This document shows, one piece after another, positions 1-64,000 of a stretch of DNA of 64,000 bases (within the stretch, counting starts at the first letter, position 1; each line of letters starts with the position of its first letter). Below the pieces are notes generated by a model that saw nothing but the letters and a program-made list of their open reading frames with translations, had not been told where the DNA came from and ran no database searches. A program made the position numbers and the translations under genes. Location: IMG/VR virus record IMGVR_UViG_3300010370_005113, positions 1 to 64,000 of that record. One strand, given 5' to 3'. This stretch comes from a virus.

Positions 1-1
1 C

Positions 2-247
2 TTTAAGACATCTGAAAAAATTAAACCCGAAGAGTGGATTGAAAACTATTTCGTTCAAGAAATGTTTTATGCCGCTGCTTACTATGAATTAACTGATATT
101 CCTCCAGTTAAACTCATTACAATCATGGTAACACCTGGCGGTGAAGTCAAAATATTTGACAAAAGAAATAAAAACGATTATATTAAGTTATTAGTTCGCT
201 ACATTAAAGAATTTGTATCTCACAGTACTAGGCCAGATGGAGAATGA
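2..247 (+). CDS. C-terminal part of a PD-(D/E)XK-type phage nuclease (5' truncated)
   Basis: The reading frame is open from the first bases of the window, so the gene starts upstream and only the last 81 codons are visible. The segment has the pattern seen at the end of phage PD-(D/E)XK exonuclease-like proteins: a helix with Gln and paired Tyr (FVQEMFYAAAYYELT), a strand (LITIMVTPGG), an acidic/Phe turn (KIFDK), then a helix ending in KEFV. The catalytic core is outside the window, so nuclease activity cannot be judged. The stop codon overlaps the start of gp33 by 11 bases, which suggests co-transcription with the replication and late-transcription genes. The family assignment rests on pattern recognition of a short segment and is tentative. 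Confidence 0.55.
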   Translation, partial: FKTSEKIKPEEWIENYFVQEMFYAAAYYELTDIPPVKLITIMVTPGGEVKIFDKRNKNDYIKLLVRYIKEFVSHSTRPDGE

Positions 248-494
248 ATTAGAAAAAGTACTAGAAAGTAAGTTTTTCTGTCCATCAAGATTTGCTCAAG
301 AAATTGAAAATCTTGTGCAGTTAAATGTTGAAATGAATTATATTGATGCTATTGTTCATTTTTGTGAACAGAACAATATTGATTTGGAATCTGTACCAAA
401 ATTAATTTCAAAACCACTAAAAGAAAAAATTAAGTACGAAGCAATGGAACTTAATTTTTTGAAAAAAAGTTCTAGAGCGAAACTACCTCTTTAA
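237..494 (+). CDS. 33: Late transcription coactivator gp33
   Basis: This 85-residue protein matches the gp33 family of T4-like cyanophages. In T4, gp33 bridges RNA polymerase carrying the late sigma factor gp55 and the sliding clamp gp45, and activates late promoters. Visible features are an acidic N-terminus, a helix with YIDAIVHFCEQNNID, and the typical C-terminus with KPLKEKIKYEAMELNFL followed by a short basic tail ending KLPL. A longer frame exists from a TTG at 213, but the ATG at 237 gives the family's usual length and overlaps the previous stop in the common phage style. Position directly before gp59 agrees with T4 gene order. The many NATAAATA late promoters in this window are its expected targets. 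Confidence 0.85.
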   Translation: MENELEKVLESKFFCPSRFAQEIENLVQLNVEMNYIDAIVHFCEQNNIDLESVPKLISKPLKEKIKYEAMELNFLKKSSRAKLPL

Positions 495-497
495 TGA

Positions 498-1085
498 ATG
501 ATGCCTTTTGACTCATATAAAACTTACTTGTCCTTGAAGAATCATTTCACCAAGGACAGTTATGATTATTTTAAATATTGCGGAAAAAGTCGTGCAACCA
601 TTCAATCTTTTTATAAGAGAAAAGACAGAATGTGGTTTGAAAAAGTTGCAAGACAGAAAACAGATCAGGAAGTTGTAGATTTTTTTGTTGCAAATTTTGT
701 TTCTTGTAATGATCCAGAAACACTCTGGATTGGTGAAATGATTAAAGAAGGAGAGAATAGATATCAGAACTGGCAGAAAAAAGTTCAATCACTCTCTTAT
801 ATTTTTAAGGAAGAAAGTCAATCTTTGTTCAATGAAAATAAGTTTGAAGATGTATTTAATTGTACAAAGGGACACCCACCACTTCTCAAAAAGTTTCTGA
901 CTGGTAAAGTCAGTTTAGAAACTTTAGTTATCTACGATAAAATTTTTTCCTATTCAAACAACTTTGATAAAAAACTTCAAGACCCAGTGTGGGAAACCGT
1001 CAGTCGTAGAATTAAAAAATATAATCCATTCATCCAAATAGATATATTTAAATATAAAAAAATTTTAAAGGAAATAATTTTGTAA
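498..1085 (+). CDS. 59: Helicase loader gp59
   Basis: This 195-residue protein resembles T4 gp59 (217 residues), which loads the gp41 replicative helicase onto gp32-covered fork DNA. Shared features are the N-terminal YKTYLSLKNHF helix, DSYDYFKYCGKSR followed by a KRKDRMWFEK motif, the VDFFVANFVS helix with ETLWIGE soon after, and a C-terminal half with LLKKFLTGKVSLETLVIYDKI and DPVWETVSRRIKKY. It follows gp33 with a 3-base gap and precedes gp32, as in T4. There are two adjacent ATG codons at the start; either is possible. Confidence 0.9.
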   Translation: MMPFDSYKTYLSLKNHFTKDSYDYFKYCGKSRATIQSFYKRKDRMWFEKVARQKTDQEVVDFFVANFVSCNDPETLWIGEMIKEGENRYQNWQKKVQSLSYIFKEESQSLFNENKFEDVFNCTKGHPPLLKKFLTGKVSLETLVIYDKIFSYSNNFDKKLQDPVWETVSRRIKKYNPFIQIDIFKYKKILKEIIL

Positions 1086-1108
1086 CTAATTTGGGGCAGC
1101 AAAGTCGG

Positions 1109-1167
1109 GTAGGGGTATTTGACTTGCGTAAGTCCCCATTTTATTTTATAAATATTTTTACCCCTAC
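1109..1167 (+). promoter_or_regulatory. Inverted repeat enclosing a late promoter, upstream of a mobile-type ORF
   Basis: GTAGGGGTA (1109-1117) is the exact reverse complement of TACCCCTAC (1159-1167). The late promoter motif TATAAATA (1147-1154) lies between the arms, and a smaller hairpin (GACTT/AAGTC, 1121-1134) is nested inside. The right arm ends 9 bases before the ATG at 1177. An upstream read-through transcript would contain both arms and could fold near the ribosome binding site. A transcript from the embedded late promoter would start in or after the right arm and could not fold. This is the architecture known for T4 homing endonuclease genes. Confidence 0.6.
1147..1154 (+). promoter_or_regulatory. 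T4-type late promoter TATAAATA
   Basis: Exact match to the T4 late promoter -10 box, 22 bases before the ATG at 1177 and inside the hairpin at 1109-1167. Confidence 0.6.
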
Positions 1168-1176
1168 TAAAAGAAT

Positions 1177-1584
1177 ATGAATTTTAACTGTAAAGGATTG
1201 AATGAAATATTTTGTATCGATGGTCCAGAATATATGGACATTGATAACACCCCAATATATGCTAACACTGGATGGGGAAAGAAGGGATGGAATCATACTG
1301 ATGAAGCAAAGGAAGCAATCTCTAAAGCAAATACTAAATATACTCCAGAAGAAAAAATACAAAAATGGAAAGAGAGTAGAGAAAAAAGTAAAGAGAAAAG
1401 ATTAGAACAGCAGAAAAAATGGAGAGAAGAAAATAGAGAAAGGAAAAGAGAGATTGATAAAATATACAGAGAAAAAAATAAAGAAAAAATAAAAGAAACA
1501 CAAAAAAGATACAAAGAAGAAAATAAAGAAAAACTCAAACAGATGCATAAATTGTATTATGAAAAAAAGAAAAATAAATATTAA
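1177..1584 (+). CDS. NUMOD3-like, Lys/Glu-rich coiled-coil protein (homing-endonuclease-associated type)
   Basis: The 135-residue protein has two parts. Residues 1-50 contain FCIDGPEY and then a GKKGWNHTDEAKEAISKA segment that fits the NUMOD3 DNA-binding motif (Gly-rich start, His-Ser/Thr-Glu, KEAISKA helix) found in homing endonucleases. Residues 51-135 are an almost uninterrupted Lys/Glu/Arg-rich coil with a repeated KNKEKIKE-like unit, a type often next to GIY-YIG or HNH domains. No GIY-YIG or HNH catalytic residues are present, so it is either a nuclease-free relic, a truncated endonuclease, or a DNA-binding partner. It interrupts the gp59-gp32 neighbourhood and has its own hairpin-enclosed late promoter, both typical of mobile genes. 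Confidence 0.6.
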   Translation: MNFNCKGLNEIFCIDGPEYMDIDNTPIYANTGWGKKGWNHTDEAKEAISKANTKYTPEEKIQKWKESREKSKEKRLEQQKKWREENRERKREIDKIYREKNKEKIKETQKRYKEENKEKLKQMHKLYYEKKKNKY

Positions 1585-1632
1585 GGTACTTTGTTTTCGT
1601 AAAATTTTGAAAGAAATTATTTTGGAGGGTTC

Positions 1633-1977
1633 ATGAGTTTCTTTAGATCAGAAGTCGTCCGTGCAGAGATGGCTGAAATTGCAGAACTGCAAGAAGAAGT
1701 TTATTCAAATGTCTTTAAGTTTCCTGCAATGTCTAAAGAAGGAAAACTTCAGCACGTTGAACTTTTGGAAAGACTTTTAGATAAACAAAAAGTTCTTTAC
1801 ACAAGAATGAGTTTATCTGATGATCCAGAAGCACAGGAAATGAAAGAACGTATCATGCAATCTGCAAGAATGATGGGTATGCCGCCTGGAACTGACATGA
1901 CTGTTATTTTGAATAACATGTCCAGAATGCTAGAATCCATGAAAGAACAGATTGACAAAACAGGTTCCGACCTGTAG
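1633..1977 (+). CDS. DUF1825-family protein
   Basis: This 114-residue, largely helical, cysteine-free protein begins MSFFRSEVVRAEMAEI and continues with EELQEEVYSNVF-, GKLQHVELLERLLDKQKVLY and RMSLSDDPEAQEMKERI-like segments. That order resembles the cyanobacterial DUF1825 family, in which a helical hairpin of about 110 residues starts with a similar SEIV segment. I recall homologues annotated this way between gp59 and gp32 in cyanomyoviruses. Its function is unknown. A strong Shine-Dalgarno sequence (GGAGG, 1625-1629) supports the start. Position between helicase loader and ssDNA-binding protein suggests a role in replication or expression, but nothing in the sequence proves it. Confidence 0.7.
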   Translation: MSFFRSEVVRAEMAEIAELQEEVYSNVFKFPAMSKEGKLQHVELLERLLDKQKVLYTRMSLSDDPEAQEMKERIMQSARMMGMPPGTDMTVILNNMSRMLESMKEQIDKTGSDL

Positions 1978-2025
1978 AATAACGAAGTACACAAAGGCCA
2001 AATCCTATTAATCCGAGGTAATCTA

Positions 2026-2970
2026 ATGTCTTTTTCAGATCTTAAAAAGCAATCCAAACTGGGTTCTCTAACTTCCAAACTGGTAAAAGAAGTTGAGAAG
2101 ATGAGCACCACTTCTGGTAGTGGTGATGAGCGTCTCTGGAAACCCGAACTTGATAAAACTGGAAACGGTTTTGCAGTTATTCGTTTCCTCCCTGCCCCTG
2201 AAGGTGAAGATGTTCCCTGGGCAAAAATGTATTCCCATGGTTTCCAAGGTGCTGGTGGTTGGTATATTGAAAACTCTCTGACCACCATTGGACAAAAAGA
2301 TCCCGTGTCCGAATTTAACCGCAAACTCTGGAACAGTGGTAGCGATAAAGATAAAGAAACTGTTCGCAAGCAGAAGCGTAAACTGTCCTATTATTCCAAC
2401 ATTTACGTTGTAAAAGATCCTACTAATCCTCAAAACGAAGGTAAGGTCTTCTTGTTTAAGTATGGTAAAAAAATCTTTGATAAGATTATGGAAGCCATGC
2501 AACCTGAGTTTGAAGACGAAACTCCTATCAATCCTTTTGACTTCTGGCAGGGTGCTAATTTCAAACTCAAAATCGTAAAGAAAGATGGGTATTGGAATTA
2601 CGACAAGTCTGAATTTGGCGCGGTTGAACCGCTACTGGATGATGACGATGCTCTTGAAGCACTCTGGAAGAAAGAGTATTCTCTTGCAGCAGTAACAGCA
2701 CCAGATCAATTCAAAACTTATGAAGAACTTGAGAACCGTTTGAATACTGTTCTTGGTCTTCAAAGCACTACACGTTCTCGTGCTGTGGTTGAGCAAGAAG
2801 ATGATCTTGAAGAGTATGAGCAAACTCCTACCGTTCAAGATCGCGTGGTAGAAGAACTGGAGCAATCTTATGCTCGCTCTAAAGCACCTTCACTTCCTAA
2901 GATTTCTCAAGAAACCGATGAAGATGAAGATGATGCTCTCTCATACTTCCAGCGTCTTGCTGAAGATTGA
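2026..2970 (+). CDS. 32: Single-stranded DNA-binding protein gp32
   Basis: gp32 coats single-stranded DNA during replication, recombination and repair. The 314-residue protein has the family's three parts. The N-terminal basic cooperativity region contains SDLKKQSKLGSLTSKLVK. The core OB-fold includes RFLPAPEGEDVPW, YYSNIYVVKDPTNPQNEGK, FKYGKKIFDKI and WQGANFKLKIVKKDGYWNYD. The C-terminal tail is acidic, ending DEDEDDALSYF, and is the usual docking site for partner proteins. Unlike T4 gp32, which binds zinc through three Cys and one His, this protein contains no cysteine at all. The region that holds the Cys cluster in T4 is here replaced by GGWYIENSLTTIGQKDPV. The Shine-Dalgarno GAGG lies about 10 bases before the ATG. 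Confidence 0.95.
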   Translation: MSFSDLKKQSKLGSLTSKLVKEVEKMSTTSGSGDERLWKPELDKTGNGFAVIRFLPAPEGEDVPWAKMYSHGFQGAGGWYIENSLTTIGQKDPVSEFNRKLWNSGSDKDKETVRKQKRKLSYYSNIYVVKDPTNPQNEGKVFLFKYGKKIFDKIMEAMQPEFEDETPINPFDFWQGANFKLKIVKKDGYWNYDKSEFGAVEPLLDDDDALEALWKKEYSLAAVTAPDQFKTYEELENRLNTVLGLQSTTRSRAVVEQEDDLEEYEQTPTVQDRVVEELEQSYARSKAPSLPKISQETDEDEDDALSYFQRLAED

Positions 2971-3984
2971 TTATTCGTAAAGTCTAATATTATCTGCTTT
3001 CTTAAGGGTCTCAGAAACATACTGCTGAGACCCTTTTTTGTAGGGCATAATATCTTCAAGGTCATTGAAGACTACATTTAAGTAACGTGGTTTTAGAACA
3101 AAAATATTTCTTTTATCATTTTCAATTTTTGCTTCATATTCATAGTTCGTAATTGGTGTAACTACTTGTGTTGATGGAAGAGTTTCGTAATAACCAAGTC
3201 CATCATCATAATATTCATAGTAATATGCATTTCCAACACCGATATTTCCATCAACAGTAAAGATTGCTTCTTCATTTCCACTTATAGATGGATTAGCAAC
3301 AGAAGGAACCGATGGTAATTCGTAAGTAAATGAAATTGCAATATCATCAAATGGTGCAAGAACTGATTTTACTATAAATCTTCCATTGAAAACACGTTCG
3401 GATATGTTGTTGATATAAATTTGAGAACCTACTTGCAGTCCTTTAATACCGTTGTTCATTGTAACGGTGACTGTCTTTGTTGCAGAACCAGCACTACCTG
3501 CGAAGATTTGGTTGATTGTTGTTTTTGTTACTTGAATAAAGTTTCCGTTGGTTCTCCAAGTATTTGGAGTTGTAAGACCACCTGGAAGAACCGTTGCACC
3601 TGAAGAGTTCTTAATCTCCACAGTTTCGTAATGATGAACTCCTGAATATAAAGTTTCGTAAGAACCGTATTTTTCCAAAAGAATTTGATCAAAAGAAGTT
3701 TGTGGTAATGGCCATTCTGTTTGGATATTCAGAATATTATTTGAAAGAAGCACTACCCAATCAAGAGTTTCATCTCCATAAAGTTTGTATGCAACATTAT
3801 CTGGTCTTTCGTCTCCAATGATTTTGTATTTTGTAAAGTAGTTTAGATTTCTAAAGATATCATCTCTTAATTTTCCACGTTTAAAAAGATTTTTTACAGG
3901 AGAATAACTTGAGATCTCCTGTCGATTAGCATCACGACTAACGTATTCAAAGTTTGGTACTTGTCTGAAATATGGTTTCGCCAT
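2971..3984 (-). CDS. 53: Baseplate wedge protein gp53
   Basis: The N-terminal 100 residues carry the gp53 signature: PYFRQVPNFEYVSR, a LFKRGKLRDDIFRNL segment, IIGDERPDNVAYKLYGDETLDWVVLLSNNI and EWPLPQTSFDQIL. The C-terminus (YEYEAKIENDKRNIFVLKPRYL, then a YVSETLKKADNIR tail) completes the family pattern. gp53 joins the wedges to the hub in T4 baseplate assembly. At 337 residues it is much longer than T4 gp53 (196). The extra part, about residues 135-245, contains a beta domain with the pattern GLQVGSQIYI-x-N-FNGRFIVKSV, which recurs three times in the 1992-residue structural protein at 21841. It converges with gp32 with no gap and is co-transcribed with gp48 upstream. Confidence 0.9.
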   Translation of the reverse strand: MAKPYFRQVPNFEYVSRDANRQEISSYSPVKNLFKRGKLRDDIFRNLNYFTKYKIIGDERPDNVAYKLYGDETLDWVVLLSNNILNIQTEWPLPQTSFDQILLEKYGSYETLYSGVHHYETVEIKNSSGATVLPGGLTTPNTWRTNGNFIQVTKTTINQIFAGSAGSATKTVTVTMNNGIKGLQVGSQIYINNISERVFNGRFIVKSVLAPFDDIAISFTYELPSVPSVANPSISGNEEAIFTVDGNIGVGNAYYYEYYDDGLGYYETLPSTQVVTPITNYEYEAKIENDKRNIFVLKPRYLNVVFNDLEDIMPYKKGSQQYVSETLKKADNIRLYE

Positions 3985-3986
3985 TT

Positions 3987-4895
3987 TTAGAATCCTATTT
4001 CGTGATCTGTATATTCCTCATGATAAACAGGAGTAAGTTCTTGGAATTGCATACTTAAAGAATATGCAACCATAGTTCCGTCTTCATAAGTCATATAAGA
4101 TCCAAGAGGTGTATAATCAACAGAGAAGTTTGTAAGAGCACACTCCTTAATTAGATTAATTCCTGGATGTGGTTTTGTTTTATCTTTTCCATATTGGTAT
4201 TCAATTTTAAAAACATTGGGTGCTTGTAGAAAAAGTCCATTTCCGTTTTTAACAGCCATATGTTTTTTGAAATATTTAATGATTGCTTTAATTTGAGTTG
4301 CTTCAGATTGCTCTCTTGCAGACATTTTAAATTGAAAACTGAATGGTCTTAATTGTGGACCTTGGAAAAGAAGTTCTAGATTGGGATTTAGAACGATACC
4401 ATCAGTTCTTGCAAGCACATTATTGATACCTGCTGCTTGTCCCGCAAGATATTTTTTAATTTGTTCTTTATATTGTTGTGCGGTATCTGCAATTAATTTT
4501 GCATCGTTTGGAAGATTAAGGGTTCCTTCTATTGTATTATAAGATGCTCTAAATATCGCAGCATCAATAGCATTAAGACTATCAGGACCCCAATCAACAG
4601 AGTTTTGATCGCTTATTCCTGCTTGTATTGCTATGAATACTGGGTCTTCATTTACTTTTGAAAAACCTGGTCTAGGAAGTTTGAATTTATCAACTCCCGT
4701 TACACCACCTGTAGTCGATAAATTTCTTTTATCTACTGCTACTGTATATGCCTGAAATTTTATCCTATCCTGTGTTGGCGACATAAAGGATGGATATGTA
4801 AGTCTTTGGGATTGTTCTACTTTTGCTTGGGTTGGAGAAATCGAAGTGGGGTATACCCCATCGTTAGCATCTTGAGCAGTTTGTGCGGTAGTCAC
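3987..4895 (-). CDS. 48: Baseplate tail tube cap gp48
   Basis: The 302-residue protein matches cyanophage gp48, the cap on the baseplate hub from which the tail tube grows. Recognisable segments are IKFQAYTVAVDKRNLS, the NNVLARTDGIVLNPNLELLF-type strand with LRPFSFQFKMSAREQSEA, the IIKYFKKHMAVK helix, and a C-terminal NFSVDYTPLGSYMTYEDGTMVAYSL-type region. These are hallmarks of the tail-tube fold shared by gp19, gp48 and gp54. The start codon is GTG (4893-4895 on the complementary strand), preceded by a strong Shine-Dalgarno AAGGAGGGAG. It is followed by gp53 after two bases. Confidence 0.9.
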   Translation of the reverse strand: MTTAQTAQDANDGVYPTSISPTQAKVEQSQRLTYPSFMSPTQDRIKFQAYTVAVDKRNLSTTGGVTGVDKFKLPRPGFSKVNEDPVFIAIQAGISDQNSVDWGPDSLNAIDAAIFRASYNTIEGTLNLPNDAKLIADTAQQYKEQIKKYLAGQAAGINNVLARTDGIVLNPNLELLFQGPQLRPFSFQFKMSAREQSEATQIKAIIKYFKKHMAVKNGNGLFLQAPNVFKIEYQYGKDKTKPHPGINLIKECALTNFSVDYTPLGSYMTYEDGTMVAYSLSMQFQELTPVYHEEYTDHEIGF

Positions 4896-4970
4896 TAAAC
4901 TCCCTCCTTAAATATAAGAAGACTAAGCATCTCAGTTTTGTGTAGAGTATGAGACATTTATAAGGAGTTT

Positions 4971-5360
4971 TTATTTATTTAGACGAAATTTTCCATATTG
5001 CAGTGAGATTAATTCATCCAACTCATTATACTTAACGACGTGAAGTTTACCTGCAACTTCTTCCCAAGTATACTGTCTTGACTGTCTCCAATGAAAATTA
5101 AGACCTTTAAACCCCCATCCATAAAGTTCAGTGCAAGCAATTAATGGATGCTGATCGTATTCAATTTCTGGGGTCTTTGGATTGTAAATGAATGTATAAA
5201 ACTTTCCTGGTTCTGGATATAATACTTCTTCTTTAAAAACGTCCATAATAATAAGCATTACATCTTCTGGATCTCCACTCCCTAACTCCTCAACTCTTTT
5301 GAGAACTTCTTTGGTTCTTGCTGTACCTGTTCCTACATACTGCCCGAAACCTTCCGCCAT
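4971..5360 (-). CDS. Conserved T4-like phage protein of unknown function in the head/baseplate operon
   Basis: I do not firmly recognise this 129-residue protein. It has an N-terminal helical part (KEVLKRVEELGSGDPEDVM) and a beta-rich C-terminal part with PGKFYTFIYNPKTPEIEYDQHPLI-type strands and GWGFKGLNFHW. The Pro-Gly-Lys-x-Tyr start of the beta part and the G-LN-HW motif recall small structural or DNA-end proteins next to gp4 in T4-like phages, such as gp2, but I cannot confirm that. The stop codon of gp4 and this start codon share one base, so translation is probably coupled. Its stop codon overlaps a minus-strand late promoter motif that would serve gp48. Confidence 0.75.
   Translation of the reverse strand: MAEGFGQYVGTGTARTKEVLKRVEELGSGDPEDVMLIIMDVFKEEVLYPEPGKFYTFIYNPKTPEIEYDQHPLIACTELYGWGFKGLNFHWRQSRQYTWEEVAGKLHVVKYNELDELISLQYGKFRLNK
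4972..4979 (-). promoter_or_regulatory. T4-type late promoter AATAAATA overlapping a stop codon
   Basis: The plus strand reads TATTTATT, giving AATAAATA on the minus strand. The motif overlaps the TAA stop of the 4971-5360 gene and lies 76 bases upstream of the gp48 start, so it would drive gp48-gp53. Confidence 0.45.
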
Positions 5361-5803
5361 TACTTAATCCCTAATTCTTCTTCGGTGATTACTTTGAACT
5401 CCAGCATTCTATCGGCACACCACTCCTTTGCAGCTTTCCATTTTGCTTGATTGACTGCATAAGTTTTACATTCGTGTAGGTAAGATTTAGTCACTCTTGA
5501 TTTTTGCTTGGGGGGAACTGTTTGTTTCTTTGGTTTTACTTCAATCACATAAGTTTTAATTTTACCAGATTGCTCCTTGACTTTAATTAAGTAATCTGGA
5601 AAGTATCTGTGAACGCGATTATCTACTGGAGATACGTATCCAATACAAAACTCTTCCGAAGCCCAAGACACTATACTAGGATTATGATCGCACCAATAAC
5701 AAAAGCGTCTTTCCCAACTGCTTCTGCAAATAATATTGTTTGGATCGCCTTGATATTTTTCTGGATAAGATGGTTTGTAGATACTCTTAAGACTTTCCGC
5801 CAT
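5360..5803 (-). CDS. 4: Head completion protein gp4 (TnsA-like nuclease fold)
   Basis: T4 gp4 (about 150 residues) completes DNA-filled heads before tails join. This 147-residue protein has the same opening: IYKPSYPEKYQGDPNNIICRSSWERRFCYW, then a VSWASEEFCIGYVSPVDNRVHRYFPDYLIK-like central region and YVIEVKPKKQT. The HRYFPDYLI ... VIEVKPK pair is the D...E-x-K signature of the TnsA/restriction-endonuclease-like fold, so nuclease activity is possible though unproven in phage heads. A minus-strand TATAAATA lies 30 bases before its start, which makes it the first gene of the leftward late operon. Confidence 0.85.
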   Translation of the reverse strand: MAESLKSIYKPSYPEKYQGDPNNIICRSSWERRFCYWCDHNPSIVSWASEEFCIGYVSPVDNRVHRYFPDYLIKVKEQSGKIKTYVIEVKPKKQTVPPKQKSRVTKSYLHECKTYAVNQAKWKAAKEWCADRMLEFKVITEEELGIK

Positions 5804-5833
5804 TATCCTGACTACATAATATATTAGTAAAAG

Positions 5834-5841
5834 TATTTATA
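5834..5841 (-). promoter_or_regulatory. T4-type late promoter TATAAATA, leftward
   Basis: TATTTATA on the plus strand is a perfect TATAAATA on the minus strand, 30 bases upstream of the gp4 start. It lies 1 base before the rightward gene start at 5843. Confidence 0.65.
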
Positions 5842-5842
5842 G

Positions 5843-6706
5843 ATGCTAGGACCAAGATCTAGATCAGGAGTTGGTGGTGGAAGTGATATTGTTAGACCTA
5901 GTGAAGTTCGTCAAACACCAATAGCAATACCTGTTGTCCCATCCCAAGATACTTCTGGAACCGGAAAAAGTCCCGGTAGTCCAAAGACAAGTTCTTCTGC
6001 TGGGGCATCTTCGCGTAATATAGACTACTATAAAGCAAAAGCATCTGGAATATTATCTCCAGCATTAACTTCTCATTATCGTTGCAAATTTTCTCCAGCT
6101 ACTTTAAATGGTGCTTTATTAAATTTTTTAAAGGATGGAGAATCACTTTTTCCTGGGTCAGACTATTCGAATATAGTTAACCAGGAAATAATTGAACTTT
6201 CTTGTTCGGAGGCATCTCTACCTGGTGCTTCCTTAATGACGAATGAAATTGCTGACGATCACACTGGAGTTACAGAAAGACACGCATATAGAAGACAATA
6301 TGATGATCGAGTTGATTTTACTTTCTATGTGGATACTAATTATAGAATTATAAACTTCTTTGAAAGATGGCTTTCTTATTGTGCTGGTGAAAACGAACAA
6401 TCAAAAGGACTATTAGAAAACAGAAATTATTCTTATAGAATGCCTTGGCCCAAAGATTACCAGACCGATAATCTATACATTACAAAATTTGAGAGAGATT
6501 TTAATAGTTCACTAGAGTATCAATTTATTGGTGCATATCCTATCAGTATTAATTCTATGCCCGTGTCTTATGATACATCTCAACTTTTAAAATGCACAGT
6601 TTCTTTTACTTATATTCGATACGTAAGAAAAGTAGATGTTAATGATCCAACATTAGGATTAAATGATTTACCTGGAAGTCCCTTATCAACATCTCCAGTT
6701 GTCTAA
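5843..6706 (+). CDS. 54: Baseplate tail tube initiator, gp54-like
   Basis: The 287-residue protein has a low-complexity Ser/Pro/Gly-rich N-terminus (residues 1-58) and then a tail-tube-fold domain. Supporting segments are SHYRCKFSPATLNGALLNF, IELSCSEASLPGAS, RHAYRRQYDDRVDFTFYVD, INFFERWLSYCAG and YQFIGAYPISINSMPVSYD, ending in KCTVSFTYIRYVR. These match the strand order of gp19/gp48/gp54-type proteins. gp48 is encoded just to the left on the other strand, which makes gp54 (tube initiator, 320 residues in T4) the best assignment. A tube-like baseplate protein of another name is the alternative. No good Shine-Dalgarno is visible before the ATG. Confidence 0.65.
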   Translation: MLGPRSRSGVGGGSDIVRPSEVRQTPIAIPVVPSQDTSGTGKSPGSPKTSSSAGASSRNIDYYKAKASGILSPALTSHYRCKFSPATLNGALLNFLKDGESLFPGSDYSNIVNQEIIELSCSEASLPGASLMTNEIADDHTGVTERHAYRRQYDDRVDFTFYVDTNYRIINFFERWLSYCAGENEQSKGLLENRNYSYRMPWPKDYQTDNLYITKFERDFNSSLEYQFIGAYPISINSMPVSYDTSQLLKCTVSFTYIRYVRKVDVNDPTLGLNDLPGSPLSTSPVV

Positions 6707-6712
6707 TAAATA
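6705..6712 (+). promoter_or_regulatory. T4-type late promoter AATAAATA overlapping a stop codon
   Basis: AATAAATA overlaps the TAA stop of the gp54-like gene (6704-6706). It lies 27 bases before gp26. Confidence 0.55.
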
Positions 6713-6739
6713 ATCACACTGAAATTTCTATAGGACATT

Positions 6740-7459
6740 ATGCCTTTACCAAAGATCTCTACGCCAACATATGAGTTGGAATTACCTTCCACAGGACAGA
6801 CAATTAAATATAGACCTTTCCTTGTAAAGGAAGAAAAACTTTTAGTTATTGCACTTGAATCTGAAGATACGAAACAGATTACCACTGCAATTAAAACCGT
6901 TATTAAAAATTGTATTGAAACAAAAAATATTAAAGTAGAGTTTCTTCCTACTTTTGATATTGAATATCTCTTCCTTAACATTCGCGGTAAGTCAGTTGGA
7001 GAAGAGATCGAAGTTAATATCATCTGCCCAGACGATGGAGAAACTACAGTTCCCATAAAGATTTTTGTAGATGATATTAAAATTGAAAAAAATCCAGAAC
7101 ATAATAATCGAATTAAACTTGATGATTCGATTATGATGGAAATGAAGTATCCTTCATTAGATCAATTTATTAAGAGTAATTTTGATCTCTCTTCTGATAC
7201 TACAATGGATCAATCCTTTGAATTAATCTCTTCGTGTATTGATAAAATTTATACCGAAGAAGAAGTTTGGTCTGCAAATGATGTAACTAAAAAAGAATTA
7301 ATGGAATTTTTGGATCAGATGAACTCAAATCAATTTAAAGAAATTGAAACGTTCTTTGAAACAATGCCTAAACTTTCTCATACAATTAAAGTAAAAAATC
7401 CAAAGACAGAAGTTGAGAGTGAAGTTACGTTGGAGGGTCTCTCAAGTTTTTTCGTATAG
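6740..7459 (+). CDS. 26: Baseplate hub subunit gp26
   Basis: The 239-residue protein fits the T4 baseplate protein family that includes gp26. It begins PLPKISTPTYELELPSTGQ and continues with IKYRPFLVKEEKLLVIALES, a TAIKTVIKNCI helix, FLPTFDIEYLFLNIRGKSVGE and an ICPDDGE turn. The second half (EVWSANDVTKKELMEFLDQM, then ETMPKLSHTIKVKNP) is the usual helical end. gp26 acts in hub assembly in T4. It starts the rightward hub operon and is followed after two bases by a very short gene. Confidence 0.88.
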   Translation: MPLPKISTPTYELELPSTGQTIKYRPFLVKEEKLLVIALESEDTKQITTAIKTVIKNCIETKNIKVEFLPTFDIEYLFLNIRGKSVGEEIEVNIICPDDGETTVPIKIFVDDIKIEKNPEHNNRIKLDDSIMMEMKYPSLDQFIKSNFDLSSDTTMDQSFELISSCIDKIYTEEEVWSANDVTKKELMEFLDQMNSNQFKEIETFFETMPKLSHTIKVKNPKTEVESEVTLEGLSSFFV

Positions 7460-7461
7460 GT

Positions 7462-7641
7462 ATGAGTCATATGAACTTGGAGAGTTACTTCAAGTTAAAT
7501 TTTTCGTTGATGCAATACCATAAATATTCATTAACGGAGATTGAAAATATGATGCCGTGGGAAAGAGATATCTATGTAATTCTATTGAAACAACATCTGG
7601 AAGAAGAAGAACAACGAGCACAACAAAGATCTAATGGTTAG
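7462..7641 (+). CDS. Small hub-assembly-type protein in the gp51/gp28 position (59 codons)
   Basis: A 59-residue frame begins two bases after the gp26 stop and overlaps the next gene by 8 bases, so it fills the gap exactly. The protein starts MSHMNLESYFKLNFSLMQYH and ends in a charged helix with MMPWERDIYVILLKQHLEEE. The MPWERDIY-type motif after a hydrophobic N-terminus, directly between gp26 and the tape measure, is typical of small tail-assembly chaperone or hub-assembly proteins in T4-like phages. In T4, gp51 and gp28 act at this step, but they are longer, so orthology is not claimed. The gene is real by spacing and composition; the role is inferred. Confidence 0.75.
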   Translation: MSHMNLESYFKLNFSLMQYHKYSLTEIENMMPWERDIYVILLKQHLEEEEQRAQQRSNG

Positions 7642-9940
7642 TAATCCAAGTAACCGAATTAAAACCGAAGCGATAGATGAGGTAATTTTAGGATTACTTG
7701 GATTAAAACCTGGCGCAGAAATATACTATCAAACTTATTTTGATATCTTAAAAAAGAAACTAGCGATTGCAAGACTTGGTGGGAGAGAACTACCTCAAGA
7801 GGAAGATAATTTATTAAGAGAAGAATTAAAAAGAATTCGTAGAATTAAGGATAAAGCAGTACCCTTTAGGATTAAAAAATCCAAAGTAAAAACTTCGGGA
7901 TCCACTGGTACTGGGCCAAGTGTCGGTTATGCTAGAAATGGAAGATCTTCCAAAAGCAGTGCGATTGTAAAAGCACAAAGAGGAAAATTAGTTCCACAAA
8001 CAATCACAATCAATTCAAAAGAAGTAAGTCAAATATCTCAAGGAGTAAATTTTGATGGTATCAAAAAAACTTTAAATTCTATTTTAGGAGTTTTAGCGTC
8101 AAAATTTAAGTTCGACCAAAAGCAATCTGATACTGAGAGAAAAGAAAAAGAGACTGAAAAAAGAGGAAAAGGGGAGAGCACTTTAGAAGGATTTAAAAAA
8201 GGTGTGGGTGCAATTGTAGCAACCACTAAGAAAATGCTTTCGCCATTTCAGGCGATTATTGATCGTATTTGGAGATTTGTATTCTTTACTCTCCTTGGTA
8301 GAGCATTCACTAAATTTATGGAATGGATGAGTGATAAAGAAAACCAGAAAAAATTTAATTCCTTCATAGAGTTCTTATCCGACCACTGGCCCGCACTTGC
8401 TGGACTTTACATTTTATTTGGAACTGGATTTGGTAAATTAGTTCGTGGATTGTTGAAAGGCGTAACCCGAATGATTATTGCAATTGGAATGAATATTCCA
8501 AAGTTAATTCGATTTATAAAAAATAAACCAAGATTAGCAGGACTTTTTGCATCAGTAGCTGCACTAGGAACTGGATATTTAAGTAGAGAAGTTCAAAATC
8601 TTTTTGGCGACAAAGAAACTCCAGAATCTGGACTGATTCCAAGAACAAATCCAGAATTAAATGATGCTAAAAAATCAGTAGATCAATCTAAGGCTGCTCC
8701 TGCACCAAAAATACCAGCAGGAAATCTTGGTGGTTTAATTCCATCTTTTAAAATGGGTGGATTTAATCCTTATGGTGGAATGAACTTTCAACAAGGAGTT
8801 CCAATTACTGGAGCAGGTCAAGATGATACTTTAATTGCAGCAAAAACTGGTGAAGCAATTTTAACTGAAAAGGATCAGCAAGATATCGGACAAAGATATA
8901 TTGATAGAAATACCGGAGAACCATTAAGTATTCCTCAATATCTTTCGGGTAGAAATCCAAGAATGGTGTCTATGAATAACATTAGACCAAGATTTGGTGG
9001 AGGATTTAGTCTTGGTGGAATGATTCCTGGATTTAATGCGGGTGGAATGGTTGGAATGCAAGGTGGCGGATGGATGGGTGATTCTAGTATGGTTAATCCA
9101 TTTAGAAGTCCAAGACAATGGTATAACTTAGGTAGAAATGTTCGTATTCCAAATGAAAATACTGCTGGATGGAGACAACTGATTAGAGATGATCTTCAGC
9201 AAGTTGGTAAGTTTAAGACGCCAACAGGGTATAAGGGATTTAATCCTTTTTGGTCGTTTACAAAGGGACTTGGTACAGGACCAACTCCTATACAAAGGCA
9301 ACTTGTAGAGAGAGGTATTCCACGAGCTGGACTTTTGCAGGCATTAACTGAAATACAAGGTTCTACTCCTCAAAGTGGTCCTGTTTATGAAAGAATGAAA
9401 AAGGCAAGAGGAGTAGCAATGTCGAAATATGCCGCTAGAACAGGACAATTTGGTAGATATCAAAATGGTGGATTAATTTCTCAAGGACCGTTTACTCCAT
9501 TATCTTCATCTGGACATATTCTTTCACTTAAAGGTTTAAAAAGTGGGGGATTAATCAATGAAAATACTGGAATGAATATCCCTGGAGCAACTGCGGACAG
9601 GCAATTGATTAATGTTGCCGTTCAACCAGGGGAATCGAAATACATTTTTACCAGACAAGCAACTCAAAAAGGTGCTGTTGGTCTTGCTGATTTAATTCAA
9701 GCTAAATTAGATCCAAATTCTGCAGCAGCAAAACGTGGATATAGATCAATAACTCCATATAGAAATGCAAACTTTGGTGGAATGATGACTCTTCCACCAA
9801 TTACTCAAATGTCTGGTGGGTCAACAGCAAGAGCGTCTGGATATGCTGGTGGATCAAGAGCACCTTCATTCTCCGCTATTCCTATGATGAATGATCGAGA
9901 TCAGAATGCGTCTTGGTATGGAATTAATAATTTAGGATAA
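7634..9940 (+). CDS. Tape-measure-type tail structural protein 1
   Basis: The 768-residue protein has a charged N-terminal coil, then a hydrophobic stretch of about residues 205-330 with several possible membrane segments (WRFVFFTLLGRAFTKF, HWPALAGLYILFGTGFG, LAGLFASVAALGTGYL). The rest is a long Gly/Met-rich region with repeated GGLIP/GGMIP/GGFNP units. Hydrophobic helices within a long low-complexity protein are the usual mark of tail tape measure proteins, which set tail length and travel to the cell membrane. The motif DRIWRFVFFTLLG-A near residue 210 recurs as DRVKRFIFFTALG-A near residue 114 of the next protein, so the two are paralogues. It replaces gp29 by position, but sequence similarity to T4 gp29 is not evident to me. 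Confidence 0.7.
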   Translation: MVSNPSNRIKTEAIDEVILGLLGLKPGAEIYYQTYFDILKKKLAIARLGGRELPQEEDNLLREELKRIRRIKDKAVPFRIKKSKVKTSGSTGTGPSVGYARNGRSSKSSAIVKAQRGKLVPQTITINSKEVSQISQGVNFDGIKKTLNSILGVLASKFKFDQKQSDTERKEKETEKRGKGESTLEGFKKGVGAIVATTKKMLSPFQAIIDRIWRFVFFTLLGRAFTKFMEWMSDKENQKKFNSFIEFLSDHWPALAGLYILFGTGFGKLVRGLLKGVTRMIIAIGMNIPKLIRFIKNKPRLAGLFASVAALGTGYLSREVQNLFGDKETPESGLIPRTNPELNDAKKSVDQSKAAPAPKIPAGNLGGLIPSFKMGGFNPYGGMNFQQGVPITGAGQDDTLIAAKTGEAILTEKDQQDIGQRYIDRNTGEPLSIPQYLSGRNPRMVSMNNIRPRFGGGFSLGGMIPGFNAGGMVGMQGGGWMGDSSMVNPFRSPRQWYNLGRNVRIPNENTAGWRQLIRDDLQQVGKFKTPTGYKGFNPFWSFTKGLGTGPTPIQRQLVERGIPRAGLLQALTEIQGSTPQSGPVYERMKKARGVAMSKYAARTGQFGRYQNGGLISQGPFTPLSSSGHILSLKGLKSGGLINENTGMNIPGATADRQLINVAVQPGESKYIFTRQATQKGAVGLADLIQAKLDPNSAAAKRGYRSITPYRNANFGGMMTLPPITQMSGGSTARASGYAGGSRAPSFSAIPMMNDRDQNASWYGINNLG

Positions 9941-9944
9941 GAAT

Positions 9945-12872
9945 ATGGCGAAGATTACAGATCCATCTAAACTACTTCCATCAGCAAAGTCATCAACAAT
10001 TAAAGTTGGAAAAACGCCATCTGTTAAATTGTCAAAGAAAAACTTATCTTTATCTAAACTCTTAATCGGAGATAAAACCTCCAAACAATCTTTGGAAGTT
10101 AATAATAAGTTAATTAAGGTTGAGAAATTTTTAAAATCAGATCTTGTATTGGATCAGAAAAAAGCAGAGAAAAAAAGAAAAGAAAAAGAAAAACAAGATT
10201 TTAGTGAAGCAGAAAAGAAGTTAGAAACACCAAAATTAAAAGGATTTAAGTTTCCAAGTTTTGCGGCACCTTCACTGGGATTTCTTGATCGCGTAAAAAG
10301 GTTTATATTTTTTACCGCTCTTGGGTGGGCTTTACCGAAGATACTTGAAGTTCTTCCAAAGTTAGAAGGATTTGCGAAAATTATTGGAGGAGTTTATAAT
10401 TTTGCTGAGGGATTATTCGGAAAACTCTTTGATGGGTTTATGAGTTTGGTAAAGTTTGGTGGAGATCTAAAAGATAAAACATTAGGATTTATTGCAACAG
10501 CAAAGGCAGGAGTTGGTGGAAACTATCAAACAGAATTTGATAAATTAGAGAAAAAGTTTAATGACTTTGTAAATATATCAATTCTTGCTGGAGTTTTAAG
10601 TGCTGATATAGGTCTTTCTGCTTTTGATGAATATAATAAATGGAGAAAAAAGAACGCACCCGAACCAGGAAAACCCAGAGAGGGTGGAAAACCTCCAGCA
10701 GGAAGACCTAAAGTAACACAAGGAAGAGGGGGACAGAAACCAACAGGAAAACCAAGAATAACAGGAGACGTTCAAAAACCACCTTCTTGGTGGAACAGAA
10801 TTTTTAAGGGACCCTTTGCAAAACTTAAAGGACCTTTAAGTAAGTTTGCAGGCGCTGCAGTTCCTGGTCTTGGTGCTGTTGTTGGTGCTGCTGATGCAAA
10901 AGCAAGGTTTTCCGCTGGAGATAATATTGGTGGGGCATTAGCATCTGTTTCTGCTGGTCTTGACGCTATTACTGCAGCACTTGCAATAACTGGAGTTGGA
11001 GCTCCTGCTGCTGCTATTTTTGGGGTCGTTAGTATTGGTATTGATGTTATTCTTTTAATTCGTGATATTGTAAAAACATTTTTTCCTTTTATTCCAATGT
11101 TTTCCCGTGGTGGAAAAGTAGTTCGTAGATATCAAGGTGGCGGGTCTACAAGGGGTGGAAGACCTGTTGGTGGTGCTCCAAGAAGAACACTTAGAAATAT
11201 AGGACCAAGAAGAAAACCATTTAAAGTTCTACCACCAAAGTCTCAACCAGGTAAAGATATTGGTGGGGAAAAACAAATAAGGAAATTATATCCAGATCCT
11301 GATAAGATGATGACTATGGATGAGTGGAATAGAGCGGGTGGAGTAGGAACTTATCAGCAGTATTTGGATGATTTTAAAAAGAAAAAGAAAAAACCAAATC
11401 CGTATAAAGCACTAACTGGAACTGCAAAAATTTTAAAAGATATTCCATTGGTTGGTGGATTGATGGGCGCAGCAGTTGATATTGCACTAGGTCAAAAACC
11501 AGATAAAAAAGTATATCAAACGATTGCATCTGGAATTGGATTTTTTATTGATTCTTTAGCAGATCAAAAAGTTAATAAGAGTATGAGTTCTTTGATGTCT
11601 CAAATTAAAGGATTTGCTGGCGGTGGAACAGTTCCTTCAAGAGAATTAAGAGGAACTACTAGTGGTATAAGTAGTGCAGATTTAATTGCTAAAATTCTTG
11701 AACCAACCATTGGACAAAAAGTGAATGAAGCGATTAATAGTATTGAAAAAGAATTGAAACTTAAATCAGGAAAAGATTCTGGAAGAGATCCTGGAAAAAA
11801 ATCTCCAACAGTAGTTCCTGATACTTATGATCCAGGAAAAACGGGATCCTTTCCATCTGGAGCCTATGTCGGAGAACCAGGAGATACAGACGGTCAGCAA
11901 ACTGGATTAGATATGAATCTTTCTGGTGGTATTGGAACGCCAATTTATGCTCCTAGAGATTTGATCTATAAGTCAAAAGGAACTGATGGAAATGCTTCTG
12001 TTGGATTGGACGGAACTTCAGATGTTCTTGGACCGTCTGGGTCTGGATTTGGATTTTATGGTGCCTATTATTTCAAGGATGGAAATAAAGAATATGAAGT
12101 TTTAATGGGACACTTTAGAGATCTACCTTATAGAGGATCTAAAGATGGTGATATCATTAAAAAAGGAACTCTGTTGGGATATCAAGGAGCATCTGGTCGT
12201 ACAGTAGGTGCTGGTAATCAACCCTACCCCCACATTTCACTTCATTTAAATGGAATTGGATTTCAAGCATCAAATCAAGAACTTGTAAATTTCGCAGATA
12301 GTTTACGTAAATCTGGTGGAACAAAAGCACAACCACAAGTAAAACCAACAACGGGTTCTAAAAAATCGGGCACTTCTTTAGCGTCTTGGTATGGTCCTGA
12401 TTTTTATGGAAATCAAACCGCCGATACTACCGGAAAATATATTTTAGAAAGAGATAGTCTTTGGGTTGCTCATAAATCATTACCTTTTGGAACTAAAGTT
12501 AAATTTACATACAATGGTAAAACTTTAACTCTTCCTGTTAGAGATAGGGGTCCTTTTCACGGTAATAGAGAATGGGATTTAACAGAGGCTGCAGCAGACA
12601 GACTTGGAATGAAAAGTGCAGGTGAGGTGGATATTCAATATGAAGTTCTTGGAAAACAGAGTGGTGGTCTCATAGCACCATCAAAACTAAACCGTCCAAT
12701 ACCAAATTCATTTGCTTCTTATGAAAACTACGGACAAGGAATGATGATTGCAATTCAACCAATTCAAATGATTGTAGAAAAACCAGTTCCTGTTTCTTCT
12801 GGTGGAAACTCTATGATTGCATTTCCTGTTTTTGTTGGAGTAAATAATAGTAACGATTTAGATAGAGCATAA
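9945..12872 (+). CDS. Tape-measure-type tail protein 2 with M23-like and RlpA-like cell-wall domains
   Basis: The 975-residue protein has a Lys-rich N-terminus, a tape-measure-type hydrophobic motif (DRVKRFIFFTALG, about residue 114) and a Gly/Pro-rich middle. A hydrophobic segment lies near residues 305-385. The C-terminus holds two domains. An M23 metallopeptidase-like region (about 640-790) has GTPIYAPRD, GHFRDLP and PHISLHL. Its first zinc ligand position reads Q652-T-G-L-D656 instead of H-x-G-x-D, and the last motif is H763-x-S-x-H767 rather than H-x-H, so catalysis is doubtful. A double-psi barrel RlpA-like domain (about 808-905) has SLASWYGPDFYGNQTA, LPFGTKV and the conserved V-x-D867-RGPF motif. 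This probably provides murein-penetrating activity during infection. It starts 4 bases after the previous gene. Confidence 0.75.
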   Translation: MAKITDPSKLLPSAKSSTIKVGKTPSVKLSKKNLSLSKLLIGDKTSKQSLEVNNKLIKVEKFLKSDLVLDQKKAEKKRKEKEKQDFSEAEKKLETPKLKGFKFPSFAAPSLGFLDRVKRFIFFTALGWALPKILEVLPKLEGFAKIIGGVYNFAEGLFGKLFDGFMSLVKFGGDLKDKTLGFIATAKAGVGGNYQTEFDKLEKKFNDFVNISILAGVLSADIGLSAFDEYNKWRKKNAPEPGKPREGGKPPAGRPKVTQGRGGQKPTGKPRITGDVQKPPSWWNRIFKGPFAKLKGPLSKFAGAAVPGLGAVVGAADAKARFSAGDNIGGALASVSAGLDAITAALAITGVGAPAAAIFGVVSIGIDVILLIRDIVKTFFPFIPMFSRGGKVVRRYQGGGSTRGGRPVGGAPRRTLRNIGPRRKPFKVLPPKSQPGKDIGGEKQIRKLYPDPDKMMTMDEWNRAGGVGTYQQYLDDFKKKKKKPNPYKALTGTAKILKDIPLVGGLMGAAVDIALGQKPDKKVYQTIASGIGFFIDSLADQKVNKSMSSLMSQIKGFAGGGTVPSRELRGTTSGISSADLIAKILEPTIGQKVNEAINSIEKELKLKSGKDSGRDPGKKSPTVVPDTYDPGKTGSFPSGAYVGEPGDTDGQQTGLDMNLSGGIGTPIYAPRDLIYKSKGTDGNASVGLDGTSDVLGPSGSGFGFYGAYYFKDGNKEYEVLMGHFRDLPYRGSKDGDIIKKGTLLGYQGASGRTVGAGNQPYPHISLHLNGIGFQASNQELVNFADSLRKSGGTKAQPQVKPTTGSKKSGTSLASWYGPDFYGNQTADTTGKYILERDSLWVAHKSLPFGTKVKFTYNGKTLTLPVRDRGPFHGNREWDLTEAAADRLGMKSAGEVDIQYEVLGKQSGGLIAPSKLNRPIPNSFASYENYGQGMMIAIQPIQMIVEKPVPVSSGGNSMIAFPVFVGVNNSNDLDRA

Positions 12873-12873
12873 G

Positions 12874-14184
12874 ATGCCCGAAAACATTTCAGCACAAGGA
12901 GGTCAATCCCAAATTACTCAGTTTGAAACAATAGCAGAACGTGGTAAAGAGACTTTAGATTTATCTAAAGTTAATGAGTTAAATTATTATGAGAGTATTC
13001 TAGAGCATACAATAAGAGTCACCGCAACAATTGCTGATACTGGTTATCGTTCTCAAAAAAAGTCAGGAAATGCTGTAGCAACAAGATCTGATGATATTAA
13101 TGGTAGATTTGTAAATCTTAAAATTGTTGATGGAAATGAAAATAAACTTCAATTTACTGGAGAAAATAAATTAAGAATTGCTTTCTCTAATATTATTGAA
13201 GAAAGCACAAATAAAATGTTTTTTACAATAGATCTAACCTCAAGAGAATATGATGATAATCCAAAGTTAAAGTGTGCTGTTGTAAAAAGATATGATGGAA
13301 AAGTTGATGGGAGTATTACAAGAATTTTGAAGGAATGTATTAAAACGAAAAAATCAATTGATGTAGATCCAACATTAAATACTTTTAATTTTTCTGGGAA
13401 ATCTCAAACTCCTTTTTATCTTTGCACTTGGTTAGCAACAAGATCTGTTCCGGAAATGCAAGGGGCTAATAAAAATCTTGCAGGTTACTTTTTTTATGAA
13501 ACCTCAGAGGGATATAAATTTAAATCTATTGATAAACTTTTCGAACAAAAACCAAAAAGAGTATTAATTTTTAATAATATTATTGGGAGTATTCCTGCCG
13601 GATATGATGGAAAGATTATAGATTATTCTTTTGATAAAACTTTTAATCTCAAACAATTAAGACAAACTGGTGCTTTAGGTCAAACACAATTGCGGACATT
13701 TAATCTTTTAAATAATAAGTATGAAGAATCTGAATTCAATTATAAAAAACAATTTCAGGGGACAAACACTGCGGGAACAAAACCAATTAATTATGGAGAG
13801 GATCAGGATGAAACGACGAGAAGATTTTTCTCTGTGAAAGATTTTGGAGTTATGCCTTCAGGATCTACAAAAGATCAAATACAAAAATCAAAAAACACTT
13901 TGAACTTTAATGTTGATGATATATTAAGACAATCTACGATGAGGTATAACAGTTTATATACAATTAAACTCTCTATAGTAATTGCTGGTGATATAAGTTT
14001 ACACGCAGGAGACTTAATACATTGTGATTTTCCAGAAGTTAGTGGAGAAAAACTTAAGTTAGTGGACTCCGAAAAAAGTGGTATATATATGATACATGAC
14101 CTATGCCATAGAATCACAAAAAACGGATGTTATACTAGATTAAATCTTGTAAGAGATTCTATTGGCAGAAAACCCATTAAGTAG
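12874..14184 (+). CDS. 27: Baseplate hub protein, gp27-like
   Basis: The 436-residue protein lies between the tape-measure genes and gp5, the expected place for gp27, the ring-forming hub subunit that carries the gp5 spike. Visible features include ETLDLSKVNELNYYESIL near the start, LRIAFSNIIEES, a FYLCTWLATRSVPEMQG segment with YFFYETSEGYKFKSID, and a beta-rich C-terminus (DISLHAGDLIHCDFPE, GIYMIHDLCHRI). The YFFYET-GY-FKSID motif and the AGDLI-CDFP turn are typical of the gp27/gpD-type hub fold. Sequence similarity to T4 gp27 itself is weak by eye. Confidence 0.75.
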   Translation: MPENISAQGGQSQITQFETIAERGKETLDLSKVNELNYYESILEHTIRVTATIADTGYRSQKKSGNAVATRSDDINGRFVNLKIVDGNENKLQFTGENKLRIAFSNIIEESTNKMFFTIDLTSREYDDNPKLKCAVVKRYDGKVDGSITRILKECIKTKKSIDVDPTLNTFNFSGKSQTPFYLCTWLATRSVPEMQGANKNLAGYFFYETSEGYKFKSIDKLFEQKPKRVLIFNNIIGSIPAGYDGKIIDYSFDKTFNLKQLRQTGALGQTQLRTFNLLNNKYEESEFNYKKQFQGTNTAGTKPINYGEDQDETTRRFFSVKDFGVMPSGSTKDQIQKSKNTLNFNVDDILRQSTMRYNSLYTIKLSIVIAGDISLHAGDLIHCDFPEVSGEKLKLVDSEKSGIYMIHDLCHRITKNGCYTRLNLVRDSIGRKPIK

Positions 14185-14185
14185 T

Positions 14186-14401
14186 ATGGACAAAACACTT
14201 CAGCAACACATTAATAATGATCGTGATGAGTTAGACAATCCAAATACAAGTAGTCAACGTCGTCGTCATTTGGAAGATGAACTAGATGCTTTAGAACAGT
14301 ATAAAGCAAATCATCCTGATGATGATCATGACCCAACTCCTTTAGAGTTATATTGCGACGCACATCCTGATGCACTTGAGTGTAGAGTTTATGATGACTG
14401 A
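14186..14401 (+). CDS. cp12: CP12-like Calvin cycle inhibitor (auxiliary metabolic gene)
   Basis: This 71-residue acidic protein aligns along its full length with marine cyanobacterial and cyanophage CP12. It has an N-terminal LQQHINNDRDEL helix, RRHLEDELDALEQYKANHP, then DDDHDPTPLELYC57 and a C-terminus ending LEC66RVYDD. The C-x8-C pair and the terminal VYDD are the parts of CP12 that bind GAPDH and so block GAPDH and phosphoribulokinase, diverting carbon from the Calvin cycle to the pentose phosphate pathway. The N-terminal Cys pair of plant CP12 is missing. A longer frame from 14162 exists, but the ATG at 14186 follows the gp27 stop by one base. The stop overlaps the gp5 start (TGATG), so CP12 is translated within the structural operon. 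Confidence 0.85.
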   Translation: MDKTLQQHINNDRDELDNPNTSSQRRRHLEDELDALEQYKANHPDDDHDPTPLELYCDAHPDALECRVYDD

Positions 14402-16605
14402 TGAGTAATTTAAACGCTAAAGCAACAACTCCTGCTATCATTTGGTGGGGTCAGGTAGTTGATGATTCTGTTTGGAAAGAAAATCAACCAGGTAAACTTT
14501 GGAAATATTCTGATGAGATTCCTGGTTGGGGAACAAGATATAAAGTTCGTATCTTAGGTAGAGATACTGAAAAAAAAGATGTCCCAGACGATCAATTGGA
14601 GTGGGCAGAGTGCTCGTTTCCCGTAACTTCTGGTTCTGGACATGCTGGTAGTTATCAAACTTCAAATTTAAGAAAAGGTGCATTTGTTTTTGGGTTCTAT
14701 AAAGATGGAACTCATATGTCTGAGCCCATCATTATTGGTTGTTTAAGTAATAACGAACAAATACAATTATCACAATCGATACCATTAAAGGGATTTGTTC
14801 CTTTTAGTGGATACGTTAAAGAAAAAGTTTCTTACAACGATATTCCTGCCGAAGGATCTATTCCAAAAGAGAAACTTCCTTTAGAAGGTAATAATAATTC
14901 TACTCAAAATAATATTGCTACTCAACAACAGAGACAGAAGGGGCAACAATCAAAATCTCTAGCAGTTTCAAAAGATTGTGATCCTTTACAATTCAAAGCA
15001 CTTCAAATTGAAATAAAAGGATTTATACAAGACATTCAGAAATTTAAATCTCAAGTAAAAAGTTGGAAGAATACGGTCCTTAAACCAATTAAAGAAAACG
15101 GTGAAGAATATTCTATTTCCGAATACATTCAATATAAAATTCAAAATGTTTCTAAAAGTATTTCTAAAAAAGTAAAAAATATTGTTACTCAAGTTGATAA
15201 GTATATCACAAGAAAAATTAATAATGCTGCTAAAGATCTTTATTTGATGATTCCTCCAAATCAAAGACCAGGAATAAAAAGTGCAATGGATACTGTGAAC
15301 GATCTTCTTGCATGTTTGTTTAGAAAAATCATTTCAAATCTTTTGAAAATGATGACTGATATTCTAAAAGCAATTGCTGATAGATTTATTAATGCTCCTT
15401 TATGTGCTATTCAAAATATTATTTCATCCTTACTTGGGAAATTGATGGCTCTAATTACAAGTGCAGTTGAAAAAATTATTAAACCACTTGAGGCATTAAT
15501 TGGTGGAATTTTTGATGCAGTTGGTGGTGTTCTTGATTTTATTACAGATCTACTCTCATTCTTATCATGCGATGATCAACCTCAATGTCCAGATTCAGAT
15601 GAATGGGTTCCTTGGGAGGGATCAAAAAAACTTAACCTTGGATCAAGTGTAAACAATATTATTAGTCAGGCAAATAGCATTGCTTCCAATGCACAAAAAG
15701 TTGTTGATCCCGATAATTTTAATTTTAATTTAGATTTTAGTGATATATTTCAGGATACCTGTAATGTCGGTCCTCTATTCTGCGGTCCTCCGACAGTTGA
15801 ATTTTATGGTGGAGGTGGATCTGGAGCTGCCGGTAATGCAATTGTAAGTGCTACTGGAGATATTCTTGGTGTTGACTTAAGAAGTTTAGGTTCTGGATAT
15901 CAATCAGCACCTTTTGTTAATTTTGTAGATGCTTGTGGAAAAGGTCAAGGAGCAACGGGAAGAGCAATTATTAATTCAAACGGTCAGGTCATAAAAGTAA
16001 TTATGGATAATCCTGGTTTTGGATATCTGTCTGCACCAAATGGAGATCAGGGTGGAGATGGAAGAACTTGGGCAAAATCTGGAGACACAATTGTAAAAAG
16101 AAAAGATGGGACATATGATCAACCATATGAAGCTGGAGAAACATTTCAAGTTAGTCCAGGAGATACTGTTTATTCTTGTGGTAATACAACAAACATCACA
16201 GAATCTGCAACTCTCACTGCTCCAAAGTGCTCAACTGTGACTTTACCTAGAGGAGAAGATCCGTCATTGAACAATGGTCAGTATCCTACTGTTCTAGAAT
16301 TGGATAGTATTGCTATTGATACTCCAGGAATAAACTATGGTCCTAAAGATAAAATGATTATTACTCCAAATAATGGAGCCGAATTAAGACCAAAGTATGA
16401 TGCTTTAGGTTCCTTAATTAAAGTTGATGTTGTTAAACCTGGAATTGGTTTTACAGAATATCCAAGTATTGAAATTGAAACAGAAACAGGTTATAATGCA
16501 GTTTTACTTCCTGTATTTAAGGTAAATAGAGTTGGAGATGCTCAGGATGTTCCTGTTGCACCTTCTCAAATTATTTCTGTAGTAGATTGTGTGGGTAAAT
16601 TTTAA
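14401..16605 (+). CDS. 5: Baseplate central spike/hub protein gp5-like, without lysozyme domain
   Basis: The 734-residue protein begins with the gp5 N-terminal OB-fold: WWGQVVDDSVWKE, GTRYKVRILGRDTEKKDVPD, WAECSFPVTSGSGHAG, a FVFGFYKDG turn and PIIIGCL. Residues about 190-400 form long amphipathic helices ending at a Cys-rich turn (SCDDQPQCPDSD). The rest consists of Gly-rich beta repeats of the type SLGSGYQSAPFVNFVD and NPGFGYLSAP. The T4 lysozyme domain with its E-x-x-x-x-x-D-x-x-x catalytic triad is not present. It starts inside the CP12 stop codon and ends one base into the next gene's start, so the operon is tightly coupled. The repeats resemble beta modules in cyanophage structural proteins. 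Confidence 0.8.
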   Translation: MSNLNAKATTPAIIWWGQVVDDSVWKENQPGKLWKYSDEIPGWGTRYKVRILGRDTEKKDVPDDQLEWAECSFPVTSGSGHAGSYQTSNLRKGAFVFGFYKDGTHMSEPIIIGCLSNNEQIQLSQSIPLKGFVPFSGYVKEKVSYNDIPAEGSIPKEKLPLEGNNNSTQNNIATQQQRQKGQQSKSLAVSKDCDPLQFKALQIEIKGFIQDIQKFKSQVKSWKNTVLKPIKENGEEYSISEYIQYKIQNVSKSISKKVKNIVTQVDKYITRKINNAAKDLYLMIPPNQRPGIKSAMDTVNDLLACLFRKIISNLLKMMTDILKAIADRFINAPLCAIQNIISSLLGKLMALITSAVEKIIKPLEALIGGIFDAVGGVLDFITDLLSFLSCDDQPQCPDSDEWVPWEGSKKLNLGSSVNNIISQANSIASNAQKVVDPDNFNFNLDFSDIFQDTCNVGPLFCGPPTVEFYGGGGSGAAGNAIVSATGDILGVDLRSLGSGYQSAPFVNFVDACGKGQGATGRAIINSNGQVIKVIMDNPGFGYLSAPNGDQGGDGRTWAKSGDTIVKRKDGTYDQPYEAGETFQVSPGDTVYSCGNTTNITESATLTAPKCSTVTLPRGEDPSLNNGQYPTVLELDSIAIDTPGINYGPKDKMIITPNNGAELRPKYDALGSLIKVDVVKPGIGFTEYPSIEIETETGYNAVLLPVFKVNRVGDAQDVPVAPSQIISVVDCVGKF

Positions 16606-17180
16606 TGGCTGAAACTAAAAATTATCATGCTATAGGTTATGGTAATAAAGATGGAGAAATAAAATTCGGACATATTCATGAAGATGGGGTCCTGGCTGGG
16701 GCAACCTTAAGAAGTGGTCATGACTCAAATCACTACATATCATTAGATTCTAGTGGTAGTAAAACTAGAAAGCACGGAACAATATGTAGTTCTCCTGGGA
16801 CATTTCAAGTTCTTGCTGGAGAAAATGTTCCATCCGGACAAAATGGAGTTTTTATTGACGCTGAGAACGGTGATTTGGTTATAAGAGCAAAAAATGGTAG
16901 AATAAGAATTCTTGCCGAAAATATTGATTTGATTGCTGAAGGAGCCGATGGTAAAAATGGAGTTGTAAGAGTCGAAGGTAACGAAAAAGTTATTGTTAAG
17001 TCTCAGATTATTGAGATAAATTCGACAACATCAACTAAAATTTTTTCTGAAAAAACTGTTGAAGTGATTGGTAAAGGAATTTTAAACATATATGGGGGAT
17101 TAATTGATGCTGCAGATGGAGCAACAAAAATGAAAGGATCTAAAGGTGGTTCAACAAACGAGGATAGAAACAAACTATGA
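16605..17180 (+). CDS. Spike-like beta-helix baseplate protein
   Basis: The 191-residue protein has a His/Gly-rich N-terminus (HAIGYGNKDGEIKFGHIHEDG) and a central run of short beta turns: GVFIDAENGDLVIRAKNGRIRILAENIDLIAEG, continued by VRVEGNEKVIVKSQIIEI. That spacing is like the triple-stranded beta-helix at the C-terminus of T4 gp5 and VgrG. Because the preceding gp5-like protein lacks such a helix, this may be a separately encoded needle. It overlaps gp5 by one base and the next gene by four. The exact name in the cyanophage literature is not known to me. Confidence 0.6.
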   Translation: MAETKNYHAIGYGNKDGEIKFGHIHEDGVLAGATLRSGHDSNHYISLDSSGSKTRKHGTICSSPGTFQVLAGENVPSGQNGVFIDAENGDLVIRAKNGRIRILAENIDLIAEGADGKNGVVRVEGNEKVIVKSQIIEINSTTSTKIFSEKTVEVIGKGILNIYGGLIDAADGATKMKGSKGGSTNEDRNKL

Positions 17181-17953
17181 AAGTACCTGATTTATATGTT
17201 GGAAAAAGATTATTTGTTGGAGAAGGAAACCCAATTGCATTAGGATTAGGACCAACAGAAGCAAGAGGGTCTGCTTATATTGAAGGTCCTGCAATTGTTG
17301 GAGAACCCGGGTCATTTCCATTTAACTATGCAACTTTAATGGTTGGTCCAAATCGCAATGGAGAAGCAACCACACCAGTAGTACCTGGGGCACTTTGTAC
17401 TGGCGTAAACAATCCATATTCTCTAGCAGTTGATGGGAATGCAGCAATATTTGATAACTTAGACGTAGCTCAAAATATTGCTGCAGGTAATAACATCGTT
17501 GCTCAAGGAGAAGTAATGTCTCGGTGCGGAGGTCACATTCTTTCCGCAAAGAAAAACTTTGATATTCCACACCCAACCAAAGAAAATTGGAGGCTTCGTC
17601 ACACCTGCCCCGAAGGTCCTTCCAATGATGTTTATGTTCGTGGAAGAGTTACTAATAAAACAGAAATTCAACTTCCAGAATATTGGAAAAAACTTGTAGA
17701 CCCAAGATCAATTACAGTTTCTTTAACACCTGTTGGTGCTCATCAAGATGTAATTGTAAAACGAATTGGGGAAAATAAAGTATTTCTTCAAGCAAAAGGT
17801 GGTATGCCAATTGATTGTTTTTATCATATCTTTGCAGAAAGAAAAGATGGAGAAAAGTTAATCCCAGAATATGAGGGACAAACCCCAGCAGATTATCCAG
17901 GAAACAATAATGAATATTCTGTTTCTGGATACCATTATGATATTAAGGAGTAA
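17177..17953 (+). CDS. Baseplate/tail structural protein with shared C-terminal domain, copy 1 (VrlC-like)
   Basis: The 258-residue protein has a beta N-terminal half (PDLYVGKRLFVGEGNPIAL, then AVDGNAAIFDNLDVAQNI). The C-terminal domain runs from AKKNFDIPHPTKENWRLRH through CPEGPSNDVYVRGR and ITVSLTPVGAHQDVIVKRI to PADYPGNNNEYSVSGYHYD. The next gene carries the same domain in diverged form. I recall related cyanophage proteins annotated as VrlC-like; the name says nothing about function. Position after gp5 and the beta-rich sequence point to a virion component. Confidence 0.6.
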   Translation: MKVPDLYVGKRLFVGEGNPIALGLGPTEARGSAYIEGPAIVGEPGSFPFNYATLMVGPNRNGEATTPVVPGALCTGVNNPYSLAVDGNAAIFDNLDVAQNIAAGNNIVAQGEVMSRCGGHILSAKKNFDIPHPTKENWRLRHTCPEGPSNDVYVRGRVTNKTEIQLPEYWKKLVDPRSITVSLTPVGAHQDVIVKRIGENKVFLQAKGGMPIDCFYHIFAERKDGEKLIPEYEGQTPADYPGNNNEYSVSGYHYDIKE

Positions 17954-17955
17954 TC

Positions 17956-18609
17956 ATGGCAAACGAATTCATACCTAGAAGTATTGGAAATAAAAATTGT
18001 GATGCTCCTATAGTAGGAACACCACATCCAAATTTTGATTACATTCATAGAACAACAACGGGTGATGAAGATTATCCAGAAGATGCTTGTGCAAGGTATC
18101 TTCAAGTTAATGGAAAGTTTGATGCACTTCAGGTTACTGGTAATGTAACTGCATCATCTTTTACTGGAACAATTAATGTTCAGTCTTGGAAGGGGTTTGA
18201 TATTAAACATCCAAATAAACAAAATCATCGTCTTCGTCATATTTGTTTGGAAGGCCCTGAAGCTGGTGTTTATCATAGAGGAAGACTTACTAACTCTAAT
18301 ATAATTGATGTTCCCGACTATTGGTATGGACTTATTGACCCAGAAAGTATTACAGTAAGTCTGACTCAAATTGGATACTCTCAAGATTTGATTGTTGAAA
18401 AAATTGAATGGGGTAAAAAGATCATTATTAAGTCAGGGAATGGATCTAATATCGATTGTTATTACACGATTCAAGCGGCAAGAATTGATGGTGAAAAACT
18501 CATTGTAGAATATGAAGGATCAACTCCTGCAGACTATCCAGGAGACTCCTCTCAGTTTTCTATTTCGGGTTATGACTATGGCGCTAAGGGGGTTGACAGG
18601 GCAGACTGA
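17956..18609 (+). CDS. Baseplate/tail structural protein with shared C-terminal domain, copy 2 (VrlC-like)
   Basis: The 217-residue protein has a distinct N-terminus (RSIGNKNCDAPIVGTPHPNF, then the VTGNVTASSFTGTINV fibre-type motif). Its C-terminal domain is a clear paralogue of the previous protein: FDIKHPNKQNHRLRHICLEG, VYHRGRLTN, PESITVSLTQIGYSQDLIV and PADYPGDSSQFSISGYDYG. The pair probably arose by tandem duplication. The LQVTGNVTASSFTG linker is the same kind seen in the downstream fibre proteins. The last codons overlap a strong sigma70-type promoter that begins the next transcription unit. Confidence 0.6.
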   Translation: MANEFIPRSIGNKNCDAPIVGTPHPNFDYIHRTTTGDEDYPEDACARYLQVNGKFDALQVTGNVTASSFTGTINVQSWKGFDIKHPNKQNHRLRHICLEGPEAGVYHRGRLTNSNIIDVPDYWYGLIDPESITVSLTQIGYSQDLIVEKIEWGKKIIIKSGNGSNIDCYYTIQAARIDGEKLIVEYEGSTPADYPGDSSQFSISGYDYGAKGVDRAD

Positions 18610-18621
18610 GTGCCCTATACT
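18593..18621 (+). promoter_or_regulatory. Sigma70-type (early) promoter
   Basis: TTGACA (18593-18598), a 17-base spacer, and TATACT (18616-18621) form a near-consensus bacterial promoter. It straddles the stop codon of the previous structural gene and points at the small ORFs at 18647 and 18889. It is the clearest host-type promoter in the window and marks the switch from the late structural operon to an early-type accessory unit. Confidence 0.8.
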
Positions 18622-18646
18622 ACTAAGGTAATCATGAAACGAACCA

Positions 18647-18829
18647 ATGCAAGACGAGTACCTAGCACGATGCGTGGTTGATCCCCTAAAGCGTACAGTG
18701 TATCTGTATTCCACCGAAGGGTCAGAAAAGCAAGTGTCCTGTGAAACGGTTGAAGAGTTTATGAACGTGCTAGACTTTGTTCGTGCTACGGTGGATGAAA
18801 ATACCCTCTCATACGCAAATCCACTTTAA
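18647..18829 (+). CDS. Small conserved-type phage protein of unknown function
   Basis: This 60-residue protein (MQDEYLARCVVDPLKRTVYLYS, then a CETVEEFMNVLDFVRATV helix) has a plausible beta-beta-alpha layout. It lies directly downstream of a strong sigma70-type promoter, so early expression is likely. I recognise no function. The overlapping frame at 18777-18968 has unnatural composition and is not supported. Confidence 0.6.
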   Translation: MQDEYLARCVVDPLKRTVYLYSTEGSEKQVSCETVEEFMNVLDFVRATVDENTLSYANPL

Positions 18830-18888
18830 GTTTCATTTTAGGGTCCAAAAATTCCCGGTAAAATTTTCTCACGCGATACTTTTTCAAA

Positions 18889-19068
18889 ATGCGTCCAGAA
18901 ACACGACAATCAATGGAAATGCTGTTTTCCGCAAAATGGAATGTACCAACGGCAGCTGCAAATTGTAATCTTACTTGTAAAGAAATGAAGATTACATTTA
19001 ATGAATACTGCCGTTTACATCCAAAAACTTACGTGGTACAATCTAACAATCAACTCAGTTTCTTCTGA
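18889..19068 (+). CDS. Small conserved-type phage protein of unknown function (59 codons)
   Basis: The frame starts at the ATG at 18889 and encodes MRPETRQSMEMLFSAKWNVP followed by AAANCNLTCKEMKITFNEYC and a tail ending LSFF. Composition and the helical pattern (two amphipathic helices with a Cys between) look natural. The stop codon sits inside the stem of the terminator at 19052-19074, which neatly ends the early unit. Function is unknown; a small DNA- or protein-binding regulator is possible, but nothing shows it. Confidence 0.65.
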   Translation: MRPETRQSMEMLFSAKWNVPTAAANCNLTCKEMKITFNEYCRLHPKTYVVQSNNQLSFF

Positions 19069-19074
19069 GTTTTT
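19052..19074 (+). terminator. Rho-independent terminator
   Basis: ACTCAG (19053-19058), loop TTTCTT, CTGAGT (19065-19070), then TTTT. The stem contains the stop codon of the 18889 gene. tRNA-Leu begins three bases after the T run. Confidence 0.75.
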
Positions 19075-19076
19075 AT

Positions 19077-19162
19077 GGGCGAGTGATGAAATTGGTTAGA
19101 CATCTCAGACTTAAAATCTGACGGGCATTGCGCCCATGCGGGTTCAAGTCCCGCCTCGCCTA
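19077..19162 (+). tRNA. tRNA-Leu (anticodon UAA)
   Basis: The sequence folds as a type II tRNA. The acceptor stem pairs GGGCGAG with CTCGCCT (one G-U), and the D arm has ATTGGTTAGA. The anticodon stem pairs TCAGA with TCTGA around loop CTTAAAA with anticodon TAA at 19112-19114. A long variable arm pairs GGGC with GCCC, and the T arm is GCGGG-TTCAAGT-CCCGC. No CCA is encoded. It decodes UUA, a codon common in this AT-rich phage and rarer in GC-richer hosts. Confidence 0.95.
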
Positions 19163-19163
19163 T

Positions 19164-19208
19164 TAACGGTAAACTAATATAAATAGTATTGGTTATTGAT
19201 TACCGTTA
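19164..19208 (+). promoter_or_regulatory. Hairpin enclosing a late promoter, immediately before an HNH gene
   Basis: TAACGGTAA (19164-19172) pairs with TTACCGTTA (19200-19208). The stem extends inward with ACTAATA (19173-19179) pairing with TATTGGT (19187-19193, one G-U), leaving a 6-base bulge. The right arm covers the 8 bases before the ATG and its first base, so it would hide the translation start in a read-through transcript. The late promoter TATAAATA (19178-19185) lies at the top of the hairpin. A transcript from it lacks the left arm and cannot fold this way. Confidence 0.7.
19178..19185 (+). promoter_or_regulatory. T4-type late promoter TATAAATA
   Basis: Perfect late box 22 bases before the HNH start at 19208, inside the hairpin at 19164-19208. 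Confidence 0.6.
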
Positions 19209-19666
19209 TGTCTAAGTCCAGAAATTATACAGATGAAGAATTTGCTTTAGCTGTAGAAGAAAGTGGTAGTATTCGCCAAGTTCTACAAAAACTAAATTTA
19301 AGAGAAGCAGGTGGAAACTATCAATGTGCTAAAGAAAGAATTAAAAAACTTAATTTAAGTACTAATCACTTTTATGGGCAAGCGTGGAACAAAGGTAAAA
19401 AATTACCTAAAAGACAACCTATTGAAACTTATCTTGTTGAAGATAGATTAGTTCAATCAAACAACTTAAAAAAGCGTTTGATTAATGAAGGTATAAAACA
19501 ACATAAGTGCGAATGTTGCGGTATTACAGAATGGAATGGTAAAATTGCTCCAATAGAACTTGATCACATTGATGGAAATCGCTACAATAATCGGTTAGAA
19601 AATCTTCGTCTTTTATGCCCCAACTGTCACGCACAAACTCCTACCTATCGAGGTAGAAATAAATAA
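19208..19666 (+). CDS. HNH homing endonuclease 1
   Basis: The protein (152 residues from this ATG) has an N-terminal DNA-binding part (NYTDEEFALAVEESGSIRQVL, a helix-turn-helix-like segment repeated in free-standing phage HNH enzymes) and a C-terminal HNH domain. The HNH part shows CECC, EWNGKIAPIELDHIDGN, NNRLENLRLLC and CPNCH: the two CxxC pairs bind structural zinc, and D-H plus the N and H residues form the beta-beta-alpha-metal active site. A frame from 19196 adds four residues but lacks support. It sits right after tRNA-Leu, a common insertion site for mobile genes, and has its own hairpin/late promoter control. The catalytic module is nearly the same as in the HNH protein at 20134. Confidence 0.9.
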   Translation: MSKSRNYTDEEFALAVEESGSIRQVLQKLNLREAGGNYQCAKERIKKLNLSTNHFYGQAWNKGKKLPKRQPIETYLVEDRLVQSNNLKKRLINEGIKQHKCECCGITEWNGKIAPIELDHIDGNRYNNRLENLRLLCPNCHAQTPTYRGRNK

Positions 19667-19689
19667 TCAAAAGTAGGAATAAACGTCCT

Positions 19690-19959
19690 ATGAAGTACAG
19701 AATTGATGCCGCATACGTTTGGTACAATAAAGGAACTCAAATTGTTCTGATGTACTTTATAAATCAAGTTCCATTTACTTTTGATGAACTTCCAGATTAT
19801 GCAACGCAAGATTTGGAATTAATTCATTTAGCAGATAACGAAAGACGTTTTGAACCAGAGGATTTATACAGGTCATCGTTCTATTTGATTGATGAGCAAT
19901 GTCATCCTCTTATGTTTGATGTTGAACTGGAAAATCCAGAAATGTTACCTGTTGATTAA
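19690..19959 (+). CDS. Hypothetical protein
   Basis: The 89-residue acidic protein (MKYRIDAAYVWYNKGTQIV, then FINQVPFTFDELPDYATQDL and SSFYLIDEQCHPLMFDVEL) is not one I recognise. Alternating hydrophobic strands suggest a small beta-rich fold. It lies between HNH endonuclease 1 and a tRNA-like cloverleaf. Natural composition and the gene spacing support it as real. Confidence 0.6.
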   Translation: MKYRIDAAYVWYNKGTQIVLMYFINQVPFTFDELPDYATQDLELIHLADNERRFEPEDLYRSSFYLIDEQCHPLMFDVELENPEMLPVD

Positions 19960-19962
19960 CCT

Positions 19963-20032
19963 GCCCTATAAGCATTAAATTGATGCGCGACCTTTGTAAC
20001 GTCGAGAACTCGGGGAGGTACCGGGATGGGGC
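19963..20032 (+). tRNA. Degenerate tRNA-Thr(UGU)-like cloverleaf
   Basis: The 70 bases fold into four arms with tRNA spacing. Acceptor GCCCTAT (19963-19969) pairs with ATGGGGC (20026-20032), one G-U. Two linker bases follow. The D stem GCAT/ATGC has a 7-base loop. The anticodon stem CGACC/CGTCG (one C-C mismatch) has loop TTTGTAA with anticodon TGT (19995-19997). A 4-base variable region follows, and the T stem CTCGG/CCGGG has a 7-base loop. The D loop lacks GG and the T loop (GGAGGTA) lacks TTC, so tertiary contacts would be lost. It is either a decaying phage tRNA or a tRNA-shaped RNA with another role. Confidence 0.5.
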
Positions 20033-20072
20033 TTAACTAAATAATGATACCTGGATGTCTGCAAACTTCAGG

Positions 20073-20095
20073 AAGAGGGTGAAAATCCCTCTTTT
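20073..20095 (+). terminator. Rho-independent terminator
   Basis: AAGAGGG (20073-20079) pairs with CCCTCTT (20087-20093) around a 7-base loop, followed by TTTATT. It follows the tRNA-like element and precedes the late promoter of the next gene. Confidence 0.7.
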
Positions 20096-20099
20096 ATTA

Positions 20100-20107
20100 T
20101 ATAAATA
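20100..20107 (+). promoter_or_regulatory. T4-type late promoter TATAAATA
   Basis: Perfect late box 26 bases before the ATG at 20134, within the inverted repeat at 20051-20124. Confidence 0.6.
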
Positions 20108-20133
20108 CCTATGCAGACATCTAGAGTAGAACT

Positions 20134-20745
20134 ATGCCTAACTGGACGGAAGAAGGTTTCCAGCGTATTGTTGATGCTGGAAAAAAGAGTGCATTACTAT
20201 CTAAAGAACGGTCTAAACAACTTCAGGTAGAATATTATAAAAATCCAAAGTTATGTTTAAATTGTTCAGAGATAATACCATATTGTAAAAAAAGAGAAAA
20301 TAAATTTTGCAGTAGTTCTTGTTCTGCTACAGTTTCTAATGCTAAAAGAATAAAGAAAAAAATTTGTTTAGTCTGTGATAATGAAATCAAAAAAGGAGCA
20401 TCAAAATATTGTTCAATAAAGTGTCAAAAAACATATCATTTTAATCAGAGGTTGATTGATTGGATAAATGGTGATGCTGTAACAAACTCAAGAAACTTTT
20501 TCAGAAGATATTTAACAGAGACGCAGGGATACAAATGCTCTTGCTGTCAAATTTCTGAATGGAATGGCAAATCAATTGTTTTAGAGATAGACCATATAGA
20601 TGGAAATTCTGAAAATAATAGACCAGAAAATTTAAGATTTATCTGTCCAAACTGCCATTCACAAACTGAAACATATAAAGCAAGAAATATAGGCAAAGGA
20701 AGACATTATAGAAGAGAACGATATGCTGCTGGACAGAGTTACTAA
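20134..20745 (+). CDS. HNH homing endonuclease 2 with zinc-finger pairs
   Basis: The 203-residue protein has an N-terminal helical region, a Cys-rich middle with two treble-clef-like modules (CLNCSEII ... FCSSSC and CLVCDNEI ... YCSIKC) and a C-terminal HNH domain. The HNH domain (KCSCCQISEWNGKSIVLEID, HIDGNSENNRPENLR, CPNCHSQTETY) is closely related to that of HNH protein 1 at 19208, while the N-terminal halves differ. This points to exchange of DNA-binding modules around one nuclease core. Hairpin and late promoter control upstream are as in protein 1. The target site is unknown. Confidence 0.9.
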   Translation: MPNWTEEGFQRIVDAGKKSALLSKERSKQLQVEYYKNPKLCLNCSEIIPYCKKRENKFCSSSCSATVSNAKRIKKKICLVCDNEIKKGASKYCSIKCQKTYHFNQRLIDWINGDAVTNSRNFFRRYLTETQGYKCSCCQISEWNGKSIVLEIDHIDGNSENNRPENLRFICPNCHSQTETYKARNIGKGRHYRRERYAAGQSY

Positions 20746-20780
20746 ATTATGATAGGATACTAAAAGAGATAAAACTCCAA

Positions 20781-20975
20781 ATGTCACTAATTTCGCAAAG
20801 AGATAGGCAACTCGCCATTGAAGCATTAGAATATTACCGTGATGATGCTTTAAAAAAAGAAGAAGCATTTAAAGAACTTGGTGTAACTGATGTTCAACTC
20901 AATGATGCCTTTATGATGGAACTGAATGCTCTTATAAATTGGATTAAACTGGAATATTTCAAAAATGAAAATTAA
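20781..20975 (+). CDS. Hypothetical small helical protein
   Basis: The 64-residue acidic, all-helical protein (ISQRDRQLAIEALEYYRDDA, then AFKELGVTDVQLNDAFMMEL and NWIKLEYF) is not one I recognise. It has no cysteine and no membrane segment. It overlaps the start of the next small gene by 11 bases, which supports both as real and co-translated. Confidence 0.6.
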   Translation: MSLISQRDRQLAIEALEYYRDDALKKEEAFKELGVTDVQLNDAFMMELNALINWIKLEYFKNEN

Positions 20976-21132
20976 TCTCTGGTATTGTAAAGATATGAAT
21001 CAATGGCGTTGGACTCTTACTGATGACCATCGTCCTGTTGTTAAAATGGAATCTGGACAGCAACCAAATCTTCGTGATGCGATGAATGATGTTGCAAATA
21101 CGGTAGAATACATGATGAATGGCGAAGACTGA
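20965..21132 (+). CDS. Hypothetical small protein (55 codons)
   Basis: The frame encodes MKINLWYCKDMNQWRWTLTD followed by DHRPVVKMESG and a helix LRDAMNDVANTVEYMMNGED. It overlaps the previous gene by 11 bases and the Mom-like gene by 14, so it bridges them without a gap. The beta-hairpin plus helix layout and natural composition support it. I know of no function; coupling to the Mom-like gene makes a supporting role in DNA modification possible but unproven. Confidence 0.65.
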   Translation: MKINLWYCKDMNQWRWTLTDDHRPVVKMESGQQPNLRDAMNDVANTVEYMMNGED

Positions 21133-21751
21133 TTTTTATATTGATAAGGTTTCTAAAAAACAAGCAGAAGATATTTTATTAGAATATCATTACCTGAAAG
21201 ATTTCTCAAAAGGATTCAAATCTGGTTATAATTATGGTTTGTTTGAAAAAAATGATTTTTCTCCACTAAATCTTGGTGGAGTTTTAGGAGTTTGTATTTT
21301 TACTGGATTACCTGTACCTGAAGTTGCTAAAGGAGCATTTGGACTTGAAAGAAACGAACAACAAGGACTCTTTGAACTCTCAAGACTTTGCATCCACCCT
21401 ATTACGCAGTCACGAGAATATAACATCACTTCTTGGTTTGTGTCACAGGCGATTAGACAACTTCGGAAAGATACTGAAGTTAAAGCAATCCTTTCTTATG
21501 CTGATTCAGATCACCATTCTGGTACAATTTATCGCGCTTGCAACTTTAAATATTACGGTCTCACGGATCGAAAAAAAGATTTCTACTATTCAGACGGAAC
21601 TAAACACTCTCGTGGAAAAATAAAGGGCGAAGATGGTGAATGGAAAGACCGTAGTAGAAAGCATAGATACTTGATGATATTTGATAAAGAGTTGAAAAAG
21701 AGCTTGACGTGGGAAGAAGAGAAGTGGTATAATAATCAAGGCGATACTTAA
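21119..21751 (+). CDS. Mom-like GNAT-fold DNA modification protein
   Basis: Mu Mom changes adenines to a carbamoylmethyl derivative that blocks restriction; it has an acyl-CoA acetyltransferase (GNAT) fold. This 210-residue protein shows the Mom-family order: GGVLGVCIFTGLP (strand), FELSR89LCIHP, ITSWFVSQAIRQLRKD (cofactor-side helix), and ILSYAD129SDHHSGTIY138RACNFKYYG. The R in ELSRL, the D of YAD and the Y of TIYRA correspond by motif to residues essential in Mom. The C-terminus is basic. Alternatives are a general GNAT acetyltransferase. A terminator follows, so it ends the accessory unit. Confidence 0.75.
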   Translation: MAKTDFYIDKVSKKQAEDILLEYHYLKDFSKGFKSGYNYGLFEKNDFSPLNLGGVLGVCIFTGLPVPEVAKGAFGLERNEQQGLFELSRLCIHPITQSREYNITSWFVSQAIRQLRKDTEVKAILSYADSDHHSGTIYRACNFKYYGLTDRKKDFYYSDGTKHSRGKIKGEDGEWKDRSRKHRYLMIFDKELKKSLTWEEEKWYNNQGDT

Positions 21752-21774
21752 CCAGACCCTTCCGTGTGCTTCAG

Positions 21775-21794
21775 AACCTCCTTCGGGGGGTTTT
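21775..21794 (+). terminator. Rho-independent terminator
   Basis: AACCTCC (21775-21781), tetraloop TTCG, GGGGGTT (21786-21792; one G-U), with a T run. It separates the accessory unit from the fibre operon. Confidence 0.85.
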
Positions 21795-21801
21795 GTTGTA
21801 T

Positions 21802-21809
21802 GATAAATA
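21802..21809 (+). promoter_or_regulatory. T4-type late promoter GATAAATA
   Basis: Located 7 bases after the terminator and 31 bases before the large structural gene at 21841. Confidence 0.6.
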
Positions 21810-21840
21810 ATCCATAACGGAAACTATAAGCACTAATAAA

Positions 21841-24800
21841 ATGGGTCTCTCTCGTTTAGACAATTTTCTGAAGTCAGTTCGCGGCACAATAATTTACGTT
21901 GATCCAAATAGCATTGATGCTACGGATAGCATTGAAAACCAAGGTAACTCCTTAACAAGACCTTTTAAAACAATTCAAAGAGCTCTTGTAGAGGCATCAA
22001 GATTTTCTTATCAGCGTGGACTAGATAACGATAGATTTAACAAAACAACAATTGTTCTTTACCCTGGAGACCACGTTGTAGATAACCGTCCTGGTTGGAT
22101 TCCTGACGGATCAAATAACTATAGATTGAGAAGTGGTGCAACTTCAAATGATTTTGGTGCATGGGACTTAACAACTAATTTTGATTTAAGTGTTGAGAAT
22201 AATGCACTTTATAAGTTAAACAGTATTCATGGTGGGGTTATTGTACCTCGTGGTACTTCAATCGTTGGTATGGATCTTCGTAAAACAAAGATTCGACCAA
22301 AATATGTACCAAACCCAGAGAATGATCAAATTGAAAGATCTGCAGTTTTTCGTGTAACTGGTGGTTGTTATTTTTGGCAGTTTTCAGTTCTTGATGCTGA
22401 CCCCAATGATGTTTGCTATAAGGACTATACAACTAATCAATTTGTTCCTAACTTCTCTCACCACAAACTTACTGCATTTGAATATGCTGATGGTGTAAAT
22501 GATGTAAGTATTGATGATGACTTTCAAACATATTCAACGAATCGTACAGATTTGGATATGTATTATGAGAAAGTTGGACTTGCTTATGGTCCTGCTTCTG
22601 GTCGTGAAATTCAACCAGATTATCCTTCATCATCACTTGATATTCAAACAAAGATTGATGAATATCGTATTGTAGGTTCCAGAGGAAAAGAAGTTGGTAT
22701 TACCAGCATTCGTGCTGGAGATGGAGCTAGCTCTACAACAACTATTACCGTTACGTTAGAGGAAGCAGCAACTGAATTTGATGTAGACACTCCAATTCAA
22801 ATTCAAGGTGTGGGTTCTGCTGGATATGATGGTCAATATGTTGTCTTTAATAAGGTAGATTCTACTAATATTCAATATAAAGTTCAAAATGCTCCGATTA
22901 ATCCTCTTCCTACGATTACTGGATCTACAATTAATATCGCTGTTGATACAGTAACTTCAGCATCTCCATACATCTTTAATATTTCCATGCGCTCTGTGTA
23001 TGGTATGTGTGGTCTTCATGCTGATGGCGATAAAGCATCTGGATTTAAGAGCATGGTTGTTGCTCAATTTACTGGAATTGGACTGCAAAAAGATGATAAT
23101 GCGTTTGTAAAATATAATTCAACGTCAGGAACATATGGGGATAATACCGTTTCGGGGAATGAAAATATTCATTCAGATTCCAGAGCAAGATTCAAACCAT
23201 CATATGAAAACTATCATATCAAAGCTTCAAATGAGGCATATATTCAGGTAGTATCTGTATTTGCGATTGGTTATGCAAATCATTTCCTTTCTGAATCTGG
23301 TGGTGATCAATCTATCAATAACTCTAACTCCAACTTTGGTGCTAAATCATTAGTTGCATCTGGATTTAGAAAGAGTGCATTTACAAGAGATGATGTTGGA
23401 TATATTACTCACATCATTCCACCAAAAGAAAATGAGAATACTGAAACCAGTATTGAGTTTCTAGCACTTGATGTAGCAAAGACGGTAGGAACTGCATCAA
23501 CAAATAAATTATATCTTTATAATGAAACAAATGAAGCAACTCCACCGGACTATGTAATTGATGGTTATAGAATTGGTGCAAGAGAAAATGAACAACTGAA
23601 TGTTCTGATTTCTCAAAGTGGTGTATCAACCACATATTCGGCAAGAATCATTATGCCGAATACTCAGTACTCTGGAAATGAGGTAAGTGCTGAGAAAAAA
23701 TTTACTGTTGGTAGAAGTAATGTAGGCGTAAATAGCATTACAAGTAATGTTCTTACATTAACCAGTAATCACAACTTTATTAATGGAGAAACCCTTCGTG
23801 TAATCAGTGAAACTGGACAACTTCCCGATGGTCTTACAAACAATACAGTTTATTTTGCAATTACATCAGGAACAAGCATTGTAAGTGCGGACCAAATCAA
23901 ACTTGCACAAACACTTAATGATGCATTGAGTGATAATGCAATTACTTTGAATAGCAAAGGTGGTACTTTAAGTGTTGTAAGTAGAGTTAGTGATAAAAAA
24001 GCAGGAGACATTGGGCATCCAATCCAATATGACTCTTCTGCAAGTCAGTGGTATGTAAATGTTGCTACTGCAAGCACAGAAAGGGCACTGTATAATATCA
24101 TTAATTCACTAGGAACTGCTGGGCTTGGAAACGCTACTCCAAGGTCCTACATTAACCGTAAACCAGATACTAGAAGTTTAACAGATACCATTTATCGTGT
24201 TCGTTATGTAATTCCTGCGGATTCTTCAATTAATGCAAGACCTCCGATTGATGGATATGTACTTCAAGAATCCAATACTTCAATCGGTTCTACAAACACT
24301 GAAGTTGGTTTCCTTTATAATCCAACGTCAGCAACTCTGAATAACTCAACACAACTCAGAAATCCAAGATACATTGCAGGAGTAAATTGGTCTGGTGGAA
24401 CTGCAAACATTATTACTGAAATCCCACATGATTTAAATGTTGGTTCTCAGGTTGAAATTATTAACGTTAAGAGTAGCAATAATACTACAGGTGTTGCAAA
24501 CTCTGCGTATAATGGAACTTTTACTGTTGCAGGTATTAGTAGTGCGAAGCAGTTTAGTGTTGCAGTCACCAATGATCCCGGAACCTTTACAAATGATACT
24601 TCTGCAAGAACAACAGCACTACCATACTTTAAGAAGAAGAAAACTTTAGGGACATATTATATCTACAGAAGTCAGGAAATTCAGGAGTATGTGCCTGGAC
24701 AGCAAGATGGAATTTATCACTTGTTGGTTCTCAACTCATCCAACTCACCATCTGTTACTCCATTTAATGAGTTAAGATTTTCTCAACCAGTTCAAAATCT

Positions 24801-27800
24801 TTATCCACAAAACAATAGAGACAATCCAAAATCAGACCCTCAAGCAGCAACTTCATTCGCCGTACCTGATACAATTGGAAAAGTTGTTGTTAACGAACCA
24901 CAGTATTCAGTTACAAAGGAAAATCTAACCAAACAATTAGTTGATACTGGTGTTGGTGTTGGATTAACTCAGTTTGCATCAAATTCTGTTGGAACAGCAC
25001 AAACATTCTACACAAGTATCGACCACGGATTTAATAGAATTACTGGTCTTACAATTACGAGTGCTGGTACAAACTATGTTAATGGAAACTACTATAATGT
25101 AAATCTTGTTGGGTTTGCTGGTTCTACAACAGGTTCTCATGCAACTGCAAGAGTTACTGTTAGTGGTGGTGCTATTACTTCTGTTAAGATTATTGATGGT
25201 GGTAGTGCATATGGAATTGGAAATACACTTGCAGTAGTAGGTGTCGCAACAACAACTGGAAACACCGCTGCATATCTGACTGTAAGTTCGATTTACAATA
25301 ACATTGGAGATACTTTAAGTGTTGAAGGTGTAAGTCCAAGCACTTATGTTGGTTATAACAACCTCTATAGAATTACTGCAGTTAATGGTCCAAAAGAAAT
25401 TTTGGTTGCATCTGCTTCCACAATTTCTCCCGCTGCTGTTGCTGGTGTAGGTGTAACTATTGCATCCACAGCGAATGTAATTCTTACTGGAAGAACTCTG
25501 AATGTTTATTCTCTGTCTCATGATAACACCGCTGGAGTTGCAACAGTAACTACAGTTCAAACTCACGGGCTTCAGGTAGATAACAAGGTTCGTCTTGGTG
25601 GTGCAAACGATGACTTCTTTAATGGAGATTTTGTAATCAAGAAAGTTGGTACAACAACTTCATTCACAATTAACACAGGAACAAGGTCCTCTGCACCTTC
25701 CACTTCTGGAACCATCTTTGTTTATTCTCCTGCCTACACTTCAACGGGTGGAAATGTTTTACCTGCAACAGAAAACAACTCTGGTCGTTTGATTACTGAA
25801 TACGCAGGCATTACAACAACACTTTCTGCTGCAACAGGAGTATTAGATACAACAATTTCAATTTCAAACGTTACAAACTTTGATTTCAACGTTGGTGATT
25901 ATTTGATTGTTGATAATGAGATTATGAGAATTCAGTCAGCAGTTACAGGTAACCCTGTTTCTGTATTCCGTGGATTACTTGGAACGAGAACAGTTGCTCA
26001 TAATTCCGGAGTGGTTGTAAGAAGAATTAAACCACGTCCAATTGAACTCCGTAGAAATTCACTCATTCGTGCATCTGCTCATACATTTGAGTATCTTGGT
26101 TATGGTCCTGGTAATTATTCAACTGCATTCCCAGAGAGACAGGATAGAAATCTAAGTCCTCAAGAGGAACTATTAGCACAATCAACCAAAACTGATGGTG
26201 GTATTGCAATCTTCACTGCAATGAATGCTGATGGTGACTTCTATACTGGTAATAAGAAAGTCAACTCTGCAACAGGTCAAGAAGAAGTATTTGATGCTCC
26301 AATTCCAACTGTAACTGGAGAGGACCCTGGTGTTGGTGGAATTAATATTGGATTTGATGTTCTTACCCCACTTGAAGCATCAATCAGTCGTTCATTAAGA
26401 GTTGAAGGTGGACCTGATGGAAACATTGTAAGTGAATTTGATGGTCCTGTTATTTTTAATAGTAAGATTACCTCAACATCATCAAAGGGTATTGAAGCAA
26501 ACTCTTTATTCTTACAGGGAGATACAACAGTTTCCAGAAAATATACTGTGGGAATTTCAACTCCTGTTCTTGCAGGAAACCCGGGTGATATTCAATATAA
26601 TGCAGTTCCTATTAGTGGGGACTACATTGGTTGGGTTTATACCAATAATAATCAATGGGAAGAGTTTGGTTATATTGGAGATGCAACTATTCAAGGAGTT
26701 GGTATTTCCTCTGGTGGCTCTTATGTTGGTTTCTCAACACTGGTCAATTTCCAATCTGGTTTGGGTGCAACAATTACCAGTTCTCATGATAGTGCAAGTG
26801 GAATTACAACTCTGACTTTCCAAGCAAGTCCTTTAAATGTTGGTGTATCAACAGGACTTGGTTTAAATAAAACATTTGCTGGTATTGCAACTGAAATTAA
26901 CTTTGTTGGATATGGTATCACAATTTCTGCAGTTTATAATTCAGCAGGAATTGCAACGGTAACCTTTGATGGAACCGCTGGTGGTGGTTCAGGAGTTCCT
27001 GGACTTCCTGTTAACTCCGTTCAATACAATGATAATGGTTTCTTCCGTGGAAGTTCCGGATTTACTTTTAATGGTACAAATGTTGAACTTAATAGCTCTT
27101 CTTCCAGTGCATTATTACGTATCATTCAAAACGGAACTGGAAATGCACTTCAAGTAGAAGATGCTGCAAGTGATACAACTCCATTTGTAATTGCAAATGA
27201 TGGTTCTGTTGGAATTGGAAGTCAAACACCAACAGCAAAAGTTGAAATTATTGCAGCAACTCAAGAAGCACTTCATATTAAATCAACAAGTGGTTCTGGA
27301 AATATTGTAAGAGTTGATAATACTGCATCAGATACAACCCCATTCATTGTTGATATTAATGGAAATGTTGGTATCAATACTGTAACTGCAATTGCTGCAT
27401 TTGATGTAGTTGGAAATGCTGCTATTACAGGTGCAGTAAGAGTTTATAACAGCAATAGAAATTTCTACGTAGGACTTCAACCACCTACATTAACTTCTAA
27501 TGTAACTCTTACACTTCCTTCTGGTATTGGTGCAACAAACAGTGTTCTCTATACGACTGGTGGTGGTAATTTAGATTGGATTACTCCTGCATCATTGATT
27601 GCTCTTGGAATTACAAGCACTGATGCACTTGCTGAAGGTTCTAATAATAAGTATTTTACTGACGAAAGAGCACAAGATGCTGTTGGAGCAGCAATCAATG
27701 CTGGTATTCAAACTGGTCTTACCGTTACTTATGATGATGCGAACAACCGCATTAATTTTAACGCTGATAATACCGCACCTTATCCATTCACAACTCGTGG

Positions 27801-27819
27801 ATTTAGTATTCCTATATGA
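21841..27819 (+). CDS. Very large virion structural protein (fibre/wedge-type, beta-helix N-terminus)
   Basis: The 1992-residue protein matches a long protein family of T4-like cyanophages. It begins GLSRLDNFLKSVRGTIIYVD, then SLTRPFKTIQRALVEASRFS, VLYPGDHVVDNRPGWIPDG and GGVIVPRGTSIVGMDLRKT. These are turns of a pectate-lyase-like right-handed beta-helix (residues about 15-200). The middle carries at least three copies of a small beta domain of the form VG-x-I-x-I ... YNG-x-F-x-V. The C-terminus has the cyanophage fibre motif SNNKYFTDERAQDAVG. It is probably a baseplate-attached fibre or wedge extension (gp10/gp12 analogue), though the exact attachment is not readable from sequence. It has its own late promoter after a terminator. 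Confidence 0.75.
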   Translation: MGLSRLDNFLKSVRGTIIYVDPNSIDATDSIENQGNSLTRPFKTIQRALVEASRFSYQRGLDNDRFNKTTIVLYPGDHVVDNRPGWIPDGSNNYRLRSGATSNDFGAWDLTTNFDLSVENNALYKLNSIHGGVIVPRGTSIVGMDLRKTKIRPKYVPNPENDQIERSAVFRVTGGCYFWQFSVLDADPNDVCYKDYTTNQFVPNFSHHKLTAFEYADGVNDVSIDDDFQTYSTNRTDLDMYYEKVGLAYGPASGREIQPDYPSSSLDIQTKIDEYRIVGSRGKEVGITSIRAGDGASSTTTITVTLEEAATEFDVDTPIQIQGVGSAGYDGQYVVFNKVDSTNIQYKVQNAPINPLPTITGSTINIAVDTVTSASPYIFNISMRSVYGMCGLHADGDKASGFKSMVVAQFTGIGLQKDDNAFVKYNSTSGTYGDNTVSGNENIHSDSRARFKPSYENYHIKASNEAYIQVVSVFAIGYANHFLSESGGDQSINNSNSNFGAKSLVASGFRKSAFTRDDVGYITHIIPPKENENTETSIEFLALDVAKTVGTASTNKLYLYNETNEATPPDYVIDGYRIGARENEQLNVLISQSGVSTTYSARIIMPNTQYSGNEVSAEKKFTVGRSNVGVNSITSNVLTLTSNHNFINGETLRVISETGQLPDGLTNNTVYFAITSGTSIVSADQIKLAQTLNDALSDNAITLNSKGGTLSVVSRVSDKKAGDIGHPIQYDSSASQWYVNVATASTERALYNIINSLGTAGLGNATPRSYINRKPDTRSLTDTIYRVRYVIPADSSINARPPIDGYVLQESNTSIGSTNTEVGFLYNPTSATLNNSTQLRNPRYIAGVNWSGGTANIITEIPHDLNVGSQVEIINVKSSNNTTGVANSAYNGTFTVAGISSAKQFSVAVTNDPGTFTNDTSARTTALPYFKKKKTLGTYYIYRSQEIQEYVPGQQDGIYHLLVLNSSNSPSVTPFNELRFSQPVQNLYPQNNRDNPKSDPQAATSFAVPDTIGKVVVNEPQYSVTKENLTKQLVDTGVGVGLTQFASNSVGTAQTFYTSIDHGFNRITGLTITSAGTNYVNGNYYNVNLVGFAGSTTGSHATARVTVSGGAITSVKIIDGGSAYGIGNTLAVVGVATTTGNTAAYLTVSSIYNNIGDTLSVEGVSPSTYVGYNNLYRITAVNGPKEILVASASTISPAAVAGVGVTIASTANVILTGRTLNVYSLSHDNTAGVATVTTVQTHGLQVDNKVRLGGANDDFFNGDFVIKKVGTTTSFTINTGTRSSAPSTSGTIFVYSPAYTSTGGNVLPATENNSGRLITEYAGITTTLSAATGVLDTTISISNVTNFDFNVGDYLIVDNEIMRIQSAVTGNPVSVFRGLLGTRTVAHNSGVVVRRIKPRPIELRRNSLIRASAHTFEYLGYGPGNYSTAFPERQDRNLSPQEELLAQSTKTDGGIAIFTAMNADGDFYTGNKKVNSATGQEEVFDAPIPTVTGEDPGVGGINIGFDVLTPLEASISRSLRVEGGPDGNIVSEFDGPVIFNSKITSTSSKGIEANSLFLQGDTTVSRKYTVGISTPVLAGNPGDIQYNAVPISGDYIGWVYTNNNQWEEFGYIGDATIQGVGISSGGSYVGFSTLVNFQSGLGATITSSHDSASGITTLTFQASPLNVGVSTGLGLNKTFAGIATEINFVGYGITISAVYNSAGIATVTFDGTAGGGSGVPGLPVNSVQYNDNGFFRGSSGFTFNGTNVELNSSSSSALLRIIQNGTGNALQVEDAASDTTPFVIANDGSVGIGSQTPTAKVEIIAATQEALHIKSTSGSGNIVRVDNTASDTTPFIVDINGNVGINTVTAIAAFDVVGNAAITGAVRVYNSNRNFYVGLQPPTLTSNVTLTLPSGIGATNSVLYTTGGGNLDWITPASLIALGITSTDALAEGSNNKYFTDERAQDAVGAAINAGIQTGLTVTYDDANNRINFNADNTAPYPFTTRGFSIPI

Positions 27820-28221
27820 TTATCCTGCTTCTGGGATGACTACGATGTTATGATTACCACAAGTTGCACTAAAGGTCTGTCCAGGAGAAAGCATAAGTTC
27901 TGTTGGAAGACCTACTATAGGATTAATGTTATCCGCAAGGGGTAAAGCGGCATTTGATGCACTAATGACGCCACTGCCGCCGCCCGACGTGCCGGCAGAA
28001 AATCTATACATCGCTGAGGCTAAGTTTCTTCCAATTGAAAACGTAGAAGTGCTATTCACTGATGCTAATGCGCGTGCATTATTACCCCAGAATAAGTCTA
28101 ATCGAGTAGTGGATGGAAGGTCAGCAACTGATTGCATATAATTAATAATCACTCTCACATTCTGACCCGTATTATTAGTATAAGAAACACTACCAGTTCC
28201 ACTTAAAACTTGAGAAGCCAT
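27820..28221 (-). CDS. Small Gly/Ser-rich virion-type protein on the opposite strand
   Basis: The 133-residue protein (SQVLSGTGSVSYTNNTGQNV, VRVIINYMQS, then a C-terminus with LMLSPGQTFSATCGNHNIVV and IPEAG) has alternating beta strands and low charge, like the tip domain of a fibre or a surface-exposed virion protein. It is convergent with the 1992-residue gene, with stops back to back, and it is the only leftward gene between 5843 and 53182. Local GC is higher than in its neighbours (a GC-rich stretch near 27970-28000), which suggests recent acquisition. An opposite-strand frame at 27926-28141 exists but looks like a shadow. Confidence 0.6.
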   Translation of the reverse strand: MASQVLSGTGSVSYTNNTGQNVRVIINYMQSVADLPSTTRLDLFWGNNARALASVNSTSTFSIGRNLASAMYRFSAGTSGGGSGVISASNAALPLADNINPIVGLPTELMLSPGQTFSATCGNHNIVVIPEAG

Positions 28222-28258
28222 ATTTACTCTTGAAATACTTTTTTATTATTTAGTTTCT

Positions 28259-28266
28259 TATAAATA
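28259..28266 (+). promoter_or_regulatory. T4-type late promoter TATAAATA
   Basis: Perfect late box 30 bases before the TTG start at 28297, in the divergent gap. Confidence 0.65.
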
Positions 28267-28296
28267 ACTAAAAAGAAAACAAGGGGAGAGTGAACC

Positions 28297-30756
28297 TTGG
28301 CTATCGATAAGAATTTCGTCGTAAAAAATGGTCTTGAGGTAAATACAAACCTTATTCTTGCAGACGCTAGTAGAAATAAGGTTGGTATTGCAACCACTAA
28401 TCCACAACACACTCTACACGTTAATGGTGGTATTGGTGCAACGAGTTTAGTTGTTACAGGAATTGCAACGTTTCCACAGTTAGTTCTTACAGGAACTGTA
28501 AGTGCTGGGAGTTCACTTGGTTCGGGTGGTCAATATTTAAAAGCAACTGGAAGTGGTGTTGCATGGGATGACTTCCCTGTCGGAAGAACATCAACAACTT
28601 TTGTAGCAACAACAGGACAAACAACATTTAACTTTGCATACTCTGTTGGTCTTGTTGATGTCTTTATCAACGGAGTTAAATTAACACCATCAGAATTCAC
28701 AGCAACTGATGCTGTTACTGTCGTTCTCGCAGATGCTTGTTTTGGTGGTGAAGTCGTTGATATTCATGCATACTCAGTAAAAGGTCTTGGAGTTGGTGCA
28801 ACGGGTATTACAGGACTTACCGTTCAAGATGAAGGGGTAATTATTGGAAGTCCTCAAGCTGTTACATCACTTAACTTTGTTGGAGCTGCAATTACTGCTT
28901 CGGTAACAGGTGCTGGTCTTACGGTATCCATTATCGACCAATGGGGAGTAACAAATACAGGAATTCATACCTTAAAAAATGTTGGTATAGGAACAACTAA
29001 TCCAAGATTTGCGTTAGAAGTTGGACCCGTAGGATATGCAGACACTGCACTATGGGTGAATGGAAATGCAAGAGTTACTGGAATTCTTACCGTTGGTACG
29101 GCAAGTATTATTTTAGATGGGTCTACAAATACTTTAACTGTACCAAATCTTGTTGTTACAAATTCAACAACAGGAGTAACTGCTTCTGGTGTGGGACTTA
29201 CCATAAGAGATGGTGGTGGGGACTTAGGAACAGCATCAATTATTGATTTTGGTGATAATCTCTCAGTAACTTTTGCTTCTGGTATTGCTACTGTTACAGG
29301 ATCTGCGGGTGGTGGAGGAACTTCATCTCAGTGGGAAACAACAGCAGCAGGAATTCATACACTTTCAAATGTTGGAATAGGAACCACAAATCCAACTAGC
29401 ACTCTTACAGTAAAAGGAAATACTTCTCTTGAGACACTGAATGTTTCTGGTGTTTCTACTTTTACAAATACTATCAATTTAAATGCTGGTAACTTAAAAG
29501 TTGCAACTGATGGAATAATAAAAGTTGGTAATTCTGATCAATTGGAAATTTATTATAATGGAGGAACTGGACAAACTATAAAGAGCACTGGTGATTTAAG
29601 AATACTTACTTCAAGATTATTACTTAATGATGCTGCAAACGACGAACAATTAATAGAAGCAAATCAAAATGGTTCAGTTGCACTCTATTATGATAACTCT
29701 AAGAAATTTGAAACTCTTGGTGCTGGTGTAACAGTCACTGGAACTACATTTACAAATCAGTTAAGTGTTTCTGGTGTTTCTACATTTAATAATGCAACTA
29801 CAGTCAAAGGTGACTTTACCATCAGTCAAACTCCAAGTGGAGATCCAACTTTTAAATTAGAAACTACTCCTGGAAATCAAACTAATGCTGGTGGATTTAC
29901 TCTTGGACCATCTGGATTTACTTTTGGTTTAGATCCCAATAATTCGGGGCATACATTTGGATGGAATGTAGATACTGGTAATACTGGTTATGGTTATGCC
30001 CTTAAAGGATATGGTGGTTTTAAGTTAAAACTTCAAAATCAACAAACTTTTGGTGGAAATCCTACTACAGATCTTGTAACTATTGTTGATGATGGGAGCA
30101 CAACTATTGCTGGAAATATAAGAGTCGCTGGTATTTCCACTCTTGCTGCTAATGGTGGAATTACAACTACAGGAGGATCTTTATTCGCCAAACAACTAAG
30201 TGTTTCTGGTGTTTCTACATTTAATGATAATTTAAATTTACAAAACAATAAAGTAGTTCAATTTGGAGAGCGTCTTAGTATTTCATATAACGTGATAAGT
30301 GGTGCATTATTCCAATCACTTGGGACTCCAGCAAAAATTAGAGTGAATGGTGGAGAAGATGCATTAGTAGCAAATGAAACCGGTTCGGTAGAACTCTACT
30401 ACAGTAACTCTAAAAAGTTTGAAACTCTTGCTACTGGTGCAACTGTTTATGGTACTTTACAATCTCAGGGTCTTCAAGTTTCTGGTATTTCTACCTTCAC
30501 CAATGGACCTGTATTAGTAGGTTCAGCAACTTCTACAGGTACTGCAACTCAAAGACTTCAAGTTAGTGGTGGTGCTTATGTTTCTGGTTCTGTCGGTATA
30601 GGAACCACAAATCCAACAGAACAATTAACTGTTCGCGGAGGTGATGTTTCTGTTGGTGTTAGCACGGCTCATGGCGTTATTCTTACATCACCAAATGGAA
30701 CTCGTTATCGTTTGATTGTTGCTAATGATGGTACACTCAGCACCACTGCTGTCTAA
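28297..30756 (+). CDS. Tail fibre protein with repeated VSGVSTF modules
   Basis: The 819-residue protein starts with a TTG codon. An in-frame stop lies two codons upstream and AAGGGGAG (28281-28288) gives a strong Shine-Dalgarno at correct spacing, so the rare start is well supported. The N-terminus AIDKNFVVKNGLEVNTNLIL is a common cyanophage fibre opening. The body has a receptor-like beta domain (TTFVATTGQTTFNFAYSVGL-type, residues about 105-170) and repeated units such as GVGIGTTNP and LSVSGVSTFN. The repeats probably form a trimeric elongated shaft. There is no S74 chaperone at its end; the next gene carries one. Confidence 0.75.
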   Translation: MAIDKNFVVKNGLEVNTNLILADASRNKVGIATTNPQHTLHVNGGIGATSLVVTGIATFPQLVLTGTVSAGSSLGSGGQYLKATGSGVAWDDFPVGRTSTTFVATTGQTTFNFAYSVGLVDVFINGVKLTPSEFTATDAVTVVLADACFGGEVVDIHAYSVKGLGVGATGITGLTVQDEGVIIGSPQAVTSLNFVGAAITASVTGAGLTVSIIDQWGVTNTGIHTLKNVGIGTTNPRFALEVGPVGYADTALWVNGNARVTGILTVGTASIILDGSTNTLTVPNLVVTNSTTGVTASGVGLTIRDGGGDLGTASIIDFGDNLSVTFASGIATVTGSAGGGGTSSQWETTAAGIHTLSNVGIGTTNPTSTLTVKGNTSLETLNVSGVSTFTNTINLNAGNLKVATDGIIKVGNSDQLEIYYNGGTGQTIKSTGDLRILTSRLLLNDAANDEQLIEANQNGSVALYYDNSKKFETLGAGVTVTGTTFTNQLSVSGVSTFNNATTVKGDFTISQTPSGDPTFKLETTPGNQTNAGGFTLGPSGFTFGLDPNNSGHTFGWNVDTGNTGYGYALKGYGGFKLKLQNQQTFGGNPTTDLVTIVDDGSTTIAGNIRVAGISTLAANGGITTTGGSLFAKQLSVSGVSTFNDNLNLQNNKVVQFGERLSISYNVISGALFQSLGTPAKIRVNGGEDALVANETGSVELYYSNSKKFETLATGATVYGTLQSQGLQVSGISTFTNGPVLVGSATSTGTATQRLQVSGGAYVSGSVGIGTTNPTEQLTVRGGDVSVGVSTAHGVILTSPNGTRYRLIVANDGTLSTTAV

Positions 30757-30762
30757 TAAATA
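30755..30762 (+). promoter_or_regulatory. T4-type late promoter AATAAATA overlapping a stop codon
   Basis: The box overlaps the TAA stop of the fibre gene (30754-30756) and lies 20 bases before the next start. Confidence 0.55.
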
Positions 30763-30782
30763 AAATATAAGGAACTCCAGAG

Positions 30783-31985
30783 ATGGCGAATAACAGAGAA
30801 CTATCACAATTTGGAAATTATATAACAGTTAATACTGATAAGATTGTTGGTATTAACACAAGTCTTGTAGTTGTTGGAGTTGTTACTGCAAACACATATT
30901 ATGGAGATGGTTCTAAACTCACTGGAATTGCAACAGTAGGTGGAGGAACAACATTAGGACTGACGACAGTTACTGAACTGAATGTAACTGGTATCACATC
31001 ACTTACCACTCTTAATGTAAGTGGAGTAACTTCTCTCACAACTTTAAATGTAAGTGGAGTAACTACACTTGGAGTTGTTTCTGCAACATCACTAAACGTA
31101 AGTGGAATATCAACATTCGGTAATATTGTATTAAATCCTGTTGGTATTATCACTGCAGTATCAGGAATTGTAACTTACTATGGTGATGGTTCTAAACTCA
31201 CTGGAGTAATTTCTGGTGTTGGTATTAATACTGCTGGTGGAAATGTAGGATACGGGGCAACACTTCTTGATTTCCGTGGTGCTGGTATTTCCACTGTTAC
31301 TGTTACTTCTGGAATTGCAACCATTAACATTACTGGGGGTGGTGGAGGTGCATCAGTATCCATTAGTACAGTAGCACCAGTATCTCCAGTAGCAGGAGAT
31401 TTATGGTATAATAATAATCTAGGTAGAACCTTCATTTACTATGATGAGGTCGCAGCAGGCATTGGTGCAACTGCAGTCTGGGTTGATGCTGCTCCATTTA
31501 ATGTTGGTGTTATCACTTCACTGACGAATGTATCTTTTAATCCAGGAAGTGCATCATCACCAAGCATTTACTTTATCGGTGACGTTCAAACTGGTTTCTT
31601 CTCACCAGCACTAGGAGAAATTACATTCGTATCAGCAGGTTCTTCAGTCCTGAATGTAAATGCTAATGGTATTGTTGTAACTGGAGTAACAACATCTACC
31701 GATTTTAACTCAAGTTCTGATGCAAGTCTCAAGAAAGATATTGTAACCATTCCAAATGGATTAGAACTTGTAGAAAAACTTCGTGGTGTTAATTTTACTT
31801 GGATTGCCGATGATAGACCTTCTGCTGGTGTAATCGCTCAAGAAGTTGAAGAAGTTCTTCCACAAATCGTTGGGGGAGATGTTCATAAGGCAGTAAATTA
31901 TAACGGTCTCATTGGTGTTCTTATTGAAGCAGTGAAGGAACTCTCTGCAGAAGTTAAAGAACTTAAGGACCAACTAAATAAGTAA
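30783..31985 (+). CDS. Tail fibre protein with C-terminal peptidase S74 intramolecular chaperone
   Basis: The 400-residue protein opens with ANNRELSQFGNYITVNTD and has shaft repeats (TTLNVSGVTSLTTLNVSGVT). From about residue 309 it carries an S74 chaperone domain: DFNSSSDASLKKDIV, NGLELVEKLRGVNFTWI, SAGVIAQEVEEVLPQIV and a C-terminal LIEAVKELSAEVKELKDQL coil. Such domains trimerise fibres and then cut themselves off at the Ser in the SSD region. It is the only S74 domain seen in this fibre-rich window. Confidence 0.85.
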   Translation: MANNRELSQFGNYITVNTDKIVGINTSLVVVGVVTANTYYGDGSKLTGIATVGGGTTLGLTTVTELNVTGITSLTTLNVSGVTSLTTLNVSGVTTLGVVSATSLNVSGISTFGNIVLNPVGIITAVSGIVTYYGDGSKLTGVISGVGINTAGGNVGYGATLLDFRGAGISTVTVTSGIATINITGGGGGASVSISTVAPVSPVAGDLWYNNNLGRTFIYYDEVAAGIGATAVWVDAAPFNVGVITSLTNVSFNPGSASSPSIYFIGDVQTGFFSPALGEITFVSAGSSVLNVNANGIVVTGVTTSTDFNSSSDASLKKDIVTIPNGLELVEKLRGVNFTWIADDRPSAGVIAQEVEEVLPQIVGGDVHKAVNYNGLIGVLIEAVKELSAEVKELKDQLNK

Positions 31986-32004
31986 AAGCCGAGTGTAAAC
32001 GAAG

Positions 32005-33933
32005 ATGGCTATTAAGATTAATAATACCACTGTTATTGATGATAACAGGAATGTACAAAACGTTGGTGTTTTAACAGTAACCACGTCAGCAGTTGTAGGG
32101 TCTGCAGTTACTGTTAATTCTTCTGGTATTAATGTTGCGGGAGTTGTAACTGCAACAAGTTTTGTTGGAGACGGAAGTAATTTAACTGGTATTGCTGCAG
32201 GTGGTGGAGGAAGTTTTAATACAAACATCAGTGCTTCTAGTGGAAGTCCTGTAACCACTTCAATGGCGAATGTTTATGCTGCTCCTGGTCCTACTCCTGT
32301 TTTTCTTGTTTGGGGTACAAATAGTAATGGACAATTAGGACAAAATACTACAACATATCAATCATCACCAGTACAAATTCCAGGAACCACATGGAGTTCT
32401 ATAAGTGGTAGTGGTGATCATTCATTAGCAACCAAAACTGATAATACTTTATGGTCATGGGGTTATAACAATCGAGGTCAATTAGGACAAAATAATAGAA
32501 CACGATATTCATCACCAGTACAAATACCAGGAACCACATGGAGTTCTATAAGTGGTGGACAACAATATTCATTAGCAACCAAGACTGACGGAACACTGTG
32601 GGCATGGGGTAGTAATCAAAATGGACAACTAGGACAAAATACTACAACTGATCGTTCATCACCAGTACAAATACCAGGAACCACCTGGAGTTCTATCAGT
32701 GGTGGTAATAGTTTTTCATTAGCAACGAAAACCGATGGAACCTTATGGTCATGGGGTTTTAATAGTATCGGACAACTAGGACAAAATAATGCAGGCACCG
32801 GTGGCGGTGGTGGAGATACCAACAGTTATTCATCACCAGTTCAAGTTCCAGGAACCACATGGAGTTCTATAAGTGGTGGTAATGGTTATTCTTTAGCAAT
32901 CAAAACTGATAATACTTTATGGATATGGGGTGATAATGGTAATGGGCAATTAGGACAAAATAATAGAATAGATCGCTCATCACCAGTACAAATACCAGGA
33001 ACCACATGGAGTTCTATAAGTGGTGGCGGTAGCCTTTCATTAGCAAAAAAAACCGATGGGACCTTATGGTCATGGGGTCTTGGTACTTCGGGACAATTAG
33101 GAATAAACGTTACAACAAGTCGTTCATCACCAGTTCAAATACCAGGAACCACATGGAGTTCTATCAGTGTTGATGCTGTTTATTCATCAGCAACCAAAAC
33201 TGATGGAACTTTATGGGCATGGGGTCGTAATCAAAATGGACAACTAGGACAAAATAATGCAACATATTATTCATCACCAGTCCAAATACCGGGAGTTACA
33301 TGGAGTTCTCTAGGTACTGGTGCTGATCATTCCTTAGCAGTTAAATCCAACACTGGTATTACAACATCAAATGCAAGATTTATTGTTCACTCAATTCATG
33401 TAACAAATATTGATGGAACCACAAGTGCTGATATCAGTGGTCAAATGTATGGTGAATATTCTATTGCAAATACCATTCCAGTTCCTGCAGGTTCTTCTGT
33501 TGAACTTCTTAAGCAACCTAAGGTTCTCAATCCAGAAGGTGTAATTCAACTTCAAGCAAGTGCAACAAATAGTCTACATGCAACTATCACAGTTGAACAA
33601 AAACTTAATGATACGACTTATGTTGGTGTAGGAACTGATATTACTACAGCAGCAACTTATACTGACCTTTGGACTGCAACAGCAAACTCAATGCTTCAGG
33701 GTATTCTTCTTGCAAATGATGATGGAACTGCAGATGTAAAAGCAAGAGTTGTGTGGACTGATGGAAGTAATAATATTCAAGGATATTATGCTTATGATAT
33801 GACCATTCCTGCTGATGCGACAGTAGAAGTACTTGAACAACCGAAGTATCTTCCAAATGGATATAAGGTTCGTGTTTATGCAAACCAAGCAAACAGATTA
33901 GAAGCTATCTTATCTGCTAGAACCATCGCTTGA
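32005..33933 (+). CDS. RCC1-propeller tail fibre 1 (with C-terminal extension)
   Basis: The 642-residue protein has a short fibre N-terminus (AIKINNTTVIDDNRNVQNVG, SFVGDGSNLTGIA), then seven RCC1-type blades (about residues 101-448) of the form WG-x-N-x-x-GQLGQNN-x-x-x-x-SSPVQIPGTTWSSISGG-x-x-xSLATKTDGTLW. Seven blades would close a beta-propeller. Blade 4 has a Gly-rich insertion (GTGGGGGD). Residues 450-642 form a distinct beta domain (ARFIVHSIHVTNIDGT, VELLKQPKVLNPEG, VRVYANQANRLEAIL) that the other RCC1 fibres here lack. The extension resembles host-contact or virion-attachment modules found alone elsewhere. It is likely a receptor-binding adhesin. Confidence 0.8.
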   Translation: MAIKINNTTVIDDNRNVQNVGVLTVTTSAVVGSAVTVNSSGINVAGVVTATSFVGDGSNLTGIAAGGGGSFNTNISASSGSPVTTSMANVYAAPGPTPVFLVWGTNSNGQLGQNTTTYQSSPVQIPGTTWSSISGSGDHSLATKTDNTLWSWGYNNRGQLGQNNRTRYSSPVQIPGTTWSSISGGQQYSLATKTDGTLWAWGSNQNGQLGQNTTTDRSSPVQIPGTTWSSISGGNSFSLATKTDGTLWSWGFNSIGQLGQNNAGTGGGGGDTNSYSSPVQVPGTTWSSISGGNGYSLAIKTDNTLWIWGDNGNGQLGQNNRIDRSSPVQIPGTTWSSISGGGSLSLAKKTDGTLWSWGLGTSGQLGINVTTSRSSPVQIPGTTWSSISVDAVYSSATKTDGTLWAWGRNQNGQLGQNNATYYSSPVQIPGVTWSSLGTGADHSLAVKSNTGITTSNARFIVHSIHVTNIDGTTSADISGQMYGEYSIANTIPVPAGSSVELLKQPKVLNPEGVIQLQASATNSLHATITVEQKLNDTTYVGVGTDITTAATYTDLWTATANSMLQGILLANDDGTADVKARVVWTDGSNNIQGYYAYDMTIPADATVEVLEQPKYLPNGYKVRVYANQANRLEAILSARTIA

Positions 33934-33945
33934 TAGGAGGATATT

Positions 33946-35055
33946 ATGCCGACAACTAGAAGAGGTGTATGGGATTTACAACAGGTAAGAGACCAATATC
34001 TTGCTGGTGAGTGGGAACAAATTAATCAATTATGGTCCTGGGGTCAAAATAGTTCTGGACAATCAGGACAAAATAATACAACACAATATTCATCACCAGT
34101 ACAAATATCAGGAACTACATGGAGTTCTATAACAGGTAGTATAATACACTCATTAGCAACTAAAACTGATGGAACTCTGTGGGCATGGGGATCTGGGGCA
34201 AATGGAAGAATGGGTCAAAATGATACAGTACAATATTCATCACCAGTACAAATACCAGGAACAAATTGGAACAGAATTAATTCTATTGGAGGGAACAGTA
34301 TAGCAACCAAAACCGATGGAACTTTATGGACATGGGGCGCTAATAACGGAGCACTAGGACAAAATACCACAACATCACAGTCATCACCAGTTCAAGTTCC
34401 AGGAACTACATGGAGTTCAATTGATGCTGGTAACGGTTATTCATTAGCAACCAAAACTGATGGAACTTTATGGGGGTGGGGCCTTAATCAATTTGGAGAG
34501 TTAGGACAAACTAATACAACAAGATATTCATCACCAGTACAAATACCAGGAACTACATGGAGTTTTGTGAGTTCTGGACGAGATAATTCATCAGCAACCA
34601 AAACTGATGGAACTTTATGGTCATGGGGACAAAACGCTTATGGACAACTAGGACAAAATAATACAACACAATATTCATCACCAGTGCAAATTCCAGGAAC
34701 CACATGGAGTTCTATAAGTGCTGGGTATAGACATAATTTAGCAACTAAAACTGATGGAACCTTATGGTCATGGGGGTATAATAATTCTGGTGGATTAGGA
34801 CAAAATAATCTAACATATCGTTCATCTCCAGTACAAATACCAGGAACCACATGGAGTTCTATAAGTGCTGCAGATAGAAATTCATTAGCAACCAAGACTG
34901 ATGGAACCTTATGGTCATGGGGTCGTAATATTGTTGGAGAATTGGGACAAAATAATCTAACATATCGTTCATCTCCGGTACAAATACCAGGAACCACATG
35001 GAGTTTTATTGGTGGTTATAATCATTCATTAGCAATCAAATCTCTCATCAACTAA
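33946..35055 (+). CDS. RCC1-propeller fibre 2 (short N-terminus)
   Basis: The 369-residue protein has a 28-residue N-terminus (PTTRRGVWDLQQVRDQYLAG, EW) and seven RCC1 blades filling the rest. The GVWDLQQV motif recurs as GVWELDDV in the fibre at 35802 and as NTWDLKGH in the one at 40653, so it is a shared attachment peptide rather than chance. AGGAGG lies 7 bases before the ATG. Blade 4 contains a DNA segment also found in the 40653 gene. It probably forms a compact propeller fixed to a larger fibre. Confidence 0.8.
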   Translation: MPTTRRGVWDLQQVRDQYLAGEWEQINQLWSWGQNSSGQSGQNNTTQYSSPVQISGTTWSSITGSIIHSLATKTDGTLWAWGSGANGRMGQNDTVQYSSPVQIPGTNWNRINSIGGNSIATKTDGTLWTWGANNGALGQNTTTSQSSPVQVPGTTWSSIDAGNGYSLATKTDGTLWGWGLNQFGELGQTNTTRYSSPVQIPGTTWSFVSSGRDNSSATKTDGTLWSWGQNAYGQLGQNNTTQYSSPVQIPGTTWSSISAGYRHNLATKTDGTLWSWGYNNSGGLGQNNLTYRSSPVQIPGTTWSSISAADRNSLATKTDGTLWSWGRNIVGELGQNNLTYRSSPVQIPGTTWSFIGGYNHSLAIKSLIN

Positions 35056-35059
35056 AATT

Positions 35060-35067
35060 CATAAATA
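35060..35067 (+). promoter_or_regulatory. T4-type late promoter CATAAATA
   Basis: Located 5 bases after the stop of RCC1 fibre 2 and 22 bases before the next gene. Confidence 0.5.
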
Positions 35068-35089
35068 ACTAAAAGTACACTTCACAGTC

Positions 35090-35797
35090 ATGAAGATATT
35101 CAAGTTTTATAAAGTAGACGGAGAAACGGGAGTTTCAGTCGCAATCAAAAAAGCACCTGCTGGACCTTGTTTACCAAATCTTCCAGGTCTCAATCAAATC
35201 TTTGATTTTAATGGGTTTCTCTATGCAGAAGTAGACGATAGTGCTGTTGCAGAACCTGATAACTATATCTTTGAGATTACTGCAGAAGAGTTTGCTGCTG
35301 ATGTAGAAGCAAAAACCAATCAGATGCTTGCTGATTACAAAGCAGCAGCATATCCAAATGAGAAGGCTCTTCGTGAATTGGTGTTTGGTAAGTATGATGC
35401 AACTGCTTCCATTGCTGGTGTTTATAAGTACAATGAAGCAGTAAAGTTAATCGCTGATGGTACTCCTTCTGTTGATATTACTGCAGAAGCAACAGCAAGA
35501 GGTATTGATGAACTTGAACTTGCAGAGAAGATTGTAGAAAATCACGAAGCATTCCGTTTGAAGGATGCGACAATTGCAGGAATTCGTGGTAAAATGTTAG
35601 ATAGATTGAATGCATATACTTTTGATGCTACTGATGCACTCGGAAGTTATAATGAGCTTGTAACAAGAACAGAAGTCGTTGGACACCGTGAGCCAGGTGC
35701 TAGTGGTGGTCCAGGAGGACAAGAGGAGAACTTAGAAGTCAAAGCATCTTACTATTATCCAGATTTAGCAACACGTTGGGCATACTTAGGTACATGA
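35090..35797 (+). CDS. Conserved-type cyanophage protein between fibre genes, unknown function
   Basis: The 235-residue acidic, Ala-rich protein starts MKIFKFYKVDGETGVSVAIK, with PCLPNLPGLNQIFDF, then a long helical region (EEFAADVEAKTNQMLADYKA, EATARGIDELELAEKIVENH, IAGIRGKMLDRLNAYTFD). It ends in a Gly-rich linker (GASGGPGGQEE). It resembles small fibre-associated proteins that lie next to tail fibres in marine myoviruses; a fibre assembly or adaptor role is possible but not shown. It is flanked by RCC1 fibres on both sides. Confidence 0.65.
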   Translation: MKIFKFYKVDGETGVSVAIKKAPAGPCLPNLPGLNQIFDFNGFLYAEVDDSAVAEPDNYIFEITAEEFAADVEAKTNQMLADYKAAAYPNEKALRELVFGKYDATASIAGVYKYNEAVKLIADGTPSVDITAEATARGIDELELAEKIVENHEAFRLKDATIAGIRGKMLDRLNAYTFDATDALGSYNELVTRTEVVGHREPGASGGPGGQEENLEVKASYYYPDLATRWAYLGT

Positions 35798-35801
35798 TTT
35801 T

Positions 35802-36938
35802 ATGATTACAAGTACTACGAGTGGTGTTTGGGAACTTGATGATGTTTACGCAAAGAGAAATGCGGAAAGGTGGAGACCTGATGGGGTTGGTTTGTTCGCA
35901 TTTGGTAATAATGCTAACGGACAATTAGGACAAAATAGTAGAGTATCACAATCATCACCAGTTCAAATACCAGGAACCACATGGAGTTCTATAAGTAGTG
36001 GTTTTAGTCACTCATTAGCAACTAAAACCGATAACACTTTATGGGCATGTGGGTCTAATAGTAATGGGGGATTAGGACAAAATGCAGTAGCATCACGTTC
36101 ATCACCAGTACAAATACCAGGAACTACATGGGATACGTTAGGTACTGGATATTTGTATTCATTCTCAACAAAGAGTGATGGAACCTTATGGTCATGGGGT
36201 TATAATAGTAGAGGTCAATTAGGACAAAATAATACAATACAATATTCATCACCAGTACAAATACCAGGAACCACCTGGAGTAGAATTGAAGCAGGAGTTT
36301 ATCTTTCTCTTTCCGCTATTGCAAAAAAAACTGATGGAACCTTATGGTCATGGGGTTATAATAATAACAATGAGCTTGGATTAAATGATTCTACCCCACG
36401 TTCATCACCAACCCAAATCCCAGGAACAACGTGGAACAGCATAAACACGGGATATTATCACTCGTTAGCGACCAAGACTGATGGAACCTTATGGTCATGG
36501 GGATATAATAATAAAGGTCAACTTGGACAAAATAATGGAACTGGTTATGGGTCACCCAGACAAATACCAGGAACTAATTGGAGTTCGGTATCTGCCGGTT
36601 ATTATAGTTCATTAGCAACCAAGACGGATGGTACTTTATGGTCATGGGGATATAATAATAGTGGACAACTAGGACAAAATAATATAACACTATATTCATC
36701 ACCAGTTCAAATTCCAGGAACTCAATGGAGCCTTACTATTTTGGAAAGTGGATATAATAATTGTGCAGCAATAAAAAATGATAATACCTTGTGGACATGG
36801 GGATCAAATGGTAATGGACAATTGGGATTAGGTGATGTAGTAAGTCGTTCATCACCAATACAAGTACCGGGAACTACATGGAGTTCTGTGGGTGAAACTG
36901 GTAGCTCTATATTAGCAACAAAAAATATCTATTCATAA
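35802..36938 (+). CDS. RCC1-propeller fibre 3 (short N-terminus)
   Basis: The 378-residue protein has the short N-terminal type (TSTTSGVWELDDVYAKRNAE, RW) and seven RCC1 blades. Blade 1 contains a stretch (GQNSRVSQSSPVQIPG) also present in blade 6 of the 40653 fibre, with nearly identical DNA. Blade 3 and blade 6 look recent (YNSRGQLGQNN, YNNSGQLGQNN), while blades 4 and 7 are diverged. It ends 3 bases before the modification island. Confidence 0.8.
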   Translation: MITSTTSGVWELDDVYAKRNAERWRPDGVGLFAFGNNANGQLGQNSRVSQSSPVQIPGTTWSSISSGFSHSLATKTDNTLWACGSNSNGGLGQNAVASRSSPVQIPGTTWDTLGTGYLYSFSTKSDGTLWSWGYNSRGQLGQNNTIQYSSPVQIPGTTWSRIEAGVYLSLSAIAKKTDGTLWSWGYNNNNELGLNDSTPRSSPTQIPGTTWNSINTGYYHSLATKTDGTLWSWGYNNKGQLGQNNGTGYGSPRQIPGTNWSSVSAGYYSSLATKTDGTLWSWGYNNSGQLGQNNITLYSSPVQIPGTQWSLTILESGYNNCAAIKNDNTLWTWGSNGNGQLGLGDVVSRSSPIQVPGTTWSSVGETGSSILATKNIYS

Positions 36939-36941
36939 ATC

Positions 36942-37520
36942 ATGAACCTCTTTGATTTAATTATTATTCAACCAAATATCATTCCACAAGAACACATAAG
37001 ACAACTCTTTCAACTCACCAGTCAACCAACATCAAATGCAACAGTTGGTTCTGGAGAAGAAAAAATAGAATTAGAAACCAGAAAAACCTTATGGTATCCA
37101 ATACCATTTCCAGTTCTACAAAATCTTAACAATGCAGTGATGTCTTGTTATCATTCATTTATTGAACCAAAATATCACTCAAAAGTTAAAAATATAGAAC
37201 CAACACAATTTCTAGGCTATCCTGTGGGAGGGCACTATATAGAACATAACGATTGTGAGAACTTTGAGAATGGACAATGGGTAAGAATTGCTCCGAGAGA
37301 TATATCAATACTGTTTTATCTCAATGACGATTATACTGGTGGAGAACTTGAATTTACTCAACTTGGTTTGACGATTAAACCAAAAACTGGTATGATGATT
37401 GCATTCCCTTCTTATAAAGAATTTGCTCATAAGGTACATCCAGTCACTTCTGGATTTCGTTATTCACTCGTCTCATGGTTAGAAACAGAACAAAAAGTTT
37501 ATGAAACAATACGAAGATAA
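36942..37520 (+). CDS. Prolyl-4-hydroxylase-type 2OG-Fe(II) oxygenase (island oxygenase 1)
   Basis: The 192-residue protein fits the P4Hc family, which hydroxylates peptidyl proline using 2-oxoglutarate, oxygen and iron. The iron motif is YIEH102-N-D104CENF, followed by the strand RDISILFYLNDDYTGGELEF. The distal part reads FAH163KVHPVTSGFR173YSLVSW, with H as the third iron ligand and R for 2-oxoglutarate. All key residues are present, so activity is likely. It begins the modification island directly after an RCC1 fibre and overlaps the next oxygenase by 20 bases. Each RCC1 blade carries one or more Pro in xPG context, a plausible but unproven substrate. Confidence 0.85.
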   Translation: MNLFDLIIIQPNIIPQEHIRQLFQLTSQPTSNATVGSGEEKIELETRKTLWYPIPFPVLQNLNNAVMSCYHSFIEPKYHSKVKNIEPTQFLGYPVGGHYIEHNDCENFENGQWVRIAPRDISILFYLNDDYTGGELEFTQLGLTIKPKTGMMIAFPSYKEFAHKVHPVTSGFRYSLVSWLETEQKVYETIRR

Positions 37521-38076
37521 AGGATTTCAGGTGGTTCCCCAGTTTGTACCACCATATTTTGCACAATACTTAAGAAACTATTTTGATTTATTAAGAGTAA
37601 ATGACCAAATTCCAAACAAGGGTGATGGTCAAGTTGCAAATTCATTAGGAATTTATGGAAACCCTGCATTTGATATGCTGATGCTCATGTCTCTTCCAAT
37701 GGTAGAAGAGATTGTTGGTAAAAAACTTTTACCGACTTATACTTATGCAAGAATTTATTTTAATAATGCAAATCTTCTTCCCCATGTAGACCGAGAAGAA
37801 TGTGAGCACTCTGTATCTATTTCTTTAGGTGGAGATTATGAAGCACTATGGCCTTTATGGTTTAAGAATGGCGATAAAGACCCCGAATATGCTGCAATGG
37901 GTCCTGGCGATGCAGTGATTTATCAAGGAAATAAGGTTCATCACTGGAGAGATGCCTTTGAAGGAAAGACACAATTTCAAGTTTTCATGCATTATGTGGA
38001 AGCAGAGGGAGAATATAAAGACAAACTCTACGACACACGACCTTATATTGGATTATCTGCTGATACGAAAAAATGA
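37501..38076 (+). CDS. 2OG-Fe(II) oxygenase-like protein (island oxygenase 2)
   Basis: The 191-residue protein begins KQYEDKGFQVVPQFVPPYFA and has the central strand TYTYARIYFNNANLLPH95VD97. After HSVSISLGGD come MGPGDAVIYQGNKVH147HWRDAF and TQFQVFMHYV. The H-x-D pair and the downstream HHWRD match a 2OG-Fe(II) dioxygenase facial triad. The substrate is unknown and could be a peptide side chain or a sugar precursor. It overlaps its neighbours at both ends, which supports a coupled operon. Confidence 0.75.
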   Translation: MKQYEDKGFQVVPQFVPPYFAQYLRNYFDLLRVNDQIPNKGDGQVANSLGIYGNPAFDMLMLMSLPMVEEIVGKKLLPTYTYARIYFNNANLLPHVDREECEHSVSISLGGDYEALWPLWFKNGDKDPEYAAMGPGDAVIYQGNKVHHWRDAFEGKTQFQVFMHYVEAEGEYKDKLYDTRPYIGLSADTKK

Positions 38077-39374
38077 TTGCACAACTCATTATTGAATTAA
38101 GTGAAAAAGGAGAACCAAAAGCAGCAAAAGAACTAGCAATAGCATATCTCAAACACGAAAAAGATGTTGAGATACTGAACTTGCTTGGAAAACTTCATCA
38201 TGACGATAAGGAATTTGATAAAGCACTGGAATGTATGAATGCACTTCCAGAAAATCCTGCTGTAATCATGAATAAAGCAAAGTGTCTTTATTATCTGAAG
38301 AGAGCACCAGAGGCAGAGAAACTTCTTTATTCACTTCCAAAGCAATATCGTGAAGACCCTTTGGTTCAAATTGATATGACCTTGTATAAAACTGCACAAG
38401 GTAAATTTGATGAGAGTAAGAAAATCCTGAAACCACTTGCTGGTTCATATCCACAAGCAGCATTTAATTATGGGTGGTTTCTGTTGGGTGATGGTGAACT
38501 TCAAGAAGGTTACAAATACATTCGTGAAGGTGCAAAGTTAAGAGTATGGGGTCATGAATGGTTACTCAAAGAACGTTATGATATTGATAAAGACCAACGA
38601 TGGAATGGAGAAACCGTAGACATCATTGCATACTATCTTGAAGGTGGTATGGGTGATGAAATGATTTTTGTTCGTTATGCAGAACAATTCCAGAAATATT
38701 GTAAGGAAGTTAAAATCTTCTGTACTGCTTCCATCAAGAAACTTCTAGAAGATTGTGGTTATGAGAACCTTTATCTTCATGAGGATATTGTAAGAACCAA
38801 ATGGAATAAGTTTGTTCCTGCAATGTCTGCTCCTTATTTTCTTGGACTAACTGAACCTTGTGAGAATGTTTCGTTTCCTTACTTAAAGAAGACATCAAAT
38901 CCAGTTCAAGAAATGCAGGATATTGCTGGAGACCAGAAAAAGATAGTCATTCGTTGGAAAGGTAATCCACAGTTTGAACATGACCAGTTTCGTAGTATTC
39001 CAATTGAAAAACTTCTAGGATTAGAGAAGTTTGGTCAGTTATTCTCTATTCAAATTGAAGACAGTGACTTACCAAAGAATGCAAATGTATGGGACTTATC
39101 CCACTTAATTTCTTCGTGGAGTGATACTTATGATATCTTTGCAGAGAGTGATTTGGTGATTACTTCATGTACTGCAACGGCTCACTTAGCAGGAGCAATG
39201 GGAGCAAAGGTAATCGTACTTCCACCATTAGTTCCTTATATTACCTGGGCATCAAATAAGTTTAGTTGGTATCCAGAGAATGTTGTCGTTGTTCAGCAGA
39301 TGGAGTATAATAACTGGGATAAGACGATTGAAAAACTTTATGGAGTAGTTGAGAATGCAATATCAAACTCATGA
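38073..39374 (+). CDS. TPR protein fused to a heptosyltransferase-like (GT9-type) glycosyltransferase
   Basis: The 433-residue protein has an N-terminal helical repeat region (residues about 1-170, TPR-like: KAAKELAIAYLKHEKDVEIL, ALECMNALPENPAVI, KAKCLYYLKRAPEAEKLLYS) and a C-terminal GT-B part. The latter shows GGMGDEMIFVRYAEQF (about 190), WKGNPQFEHDQFRSIP (about 294) and SDLVITSCTATAHLAGAMGA (about 355-370), then VIVLPPLVPYITW. This is the glycosyltransferase family 9 layout used by LPS heptosyltransferases. TPR plus GT-B is also seen in protein glycosyltransferases. An ADP-heptose pathway lies 12 kb downstream, so it may be the heptose user. Confidence 0.8.
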   Translation: MIAQLIIELSEKGEPKAAKELAIAYLKHEKDVEILNLLGKLHHDDKEFDKALECMNALPENPAVIMNKAKCLYYLKRAPEAEKLLYSLPKQYREDPLVQIDMTLYKTAQGKFDESKKILKPLAGSYPQAAFNYGWFLLGDGELQEGYKYIREGAKLRVWGHEWLLKERYDIDKDQRWNGETVDIIAYYLEGGMGDEMIFVRYAEQFQKYCKEVKIFCTASIKKLLEDCGYENLYLHEDIVRTKWNKFVPAMSAPYFLGLTEPCENVSFPYLKKTSNPVQEMQDIAGDQKKIVIRWKGNPQFEHDQFRSIPIEKLLGLEKFGQLFSIQIEDSDLPKNANVWDLSHLISSWSDTYDIFAESDLVITSCTATAHLAGAMGAKVIVLPPLVPYITWASNKFSWYPENVVVVQQMEYNNWDKTIEKLYGVVENAISNS

Positions 39375-39960
39375 GTTATTTCCTACCAGTGTCGTTAGAG
39401 TAAACTGTGATGGTCTCTTTATGGACCAAGACAGACAGATGATGATGCAAAGTGTAGACCAATTAATTGAGATGGGTGCTTATACACAAAATGAACTCAC
39501 TCCAAAGTATCAAACTCATGTAATTTTATTTCAAGATGATGCACCAGAGATTTGGAAACGACTAAGAACTAGTTTCTATGGTGCATGTAAGACTTATCTA
39601 GAAGTCGTTAAAGATTTCACGGGTAATCAAAATGCAATTGAGTTCACTGGTTCTGGTGCATGGTGTTATAAAGGATGGAAGTCACTTAATAAAGTGGAAA
39701 CAAATCCTTGGCATCATCACAACCCATCATTTCTTTCTGGAGTTTATTATCTAAGAGTTCCTGGTGATGGAAACACTGGTGGTACAGAATTTCATGACCC
39801 ACGAACTGCCCCAGCCATTGGAACAAGAAATCAATGTGTCTCACCAATTGAGAACTCATGGGTTATCTTTCCTGGTTGGTTACAACATCGTAGTAACTTT
39901 GTAGACACAGAAGAACCACGCTATGTGATTGCGGCAAATATCTATGCAAAAGTAAGATGA
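39355..39960 (+). CDS. 2OG-Fe(II) oxygenase-like protein (Oxy_5 type; island oxygenase 3)
   Basis: From the ATG at 39355 the protein has 201 residues. It shows HELFPTSVVRVNCDG at the start, a GSGAWCYKGWKSLNKVETNP strand, WHHHNPSFLSGVYYLRVPGD (iron-ligand region), GGTEFHDPRTAP and a C-terminal SWVIFPGWLQHRSNF and RYVIAANIY. This is the order of the putative 2OG-Fe(II) oxygenase family (2OG-FeII_Oxy_5), common in cyanophages. A TTG start at 39349 is possible but the ATG is preferred. It overlaps the GT9 gene by 20 bases. Confidence 0.8.
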   Translation: MQYQTHELFPTSVVRVNCDGLFMDQDRQMMMQSVDQLIEMGAYTQNELTPKYQTHVILFQDDAPEIWKRLRTSFYGACKTYLEVVKDFTGNQNAIEFTGSGAWCYKGWKSLNKVETNPWHHHNPSFLSGVYYLRVPGDGNTGGTEFHDPRTAPAIGTRNQCVSPIENSWVIFPGWLQHRSNFVDTEEPRYVIAANIYAKVR

Positions 39961-40646
39961 AAAGAGCAATTTTAACTTATTATAATGATGAGATTGATAA
40001 GAACCTTTTGATGTATCAGCAACAGGTTCTGGAGAAATTCAATACAACTGCTGATTATTATCCACTGTTCTGTAAGCAAGGAACTGACCAAATCATTCAT
40101 TATCAAGGTCTTGATTATGGAGTAGGTCAGTTGTTTAGTGAACAGTATGATAGTGTTTTGATTTTAGATGTGGATTGTATTCCATTAAACTCTTATGCAC
40201 TTGAATATATCTTTGAGAGAGCAGAGCAAAATGTACTCATTGGAAATGCTCAAAGGTCTGGGCACATTGAGAATGATGAGCATCTTTATATTGGTTCTTC
40301 TTGTTTATGCTTAAGTCGTCAAATCTATGAGGACTTTGGACGAATGACTTTTGCTCCTGACCACATTCAAGCAGATACCTGTGAGTATTATACTTATGAG
40401 GCTGAGAAAAGAGGTGTAGAACTTGAAATTTTTATGCCGAAGAATTATATTCGCCAACCAATTGGATGTGATTGGGACTTAGGAAAAGGAAGACCAAAGT
40501 ATGGTATTGGTACAACCTTTATGAACTCTTTGAGTGTTGAGATGTTCTTTCACTTGTTCTCAAGTCGTGATAGAGTGTATAATACTTACTTCTATGATAA
40601 GTGTGAGGAGGTCCTTCAAATAAATACATCAAAAGGAACAGAGTAA
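39957..40646 (+). CDS. Glycosyltransferase-like protein (GT-A fold)
   Basis: The 229-residue protein has KRAILTYYNDEIDKNLLMYQ at the start, a substrate strand (YDSVLILDVDCIPLN) with the metal-binding D-x-D motif of GT-A enzymes, then IGNAQRSGHIENDEHLYIGS and a FFHLFSSRDRVYNTYF tail. Donor and acceptor are not predictable. The start overlaps the previous gene by four bases (ATGA). A late promoter motif for the RCC1 fibre at 40653 lies inside its last codons. Confidence 0.7.
   Translation: MKRAILTYYNDEIDKNLLMYQQQVLEKFNTTADYYPLFCKQGTDQIIHYQGLDYGVGQLFSEQYDSVLILDVDCIPLNSYALEYIFERAEQNVLIGNAQRSGHIENDEHLYIGSSCLCLSRQIYEDFGRMTFAPDHIQADTCEYYTYEAEKRGVELEIFMPKNYIRQPIGCDWDLGKGRPKYGIGTTFMNSLSVEMFFHLFSSRDRVYNTYFYDKCEEVLQINTSKGTE
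40619..40626 (+). promoter_or_regulatory. T4-type late promoter AATAAATA inside a gene end
   Basis: The box lies within the coding end of the 39957 gene, 26 bases before RCC1 fibre 4. Confidence 0.5.
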
Positions 40647-40652
40647 AGTTCA

Positions 40653-41783
40653 ATGCCGATAAGACAAAATACCTGGGACTTAAAAGGACATTATGACTTA
40701 ACCAATAGTGGGCAGAATGCTTATTTGGGTGCTCCTATTTTATTTGCTTGGGGACAAAATGGTAAGGGACAACTAGGACAAAATAATACAACATATCGTT
40801 CATCACCAGTCCAAATACCAGGAATTACCTGGGGTTCTATAAGTATTGGATATTTTAACACGTTAGCAACCAAAACCGATGGAACCTTATGGTCATGGGG
40901 ATATAATAATCTTGGAGCATTAGGACAAAATAATAGAACATATTATTCATCACCAGTACAAATACCAGGAACTACATGGAATTCTGTTAATAGTGGTTAT
41001 CATTCATTAGCAACAAAAACTGACGGAACTCTATGGGCATGGGGTAGTGGTACTTGGGGACAACTGGGACAAAATAATGGAACATCATATTCATCACCAG
41101 TACAAATTCCTGGTACTACATGGAGTTCTGTGCGTATATCTAATGAACATTCATTAGCATCAAAAACTGACGGAACTTTATGGGCATGGGGTAATAATTT
41201 ATTTGGTCAACTAGGACAAACTAATACAACAAGATATTCATCACCAGTTCAAATACCAGGAACCACATGGAGTTCCATAAGTACTGGTGCTGCTAGTACA
41301 CTTAATGCTCTTGTATTAGCAACCAAAACTGATGGAACTTTATGGTCATGGGGATCTGGTACTTCGGGACAGCTAGGACAAAACAATGTGGTATCACGAT
41401 CATCACCAGTCCAAATACCAGGAACCGCATGGAGTTCTATTAGTGCTAGTAGTTCTGGACTTCATTCATTAGCAACCAAAACTGATGGAACCTTATGGTC
41501 ATGGGGTCTTAATCAGTATGGACAACTAGGACAAAATAGTAGAGTATCACAATCATCGCCAGTACAAATTCCTGGTACTACATGGAGTTCCATCGGTGCT
41601 GGTGGTTATGATGCATTAGCAACTAAAACTAATAATACTTTATGGTCATGGGGAGAAAATATCTATGGACAATTAGGACAAAATAATACAACAAATATAT
41701 CATCACCAGTACAAATACCAGGAACTCAATGGACTTCTATGAGTATTGCGTATAGAAGTTCTTTTGTACTACAACAACAATAA
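40653..41783 (+). CDS. RCC1-propeller fibre 4 (short N-terminus), inside the modification island
   Basis: The 376-residue protein has a short N-terminus (PIRQNTWDLKGHYDLTNSGQ) and seven RCC1 blades from about residue 30. It is flanked by a glycosyltransferase and a sulfotransferase, which ties the fibre family to the modification genes physically. Blade 4 (GQTNTTRYSSPVQIPG) shares DNA with blade 4 of fibre 2, and blade 6 (GQNSRVSQSSPVQIPG) with blade 1 of fibre 3, a sign of past recombination. Late promoter motifs flank the gene on both sides, so it can be transcribed apart from the island. Confidence 0.8.
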   Translation: MPIRQNTWDLKGHYDLTNSGQNAYLGAPILFAWGQNGKGQLGQNNTTYRSSPVQIPGITWGSISIGYFNTLATKTDGTLWSWGYNNLGALGQNNRTYYSSPVQIPGTTWNSVNSGYHSLATKTDGTLWAWGSGTWGQLGQNNGTSYSSPVQIPGTTWSSVRISNEHSLASKTDGTLWAWGNNLFGQLGQTNTTRYSSPVQIPGTTWSSISTGAASTLNALVLATKTDGTLWSWGSGTSGQLGQNNVVSRSSPVQIPGTAWSSISASSSGLHSLATKTDGTLWSWGLNQYGQLGQNSRVSQSSPVQIPGTTWSSIGAGGYDALATKTNNTLWSWGENIYGQLGQNNTTNISSPVQIPGTQWTSMSIAYRSSFVLQQQ

Positions 41784-41786
41784 ATA
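41779..41786 (+). promoter_or_regulatory. T4-type late promoter AATAAATA overlapping a stop codon
   Basis: The box overlaps the stop of RCC1 fibre 4 and lies 21 bases before the sulfotransferase gene. Confidence 0.55.
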
Positions 41787-41807
41787 CACAAAACATCATT
41801 TTACATC

Positions 41808-42641
41808 ATGCAACAACTTCATTACTGCCTAGGACTGCCTAGGACTTGCTCTTCAGTGTTAATGAACATCCTGAATGAGAACCCAAGAATTTTTACAACA
41901 GGAACCTGTCCAACACCATATCTCATTAGTGCTTGTAGAGACATCTCCACACAAGTCAGTGAGTTTATTGCAATGGACAAAGATGTGCTCAATGATGCAT
42001 ATCTTGGTTTCTTAAGACAAGGACTTCGTGGATGGTTTGAGAGTATGACTGATAAACCAGTTGTATTCTCAAAGTCAAGAGTATGGGCAGAATACTTTAC
42101 TCATACTTTTGCACTCAACCCAAACTCAAAATACTTAGTCATTCTCAGAGACCTGAGAGACATCATTTGTTCTTTTGAGAGCCTACTTCACAAGTATCCT
42201 AATATCATTATTGGTGATACTGAGATGCCTTTCCAACACAATACGTTTGAAAAGCGTATGGAACTGTATTGCACTGATGGAATGGCGAACCTAGGAAGAC
42301 CTTTGCATATGCTTCCTCATGTTCTTGAAGTTGCTCAAAGACATCCAGGAAACTTTTTCTTCTTAAGAACAGAAGATTTTAATGATAATCCAAAAGGAAC
42401 TCTCAAAAAACTTTATGAGTTTCTTGGAGAAGAATACTTTGAGCACGACTTAGAGAACATTCCTGTTCCTGATTATTATGAGCACGATACTGTTTATCGT
42501 TCTATGGTGTCTCATAAGACAGGAACAAAACTTAAGAAACTGGAACCACGCTGGCCTCAATTCATGACGCCAGAACAATCGCAACTAGTCATTCAAAACA
42601 ACCTCTCATACTATCAGGCATTCTATCCAGAAATGTTATGA
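41808..42641 (+). CDS. Sulfotransferase
   Basis: The 277-residue protein has the PAPS-dependent sulfotransferase signatures. GLPRTCSSVLMNIL near residue 9 is the 5'-phosphosulfate loop. VVFSKSRVWAEY and LVILRDLRDIICSFESL near residue 112 contain the 3'-phosphate-binding R and S. It transfers sulfate to a hydroxyl of a sugar or a tyrosine; which one cannot be read from sequence. It begins the second part of the island after RCC1 fibre 4, overlaps the next gene by four bases, and is rare as a phage gene. Possible role: sulfation of fibre glycans or of the host surface. Confidence 0.85.
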   Translation: MQQLHYCLGLPRTCSSVLMNILNENPRIFTTGTCPTPYLISACRDISTQVSEFIAMDKDVLNDAYLGFLRQGLRGWFESMTDKPVVFSKSRVWAEYFTHTFALNPNSKYLVILRDLRDIICSFESLLHKYPNIIIGDTEMPFQHNTFEKRMELYCTDGMANLGRPLHMLPHVLEVAQRHPGNFFFLRTEDFNDNPKGTLKKLYEFLGEEYFEHDLENIPVPDYYEHDTVYRSMVSHKTGTKLKKLEPRWPQFMTPEQSQLVIQNNLSYYQAFYPEML

Positions 42642-43360
42642 ATTATTATAATTCTTATGAGATGGGTGTTGCTGGAACTTATATTATTTCTCTTCCAGGA
42701 AATCCAGTATCAGAACAATTAACAAATCAGTGCTTTCAATCTTGCATTCAAGTTGGACAACCAAATCCAATGATTGTTCCTGGTTTTGATGCATCAGGTT
42801 CTCAAGTCAAACTTCAGGAACATGAGTTGGGTAAACCAGTTGGAGAACTAGGATCAATCAAAGTTCCAGAAGCACTTCAAGGACAAGCATTCATCAACTT
42901 TTTAAGGTTGCATAGAGCAGATATGTTAATGACCCAGATTGCTTGTTTCTTGTCTCACTATTCTTTGTGGTGTTTATGTCTTGCACAAGACCGACCTATT
43001 GTAATTCTGGAACATGATGCTATAATGGTAAAACCATATCAGGTTCATAAGTATTATAATAATATCGTGTACTTAGGTTCTAAGGAGCAATACAAACACG
43101 GTAAGGAGGTTTATTCTATTCCTCCTCATGCAAGTGACCATAAAGGTCTAGACCGGTTCATCTGCCGTGCTCATGCATATGCAATAGACCCCGCGATTGC
43201 AAAGAACATGGTGTCTTATGTAATTCAACAGGGTATGACGACTTCACTAGATGCAATACTTCGTAGTGATTTGTTTGGAATTGTACAGGATGGTGTTTAT
43301 GCTTATGACGAAAATCATGGACTTTCAACAATTGCGGAAGGCGGAAGAGCAGTAGGATGA
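42638..43360 (+). CDS. Glycosyltransferase family 25-like protein
   Basis: The 240-residue protein shows TYIISLPGNPVSEQLTNQCF at the start and the family 25 (LPS biosynthesis) core MTQIACFLSHYSLWCLCLAQ followed by PIVILEHDAI, then CRAHAYAIDPAIAKNMV near the end. The usual E-D-D is E-H-D here, which could alter metal binding. The start overlaps the sulfotransferase stop (ATGA). Such enzymes add hexoses to LPS or to hydroxylysine in collagen, which is suggestive next to hydroxylases but unproven. Confidence 0.75.
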   Translation: MNYYNSYEMGVAGTYIISLPGNPVSEQLTNQCFQSCIQVGQPNPMIVPGFDASGSQVKLQEHELGKPVGELGSIKVPEALQGQAFINFLRLHRADMLMTQIACFLSHYSLWCLCLAQDRPIVILEHDAIMVKPYQVHKYYNNIVYLGSKEQYKHGKEVYSIPPHASDHKGLDRFICRAHAYAIDPAIAKNMVSYVIQQGMTTSLDAILRSDLFGIVQDGVYAYDENHGLSTIAEGGRAVG

Positions 43361-43887
43361 ATACATTAAATGTAGAGAAAGTTCAAAAAGAACTTCCAGT
43401 TTTTACTACAATTCTTGATAATTATCAGGAGTTGAATTCTTATCTTAAAGAAGTCATTCGGGAACATCGGCGTCTTCATCCAGAAACTAATGAGAGCAAT
43501 GTAAAAGCTTGGCATTCAAGTTGGGTCACACATCAAGAAAATCCAAAGTTTCAACCGATTGTGGATTTGGTTCTAAGTGCTTGTGAGTTTATTTCTCAAG
43601 GATACTTTGAGCAAAAGATGCAGTTTAAGTGTTTTAATATGTGGGCAATGGAATATGAGCGAGGAGAGTATGCTGTAAGACACTCACACTATCCAAGTGA
43701 TTTTGCATGTGCATATTATGTGGATGTTGAACCTGGATGCGCTCCAATTGTCTTTGAGGAAACATTAGAAGTTCACCCACAAAACGGAATGCTTGTAGTG
43801 TTTCCTGCAATGTTGCATCACGAAGTTCCCCCAACAAATGCACGAAGAACTGTGATTTCCATGAACATTGATAAACATTATGTCTAA
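43357..43887 (+). CDS. 2OG-Fe(II) oxygenase-like protein (Oxy_5 type; island oxygenase 4)
   Basis: The 176-residue protein has MWAMEYERGEYAVRHSHYPS followed by DFACAYYVDVEPGCAPIVFE and a C-terminal GMLVVFPAMLHHEVPPTNAR with RTVISMNI. The H-x-H (HSH) and downstream LHHEV-R motifs give the Fe(II)/2OG pattern of the same putative oxygenase family as the 39355 protein. It overlaps the previous gene by four bases and the next by eight. Confidence 0.75.
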   Translation: MNTLNVEKVQKELPVFTTILDNYQELNSYLKEVIREHRRLHPETNESNVKAWHSSWVTHQENPKFQPIVDLVLSACEFISQGYFEQKMQFKCFNMWAMEYERGEYAVRHSHYPSDFACAYYVDVEPGCAPIVFEETLEVHPQNGMLVVFPAMLHHEVPPTNARRTVISMNIDKHYV

Positions 43888-44725
43888 TCTTCATGTCGTC
43901 TTAAGAACCTGTGATAAACAACAAGTACATCATGGTTCTTTACCAAATGGGCAGAGAATAGTTCATAAAACCGAATGCGTCATTCGTTGTTTGAATTCGG
44001 TTCTTCATAATCTCAAAAAATTAAATCAGGTCTCTCTTCATATTATTGATGATAATTCAAGAGATTATCTAAGAAACATACTTAAAGAACTTACAAGAGA
44101 ATTACCTTTTGTAAGTTTTAATTTCTTATCACCATCAAATGTCTCAAGGCAGTCAGTAAAAGTTCTCTATGATTATATTGCGACTTTACCTGATGATGAT
44201 TTGGTTTATGTATTAGAAGATGATTATCTCCATGAACCCGATGCATTTGAGAAACTTTTAAAGGCATGGGGTTATCTGAATGCAATCACAGCATCGTCTA
44301 TAGATGTTGGAATATTTCCTCAATGTTTTGTTCAGTTATTTCCCTATCCAGAAAATCCACTTGCAGATTTTTATGACCGAGGATGTTCTGTTGTTCCGAC
44401 ACCAGTTGGTTTTTATCGCACAACATGGTATACTAATGAGACATACATAATTCAATCAAAGGTTTTTAAGAAGTATAAAAACATTTTTGAGATGTTGCAG
44501 ACCACAGATACAAATGATGCATTATGGGAGGGAAATACAATATCTCAAATTTGGACAAGAGATGACTTTAAGATGTTTATGCCTTTAAGTCCTTCTGTTG
44601 TTCACATGGCTACTGCAAAAGATAAACCTTTTTATTGGTCCAATCAGAAACTTATAGACCTTTGGAATTCTAATCAGACACTTTATTCATCACCCGAAAA
44701 CTCCTGGATTAATTTAACAACATGA
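43880..44725 (+). CDS. Glycosyltransferase-like protein (GT2/GT-A type)
   Basis: Counted from the ATG at 43880 (281 residues); a TTG at 43868 is a weaker choice. It starts SNLHVVLRTCDKQQVHHGSL and has IRCLNSVLHNLKKL, a nucleotide-binding IIDDNSRD motif, and DLVYVLEDDYLHEPDAFEKL, whose D-D pair is the GT-A metal site. The protein at 52387 has the same layout (FDDNSSED and VYCVQDDFLHHE), so the two are paralogues at opposite ends of the island. Donor sugar unknown. Confidence 0.75.
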   Translation: MSNLHVVLRTCDKQQVHHGSLPNGQRIVHKTECVIRCLNSVLHNLKKLNQVSLHIIDDNSRDYLRNILKELTRELPFVSFNFLSPSNVSRQSVKVLYDYIATLPDDDLVYVLEDDYLHEPDAFEKLLKAWGYLNAITASSIDVGIFPQCFVQLFPYPENPLADFYDRGCSVVPTPVGFYRTTWYTNETYIIQSKVFKKYKNIFEMLQTTDTNDALWEGNTISQIWTRDDFKMFMPLSPSVVHMATAKDKPFYWSNQKLIDLWNSNQTLYSSPENSWINLTT

Positions 44726-45432
44726 ACAATCCTTATCACAACTTTGATGCATCCAAATATCCACTGAATGTAACTGGATTTTGGGAAAAATGGCCAGCAG
44801 ATGAAAATCCATTGGACTTTTATCCTCCTGTTTTTGAGCAACTTATTCAAGAACTACGTCCAAATGTAATTCTGGAAATTGGTTCTTATAAAGGAAAGAG
44901 TGCAATTCAGTTTGCAAATCTCTGCAACAAATATAATCTACCAACTAAAATCTTCTGTGTAGATACTTGGTTGGGTTCTGCTGAACATGCTGATAGTGAT
45001 GACCTGATGAAGGTTAATGGATGGCCAACAATGTTCTATCAGTTTCTTGCGAATGTTGTTCATACGGGTCACCAGGACCGTATTGTTCCTGTGCCGATGG
45101 ATAGTATGAGTAATTATCGTGTGATGAAGGCAAATAATGTTAAAGTCCCGATGATTTATATTGATGCTGGACATTTTTATGAGAGTGTTTATGCAGATAT
45201 TAAATTTTACTGGGATGTTCTTGAGGATGGTGGAGTAATGATTGGTGATGATTATGACCCCGATAAATGGCCTGATGTTGTAAAAGCAGTAAAAGATTTT
45301 TTTGGAGATAATTTTTCAGTCATTCAAGAAAGTAAAGGTTCTAACTGCAATTGGATTGCAACAAAGGGAATAAATCAACCTCAATCTCAACCACAAACCA
45401 CATCATCAACTGCATTCTATAAGTCCTGGTAA
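44722..45432 (+). CDS. Class I SAM-dependent methyltransferase
   Basis: The 236-residue protein has the SAM-binding motif VILEIGSYKGKSAIQFANL (about residues 49-67), FCVDTWLGSAEH, and MIYIDAGHFYESVYADI followed by GGVMIGDDYDP. This is the Methyltransf_24-like pattern, whose members often methylate sugar hydroxyls. The C-terminus is a Gln/Ser/Thr-rich tail. Start and previous stop overlap (ATGA). Likely role: O-methylation of a glycan made by the neighbouring enzymes. Confidence 0.8.
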   Translation: MNNPYHNFDASKYPLNVTGFWEKWPADENPLDFYPPVFEQLIQELRPNVILEIGSYKGKSAIQFANLCNKYNLPTKIFCVDTWLGSAEHADSDDLMKVNGWPTMFYQFLANVVHTGHQDRIVPVPMDSMSNYRVMKANNVKVPMIYIDAGHFYESVYADIKFYWDVLEDGGVMIGDDYDPDKWPDVVKAVKDFFGDNFSVIQESKGSNCNWIATKGINQPQSQPQTTSSTAFYKSW

Positions 45433-45433
45433 G

Positions 45434-46084
45434 ATGAGAAAACTACTTCATGTTGTAAACATTAATGATTTCTTTCCAGAACTCTTTGCACTTTGCTTTC
45501 CGACAATTCAAGCATATGCAAGAAGAAATGGATATGCAATCAATATGATTACAGAACGAAAGTTTCCTGATTATCCAATCAACTATGAGAAGATGCAGGT
45601 CTATGAAGATGGAAAGGGATATGACTTAAATCTTCTGGTGGATGCTGATATGCTTATTCATCCAGGCTTTCCTGATGTTGCACAGATCGTTCCACCTCAT
45701 CGTGTTGGGTTTAACGACAACTACAATATTAGCTCTAAGTTCCACACAGACCGCCTAGATTACTTTCTAAGAGACGGGAGGGACATTGGTATCGCAACCA
45801 ACTTTGTGGTGTCTTACAGGTCCACACACGATGTCTGGGAACCACTTCCATACACTGCATCAGAGATTGAAGAACTATCCATCAAAGGACTGAACCATCG
45901 TGGTTGGGGACACTACGCCGATGAGTTCTGTCTGTCTCATAATCTAGCAAAGTATGGATTGAAGTATTCTGGAATTACCTGGGAAGATTGGATGAGACCT
46001 TTTCTTATTCATACTGGAACTGGTGATAAACAAGAAGCACTTGCAATTGCACAGCAAACATTGGAACTTTGGAAAAAACTATGA
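45434..46084 (+). CDS. Glycosyltransferase-like protein (GT-A with DxD)
   Basis: The 216-residue protein has KLLHVVNINDFFPELFALCF, KMQVYEDGKGYDLNLLVDAD followed by MLIHPGFPDVAQI (a D-x-D sugar-nucleotide motif), then FLRDGRDIGIATNFVVSYRS. The second half of the gene uses more GC-rich codons than its neighbours, which hints at separate acquisition. The family is not assignable with certainty. Confidence 0.65.
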   Translation: MRKLLHVVNINDFFPELFALCFPTIQAYARRNGYAINMITERKFPDYPINYEKMQVYEDGKGYDLNLLVDADMLIHPGFPDVAQIVPPHRVGFNDNYNISSKFHTDRLDYFLRDGRDIGIATNFVVSYRSTHDVWEPLPYTASEIEELSIKGLNHRGWGHYADEFCLSHNLAKYGLKYSGITWEDWMRPFLIHTGTGDKQEALAIAQQTLELWKKL

Positions 46085-46896
46085 AAGTTATTGATGCATT
46101 TTCTTTTTTCAATGAGTTTGAAATATTAAAGTTAAGATTGAATTATCTTAAGGATGTTGTTGATTATTTTTTAATTTGTGAAGGAAAGTATACTTATTCT
46201 GGAGAGGAAAAAATTTATTATTTGGAGGCGATTAAACATGAATTACCAGAAGAAATCTTAAATAAGATTATTTCTATTCATTATGAACCTGATATTAGTC
46301 AGTATAATTTTCCGTATAAGGTAGAACAATTTAATCCAGACAACGATAATTGGAAATTTGAAAAAGACCAAAGAGATTATATTAGTCATTCTTTATCAAC
46401 ATTTGCAAAGAATGATTTGTTTATCTATAGTGATGTAGATGAAATCCCAAACAAAGAACTCATTCAACACATTAAATCTCATCAAGTACCAGAAGATTTT
46501 TGTGCTTCAGTAGACCAGGAAGTTTTCTATTATAACTTTCATACAAAAACTGATGAGAGTTGGAAAGGAACGATTATCTCCACAGTATCAAATGCTGTTC
46601 AGTATGGTTGCGATTATTTCAGAGCAAATCGGTATCAGTTTAGACCCTATCAAAAAGGAGGATGGCATTTTTCTTTCTTTGGAAATGAGAACAAAATCAA
46701 ACATAAGATAAAGTCATTCTCTCATCAAGAATACAATCAAGACAGATACACTCAAAATATCAGCAATCTTATTAATTCCAAACAAGATTTGTTTCATAGA
46801 GACATTCAGTTCAACTCTTATAATTTTAATGATTTTCCAAAAGAACTTCAGGATGTGATTATCTCAATCTTTCCTAAACATTATATTGTAAAATGA
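46081..46896 (+). CDS. Glycosyltransferase family 17-like protein
   Basis: Counted from the ATG at 46081 (271 residues). The order MKVIDAFSFFNEFEILKLRL, VVDYFLICEGKYTYSGEEK, DQRDYISHSLSTFAKNDLFI, YSDVDEIPNKELI and QKGGWHFSFFG followed by KIKSFSHQEYN is that of family 17 (beta-1,4-N-acetylglucosaminyltransferase-like). The SDVDE motif provides the metal site. A TTG at 46069 would add four residues. It overlaps its neighbours by four bases at each end. Confidence 0.85.
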   Translation: MKVIDAFSFFNEFEILKLRLNYLKDVVDYFLICEGKYTYSGEEKIYYLEAIKHELPEEILNKIISIHYEPDISQYNFPYKVEQFNPDNDNWKFEKDQRDYISHSLSTFAKNDLFIYSDVDEIPNKELIQHIKSHQVPEDFCASVDQEVFYYNFHTKTDESWKGTIISTVSNAVQYGCDYFRANRYQFRPYQKGGWHFSFFGNENKIKHKIKSFSHQEYNQDRYTQNISNLINSKQDLFHRDIQFNSYNFNDFPKELQDVIISIFPKHYIVK

Positions 46897-47510
46897 AAAC
46901 ACAGTTTCGTAAGAACTTAATTGTTGTTGATAACTTCTACTCCAATCCCGATGCAGTTCGTGAGTTTGCACTGAATGCAGAGTATGAGGAACGTGGAGGA
47001 AAGAACTGGCCAGGAAGAGATAGTTTATATGAGCACGGGAAAGAAGAACTTACAAAGATGTGTTCTCAAATTGTAGGAGAACAACTGACCACAAAACCAT
47101 GTAACAAGTGCTCTTATTTCCGTATGACCAAAGAGGGTGAATATGGAACTCAAGACATTCACTTTGACCCAAATCCAGGACTAGTTTGGGCAGGAGTGAT
47201 TTATCTTACTCCAACCACTCATCCTACAGGTGGTACAAAGTTCTGGAAACATAAACAAACTGGATGGGAATTTGCACCAACTCAGGAGGAAGCAGCACAA
47301 CATGGTGTACATTCTCATGGAGATATGGTAAAATTCTTTAATACTGATGGGAAAGATAGAAGTAAGTGGATAGAAACTGATAATATTAGTTTTAAACACA
47401 ATCGTCTCGTATTGTTCAATCCATTTATGTTTCATTCCAATGGTGATTGGTTCGGTACAACAAATCATGATGCACGTTTAGTTCAATTGCTATTTTTCCA
47501 TGGAGTATAA
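46893..47510 (+). CDS. 2OG-Fe(II) oxygenase-like protein (island oxygenase 5)
   Basis: The 205-residue protein has NLIVVDNFYSNPDAVREFAL at the start, the iron motif TQDIHFDPNPGLVWAGVIYL (H-x-D) and GGTKFWKHKQTGWEFAP. It ends with RLVLFNPFMFHSNGDWFGTT, which supplies the distal His, and DARLVQLLFF, which supplies the Arg. This resembles the DUF6445-like cyanophage oxygenase group. The next gene, a Cys-rich metal-binding protein, overlaps its end by 11 bases. Confidence 0.75.
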   Translation: MKTQFRKNLIVVDNFYSNPDAVREFALNAEYEERGGKNWPGRDSLYEHGKEELTKMCSQIVGEQLTTKPCNKCSYFRMTKEGEYGTQDIHFDPNPGLVWAGVIYLTPTTHPTGGTKFWKHKQTGWEFAPTQEEAAQHGVHSHGDMVKFFNTDGKDRSKWIETDNISFKHNRLVLFNPFMFHSNGDWFGTTNHDARLVQLLFFHGV

Positions 47511-47913
47511 AACAAGAGAGTGTGGAGAGTGCAATCTCTGCTGTAAGTGGCTCAGTCACGAAGTTTATGGGCAATGGGTTACTCCTGATAATCCATGTCG
47601 GTTTGTAAGAGATTGCTGCACAATTTATGAAGACCGACCATTGCAATGTAGAACCTATCACTGTGCATGGTTACAAGGATTACTTCCAGAGTGGATGTAT
47701 CCTCACCTAATTGGTATCATCGTAAGCGTAAAGAACTGGCCAGGTGGTCAGTATCTTGAAGTGAGTGAAGCGGGAAAACCATTAACGATTGAAGTTCTTT
47801 CTTGGATATTAAAGATGAATGTGCCTGTTAAATATCAACTACATAGAACGTGGAATTTAGTCGGTCCTGAAGAATTTAAACAATTTATTGCAAAACAAAA
47901 TGAAACTATCTGA
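47500..47913 (+). CDS. YkgJ-type Cys-rich metal-binding protein
   Basis: The 137-residue protein begins with RECGECNLCCKWL (C-x2-C-x2-CC) and continues CRFVRDCCTIYEDRPLQC and RTYHC, matching the CxxCxxCC zinc/iron-chelating YkgJ family. Nine cysteines are in the first 60 residues. Members are thought to bind Fe or an Fe-S cluster. Since it is translationally coupled to an Fe(II) oxygenase, it may deliver iron or support the oxygenases; this is inference. Confidence 0.75.
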   Translation: MEYKTRECGECNLCCKWLSHEVYGQWVTPDNPCRFVRDCCTIYEDRPLQCRTYHCAWLQGLLPEWMYPHLIGIIVSVKNWPGGQYLEVSEAGKPLTIEVLSWILKMNVPVKYQLHRTWNLVGPEEFKQFIAKQNETI

Positions 47914-48541
47914 AGTTTATTATTCTCATACTGGTCGTATCAGTGATAAATGGAAACACTACTTTGATTATTATGATCGGCACCTTGGACGATTTGTAGG
48001 AAAACAATTTACTCTTCTTGAGATTGGAGTTCAGTGTGGTGGTTCACTGCAAGTCTGGAAGAAGTATTTTGGTCCTGGGGTAAAGATTGTTGGTATTGAT
48101 ATCGACCCTCGAACCAAATTTGAAGAACCACAAATTCAAGTAGAAATTGGAAGTCAAAGTGACCATGAGTTTCTTAAGATGGTTGCTCAAAAGCACGGAC
48201 CTTTTGATGTAATTATTGATGATGGTTCTCATATTCAAACTGATATAATGGCGTCTTTTGTTAGTCTTTATTCGCAACTTAAAGACCGTGGTGTTTATGT
48301 GGTTGAAGATACTCATACATCTCTTTGGGGTAATTTTAATGGTGGTATCAAAAATCCAAACAACTTTGTAGAGATTGCAAGTCGTTTTGCGATGGATGTA
48401 AACCGTGAGTTTGCTGAAGAGCATTATCCAATCTCAATTCCAGACCTAAAAGAGATTTGTTTTTACAACTCAATGATTTTTATTGAGAAAGAAAACACAC
48501 CAAAAGCAGAACCATGCAGAGTGGGAACTCAATCACACTAA
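47900..48541 (+). CDS. Class I SAM-dependent sugar O-methyltransferase-like protein
   Basis: Counted from the ATG at 47900 (213 residues). It opens KLSEVYYSHTGRISDKWKHY and has FTLLEIGVQCGGSLQVWKKY, IVGIDIDPR, FDVIIDDGSHIQTDIMASFV and a GVYVVEDTHTSLW motif. This is the pattern of the rhamnosyl/mycinose-type 2'-O-methyltransferases, where the I-D-D-G-S-H site binds metal. Likely it methylates a sugar hydroxyl in the glycan. Confidence 0.8.
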   Translation: MKLSEVYYSHTGRISDKWKHYFDYYDRHLGRFVGKQFTLLEIGVQCGGSLQVWKKYFGPGVKIVGIDIDPRTKFEEPQIQVEIGSQSDHEFLKMVAQKHGPFDVIIDDGSHIQTDIMASFVSLYSQLKDRGVYVVEDTHTSLWGNFNGGIKNPNNFVEIASRFAMDVNREFAEEHYPISIPDLKEICFYNSMIFIEKENTPKAEPCRVGTQSH

Positions 48542-49269
48542 TGAACAATTGGTTTTTAATTACATCATCCATTAATGTTCAGCATGGAGTGTTTGATGAG
48601 CAAAAAAGATTTCAACAAACACTTGTAACAATTGCAAGTATTCGTAAGAGATGTGAGAATTCTAAAATTGTTCTCATAGAAGGTGCTCCAAATTCACTCA
48701 CACCAGAACAATTAAAAGTATTTGAGAATACTTGTGATATTGTAATGGACTTATCCAACACAGAGTTTATTCAGTTTGCTCATAGAACTCAAGATATAGA
48801 AACACTAAAGCATCCTGGCGAATTATATCTGTTGGGTTCTTTTATGAGCCAACAGAATATGATTTCAGAGAACGATAGAGTTTATAAAATCAGTGGTCGC
48901 TATTATCTCAACTCAAACTTCAATTTTCATCTGCACACTGCTGCAAAGAATAAAATCGTGATGGGGCATAAGAAGAAATCTTATGGTTATTATGATATAA
49001 AATCAGGGGAACAAATGCCTGCGATTACTGACTATAACTATAAGACAAGATTATATTCTTTCTGTGGTTCATTAGCAGATTATATGAAGAATAAGTACCA
49101 GGAGATGTTTGATTTTATTCTACCATTTTATGATACTGGTGGATTTACTGATATTGAACACATCATGTATAAGTTTTTAGACCACGATAAAGTGATTGAG
49201 ATGGAACCTCTTGGAGTGAGTGGTATTTTTGCAAATGGTAGAGATGGAGACAAAGAAGTCAATGACTAA
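48541..49269 (+). CDS. Putative glycosyltransferase-like protein
   Basis: The ATG at 48541 overlaps the previous stop (TAATG) and gives 242 residues; another ATG at 48514 would add nine. Visible segments are NNWFLITSSINVQHGVFDEQ, IRKRCENSKIVLIEGAPN, YKISGRYYLNSNFNF and MFDFILPFYDTGGFTDIEHI. The VYKISGRYYL strand recalls small GT-like proteins in cyanophage glycan clusters, but there is no clear D-x-D motif. The call is based mostly on context. Confidence 0.5.
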   Translation: MNNWFLITSSINVQHGVFDEQKRFQQTLVTIASIRKRCENSKIVLIEGAPNSLTPEQLKVFENTCDIVMDLSNTEFIQFAHRTQDIETLKHPGELYLLGSFMSQQNMISENDRVYKISGRYYLNSNFNFHLHTAAKNKIVMGHKKKSYGYYDIKSGEQMPAITDYNYKTRLYSFCGSLADYMKNKYQEMFDFILPFYDTGGFTDIEHIMYKFLDHDKVIEMEPLGVSGIFANGRDGDKEVND

Positions 49270-49891
49270 GATTGCAATTTTTTATCATCTGTATCAAACA
49301 GATACTGCACAATTCATTTACCAACAACAGATGCATCGGTTGTATACATCTGGATTGGTTGATGCGGCAGAGTTTATTCATATCGGAATTAGTGGAGAAC
49401 ATGAGTTGTTCTCTAAGCCAAGAAATGCAATCGTTCAGTACAATGATTTTAAAGGTGATGAAGGTGGAACAATGGTTTCCATGATGGAATTCATTATGAA
49501 AAACCCCGACTATAAAGTTCTATTCTTTCATGGAAAAGGTGCAAGTAAGAATGATATGTACCATCCACAACTCCAAGCATGGCGATTGTTCATGGAGTAT
49601 TATGTGATTGATAAGTGGAAGCAGTGTTTGTTTCACTTGAATGAATACAACTGCGTGAGTGTAAAGGTGAGAGAAAAACCACTTCCGCACTTTAGTGGTA
49701 ATTTCTGGTGGGCAAATGCAGATTATCTACAAACACTTAATCATGATTTGTTATTCACTCGTGGATTTGAAAGTAAAGTAGACCGTGAACTTTGGATTGG
49801 AACTGGTGACTTCAGACCAAAAGATTTGCATCCTGTTGATATCAATCTAAGTATGCACTCAACAATCTACACTGAAGATAATTATCTATGA
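49262..49891 (+). CDS. Glycosyltransferase-like protein with HGKGAS motif
   Basis: The ATG at 49262 gives 209 residues; a GTG at 49220 is less likely. It has TKIAIFYHLYQTDTAQFIYQ, YKVLFFHGKGASKNDMYHP, a WRLFMEYYVIDKWKQCL helix and LPHFSGNFWWANADYLQTL. The FFHGKGAS and SGNFWWA motifs are shared by uncharacterised GT-A-like proteins in surface polysaccharide clusters. It overlaps the preceding gene by eight bases. Confidence 0.6.
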   Translation: MTKIAIFYHLYQTDTAQFIYQQQMHRLYTSGLVDAAEFIHIGISGEHELFSKPRNAIVQYNDFKGDEGGTMVSMMEFIMKNPDYKVLFFHGKGASKNDMYHPQLQAWRLFMEYYVIDKWKQCLFHLNEYNCVSVKVREKPLPHFSGNFWWANADYLQTLNHDLLFTRGFESKVDRELWIGTGDFRPKDLHPVDINLSMHSTIYTEDNYL

Positions 49892-50649
49892 TTAATGTTC
49901 TTGATTATTCTAGATTGAATTCAGAATTCATTAACGCAAAGCCTTTTCATCATGCGGTGATGGATAATTTCTTTGATGAAGAAACTGCACTTGCAATTAG
50001 TCATGAGTTTCCTGATTACAATTCGGATGTTTGGTATGTTTATGATAATCCATTAGAGAAGAAAAGAACCTGTAATTCTTGGGAGACATTTTCTAAAAAT
50101 ACTTACTCTGTGTTTTGCTATTTGAACTCACCAGAGTTCATTGCAAAACTCAAAAAGATTACTGGAATTAAAAAACTTTATCCAGACATTGGATTGCATG
50201 GTGGTGGTATGCACATTCATGGTCAAGGGGATAAGTTAAATGTTCATCTTGATTATTCTATTCATCCAAAACTTAAACTTCAAAGAAAGTTAAATCTTAT
50301 CATTTATCTTGGAGAAAACTGGAATCCAGAATGGGGTGGGCAGTTAGAGTTTTGGTCATCAGATAAAAAACAATGTGTGACTTCTATTGATACATTGTTC
50401 AATCGTGCGGTCATCTTTGATACAACACAGAATTCTTATCATGGACTACCAAGCCCTTTAAAATGCCCAGATAATTATTATCGTAAAAGTATTGCAGTCT
50501 ATTATCTTACGGAACCAGAAAAGAACTGTCCGACACATTCAAAAGCAATCTATATTCCAACAGAAGAACAAAAGAACAATCCAGAAATTCAAGACATTAT
50601 TCGTAAGAGAGCGAGTATGATTACTGTAAAAGAGGTTTATAAACTATGA
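49888..50649 (+). CDS. 2OG-Fe(II) oxygenase (Oxy_3 type; island oxygenase 6)
   Basis: The 253-residue protein shows the full Fe(II)/2OG pattern. GDKLNVHLDYSIHPKLKLQR supplies H-x-D, LNLIIYLGENWNPEWGGQLE supplies the family WGG-LEFW strand, and YHGLPSPLKCPDNYYRKSIA supplies distal His and the 2OG-binding Arg. Members often hydroxylate peptidyl residues or modify sugars. It precedes the ADP-heptose genes with a four-base overlap. Confidence 0.85.
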   Translation: MINVLDYSRLNSEFINAKPFHHAVMDNFFDEETALAISHEFPDYNSDVWYVYDNPLEKKRTCNSWETFSKNTYSVFCYLNSPEFIAKLKKITGIKKLYPDIGLHGGGMHIHGQGDKLNVHLDYSIHPKLKLQRKLNLIIYLGENWNPEWGGQLEFWSSDKKQCVTSIDTLFNRAVIFDTTQNSYHGLPSPLKCPDNYYRKSIAVYYLTEPEKNCPTHSKAIYIPTEEQKNNPEIQDIIRKRASMITVKEVYKL

Positions 50650-51041
50650 AAGTTTTTGTAAATGGGACATTTGATGTTCTTCACCGTGGGCATTTAGAGT
50701 TACTCAACTATGCAAAGTCATTAGGTGATTATTTGTATGTTGCAATTGATAATGATTTGCGAATACAAGAAAAGAAAGGACCATCAAGACCAGTTCATTC
50801 TTTAGAGGAAAGAACGTTTCACTTAGAAAATCTCAAAGCAGTTGATGCTGTTCTTTCTTTTGGAAGTGATGAACAACTTGAGGGTCTTGTAAAAATCATA
50901 GAACCTGATATAATGGTAGTAGGTAGTGATTGGAAAGGAAAACCAGTTATTGGTTCTCAATATGCAAAAGAACTTAAGTTTTTTGATAGAATAGATGGAT
51001 ACTCAACAACAAAAATCATTCAAAGTATTATTAATCGGTGA
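50646..51041 (+). CDS. hldE2: HldE-type (RfaE2) heptose-1-phosphate adenylyltransferase
   Basis: The 131-residue protein has the cytidylyltransferase fold signature GTFDVLHRGH (residues 7-16), then EERTFHLENLKAVDAVLSF, IEPDIMVVGSDWKGKPVIGS and a GYSTTKII loop near residue 118. These features, with STT rather than the TagD pattern, fit the C-terminal domain of HldE, which makes ADP-heptose from heptose-1-phosphate and ATP. In most bacteria it is fused to the kinase; here the kinase is the next gene and the two overlap by 47 bases, in the reverse order of the fusion. A glycerol-phosphate cytidylyltransferase is the alternative. Confidence 0.8.
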   Translation: MKVFVNGTFDVLHRGHLELLNYAKSLGDYLYVAIDNDLRIQEKKGPSRPVHSLEERTFHLENLKAVDAVLSFGSDEQLEGLVKIIEPDIMVVGSDWKGKPVIGSQYAKELKFFDRIDGYSTTKIIQSIINR

Positions 51042-51750
51042 TAGTTGCACCGACCTTTATATCTACGGAGAAGTCAGGCGATTAAATCCAGAAGCACCAG
51101 TTCCCATTCTCAACTATAAGAGAACAGAAACACGTCAGGGAATGGCGTGGAATGTTTATAATAATCTTAAAGCATTTGGTCTTGAAGTTTATATGATGAC
51201 CAATGAAGAAAAGATTACAAAGACAAGATACATTGATGAAAAGACCAATCAACAAATTCTTCGTGTAGATGATGAAGTTTTTTGTAAACCAATGGAATAT
51301 CTTATTCCAGATGAGACCTATGATGCAGTCGTCATTAGTGATTACAGTAAAGGGTTTGTAAAAAGTAGTTCAATGTTTGAGATTGCACATGGAACCAAGT
51401 GCCCCGTCTTCATTGATACTAAACGAACTATTGTTCCTTCTTATGGTTGCTATGTGAAGGTTAATGATTTAGAATATAGCAAACTGACGGAGAAGCATGA
51501 TAATCTCATCATCACTCGTGGAGGTGAAGGTGCAGAGTATGATGGAGTTCTGTATCCAGCAGAAAAAGTAAATGTCTATGATGTAGTCGGTGCAGGTGAT
51601 ACATTTCTTGCTGCACTGACTTATGGTTACTTAAAGTATGGCTCAATTCAAGAAGCAATTCCACTTGCAAATAAAGCTGCAGCAATTGCAGTATCAAACC
51701 CAGGAACTTATGTACTGACGGAAGATGACGTTAAAAACTTATGTGATTGA
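50995..51750 (+). CDS. hldE1: HldE-type (RfaE1) heptose-7-phosphate kinase
   Basis: The 251-residue PfkB-family kinase has the HldE1 signature: LLIGDSCTDLYIYGEVRRLN followed by PEAPVPIL, and a QGMAWNVYNNLKAFGLEV region in place of the usual GGAAN. Then come AVVISDYSKGF, KVNDLEYSKL, LIITRGGEGAEY and the C-terminal VVGAGDTFLAALTYGYLKYG, whose Asp is the catalytic base. It phosphorylates heptose-7-phosphate at C1. It overlaps the adenylyltransferase by 47 bases and the HAD gene by 26. At 251 residues it is shorter than the usual kinase domain of about 315. Confidence 0.85.
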   Translation: MDTQQQKSFKVLLIGDSCTDLYIYGEVRRLNPEAPVPILNYKRTETRQGMAWNVYNNLKAFGLEVYMMTNEEKITKTRYIDEKTNQQILRVDDEVFCKPMEYLIPDETYDAVVISDYSKGFVKSSSMFEIAHGTKCPVFIDTKRTIVPSYGCYVKVNDLEYSKLTEKHDNLIITRGGEGAEYDGVLYPAEKVNVYDVVGAGDTFLAALTYGYLKYGSIQEAIPLANKAAAIAVSNPGTYVLTEDDVKNLCD

Positions 51751-52060
51751 TATTGATGGGACCATCTGTGATAAAGATGTGTGCCGTGAAGATGGTGACT
51801 ATGAAACCAGTATTGCAAAACCAGAAAGAATTGCAATGATTAACTCATTGTATGATGAAGGGCATACAATTAAATACTTCACTGCCCGTGGAATGGGAAG
51901 ATACAATTCCAGAATACGTGCTCATAAGACCTTTTATGACTTAACTTATAATCAACTTAGGTCCTGGGGATGTAAGTTTCATGAGTTAATTCTAGGTAAA
52001 CCCAGCGGGGATATATACATTGATGATAAAGGTGTGAATGCTGATGACTTCTTCAATTGA
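51725..52060 (+). CDS. Small HAD phosphatase (LPS/capsule-cluster type)
   Basis: The 111-residue protein has VID9ID11GTICDKDV (the D-x-D-G-T nucleophile motif), HTIKYFTARGMGRYNSRI (motif II Thr) and ELILGKPSGDIYIDDKGVNA (motif III Lys and motif IV DD). It resembles small HAD phosphatases next to HldE and nucleotidyltransferases in LPS and capsule clusters. By context it may remove the 7-phosphate from heptose-1,7-bisphosphate, the GmhB step, between the kinase and the adenylyltransferase. Confidence 0.8.
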   Translation: MTLKTYVIDIDGTICDKDVCREDGDYETSIAKPERIAMINSLYDEGHTIKYFTARGMGRYNSRIRAHKTFYDLTYNQLRSWGCKFHELILGKPSGDIYIDDKGVNADDFFN

Positions 52061-52397
52061 TTGGGTGCCTAAGGGTTGGGGCGGAGAAAAAATCATCTGT
52101 AATGGTGAAGAATACTGCGGTAAACTTTTATACTTTGTAAAAGGCAAGAAGTGCTCCTTTCATTATCATAAACTCAAGGACGAAACCTTTTACATTCAAT
52201 CAGGTAAAATTCTTCTCAAATACAGTGATGAAGATGACCTTGCAAATGCACTTGAAGTTGTTCTAAACCCAGGTGATAAGTTTCATATCTATCGTGGATT
52301 GAGACACCAAATGATTGCATTGCAAGACACAGAGCTCTTTGAGTTCTCTACTCAACACTTTGATGATGATAGTTATAGATTAATTCATGGCGACTGA
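52044..52397 (+). CDS. Cupin-fold protein (sugar-processing type)
   Basis: Counted from the ATG at 52044 (117 residues); an ATG at 52038 would add two. The protein has VPKGWGGEKIICNGEEYCGK, then GKKCSFHYHKLKDETFYIQS (cupin motif 1, H-x-H ... E), GDKFHIYRGLRHQMIAL (motif 2, H) and LFEFSTQHFDDDSYRL. The pattern G-KCSFHYHK-K-ETFY is like small single-domain cupins in polysaccharide clusters and those in mannose-6-phosphate isomerase type II. Metal binding is expected; the reaction is unknown. Confidence 0.75.
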   Translation: MTSSIDWVPKGWGGEKIICNGEEYCGKLLYFVKGKKCSFHYHKLKDETFYIQSGKILLKYSDEDDLANALEVVLNPGDKFHIYRGLRHQMIALQDTELFEFSTQHFDDDSYRLIHGD

Positions 52398-53208
52398 ACA
52401 TTTACTTGTAATTCTTCAATCACACTCAAGAAGTAATGCTCTTCCAGGAGCAAAGGAAGAGTTGAGATTTCCTGGTGTTCCAAAAATAGAAGTATCAAAA
52501 CGTTGTATTCTTTCTTTGGTTAACTCATTGAATTATGCACGATATAAAAATCCAAATCTAGATATTCATCTGCAGGTCTTTGATGATAATTCCAGTGAGG
52601 ATTTTTTGATTATATTAGAAAGAATTTTAAAACTGTCCCACTTTAAGGTAACCTTCACTCAACTTGGTGGTGTGGGAATTATGAAGTCCATTCTTGCATG
52701 TTATTCTTATGCTAGAGACCATGGACAACAGCATGTCTACTGCGTTCAAGATGATTTCTTACACCATGAGACAGCAGTTCATTATATGCACGAGAACTAT
52801 AAGAACTTCGCAGAGAAAGTAGGAAAAGACATAACTCTCACTGGAAATCATGATATGCGATATTTGATGTATCCAGATAATATTGCAGTGGGATGTAAAG
52901 TTGTTCCTGGAATAGACCAGTGCTGGAGAACAACTCATGCAAGCCAATTTACATCCATGATGACTGTAAAATTAATCAGAGACAACTGGGATTTGTTTGA
53001 AAAATTTGGAAATGTTGAATATGATGATGGATGCTGTGAAGATAAGAGCATCAATCATCTGTATTTCTATCGTGGATATGTAGAATTCTGTCCAATTAGT
53101 TCTTTGGTTCTACAAATTCAATGGGATATTCATAAGGACTTTTATATCACTTGGGAAGAGTGGTGGAAGAAGTATGAACTCTCAAGATTTAAGATAGTCA
53201 GCGACTGA
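52387..53208 (+). CDS. Glycosyltransferase-like protein (paralogue of the 43880 protein)
   Basis: The 273-residue protein has EHLLVILQSHSRSNALPGAK, SKRCILSLVNSLNYARYK, HLQVFDDNSSEDFL and HVYCVQDDFLHHETAVHYM. The C-terminal part includes WRTTHASQFTSMMTVKLIRD and YDDGCCEDKSINHLYF. Layout and motifs match the 43880 glycosyltransferase. Its last 27 bases overlap the end of the leftward HldD gene. Confidence 0.75.
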   Translation: MATEHLLVILQSHSRSNALPGAKEELRFPGVPKIEVSKRCILSLVNSLNYARYKNPNLDIHLQVFDDNSSEDFLIILERILKLSHFKVTFTQLGGVGIMKSILACYSYARDHGQQHVYCVQDDFLHHETAVHYMHENYKNFAEKVGKDITLTGNHDMRYLMYPDNIAVGCKVVPGIDQCWRTTHASQFTSMMTVKLIRDNWDLFEKFGNVEYDDGCCEDKSINHLYFYRGYVEFCPISSLVLQIQWDIHKDFYITWEEWWKKYELSRFKIVSD

Positions 53209-53961
53209 TAGAAACTCATAATCAAACTTGTTATCAGCACAAGTATAAGTTTGATACTTACCTTGAAGGTGTTCTGGAAATGGAATGTATTCTATTTCTC
53301 CACCTTCTTTTTTTACGACTAATTCTGCAACTTCTTGAAAACTGATAGGATTACCAGTACCTAAATCATAAATTCCCGATGGTGCTTCATTGTTCAATAC
53401 AATGTTCACAATATCATCCACACATACAAAATCACGAAGAAACTTATCAGAACCTTCAAAGAGTTTGAGTTTACCAGTTTCTTTGATTTGCTTAGTGAAC
53501 TTAGAGATAGGTGATGCCTGGTCTCCTTTATGGTCTTCACCTTCACCGTATACATTGAAATAGCGGAATGATTGAAGTGAAGAAAACTTATCTAGATTAT
53601 CCTGAATGAAATAATCAATCTGCAGTTTGGTAATTGCATAATAGTTCAGTGGATTAATCTGTCCGTTAGTATTTCCATAAACCGATGCAGAAGATGCAAA
53701 CTTCACTGGAATTTGGTATTGGATTGCATAATCAAACAACTGCAAAGTAAACGCCACATTATGATGATGTAGAGTAGCAATGTTGCGTTCTGTTGTTGAT
53801 GAAATTGCACCCTGATGAAGAATGAGTGATACTTTATCCCAATCTTGAAAGGACGATAAGAACTTAAAGCAGTTATCTTTTTCAACTTGAATGACTGGTT
53901 CTGAAAGTTGTTTGAGAAAGTTTTTCCCAATAAAACCTGATGAACCTGTAAGAATAATCAT
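53182..53961 (-). CDS. hldD: HldD-like ADP-heptose 6-epimerase / NAD-dependent epimerase
   Basis: The 259-residue protein is an extended SDR epimerase: LTGSSGFIG (NAD-binding, residues 4-12), HQGAISSTTERN (the HldD-like H-x-GA-x-S region), SSASVYGN and the catalytic Y108-AIT-K112 pair. Also present are YFNVYGEGEDHKGDQASPIS and FVCVDDIVNIVL. The HQGA-S-T-E and GE-HKGD-AS patterns are typical of HldD, which converts ADP-D,D-heptose to ADP-L,D-heptose; E. coli HldD has 310 residues. It reads opposite to the island and lies just before the second RCC1 fibre block. A minus-strand TATAAT (53976-53981) with a weak -35 sits just upstream, which would allow separate early expression. Confidence 0.85.
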   Translation of the reverse strand: MIILTGSSGFIGKNFLKQLSEPVIQVEKDNCFKFLSSFQDWDKVSLILHQGAISSTTERNIATLHHHNVAFTLQLFDYAIQYQIPVKFASSASVYGNTNGQINPLNYYAITKLQIDYFIQDNLDKFSSLQSFRYFNVYGEGEDHKGDQASPISKFTKQIKETGKLKLFEGSDKFLRDFVCVDDIVNIVLNNEAPSGIYDLGTGNPISFQEVAELVVKKEGGEIEYIPFPEHLQGKYQTYTCADNKFDYEFLSVADYLKS

Positions 53962-53986
53962 ATCAGTTTTTGGTTATTATAACTTG

Positions 53987-53994
53987 GATAAATA
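53987..53994 (+). promoter_or_regulatory. T4-type late promoter GATAAATA
   Basis: Located 27 bases before RCC1 fibre 5, in the divergent gap with hldD. Confidence 0.6.
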
Positions 53995-54021
53995 AGAAAA
54001 GCAAGTAGTATTGTAGTTATA

Positions 54022-55623
54022 ATGGCTCAAAGTCGGGCACAATTAGTATCACCCATAGGAAACGTAGATGTTAATGGTGGTATTATAGTATCTGGAGTAA
54101 CAACTGCTGGGACTTTTAGTGGAAACTTTACAGGAACTGCAACGGGGCTTTCTGGAACCCCAAATCTAAATGTTGGGGTGATTACTGCAACCAGTTATGT
54201 TGGAGATGGAAGTAATCTCACTGGTATTGCTGCAACACCTTTTGTTGGACAGAACGTAACATCACAATCAGGAACTACTACAATTGATTTAAGTCAAGGT
54301 AATGTAATTTACTTCACTCATAATACTGATACCACTGTTGCTTTTGCAAATACAAGTACAGTACAGTCATTAACATTTATAAGAACCAAAGACGATACAA
54401 CAACGGCAAGAAATCTTACATGGCCCTCTAGTGTTCTTTGGAATAACGGAACAACACCACTATTGCTTAATAATCAAAGGAGCACTGATGCTCAACAGTT
54501 TAACTTATTAACAAGAGATAGTGGAGTAACTTGGTATGGACATGAAGAAGTTAATTATAATATTGGTGATAGCTTATGGTCATGGGGTTATAATAACCTT
54601 GGGTCATTAGGACAAAATGATACAACACGACGTTCATCACCAGTACAAATACCAGGAACTAATTGGAACTCTATTGCTGGTGGTAGTCAATGGTTTCTTG
54701 CTTCTAAGACTGATGGAACTTTATGGTCATGGGGTTCTAATAGTAATGGACATCTAGGACAAAATAATACAACAAATATTTCATCACCAGTACAAATACC
54801 AGGAACCACATGGAGTTCTGTTGGTGGTGGTAGTTTATTTTCATTAGCAACCAAAACTGATGGAACTCTATGGGCATGGGGAAGGAATGCTCAAGGACAA
54901 CTAGGACAAAGTACTAGTGGGAGTTATGCTTCTCATTCATCACCTGTGCAAATACCAGGAACTACATGGAGTTCTAATATTATCAAAAATCCAAACGCTA
55001 GTCATGTATTAGCAACCAAGACTGATGGAACACTATGGGCATGGGGTTTTGGTACTTTTGGAAGATTAGGACAAAATGCTACAACATCACAATCATCACC
55101 AGTACAAATACTCGGAACGTCTTGGAGTTCCGTTGGTAACACCTATGATGCATCGGCAACCAAAACTGATGGAACTTTATGGATGTGGGGAAGAAATATC
55201 AGAGGACAACTAGGACAAAATAATACAACAACCTATTCATCACCAGTACAAATTCCAGGAACCACATGGAGTTCTATTGCTGGTGGTGAACAACATACAT
55301 TAGCAACCAAAACTGATGGAACCTTATGGTCATGGGGTTATAATGCTAAAGGACAATTAGGACAAAATAATAGAACAGATTATTCATCACCAGTTCAAAT
55401 TCCAGGAACCGCATGGAGTTCTATTGGTGGTGGAGGTGATATATCAGCCGCAACTAAAACTAATGGAACTTTATGGATGTTTGGAACAAATATTGGTGGA
55501 CAACTTGGACAAAATAGCGGAGGGTCTTATCAAGGATTTTCATCACCAGTGCAAGTACCGGGAACTTCATGGAATTTTGCTGTTGGAAATACCAGCACAT
55601 TAGCAACCAAATCCTCATCATAA
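54022..55623 (+). CDS. RCC1-propeller fibre 5 (long shaft N-terminus)
   Basis: The 533-residue protein begins AQSRAQLVSPIGNVDVNGGI and has shaft repeats (VITATSYVGDGSNLTGIAAT), then a beta domain (residues about 85-180: TIDLSQGNVIYFTHNTDTTV, FIRTKDDTTTARNLTWPSS, FNLLTRDSGVTWYGHEE), then seven RCC1 blades (about 187-533). The same N-terminal module heads fibres 6 and 7. Blades 3 and 7 have longer loops (STSGSYASH, NSGGSYQGF). It opens the second fibre block. Confidence 0.8.
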   Translation: MAQSRAQLVSPIGNVDVNGGIIVSGVTTAGTFSGNFTGTATGLSGTPNLNVGVITATSYVGDGSNLTGIAATPFVGQNVTSQSGTTTIDLSQGNVIYFTHNTDTTVAFANTSTVQSLTFIRTKDDTTTARNLTWPSSVLWNNGTTPLLLNNQRSTDAQQFNLLTRDSGVTWYGHEEVNYNIGDSLWSWGYNNLGSLGQNDTTRRSSPVQIPGTNWNSIAGGSQWFLASKTDGTLWSWGSNSNGHLGQNNTTNISSPVQIPGTTWSSVGGGSLFSLATKTDGTLWAWGRNAQGQLGQSTSGSYASHSSPVQIPGTTWSSNIIKNPNASHVLATKTDGTLWAWGFGTFGRLGQNATTSQSSPVQILGTSWSSVGNTYDASATKTDGTLWMWGRNIRGQLGQNNTTTYSSPVQIPGTTWSSIAGGEQHTLATKTDGTLWSWGYNAKGQLGQNNRTDYSSPVQIPGTAWSSIGGGGDISAATKTNGTLWMFGTNIGGQLGQNSGGSYQGFSSPVQVPGTSWNFAVGNTSTLATKSSS

Positions 55624-55626
55624 ATA
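55619..55626 (+). promoter_or_regulatory. T4-type late promoter CATAAATA overlapping a stop codon
   Basis: The box overlaps the TAA of fibre 5 and lies 14 bases before fibre 6, so the leader would be very short. Confidence 0.5.
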
Positions 55627-55640
55627 CCTAAAAACATCCA

Positions 55641-57227
55641 ATGTCTCAACAAAAGGCACAAATCATTTCACCAATTGATACATTTACTACTCCAGGTCTC
55701 AACGTAACTGGTGTAGTAACTTCAACGTCTTTTGTTGGTTCTGCAACTGGAACTGCAACAGGTCTTGCAAGTACAACTCTTAATATCAGTGCTGGTATCG
55801 TAACTGCAACAACACTTTATGGTTCTGGTGCAAGTTTAACTGGTGTTGCTCAAACTGCTTTTGTTGGTCAAAGTACAACTTCACAATCACCTACAACAAC
55901 CATTAACTTATCATTAGGTAATGTAATTTATTTCACTCATAATACTGATACTACTGTTGCTTTTGCGAGTACTGATACAGTAGAGAAAGTCAAGTTTATT
56001 AGAATTAAAGACGCAACAACAACTGCAAGAAATATTACATGGCCTACAAATGTTTATTGGAATAATGGAACTGCTCCAACGTTAATTAATAATCCAAGAA
56101 CCACAGCAGCACAAACATTCAATCTTACAACCAGAGATGGTGGAGTGACTTGGTATGCTTATCAGGAAGTGAATAGTAATCCACAGACATTGAGTTTGTT
56201 CTCATGGGGATATAATGGTTATGGACAACTAGGACAAAGTAATCTAACACAATATTCATCACCAGTTCAGATACAAGGAACTACATGGAGTTCTATAAGT
56301 AGTGGTCGAAGTCATTCATTAGCAATCAAAACTGATGGAACTTTATGGGGATGGAGTCTCAATACTGGGGGACAACTAGGACAAAATAATATAACACTAT
56401 ATTCATCACCAGTACAAATACCAGGAACCACATGGAGTTCTATAAGTTTATCAAAAAGTAATCAATGGAGCATGGCGACCAAAACTGATGGAACTTTATG
56501 GGTATGGGGACTAAATGGTTTTGGACAACTAGGACAAAATAACGTAACATATTATTCATCACCAGTACAAATACCAGGAACCACATGGAGTTCTATCAGT
56601 AGTGGTAACGTTCATTCATTAGCAACCAAAACTGACGGTACTTTATGGTCATGGGGTTATAATGCTCAAGGACAACTAGGACAAAACAACAGAACACATC
56701 GTTCATCACCAGTACAAATACCAGGAACCACATGGAGTTCTATCAATAGTAATAACTTTCATTCATTAGCAACCAAGACTGATGGAACATTATGGTCATG
56801 GGGTTATAATTTTTATGGACAACTAGGACAAAATAATAGAACATATCGTTCATCACCGGTACAAATACCAGGAACTACATGGAGTTCTATAAGTGGTGGT
56901 AACGTTTATTCATTAGCATCTAAAACTGACGGAACTTTATGGTCATGGGGTTTTAATAGTGATGGAAGATTAGGACAAAATAATACAACACAATATTCAT
57001 CACCAGCACAAATACCAGGAACCACATGGAGTTCTATCAGTGGTGGTTCTAATTTTTCATTAGCAATGAAAACTGATAATACCTTATGGGCATGGGGGCA
57101 AAATACTAATGGAAGATTAGGACAAAATAGTACAACATATTATTCATCACCAGTTCAAATTCCAGGAACTACATGGAATTCTATTAGCGGTGGTGAACAA
57201 CATTCATTAGCACTCAAACAAGAATAA
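55641..57227 (+). CDS. RCC1-propeller fibre 6 (long shaft N-terminus)
   Basis: The 528-residue protein (SQQKAQIISPIDTFTTPGLN, shaft repeats, TINLSLGNVIYFTHNTDTTV beta domain, FNLTTRDGGVTWYAYQE) carries seven RCC1 blades from about residue 185. Its N-terminal 180 residues are closely related to those of fibres 5 and 7. Blades 4 and 5 (YNAQGQLGQNNRT, YNFYGQLGQNNRT) are near-identical units. Blade 2 has WSLN in place of WGxN. Confidence 0.8.
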   Translation: MSQQKAQIISPIDTFTTPGLNVTGVVTSTSFVGSATGTATGLASTTLNISAGIVTATTLYGSGASLTGVAQTAFVGQSTTSQSPTTTINLSLGNVIYFTHNTDTTVAFASTDTVEKVKFIRIKDATTTARNITWPTNVYWNNGTAPTLINNPRTTAAQTFNLTTRDGGVTWYAYQEVNSNPQTLSLFSWGYNGYGQLGQSNLTQYSSPVQIQGTTWSSISSGRSHSLAIKTDGTLWGWSLNTGGQLGQNNITLYSSPVQIPGTTWSSISLSKSNQWSMATKTDGTLWVWGLNGFGQLGQNNVTYYSSPVQIPGTTWSSISSGNVHSLATKTDGTLWSWGYNAQGQLGQNNRTHRSSPVQIPGTTWSSINSNNFHSLATKTDGTLWSWGYNFYGQLGQNNRTYRSSPVQIPGTTWSSISGGNVYSLASKTDGTLWSWGFNSDGRLGQNNTTQYSSPAQIPGTTWSSISGGSNFSLAMKTDNTLWAWGQNTNGRLGQNSTTYYSSPVQIPGTTWNSISGGEQHSLALKQE

Positions 57228-57230
57228 ATA
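57223..57230 (+). promoter_or_regulatory. T4-type late promoter AATAAATA overlapping a stop codon
   Basis: The box overlaps the TAA of fibre 6 and lies 9 bases before fibre 7. If functional, the message would be almost leaderless. Confidence 0.45.
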
Positions 57231-57239
57231 CTTCTAAAA

Positions 57240-58820
57240 ATGTCCCAAACGAAAGCACAATTAGTACAACCAGTAGGAATATTCACAGCACCAGGAGTGA
57301 ATGTCTCTGGAGTATTAACTGCTTCATCGTTCTCTGGAAATCTTACAGGTACAGTCACAGGACTTACAACAACTGCAAATATTACTGTTGGAGTACTGAC
57401 TGCTACAAGTTTCTTTGGTTCTGGTGCAAATCTTACTGGTATTCCTGCTGGTGCTTATGTTGGTCAAAGTACAACATCACAATCACCAACAACCACAATT
57501 GATTTGAGTTTAGGTAATGTAATTTACTTTACACATAATACGAATACTACTGTTGCTTTTGCAAACACAAGCACAACACAGGAAGTTCGTTTTATTCGTA
57601 CAAAGGACGATACTGGAACAATAAGAACAATTACATGGCCCTCAAGTATTATTTGGGATGGTGGAAGTGCTCCTGTTTTAAGAAATAATGCAAAGAGTAC
57701 TGATGCTCAAATCTTTAATCTAACGACTAGAGATACTGGAGTAACTTGGTATGGTTATCAAGAGTTTGTTTATAGTCCTGGTGATGTTTTGTTCTCGTGG
57801 GGAGTTGGTACTTCGGGACAACTAGGACAAAACACTGCAGTATCCACATCATCACCAGTACAAATACCTGGTACTACATGGAGTTCTATAAGTGGTGCTA
57901 TTTTTCATTCATTAGCAACCAAAACTGATGGAACTTTATGGTCATGGGGTGATAATACTTATGGGCAAGTAGGTCAAAATAATAGAACATATTATTCATC
58001 ACCAGTACAAATACCAGGAAATACATGGAGTTTAATATCTTCTGTGCAAACTCATTCATTAGCAAGAAAAACTGATGGAACTTTATGGTCATGGGGATAT
58101 AATTCTTATGGAGCACTAGGACAAAATAATACAACACAATATTCATCACCAGTACAAATACCAGGAACCACCTGGAGTTCTATCAGTGGTGGTAATAGTT
58201 TTTCATTATCAACCAAAACTGATGGAACTTTATGGTCATGGGGTACTGGTGCTAGTGGAAGATTGGGACAAAATGATACAACATACTATTCATCACCAGT
58301 ACAAATACCAGGAACCACCTGGAGTTCTATAAGTGCTAGTGGTAATAGTTTTTCATTAGCAACCAAAACTGATGGAACTCTATGGTCATGGGGTCAAAAT
58401 GGTAATGGAGCATTAGGACAAAATAATAGAACATATTATTCATCACCAGTACAAATACCAGGAACTACATGGAGTTCTATAAGTAGTGGTGGTGGTACTC
58501 ATTCATTAGCAACCAAGACTGATGGAACTTTATGGACATGGGGTAATAATAGTGCTGGACAACTAGCACAAAATAATAGAACACAATATTCATCACCAGT
58601 ACAAATACCAGGAACCACATGGAGTTCTGTAAGTGGTGGTGGTCAACATTCATTATCAACCAAAACTGATGGAACTTTATGGTCATGGGGTACTGGTGCT
58701 AGTGGAAGATTGGGACAAAATGATACAACACAATATTCATCACCAGTACAAATACCAGGAACCACATGGAGTTCTATCAGTGGTGGTACTCAGTACTCAT
58801 CAGCACTCAGATCATCCTGA
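57240..58820 (+). CDS. RCC1-propeller fibre 7 (long shaft N-terminus)
   Basis: The 526-residue protein starts SQTKAQLVQPVGIFTAPGVN and has the same shaft and beta modules as fibres 5 and 6 (TIDLSLGNVIYFTHNTNTTV, FNLTTRDTGVTWYGYQE), then seven RCC1 blades. Blades 4 and 7 share an 81-base perfect DNA duplication (SWGTGASGRLGQNDTT), direct evidence of recent blade copying inside one gene. Blades 2 and 5 are also very similar. It is the clearest example of how the family changes. Confidence 0.8.
   Translation: MSQTKAQLVQPVGIFTAPGVNVSGVLTASSFSGNLTGTVTGLTTTANITVGVLTATSFFGSGANLTGIPAGAYVGQSTTSQSPTTTIDLSLGNVIYFTHNTNTTVAFANTSTTQEVRFIRTKDDTGTIRTITWPSSIIWDGGSAPVLRNNAKSTDAQIFNLTTRDTGVTWYGYQEFVYSPGDVLFSWGVGTSGQLGQNTAVSTSSPVQIPGTTWSSISGAIFHSLATKTDGTLWSWGDNTYGQVGQNNRTYYSSPVQIPGNTWSLISSVQTHSLARKTDGTLWSWGYNSYGALGQNNTTQYSSPVQIPGTTWSSISGGNSFSLSTKTDGTLWSWGTGASGRLGQNDTTYYSSPVQIPGTTWSSISASGNSFSLATKTDGTLWSWGQNGNGALGQNNRTYYSSPVQIPGTTWSSISSGGGTHSLATKTDGTLWTWGNNSAGQLAQNNRTQYSSPVQIPGTTWSSVSGGGQHSLSTKTDGTLWSWGTGASGRLGQNDTTQYSSPVQIPGTTWSSISGGTQYSSALRSS
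58203..58283 (+). repeat. 81-base blade duplication in fibre 7, copy A
   Basis: By eye this stretch is identical to 58650-58730 (copy B). The two copies are 447 bases apart in the same reading frame and encode matching parts of blades 3-4 and 6-7. Perfect identity at synonymous sites indicates a recent copy or gene conversion. Confidence 0.9.
58650..58730 (+). repeat. 81-base blade duplication in fibre 7, copy B
   Basis: Second copy of the repeat at 58203-58283; see there. Confidence 0.9.
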
Positions 58821-58828
58821 TATAAATA
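58821..58828 (+). promoter_or_regulatory. T4-type late promoter TATAAATA
   Basis: A perfect late box begins the base after the TGA stop of fibre 7 and lies 19 bases before fibre 8. Confidence 0.65.
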
Positions 58829-58847
58829 CTCAAAAAGTATACAGATA

Positions 58848-61109
58848 ATGGCTCTCAATTTTCCAGACAGTCCATCACTTAATCAAATCTATACAGATAA
58901 TACTTCTGGGTTCTCTTATCAATGGAACGGAACTGTATGGATTAGTTATTCTGCAGCATCATCAAATAACATCAAAACTCTTGATGATATCAGTGCTTCA
59001 TTCAACAGTTCAACAACCATTTTTTCATTAACATCTGGTGGTACTGCAGTTACACCAGCATCTCCACAACAACTGATTATCAGCGTTGGTGGTGTAATGC
59101 AAAGTCCAAACACTGACTATTCAGTGTCTGGTTCTAATATTATCTTCACAACTGCACCACAATCTGGATTAACATTCTTCGGAACTCTGATTGGACCTGC
59201 AGTTCCTGTTGGTGTTTCAACGGTTGGTGAAGTTTATCGTCGTCAATCTTATGCAGTCACTGGTGTACAAACATCATTCTCATTCCCTGCTGGTTATACT
59301 GTTGGATATCTGGAAGTTTATCGTAATGGTGTAAAACTGATTTCTGGTGATGACTTTACTGCGACTGATGGAAGTTCATTTAGTTTAACAACACCAGCAC
59401 AGAATGGTGATGATGTAGAAGCAACAGGATACATCACATCAGCAATTGCAGTTACGAATGGAAATCTTACTGACCTTTTAGTTAATAATAATGCTAGAGT
59501 TCTTGGTATCACAACTCTTGGTATTAATGTTGGTGCAGGACAAACCGCATTAACTGTCCAAGGAAACGCAAGAGTTACTGGTATTCTGACTGTTGGTTCT
59601 TCTAGTTTAACTTTAAATGGAGACACCAATCAAATTAATGGAGTTACAATCAGTGCTGGTGTTGTAACTGCTACAAGTTTTTCTGGTAGCGGTTCAGGAT
59701 TAACTGGTATTGTAACCAGTGTAAATCCTGTTGGTCAATCAACAACATCTCAAGCAGGAACTACTACAATTAATCTAAGTTTAGGTAGTGTAATCTACTT
59801 TACTCATAATACTGATACCACTGTTGCTTTTGCAAATACCGCAACAACTCAAGAAATTACATTTATTAGAACAAAAGATAATACAACAACTGCTAGAGCA
59901 ATTACATGGCCATCTAACATTTATTGGGATAATATTGATGCACCTACACTACAAAACGAAGGAGCAACAAGAAATGCACAAACTTTTAGTTTCACAACTC
60001 GTGATGGTGGAGTAAGTTGGGTTGGTTATGAAGTTCAAAGAAATGCTGGTATCGGTACTTATATGTATGTTTGGGGGAATGGGGCATCAGCACGATTAGG
60101 ACAAAATAACACCACCACATCTTTCAATTTACCAAAGTTATTTGAAAACTCAACTATATGGTCCAATATATCATTTCTAACGACTACAAATGCATCATTA
60201 GCAACTAAAACTGACGGAACTTTATGGGCATGGGGAGCTAATACTTCTGGAGTATTGGGACAAAATACTACAACAAGTTTTTCATCACCAATACAAATAC
60301 CGGGAACCACATGGAGTTCTATAAGTGGTGGTACAACTCATTCATTAGCAACCAAGACTGATGGAACTTTATGGTCATGGGGTACTAATAGTGGTGGACA
60401 ACTAGGACAAAATACTACAACAAGTTTTTCATCACCAATACAAATACCGGGAACCACATGGAGTTCTATAGATGGCGGCAATGCTTTTTCATTAGCAACC
60501 AAAACTGATGGAACTTTATGGTCATGGGGTACTAATACTAATGGACAACTAGGTCAAAATGCTATAACATCACAGTCATCACCAGTACAAATACCAGGGA
60601 CCACATGGAGTTCTATATCTATTGGTTATAATCATTCATTAGCAACCAAGACTGATGGAACTTTATGGACATGGGGTTTTGGTAATAGCGGAAGATTAGG
60701 ACAAAGTGCTACAACATCACAATCATCACCAGTACAAATACCAGGAACAACGTGGAGTTCTATAAGTAATATCGGACCATTAGCAATTAAAACTGATGGA
60801 ACACTATGGTCATGGGGTTATAATGCTCAAGGACAATTAGCACAAAACAATAGAACACAATATTCATCACCAGTACAAATACCAGGATCCACATGGAGTT
60901 CTGTAAGTAGTACTGTTGGTAGTGTAACTGGTACTAACGTTTCAGTATTAGCAAAAAAAACTGATGGAACCTTATGGGCATGGGGAAATAATGGTAATGG
61001 AATATTAGGACAAGGTAATTCAACATACTATTCATCACCAGTTCAAATACCAGGAACCACATGGACTAGACCAATATCTGGTAGTGCAGCATTCAAAACT
61101 ATCACATAA
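58848..61109 (+). CDS. RCC1-propeller fibre 8 (multi-domain N-terminus)
   Basis: The 753-residue protein has a different N-terminus from its neighbours: ALNFPDSPSLNQIYTDNTSG and FSYQWNGTVWISY, then a receptor-like beta region (SFSFPAGYTVGYLEVYRNGV) and shaft repeats. It then shares the TINLSLGSVIYFTHNTDTTV beta domain with fibres 5-7 (about residues 305-400) and has seven blades (about 406-753). Blade 1 is diverged (FNLPKLFENSTIW replaces the SSPVQIPGTTW segment). Blades 2 and 3 share a 66-base perfect DNA repeat. This is a clear module swap: a new attachment end on an existing middle. Confidence 0.8.
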   Translation: MALNFPDSPSLNQIYTDNTSGFSYQWNGTVWISYSAASSNNIKTLDDISASFNSSTTIFSLTSGGTAVTPASPQQLIISVGGVMQSPNTDYSVSGSNIIFTTAPQSGLTFFGTLIGPAVPVGVSTVGEVYRRQSYAVTGVQTSFSFPAGYTVGYLEVYRNGVKLISGDDFTATDGSSFSLTTPAQNGDDVEATGYITSAIAVTNGNLTDLLVNNNARVLGITTLGINVGAGQTALTVQGNARVTGILTVGSSSLTLNGDTNQINGVTISAGVVTATSFSGSGSGLTGIVTSVNPVGQSTTSQAGTTTINLSLGSVIYFTHNTDTTVAFANTATTQEITFIRTKDNTTTARAITWPSNIYWDNIDAPTLQNEGATRNAQTFSFTTRDGGVSWVGYEVQRNAGIGTYMYVWGNGASARLGQNNTTTSFNLPKLFENSTIWSNISFLTTTNASLATKTDGTLWAWGANTSGVLGQNTTTSFSSPIQIPGTTWSSISGGTTHSLATKTDGTLWSWGTNSGGQLGQNTTTSFSSPIQIPGTTWSSIDGGNAFSLATKTDGTLWSWGTNTNGQLGQNAITSQSSPVQIPGTTWSSISIGYNHSLATKTDGTLWTWGFGNSGRLGQSATTSQSSPVQIPGTTWSSISNIGPLAIKTDGTLWSWGYNAQGQLAQNNRTQYSSPVQIPGSTWSSVSSTVGSVTGTNVSVLAKKTDGTLWAWGNNGNGILGQGNSTYYSSPVQIPGTTWTRPISGSAAFKTIT
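60258..60323 (+). repeat. 66-base blade duplication in fibre 8, copy A
   Basis: Identical by eye to 60405-60470 (copy B), one blade length (147 bases) away. It covers the end of blades 2 and 3, including the unusual FSSPIQIPG variant, so the variant was copied together with its DNA. Confidence 0.9.
60405..60470 (+). repeat. 66-base blade duplication in fibre 8, copy B
   Basis: Second copy of the repeat at 60258-60323; see there. Confidence 0.9.
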
Positions 61110-62671
61110 TGTCCATCCATAACACTCTAGCAGGATTTGCAACATTTATCTCGCCAATCAACAACTTAAGTGTTGGTGTGGTGACTGCTACTCAACTTTA
61201 TGGAGATGGGTCATCAATCACCAATGTTGGTCTTGGAACAACCTCAAGTATCAACACTTCAGGTATTGTAACGGCTTCAAGATTTTCTGGTGATGGTTCT
61301 GGTCTGACTGATGTTGGTGGTTATCTTGCTGGGTTGATTTATTCTCCAGCAGTTGGAGAAACAAACGTAGGTCTTTCAAGCAATATTTCAATTACATTCA
61401 ATAAACACATCATTGCAGGTGTTGGTACAATCACTCTAAGAACTGGAAGTGCATCAGGAACGATTGTTGAAAGTTTTAATGTTGGAACCAGTAGTTCAAT
61501 CAGCATCAGTGGAGCAACACTTACAGTTAATCCAACAAATAACTTAAGTGGATTAACAACTTACTATCTTGTAGTTCCTGCAAATACAGTTGAAGATACT
61601 TTTGGTACTGGCGGAAATCTTGGTATTACAAGTTATTCTTTTACTACACAAAATTTTATCTATCCTTTGTTTAGTTGGGGTCGTAATAATTTTGGTGAAT
61701 TAGCACAAAATAATACAACACAATATTCATCACCAGTACAAATACCAGGAACCACCTGGAGTTCTATCAGCGCCGGTGGTGGTAATACATTAGCAACCAA
61801 AACTGATGGAACCTTATGGTCGTGGGGTCGTAATGATGCTGGTCAACTAGGTCAAAATAATAGAACACAATATTCATCACCAGTACAAATACCAGGAACC
61901 ACATGGAGTTCTATAAGTGGTAGTAGTCAATCTTCATTAGGAACCAAAACTGATGGAACTTTATGGTCATGGGGTGCTAACGGTAGTGGACAACTAGGAC
62001 AAAACGCTGTAGCAAACCGATCATCACCAGTACAAATACCCGGAACTACATGGAGTTCTATCAGTGGTAGTGGTGTTTTTTCATTAGCAACCAAAACTGA
62101 CGGAACTTTATGGTCATGGGGATCTAATAATAACGGACAACTAGGACAAAATAATGGAACGCAATATTCATCACCAGTACAAATACCAGGAACCACATGG
62201 AGTTCTATAAGCGGTATAGCAGCAACTAAAACTGATGGAACTTTATGGGCATGGGGTTATAATCTTTATGGACAACTAGGACAAAATAATAGAACATATT
62301 ATTCATCACCAGTACAAATACCAGGAACCACATGGAGTTCTGTAAGTTATTCCGTTGCAACCAAAACTGACGGAACTTTATGGTCATGGGGGCAAAATGG
62401 TCAAGGACAATTAGGACAAAATAATAGAACATATTATTCATCACCAGTACAAATACCAGGAACTACATGGAATTCCATTAGTGCTGGTGGAAATTTTTCA
62501 TTAGCAACCAAAACTGATGGAACTTTATGGTCATGGGGTTATAATGCTCAAGGGCAACTGGGGCAAAGTGACGCAACAACACAATATTCATCACCAACCC
62601 AAATACCAGGAACTACATGGAATTTTGTAGATGCTAATGCCTTTTATTCATTAGCAACCAAAGCCGAATAA
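61109..62671 (+). CDS. RCC1-propeller fibre 9 (Ig-like N-terminus)
   Basis: The 520-residue protein starts SIHNTLAGFATFISPINNLS, with shaft repeats, then an Ig-like domain of the SbsA/Big_5 type (about residues 78-180: VGETNVGLSSNISITFNKHI, TITLRTGSASGTIVESF, LTVNPTNNLSGLTTYYLVVP). Seven RCC1 blades follow from about 187. The Ig-like domain replaces the beta domain of fibres 5-8. Start and previous stop share a base (TAATG); no late box precedes it, so it is probably translated with fibre 8. Blades 5 and 6 are near-identical in DNA. Confidence 0.8.
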   Translation: MSIHNTLAGFATFISPINNLSVGVVTATQLYGDGSSITNVGLGTTSSINTSGIVTASRFSGDGSGLTDVGGYLAGLIYSPAVGETNVGLSSNISITFNKHIIAGVGTITLRTGSASGTIVESFNVGTSSSISISGATLTVNPTNNLSGLTTYYLVVPANTVEDTFGTGGNLGITSYSFTTQNFIYPLFSWGRNNFGELAQNNTTQYSSPVQIPGTTWSSISAGGGNTLATKTDGTLWSWGRNDAGQLGQNNRTQYSSPVQIPGTTWSSISGSSQSSLGTKTDGTLWSWGANGSGQLGQNAVANRSSPVQIPGTTWSSISGSGVFSLATKTDGTLWSWGSNNNGQLGQNNGTQYSSPVQIPGTTWSSISGIAATKTDGTLWAWGYNLYGQLGQNNRTYYSSPVQIPGTTWSSVSYSVATKTDGTLWSWGQNGQGQLGQNNRTYYSSPVQIPGTTWNSISAGGNFSLATKTDGTLWSWGYNAQGQLGQSDATTQYSSPTQIPGTTWNFVDANAFYSLATKAE

Positions 62672-62674
62672 ATA
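62667..62674 (+). promoter_or_regulatory. T4-type late promoter AATAAATA overlapping a stop codon
   Basis: The box overlaps the TAA of fibre 9 and lies 9 bases before fibre 10. Confidence 0.45.
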
Positions 62675-62683
62675 CTTAAAAAA

Positions 62684-64000
62684 ATGTCCAAAGCTTCCAA
62701 TCTTGCTGGATTTATTACAAGCATTGTTCCATCAAACAATCTCAATCTTGGAGTTGCAACAGCATTCAGTTGGGTTGGAAGTGGACTTAACTTAACTGGT
62801 GTTGGTTTTGGAACCACAGGAAGCATCAACACCACAGGAATTATCACAGCAACTAAGTTTGTTGGAAGTGGAATAGGACTTACAAACATTGGAGATGGTG
62901 GACTTGCTCCAATCACTTATAGCCCAGGAATTGCAGTAACGAATATAGATTTACCAACGAATATTGTTCTCACCTTTAACAAACCAATTCAGGCAGGTGT
63001 TGGAACTATTACAATCAGGTCTGGAAGTGCATCAGGGACGATTATTGAAAGTTATGATGTTGGTATTAGTACTCGTTTAAGTATCAGTGGTGGAGTATTA
63101 ACAATCGATCCCGTAAATAATTTGAGTGTGGGAACAACTTATTATGTTGTATTTCCAGAAGGTGCATATAAGGACATTCTGAATAGTTCTTCAAGTGTTG
63201 GTATTAGTACTTATTATTTTGTTACAAGAGGGTACACTTATTCTTTGTTTACTTGGGGTCTTAATCAATATGGAGAATTAGGTCAAAACAATAGAGTATC
63301 ACAATCATCACCAGTACAAATACCAGGAATCACGTGGAGTTCTATCAATGCTGGTGGTGCTCATTCATTAGTAACCAAAACTGATGGAACTTTATGGTCA
63401 TGGGGATATAATGGTAGAGGACAACTAGGACAACTAAACAGAGCAAATTATTCATCACCAGTTCAAATACCAGGAACCACATGGAACATTGCAAGTGGAG
63501 GAAATGAACATTCATTAGCAACCAAAACTGATGGAACCTTATGGGCATGGGGAGATAATTCTCAATCAAATGATCAGGGACAGTTGGGCCAAAATAATAC
63601 AACAAATTATTCATCGCCAGTACAAATACCAGGAACTACATGGAGTTCTCCTCATGCTTGTACTTTTGATAGTTTAGTAAAAAAAACTGATGGAACTCTA
63701 TGGGCATTTGGTGGAAATGCTTATGGACAATTAGGACAAAATAATAGAGTAAAATATTCATCACCAGTACAAATACCAGGAACCACATGGAGTTCTATCA
63801 GCGGTTCATATCACATATTAGCAACTAAAACCGATGGAACTTTATGGGCATGGGGACGTAATCATAGAGGACAATTAGGACAAAATAATAGAACATACTA
63901 TTCATCACCAGTACAGATACCAGGAACCACATGGAGTTCTATTAATTCTTGTCTTTATCATTCAATAGGGAAAAAGACTGATGGAACTTTATGGGGATGG
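62684..64000 (+). CDS. RCC1-propeller fibre 10 (Ig-like N-terminus; 3' end outside the window)
   Basis: The frame is open from the ATG at 62684 to the window edge (439 codons visible). It starts SKASNLAGFITSIVPSNNLN and has the same Ig-like module as fibre 9 (PTNIVLTFNKPIQAGVGTIT, RSGSASGTIIESYDVG, VNNLSVGTTYYVVFPEG). Five complete RCC1 blades and the start of a sixth follow. Blade 3 has an insertion (DNSQSNDQGQLGQ), and blade 1 contains a NNRVSQSSPVQIPG unit like those in fibres 3 and 4. The family probably continues beyond the edge. Confidence 0.8.
   Translation, partial: MSKASNLAGFITSIVPSNNLNLGVATAFSWVGSGLNLTGVGFGTTGSINTTGIITATKFVGSGIGLTNIGDGGLAPITYSPGIAVTNIDLPTNIVLTFNKPIQAGVGTITIRSGSASGTIIESYDVGISTRLSISGGVLTIDPVNNLSVGTTYYVVFPEGAYKDILNSSSSVGISTYYFVTRGYTYSLFTWGLNQYGELGQNNRVSQSSPVQIPGITWSSINAGGAHSLVTKTDGTLWSWGYNGRGQLGQLNRANYSSPVQIPGTTWNIASGGNEHSLATKTDGTLWAWGDNSQSNDQGQLGQNNTTNYSSPVQIPGTTWSSPHACTFDSLVKKTDGTLWAFGGNAYGQLGQNNRVKYSSPVQIPGTTWSSISGSYHILATKTDGTLWAWGRNHRGQLGQNNRTYYSSPVQIPGTTWSSINSCLYHSIGKKTDGTLWGW

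Follow-up and report, generated by a model that had tools for sequence, protein, structure and literature searches.

Organization of the locus

The window, that is, the whole 64,000-nucleotide stretch of DNA that was analysed, belongs to a viral record of 70,918 bases, and its source is a T4-like cyanophage. Positions 36942 to 53961 hold an island of 24 tightly packed enzyme genes that lie between and around genes for RCC1 beta-propeller fibres, so that the existence of a modification island interleaved with propeller fibres, as proposed in an earlier sequence-only reading, is borne out by profile searches and gene coordinates. The overlaps of 4 to 20 bases claimed for neighbouring genes hold at their lower end, whereas at the upper end they reach about 50 bases, several gene starts being uncertain. 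All genes described below are on the plus strand except for one epimerase gene. No membrane segment is found in any of the island proteins (no hydrophobic segment above 1.6), and the window contains only one tRNA, at 19076. The gene content of the island differs between lineages, as is apparent from turnover in related loci.

The record contains 76 RCC1 repeats spread over 11 proteins, of which ten begin inside the window and one beyond it. Upstream of the island are RCC1 propeller fibres at 32005..33933 and 33946..35055 (both PF00415/PF25390) and at 35802..36938 (RCC1 repeats). Sited among these genes is a conserved protein (35090..35797) that matches no Pfam family, turns up again in related loci, likewise between RCC1 genes, and is possibly a fibre assembly factor. 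Downstream, fibres are encoded at 54022..55623 and 58848..61109 (PF00415), at 55641..57227, 57240..58820 and 61109..62671 (RCC1 repeats), and from 62684 to 64000, where the last gene (RCC1 repeats) runs on beyond the window. The fibre previously noticed inside the island (40653..41783) is confirmed by a structure model (pLDDT 90.1) with 28 strands, which forms a seven-bladed beta-propeller of the UVR8/HERC2/RCC1 fold. RCC1 proteins are part of the virion in W70, a phage of Escherichia coli, and in GAP32 (PMC11370258, PMC5259590). Many other phages have RCC1 fibres without any such island; these non-cyanophage fibres were considered as counter-examples, and they indicate that the fibre fold can do without the island. 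In the columns of about 2,250 RCC1 repeats no added glycosylation motif was found, the non-cyanophage comparison comprising only 5 aligned repeats, too few to be fair, and SSPxQ and TxW, which are invariant, seem to have a structural role. The N-x-T of the window was considered as a modification sequon and is not kept in relatives among the repeats tabulated, and for this reason no modification site is claimed in the RCC1 repeat.

Enzymes of the island

Six proteins, the number given in the sequence-only reading, fit the class of 2OG-Fe(II) prolyl/asparaginyl hydroxylases as judged by family matches and by an HxD/HxH...H metal-site-like pattern kept in all six; a peptidyl substrate is only predicted for them. 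They comprise a prolyl-4-hydroxylase/PiuC-like protein (36942..37520; PF13640, E 4e-15), which among solved structures comes closest to a prolyl 4-hydroxylase and to PiuC, a protein with an HVD...H pattern that carries the PHROG label 'ferrochelatase' (37501..38076; phrog_2954), two PF13759 proteins (39349..39960, E 3e-11; 43357..43887, E 5e-11), a DUF6445 protein (46893..47510; PF20043, E 4e-16) misleadingly named 'minor coat protein' in PHROG, and a second PF13640 protein (49888..50649, E 3e-17).

About nine glycosyltransferases had been proposed. Three pass Pfam cut-offs, namely members of GT25 (42638..43360; PF01755, E 8e-11), GT2 (43868..44725; PF00535, E 5e-7) and GT17 (46069..46896; PF04724, E 3e-22), and a fourth (38073..39374) is supported by structure, as set out below. 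A putative GT2 enzyme (52387..53208; PF00535, E 0.05) is sub-threshold, and the remaining candidates match no named glycosyltransferase family: a putative GT-A type enzyme with a DVD motif (39957..40646), one with a DAD motif (45434..46084), and two further putative enzymes (48514..49269; 49220..49891), the latter conserved in marine relatives. The two methyltransferases noted earlier stand, one being CmcI-like (44722..45432; PF13578/PF04989) and the other matching PF13578 and phrog_21658 (47888..48541), and there is a Cys-rich metal-binding-like protein (47500..47913; phrog_9155) with no Pfam match. By family matches, the segment 50646-53961 reads as a nucleotide-sugar cassette composed of an HldE C-domain-like sugar-phosphate adenylyltransferase (50646..51041; PF01467, TIGR02199 below cut-off), an HldE N-domain-like sugar kinase (50995..51750; PF00294, TIGR02198 below cut-off), a HAD phosphatase-like protein (51725..52060; TIGR01689, weak), a cupin (52038..52397; PF07883) and, on the minus strand, an HldD-like NAD epimerase (53182..53961; PF01370, TIGR02197 E 9e-62). 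With regard to ADP-heptose synthesis, the HldE- and HldD-like best matches are all below the curated cut-offs and no GmhA was seen.

The island also encodes one sulfotransferase, as had been recognized (41808..42641; PF00685/PF13469), and a phmmer search shows it to be homologous to a sulfotransferase domain that is fused to the 38073-type glycosyltransferase in freshwater phages. Sites resembling T4-type late promoters are located at 35060..35067 (CATAAATA), upstream of 35090, at 40619..40626, upstream of the RCC1 fibre 40653, and at 41779..41786, upstream of the sulfotransferase. The NATAAATA sites lie upstream of fibre genes and sulfotransferase alike, and 15 of 18 on the plus strand are no more than 40 nt from the start of a gene.

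A TPR glycosyltransferase genomically coupled to RCC1 fibres

The protein encoded at 38073..39374 (here TPR-GT) is the core of the association described in this section. Its AlphaFold model (pLDDT 94.6) has an all-helical TPR N-terminus, matched by Pfam TPR_19, that forms a superhelix and is followed by a GT-B domain. OGT and SPINDLY (GT41), which glycosylate proteins and share the combination of TPR and GT-B, rank top in a Foldseek search with this model; unlike them, TPR-GT lacks the GT41 signature among its Pfam matches, has a shorter TPR superhelix, and reaches TM-scores to OGT of only 0.3-0.4. Pfam gives no GT9 match (PF01075) to 38073, and among the weaker structural matches are 3tov and a viral model named Aah/TibC. 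On its best matches the architecture is of the FlmG/OGT kind, from which transfer to Ser/Thr of proteins is only predicted.

A sample of 42 viral records was picked solely by a neutral tail-fibre gene, 10 of them with RCC1 and 32 without. TPR-GT is present in 10/10 of the former and 0/32 of the latter (Fisher 7e-10), and the association is recovered after dereplication (7 vs 29; p about 1e-7) and when the sample is limited to records that extend 16 kb or more downstream (9 vs 21; p 7e-8). A sulfotransferase is found in 7/10 versus 1/32 records and is sited directly after an RCC1 gene, and 2OG oxygenases are found in 9/10 versus 19/32. The co-occurrence check suggested by the sequence-only reading is therefore positive for TPR-GT and sulfotransferase and negative for the oxygenases, the number of which had been taken as a sign of fibre substrates. 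No such specific link exists: most RCC1 records lack PF13640 (present in 11/43), and 2OG oxygenases occur in 14/16 T4-like cyanophage genomes (PMC3037559). As they are not RCC1-specific, they were rejected as the core of the system, and so was the heptose-like cassette, the sugar kinase of which is found in 4/10 versus 4/32 records (p 0.08).

A reverse search with the fused sulfotransferase-TPR-GT protein as query retrieved 65 new loci, all of which contain RCC1 ORFs. RCC1 lies within 9 kb of TPR-GT in 43 of 44 distinct loci (median gap 9 bp), and in the 44th (L111) it is found elsewhere in the same record; the fusion is present in 27/44, and PF13469 in 14/25 aligned sequences. Loci L110 and L111, which at first gave the impression of a TPR-GT without RCC1, both carry it at record level. 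With copies from overlapping loci counted, the nearest RCC1 gene is on the same strand for 139/139 TPR-GT genes. RCC1 contigs that lack TPR-GT (L033, L073, L087-L089) are all fragments. Among 50,697 phage records, TPR-GT matches only AG-345-E08, S-SRM01 and BUCT-ZZ01, which are also the best RCC1 matches; BUCT-ZZ01, which infects the laboratory strain Synechococcus elongatus PCC 7942, has RCC1 fibres with only one such glycosyltransferase beside them. A glycosyltransferase-methyltransferase fusion in this phage is only suggestive, the methyltransferase match being below cut-off. A bacterial origin of the sulfotransferase fusion was also considered and rejected; its one match is to a Halothiobacillus MAG, on a contig of 3.2 kb in which phage-type RCC1 sequence is also present and which is probably misbinned phage DNA. 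Strict co-occurrence and adjacency show that TPR-GT is genetically dedicated to RCC1 fibres, and since it accompanies them so consistently in other phages, the fibres themselves are the likeliest of its possible targets.

Comparison with known systems

One of the closest parallels by description is FlmG, the flagellin O-glycosyltransferase of Caulobacter (PMC7591256), a cytoplasmic enzyme with an N-terminal TPR and a C-terminal GT-B domain. It shows that a GT-B domain can owe its binding of the substrate to a TPR domain. FlmG and, by prediction, TPR-GT each serve a family of related, repeated subunits of a surface appendage, with a sugar supplied by dedicated enzymes. TPR-GT differs from FlmG in being phage-encoded, in its predicted beta-propeller fibre substrate, in the additional fused or adjacent sulfotransferase, and in that the island genes show no pseudaminic acid donor. 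The autotransporter heptosyltransferases TibC and Aah (PMC4358343) likewise represent sugar transferases dedicated to a repeat-rich adhesin and are linked to ADP-heptose, the heptose donor here being putative; however, the BAHT-type N-terminal beta-barrel and iron finger are not in the 38073 model, which has TPR helices instead. The LPS-type clusters of P-SSM2, S-SM2 and S-SSM7 (PMC3037559) share with the island many glycosyltransferases in a T4-like cyanophage. Those clusters are located near hli03/phoH and tRNAs, whereas the island is embedded in the fibre region, together with the late promoters of the fibres; neither that position nor lipid-carrier or membrane steps were found for the island.

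Proposed function of the island

The island is somewhat more likely than not a late-expressed cytoplasmic system that decorates the phage's own RCC1 beta-propeller fibres; the earlier idea of fibre modification is thus partly supported. This reading builds on the gene content, the propeller fold, the TPR and GT-B architecture, the strict genomic coupling and the late-promoter positions, and it is favoured also by the lack of membrane segments in the island proteins and by the virion RCC1 proteins of W70 and GAP32. Against it speak the RCC1 repeats with no added glycosylation motif, the low TM-scores to OGT with neither a GT41 nor a GT9 Pfam match, the RCC1 contigs that lack TPR-GT, fragments though they are, and the many phages whose RCC1 fibres come without an island. 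We infer protein as the acceptor, the identity of the sugar, the order of steps and the benefit to the phage. TPR-GT would dock on newly made fibre protein by its TPR superhelix and its GT-B domain would transfer a sugar to the fibre, as OGT, SPINDLY and FlmG do to their targets, after which the sulfotransferase would sulfate the glycosylated product. In this marine lineage the product may be elaborated by the other glycosyltransferases, the methyltransferases and the 2OG oxygenases, partly with sugar from the heptose-like cassette, and the fibres would end up with a surface of variable chemistry. The oxygenases, methyltransferases and cassette are best read as lineage-specific additions. A longer assembly line in the cytoplasm is put forward tentatively and is rather doubtful. 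In it, 2OG oxygenases of the marine lineage would act before the TPR-guided enzyme and hydroxylate the side chains to which sugars are added next, and with the fused or adjacent sulfotransferase and with methylation the bacteriophage would bear sulfated, methylated glycoprotein fibres.

The main rival is remodelling of the host surface. The enzymes would then act on LPS or some other glycan at the surface of the infected cyanobacterium, and the change might, for example, keep progeny and competing phages from binding if they depend on the receptor that RCC1 recognises. The GT25, GT2 and GT17 families act on LPS and capsule, cyanophages do carry LPS-type clusters (PMC3037559), and co-occurrence of fibres and enzymes would be expected here too, because both concern the same receptor and the target would matter only to phages with an RCC1 fibre. 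Yet the island is without flippase, polymerase, lipid-carrier transferase or membrane segment, the sole strictly linked enzyme has an OGT-like TPR architecture, late promoters are common to enzymes and fibres, and in three divergent phages TPR-GT adjoins fibre genes directly and is not in the usual LPS clusters, so that this explanation appears unlikely, if a serious one.

Genomic coupling could also arise if near-identical flanking RCC1 repeats served as recombination sites, the block being exchanged or inherited whole with enzymes and fibres functionally uncoupled. Exact DNA stretches of 32-68 bases common to RCC1 genes, RCC1 genes on both sides of TPR-GT in 102/139 cases and the turnover of island content would suit such cargo. 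Random cargo is improbable, however, given that TPR-GT is in all RCC1-bearing records of the neutral sample while 2OG oxygenases, sugar kinase and GT25 vary among them, and that it persists, with changing fusion partners, where identity has fallen to about 22-30%. Very improbable is glycosylation of a different virion component (other fibres, the baseplate or the capsid), the RCC1 genes being mere neighbours; it would agree with L110 and L111, where TPR-GT is directly 3' of a non-RCC1 fibre gene, and with a glycosylated capsid protein suggested for a mycobacteriophage (PMC11256854), but both of those records carry RCC1 genes too, and TPR-GT is never present where the same tail fibre occurs without RCC1 (0/32).

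Decoration of the RCC1 fibres thus remains the preferred reading. Phage host range is set by tail fibres, and its variation is usually sought only in the fibre sequence. If the preferred reading is true, receptor-binding proteins could also be diversified chemically, in a manner invisible to sequence-based host prediction, and there would be a reason why cyanophages carry at least some of their puzzling stock of glycosyltransferases.

The fibres and the enzyme island

The viral record is 70,918 bases long, with the window forming its first 64,000 bases, and predicted genes for a Gp32-like ssDNA-binding protein and for baseplate, tail-tube, hub and large tail-fibre proteins place the virus among the T4-like cyanophages. 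A search of the full 70,918 bases recovered 76 RCC1 repeats spread over 11 proteins. RCC1 proteins are virion components in phages W70 and GAP32 (PMC11370258, PMC5259590). The RCC1 fibre inside the island (40653; genes are named by start coordinate) is modelled as a seven-bladed propeller of 28 strands (pLDDT 90.1), its nearest folds being UVR8, HERC2 and RCC1. A 235-aa protein (35090-35797) with no Pfam match is found again between the first two RCC1 genes of related loci and may be a fibre assembly factor. A small minus-strand protein (27820-28221) adjoins the large tail fibre, and similar proteins occupy the same place in three other loci (L094, L110, L111).

The island (36942-53961) holds 24 enzyme genes in addition to fibre 40653. 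Family scans supported six 2OG-type proteins, one sulfotransferase and two methyltransferases; of the glycosyltransferases proposed in the sequence-only reading, GT25, GT2 and GT17 enzymes were borne out and four candidates stay putative. A nucleotide-sugar cassette resembles HldE/HldD, with scores below curated cut-offs.

A TPR glycosyltransferase associated with RCC1 fibres

The only Pfam match of protein 38073 is to TPR repeats. Its AlphaFold model (25 aligned sequences; pLDDT 94.6, pTM 0.91) consists of twelve helices followed by an alternating alpha/beta GT-B part, hence TPR-GT. The best Foldseek matches in the PDB were bacterial and human OGT and plant SPINDLY, with a GT9 structure lower down; TM-scores were modest (0.3-0.4), perhaps owing to differing domain angles. 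Among viral models the top match was a 'TPR protein' of S-SRM01 (TM 0.84). By sequence, 38073 is not a member of GT41 or GT9. Its domain order is like that of Caulobacter FlmG, whose TPR part binds flagellins (PMC7591256). Because of the OGT and SPINDLY matches and this common order, the modelled protein is taken to be built like a protein glycosyltransferase.

The sequence-only reading, in which the island enzymes may modify the RCC1 fibres, had made itself dependent on co-occurrence of the two across genomes, and for TPR-GT this co-occurrence was found. The first 820 residues of tail fibre 21841 served as a neutral anchor for fetching contigs, and 42 whole records were scored: TPR-GT was present in exactly the 10 records with RCC1, and 32 had neither (Fisher p 7e-10; 1e-7 with near-identical contigs collapsed; 7e-8 when records extending less than 16 kb past the anchor are dropped; all three values uncorrected for shared descent). 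In the same records the sulfotransferase occurred in 7/10 with RCC1 versus 1/32 without (p 3e-5, dereplicated 0.003), GT25 in 7/10 versus 5/32, a sugar kinase in 4/10 versus 4/32, and 2OG family PF13640 in 9/10 versus 19/32.

Used as a query, the distant relative L075 returned 65 new loci, all 65 with RCC1 ORFs. Over all loci, 44 distinct TPR-GT genes were counted. Of these, 27 carry a sulfotransferase as an N-terminal fusion, 16 are unfused, and one, that of phage BUCT-ZZ01 (L011 21063-22787), has weak methyltransferase resemblance in its C-terminal part. BUCT-ZZ01 has RCC1 fibres, and nearby there is no 2OG, sulfotransferase or glycosyltransferase island. RCC1 lay within 9 kb of 43 of the 44 genes, and elsewhere in the record for the last (L111). 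Among 50,697 phage records, TPR-GT was confined to three phages, which are the three best RCC1 matches. Conversely, RCC1 is accompanied by TPR-GT in 60 of 77 loci; two of the remaining 17 are other stretches of TPR-GT-bearing contigs and most others end close to their RCC1 genes, leaving L033, L073 and L087-L089 as credible exceptions. A 3.2-kb contig (L257) in a Halothiobacillus MAG, bearing a sulfotransferase-TPR-GT fusion and the start of an RCC1 fibre, is probably misbinned phage DNA.

Sulfotransferase and 2OG oxygenases

The sulfotransferase stands directly after an RCC1 gene in the window (41808), in S-SRM01 and in those RCC1-bearing anchor records that have one, and by sequence comparison it is homologous to the glycosyltransferase-fused domain of freshwater phages. 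This fusion (L075 3760-5526 and relatives) is common in freshwater viral contigs, always with adjoining RCC1 fibres. Fusion in one lineage and adjacency in another typically indicate that two proteins act in one pathway.

The order of the 2OG oxygenases is conserved in marine relatives (L009, L017-L031, L054, L170-L179), and the first in the island is nearest to prolyl 4-hydroxylase. They are absent from most freshwater-type loci; in cyanophages without RCC1 they are frequent (see also PMC3037559). They are an addition to the core. In the lineage of L135 (19355-19924, minus strand) and L132 (10443-11012, minus strand), a 2OG oxygenase sits immediately next to a fibre gene that precedes the RCC1 block.

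Timing and probable target

The T4-like late promoter motif NATAAATA has 18 plus-strand sites, 15 of them no more than 40 nt ahead of a gene start, against at most 4 for rearrangements that do not overlap the motif itself. These late-promoter-like sites span 1147-62674, marking transcription units throughout the tail and fibre region. They precede fibre genes, including RCC1 genes 40653, 54022, 55641, 57240, 58848 and 62684, as well as sulfotransferase 41808, downstream of which genes are packed with almost no gaps, so the island enzymes are probably produced late, together with the fibres.

The enzymes might instead remodel the host surface, which we consider rather unlikely. A hydrophobicity scan found no membrane-spanning stretch in any island protein, nor did genes for a lipid-carrier step, a flippase or a polymerase turn up. 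Soluble enzymes and absent membrane steps suit a cytoplasmic protein target, although LPS transferases of the peripheral kind are likewise soluble. No modification site was apparent in the RCC1 repeat alignment. We lean, with modest confidence, towards reading the island as serving the decoration of fibres.
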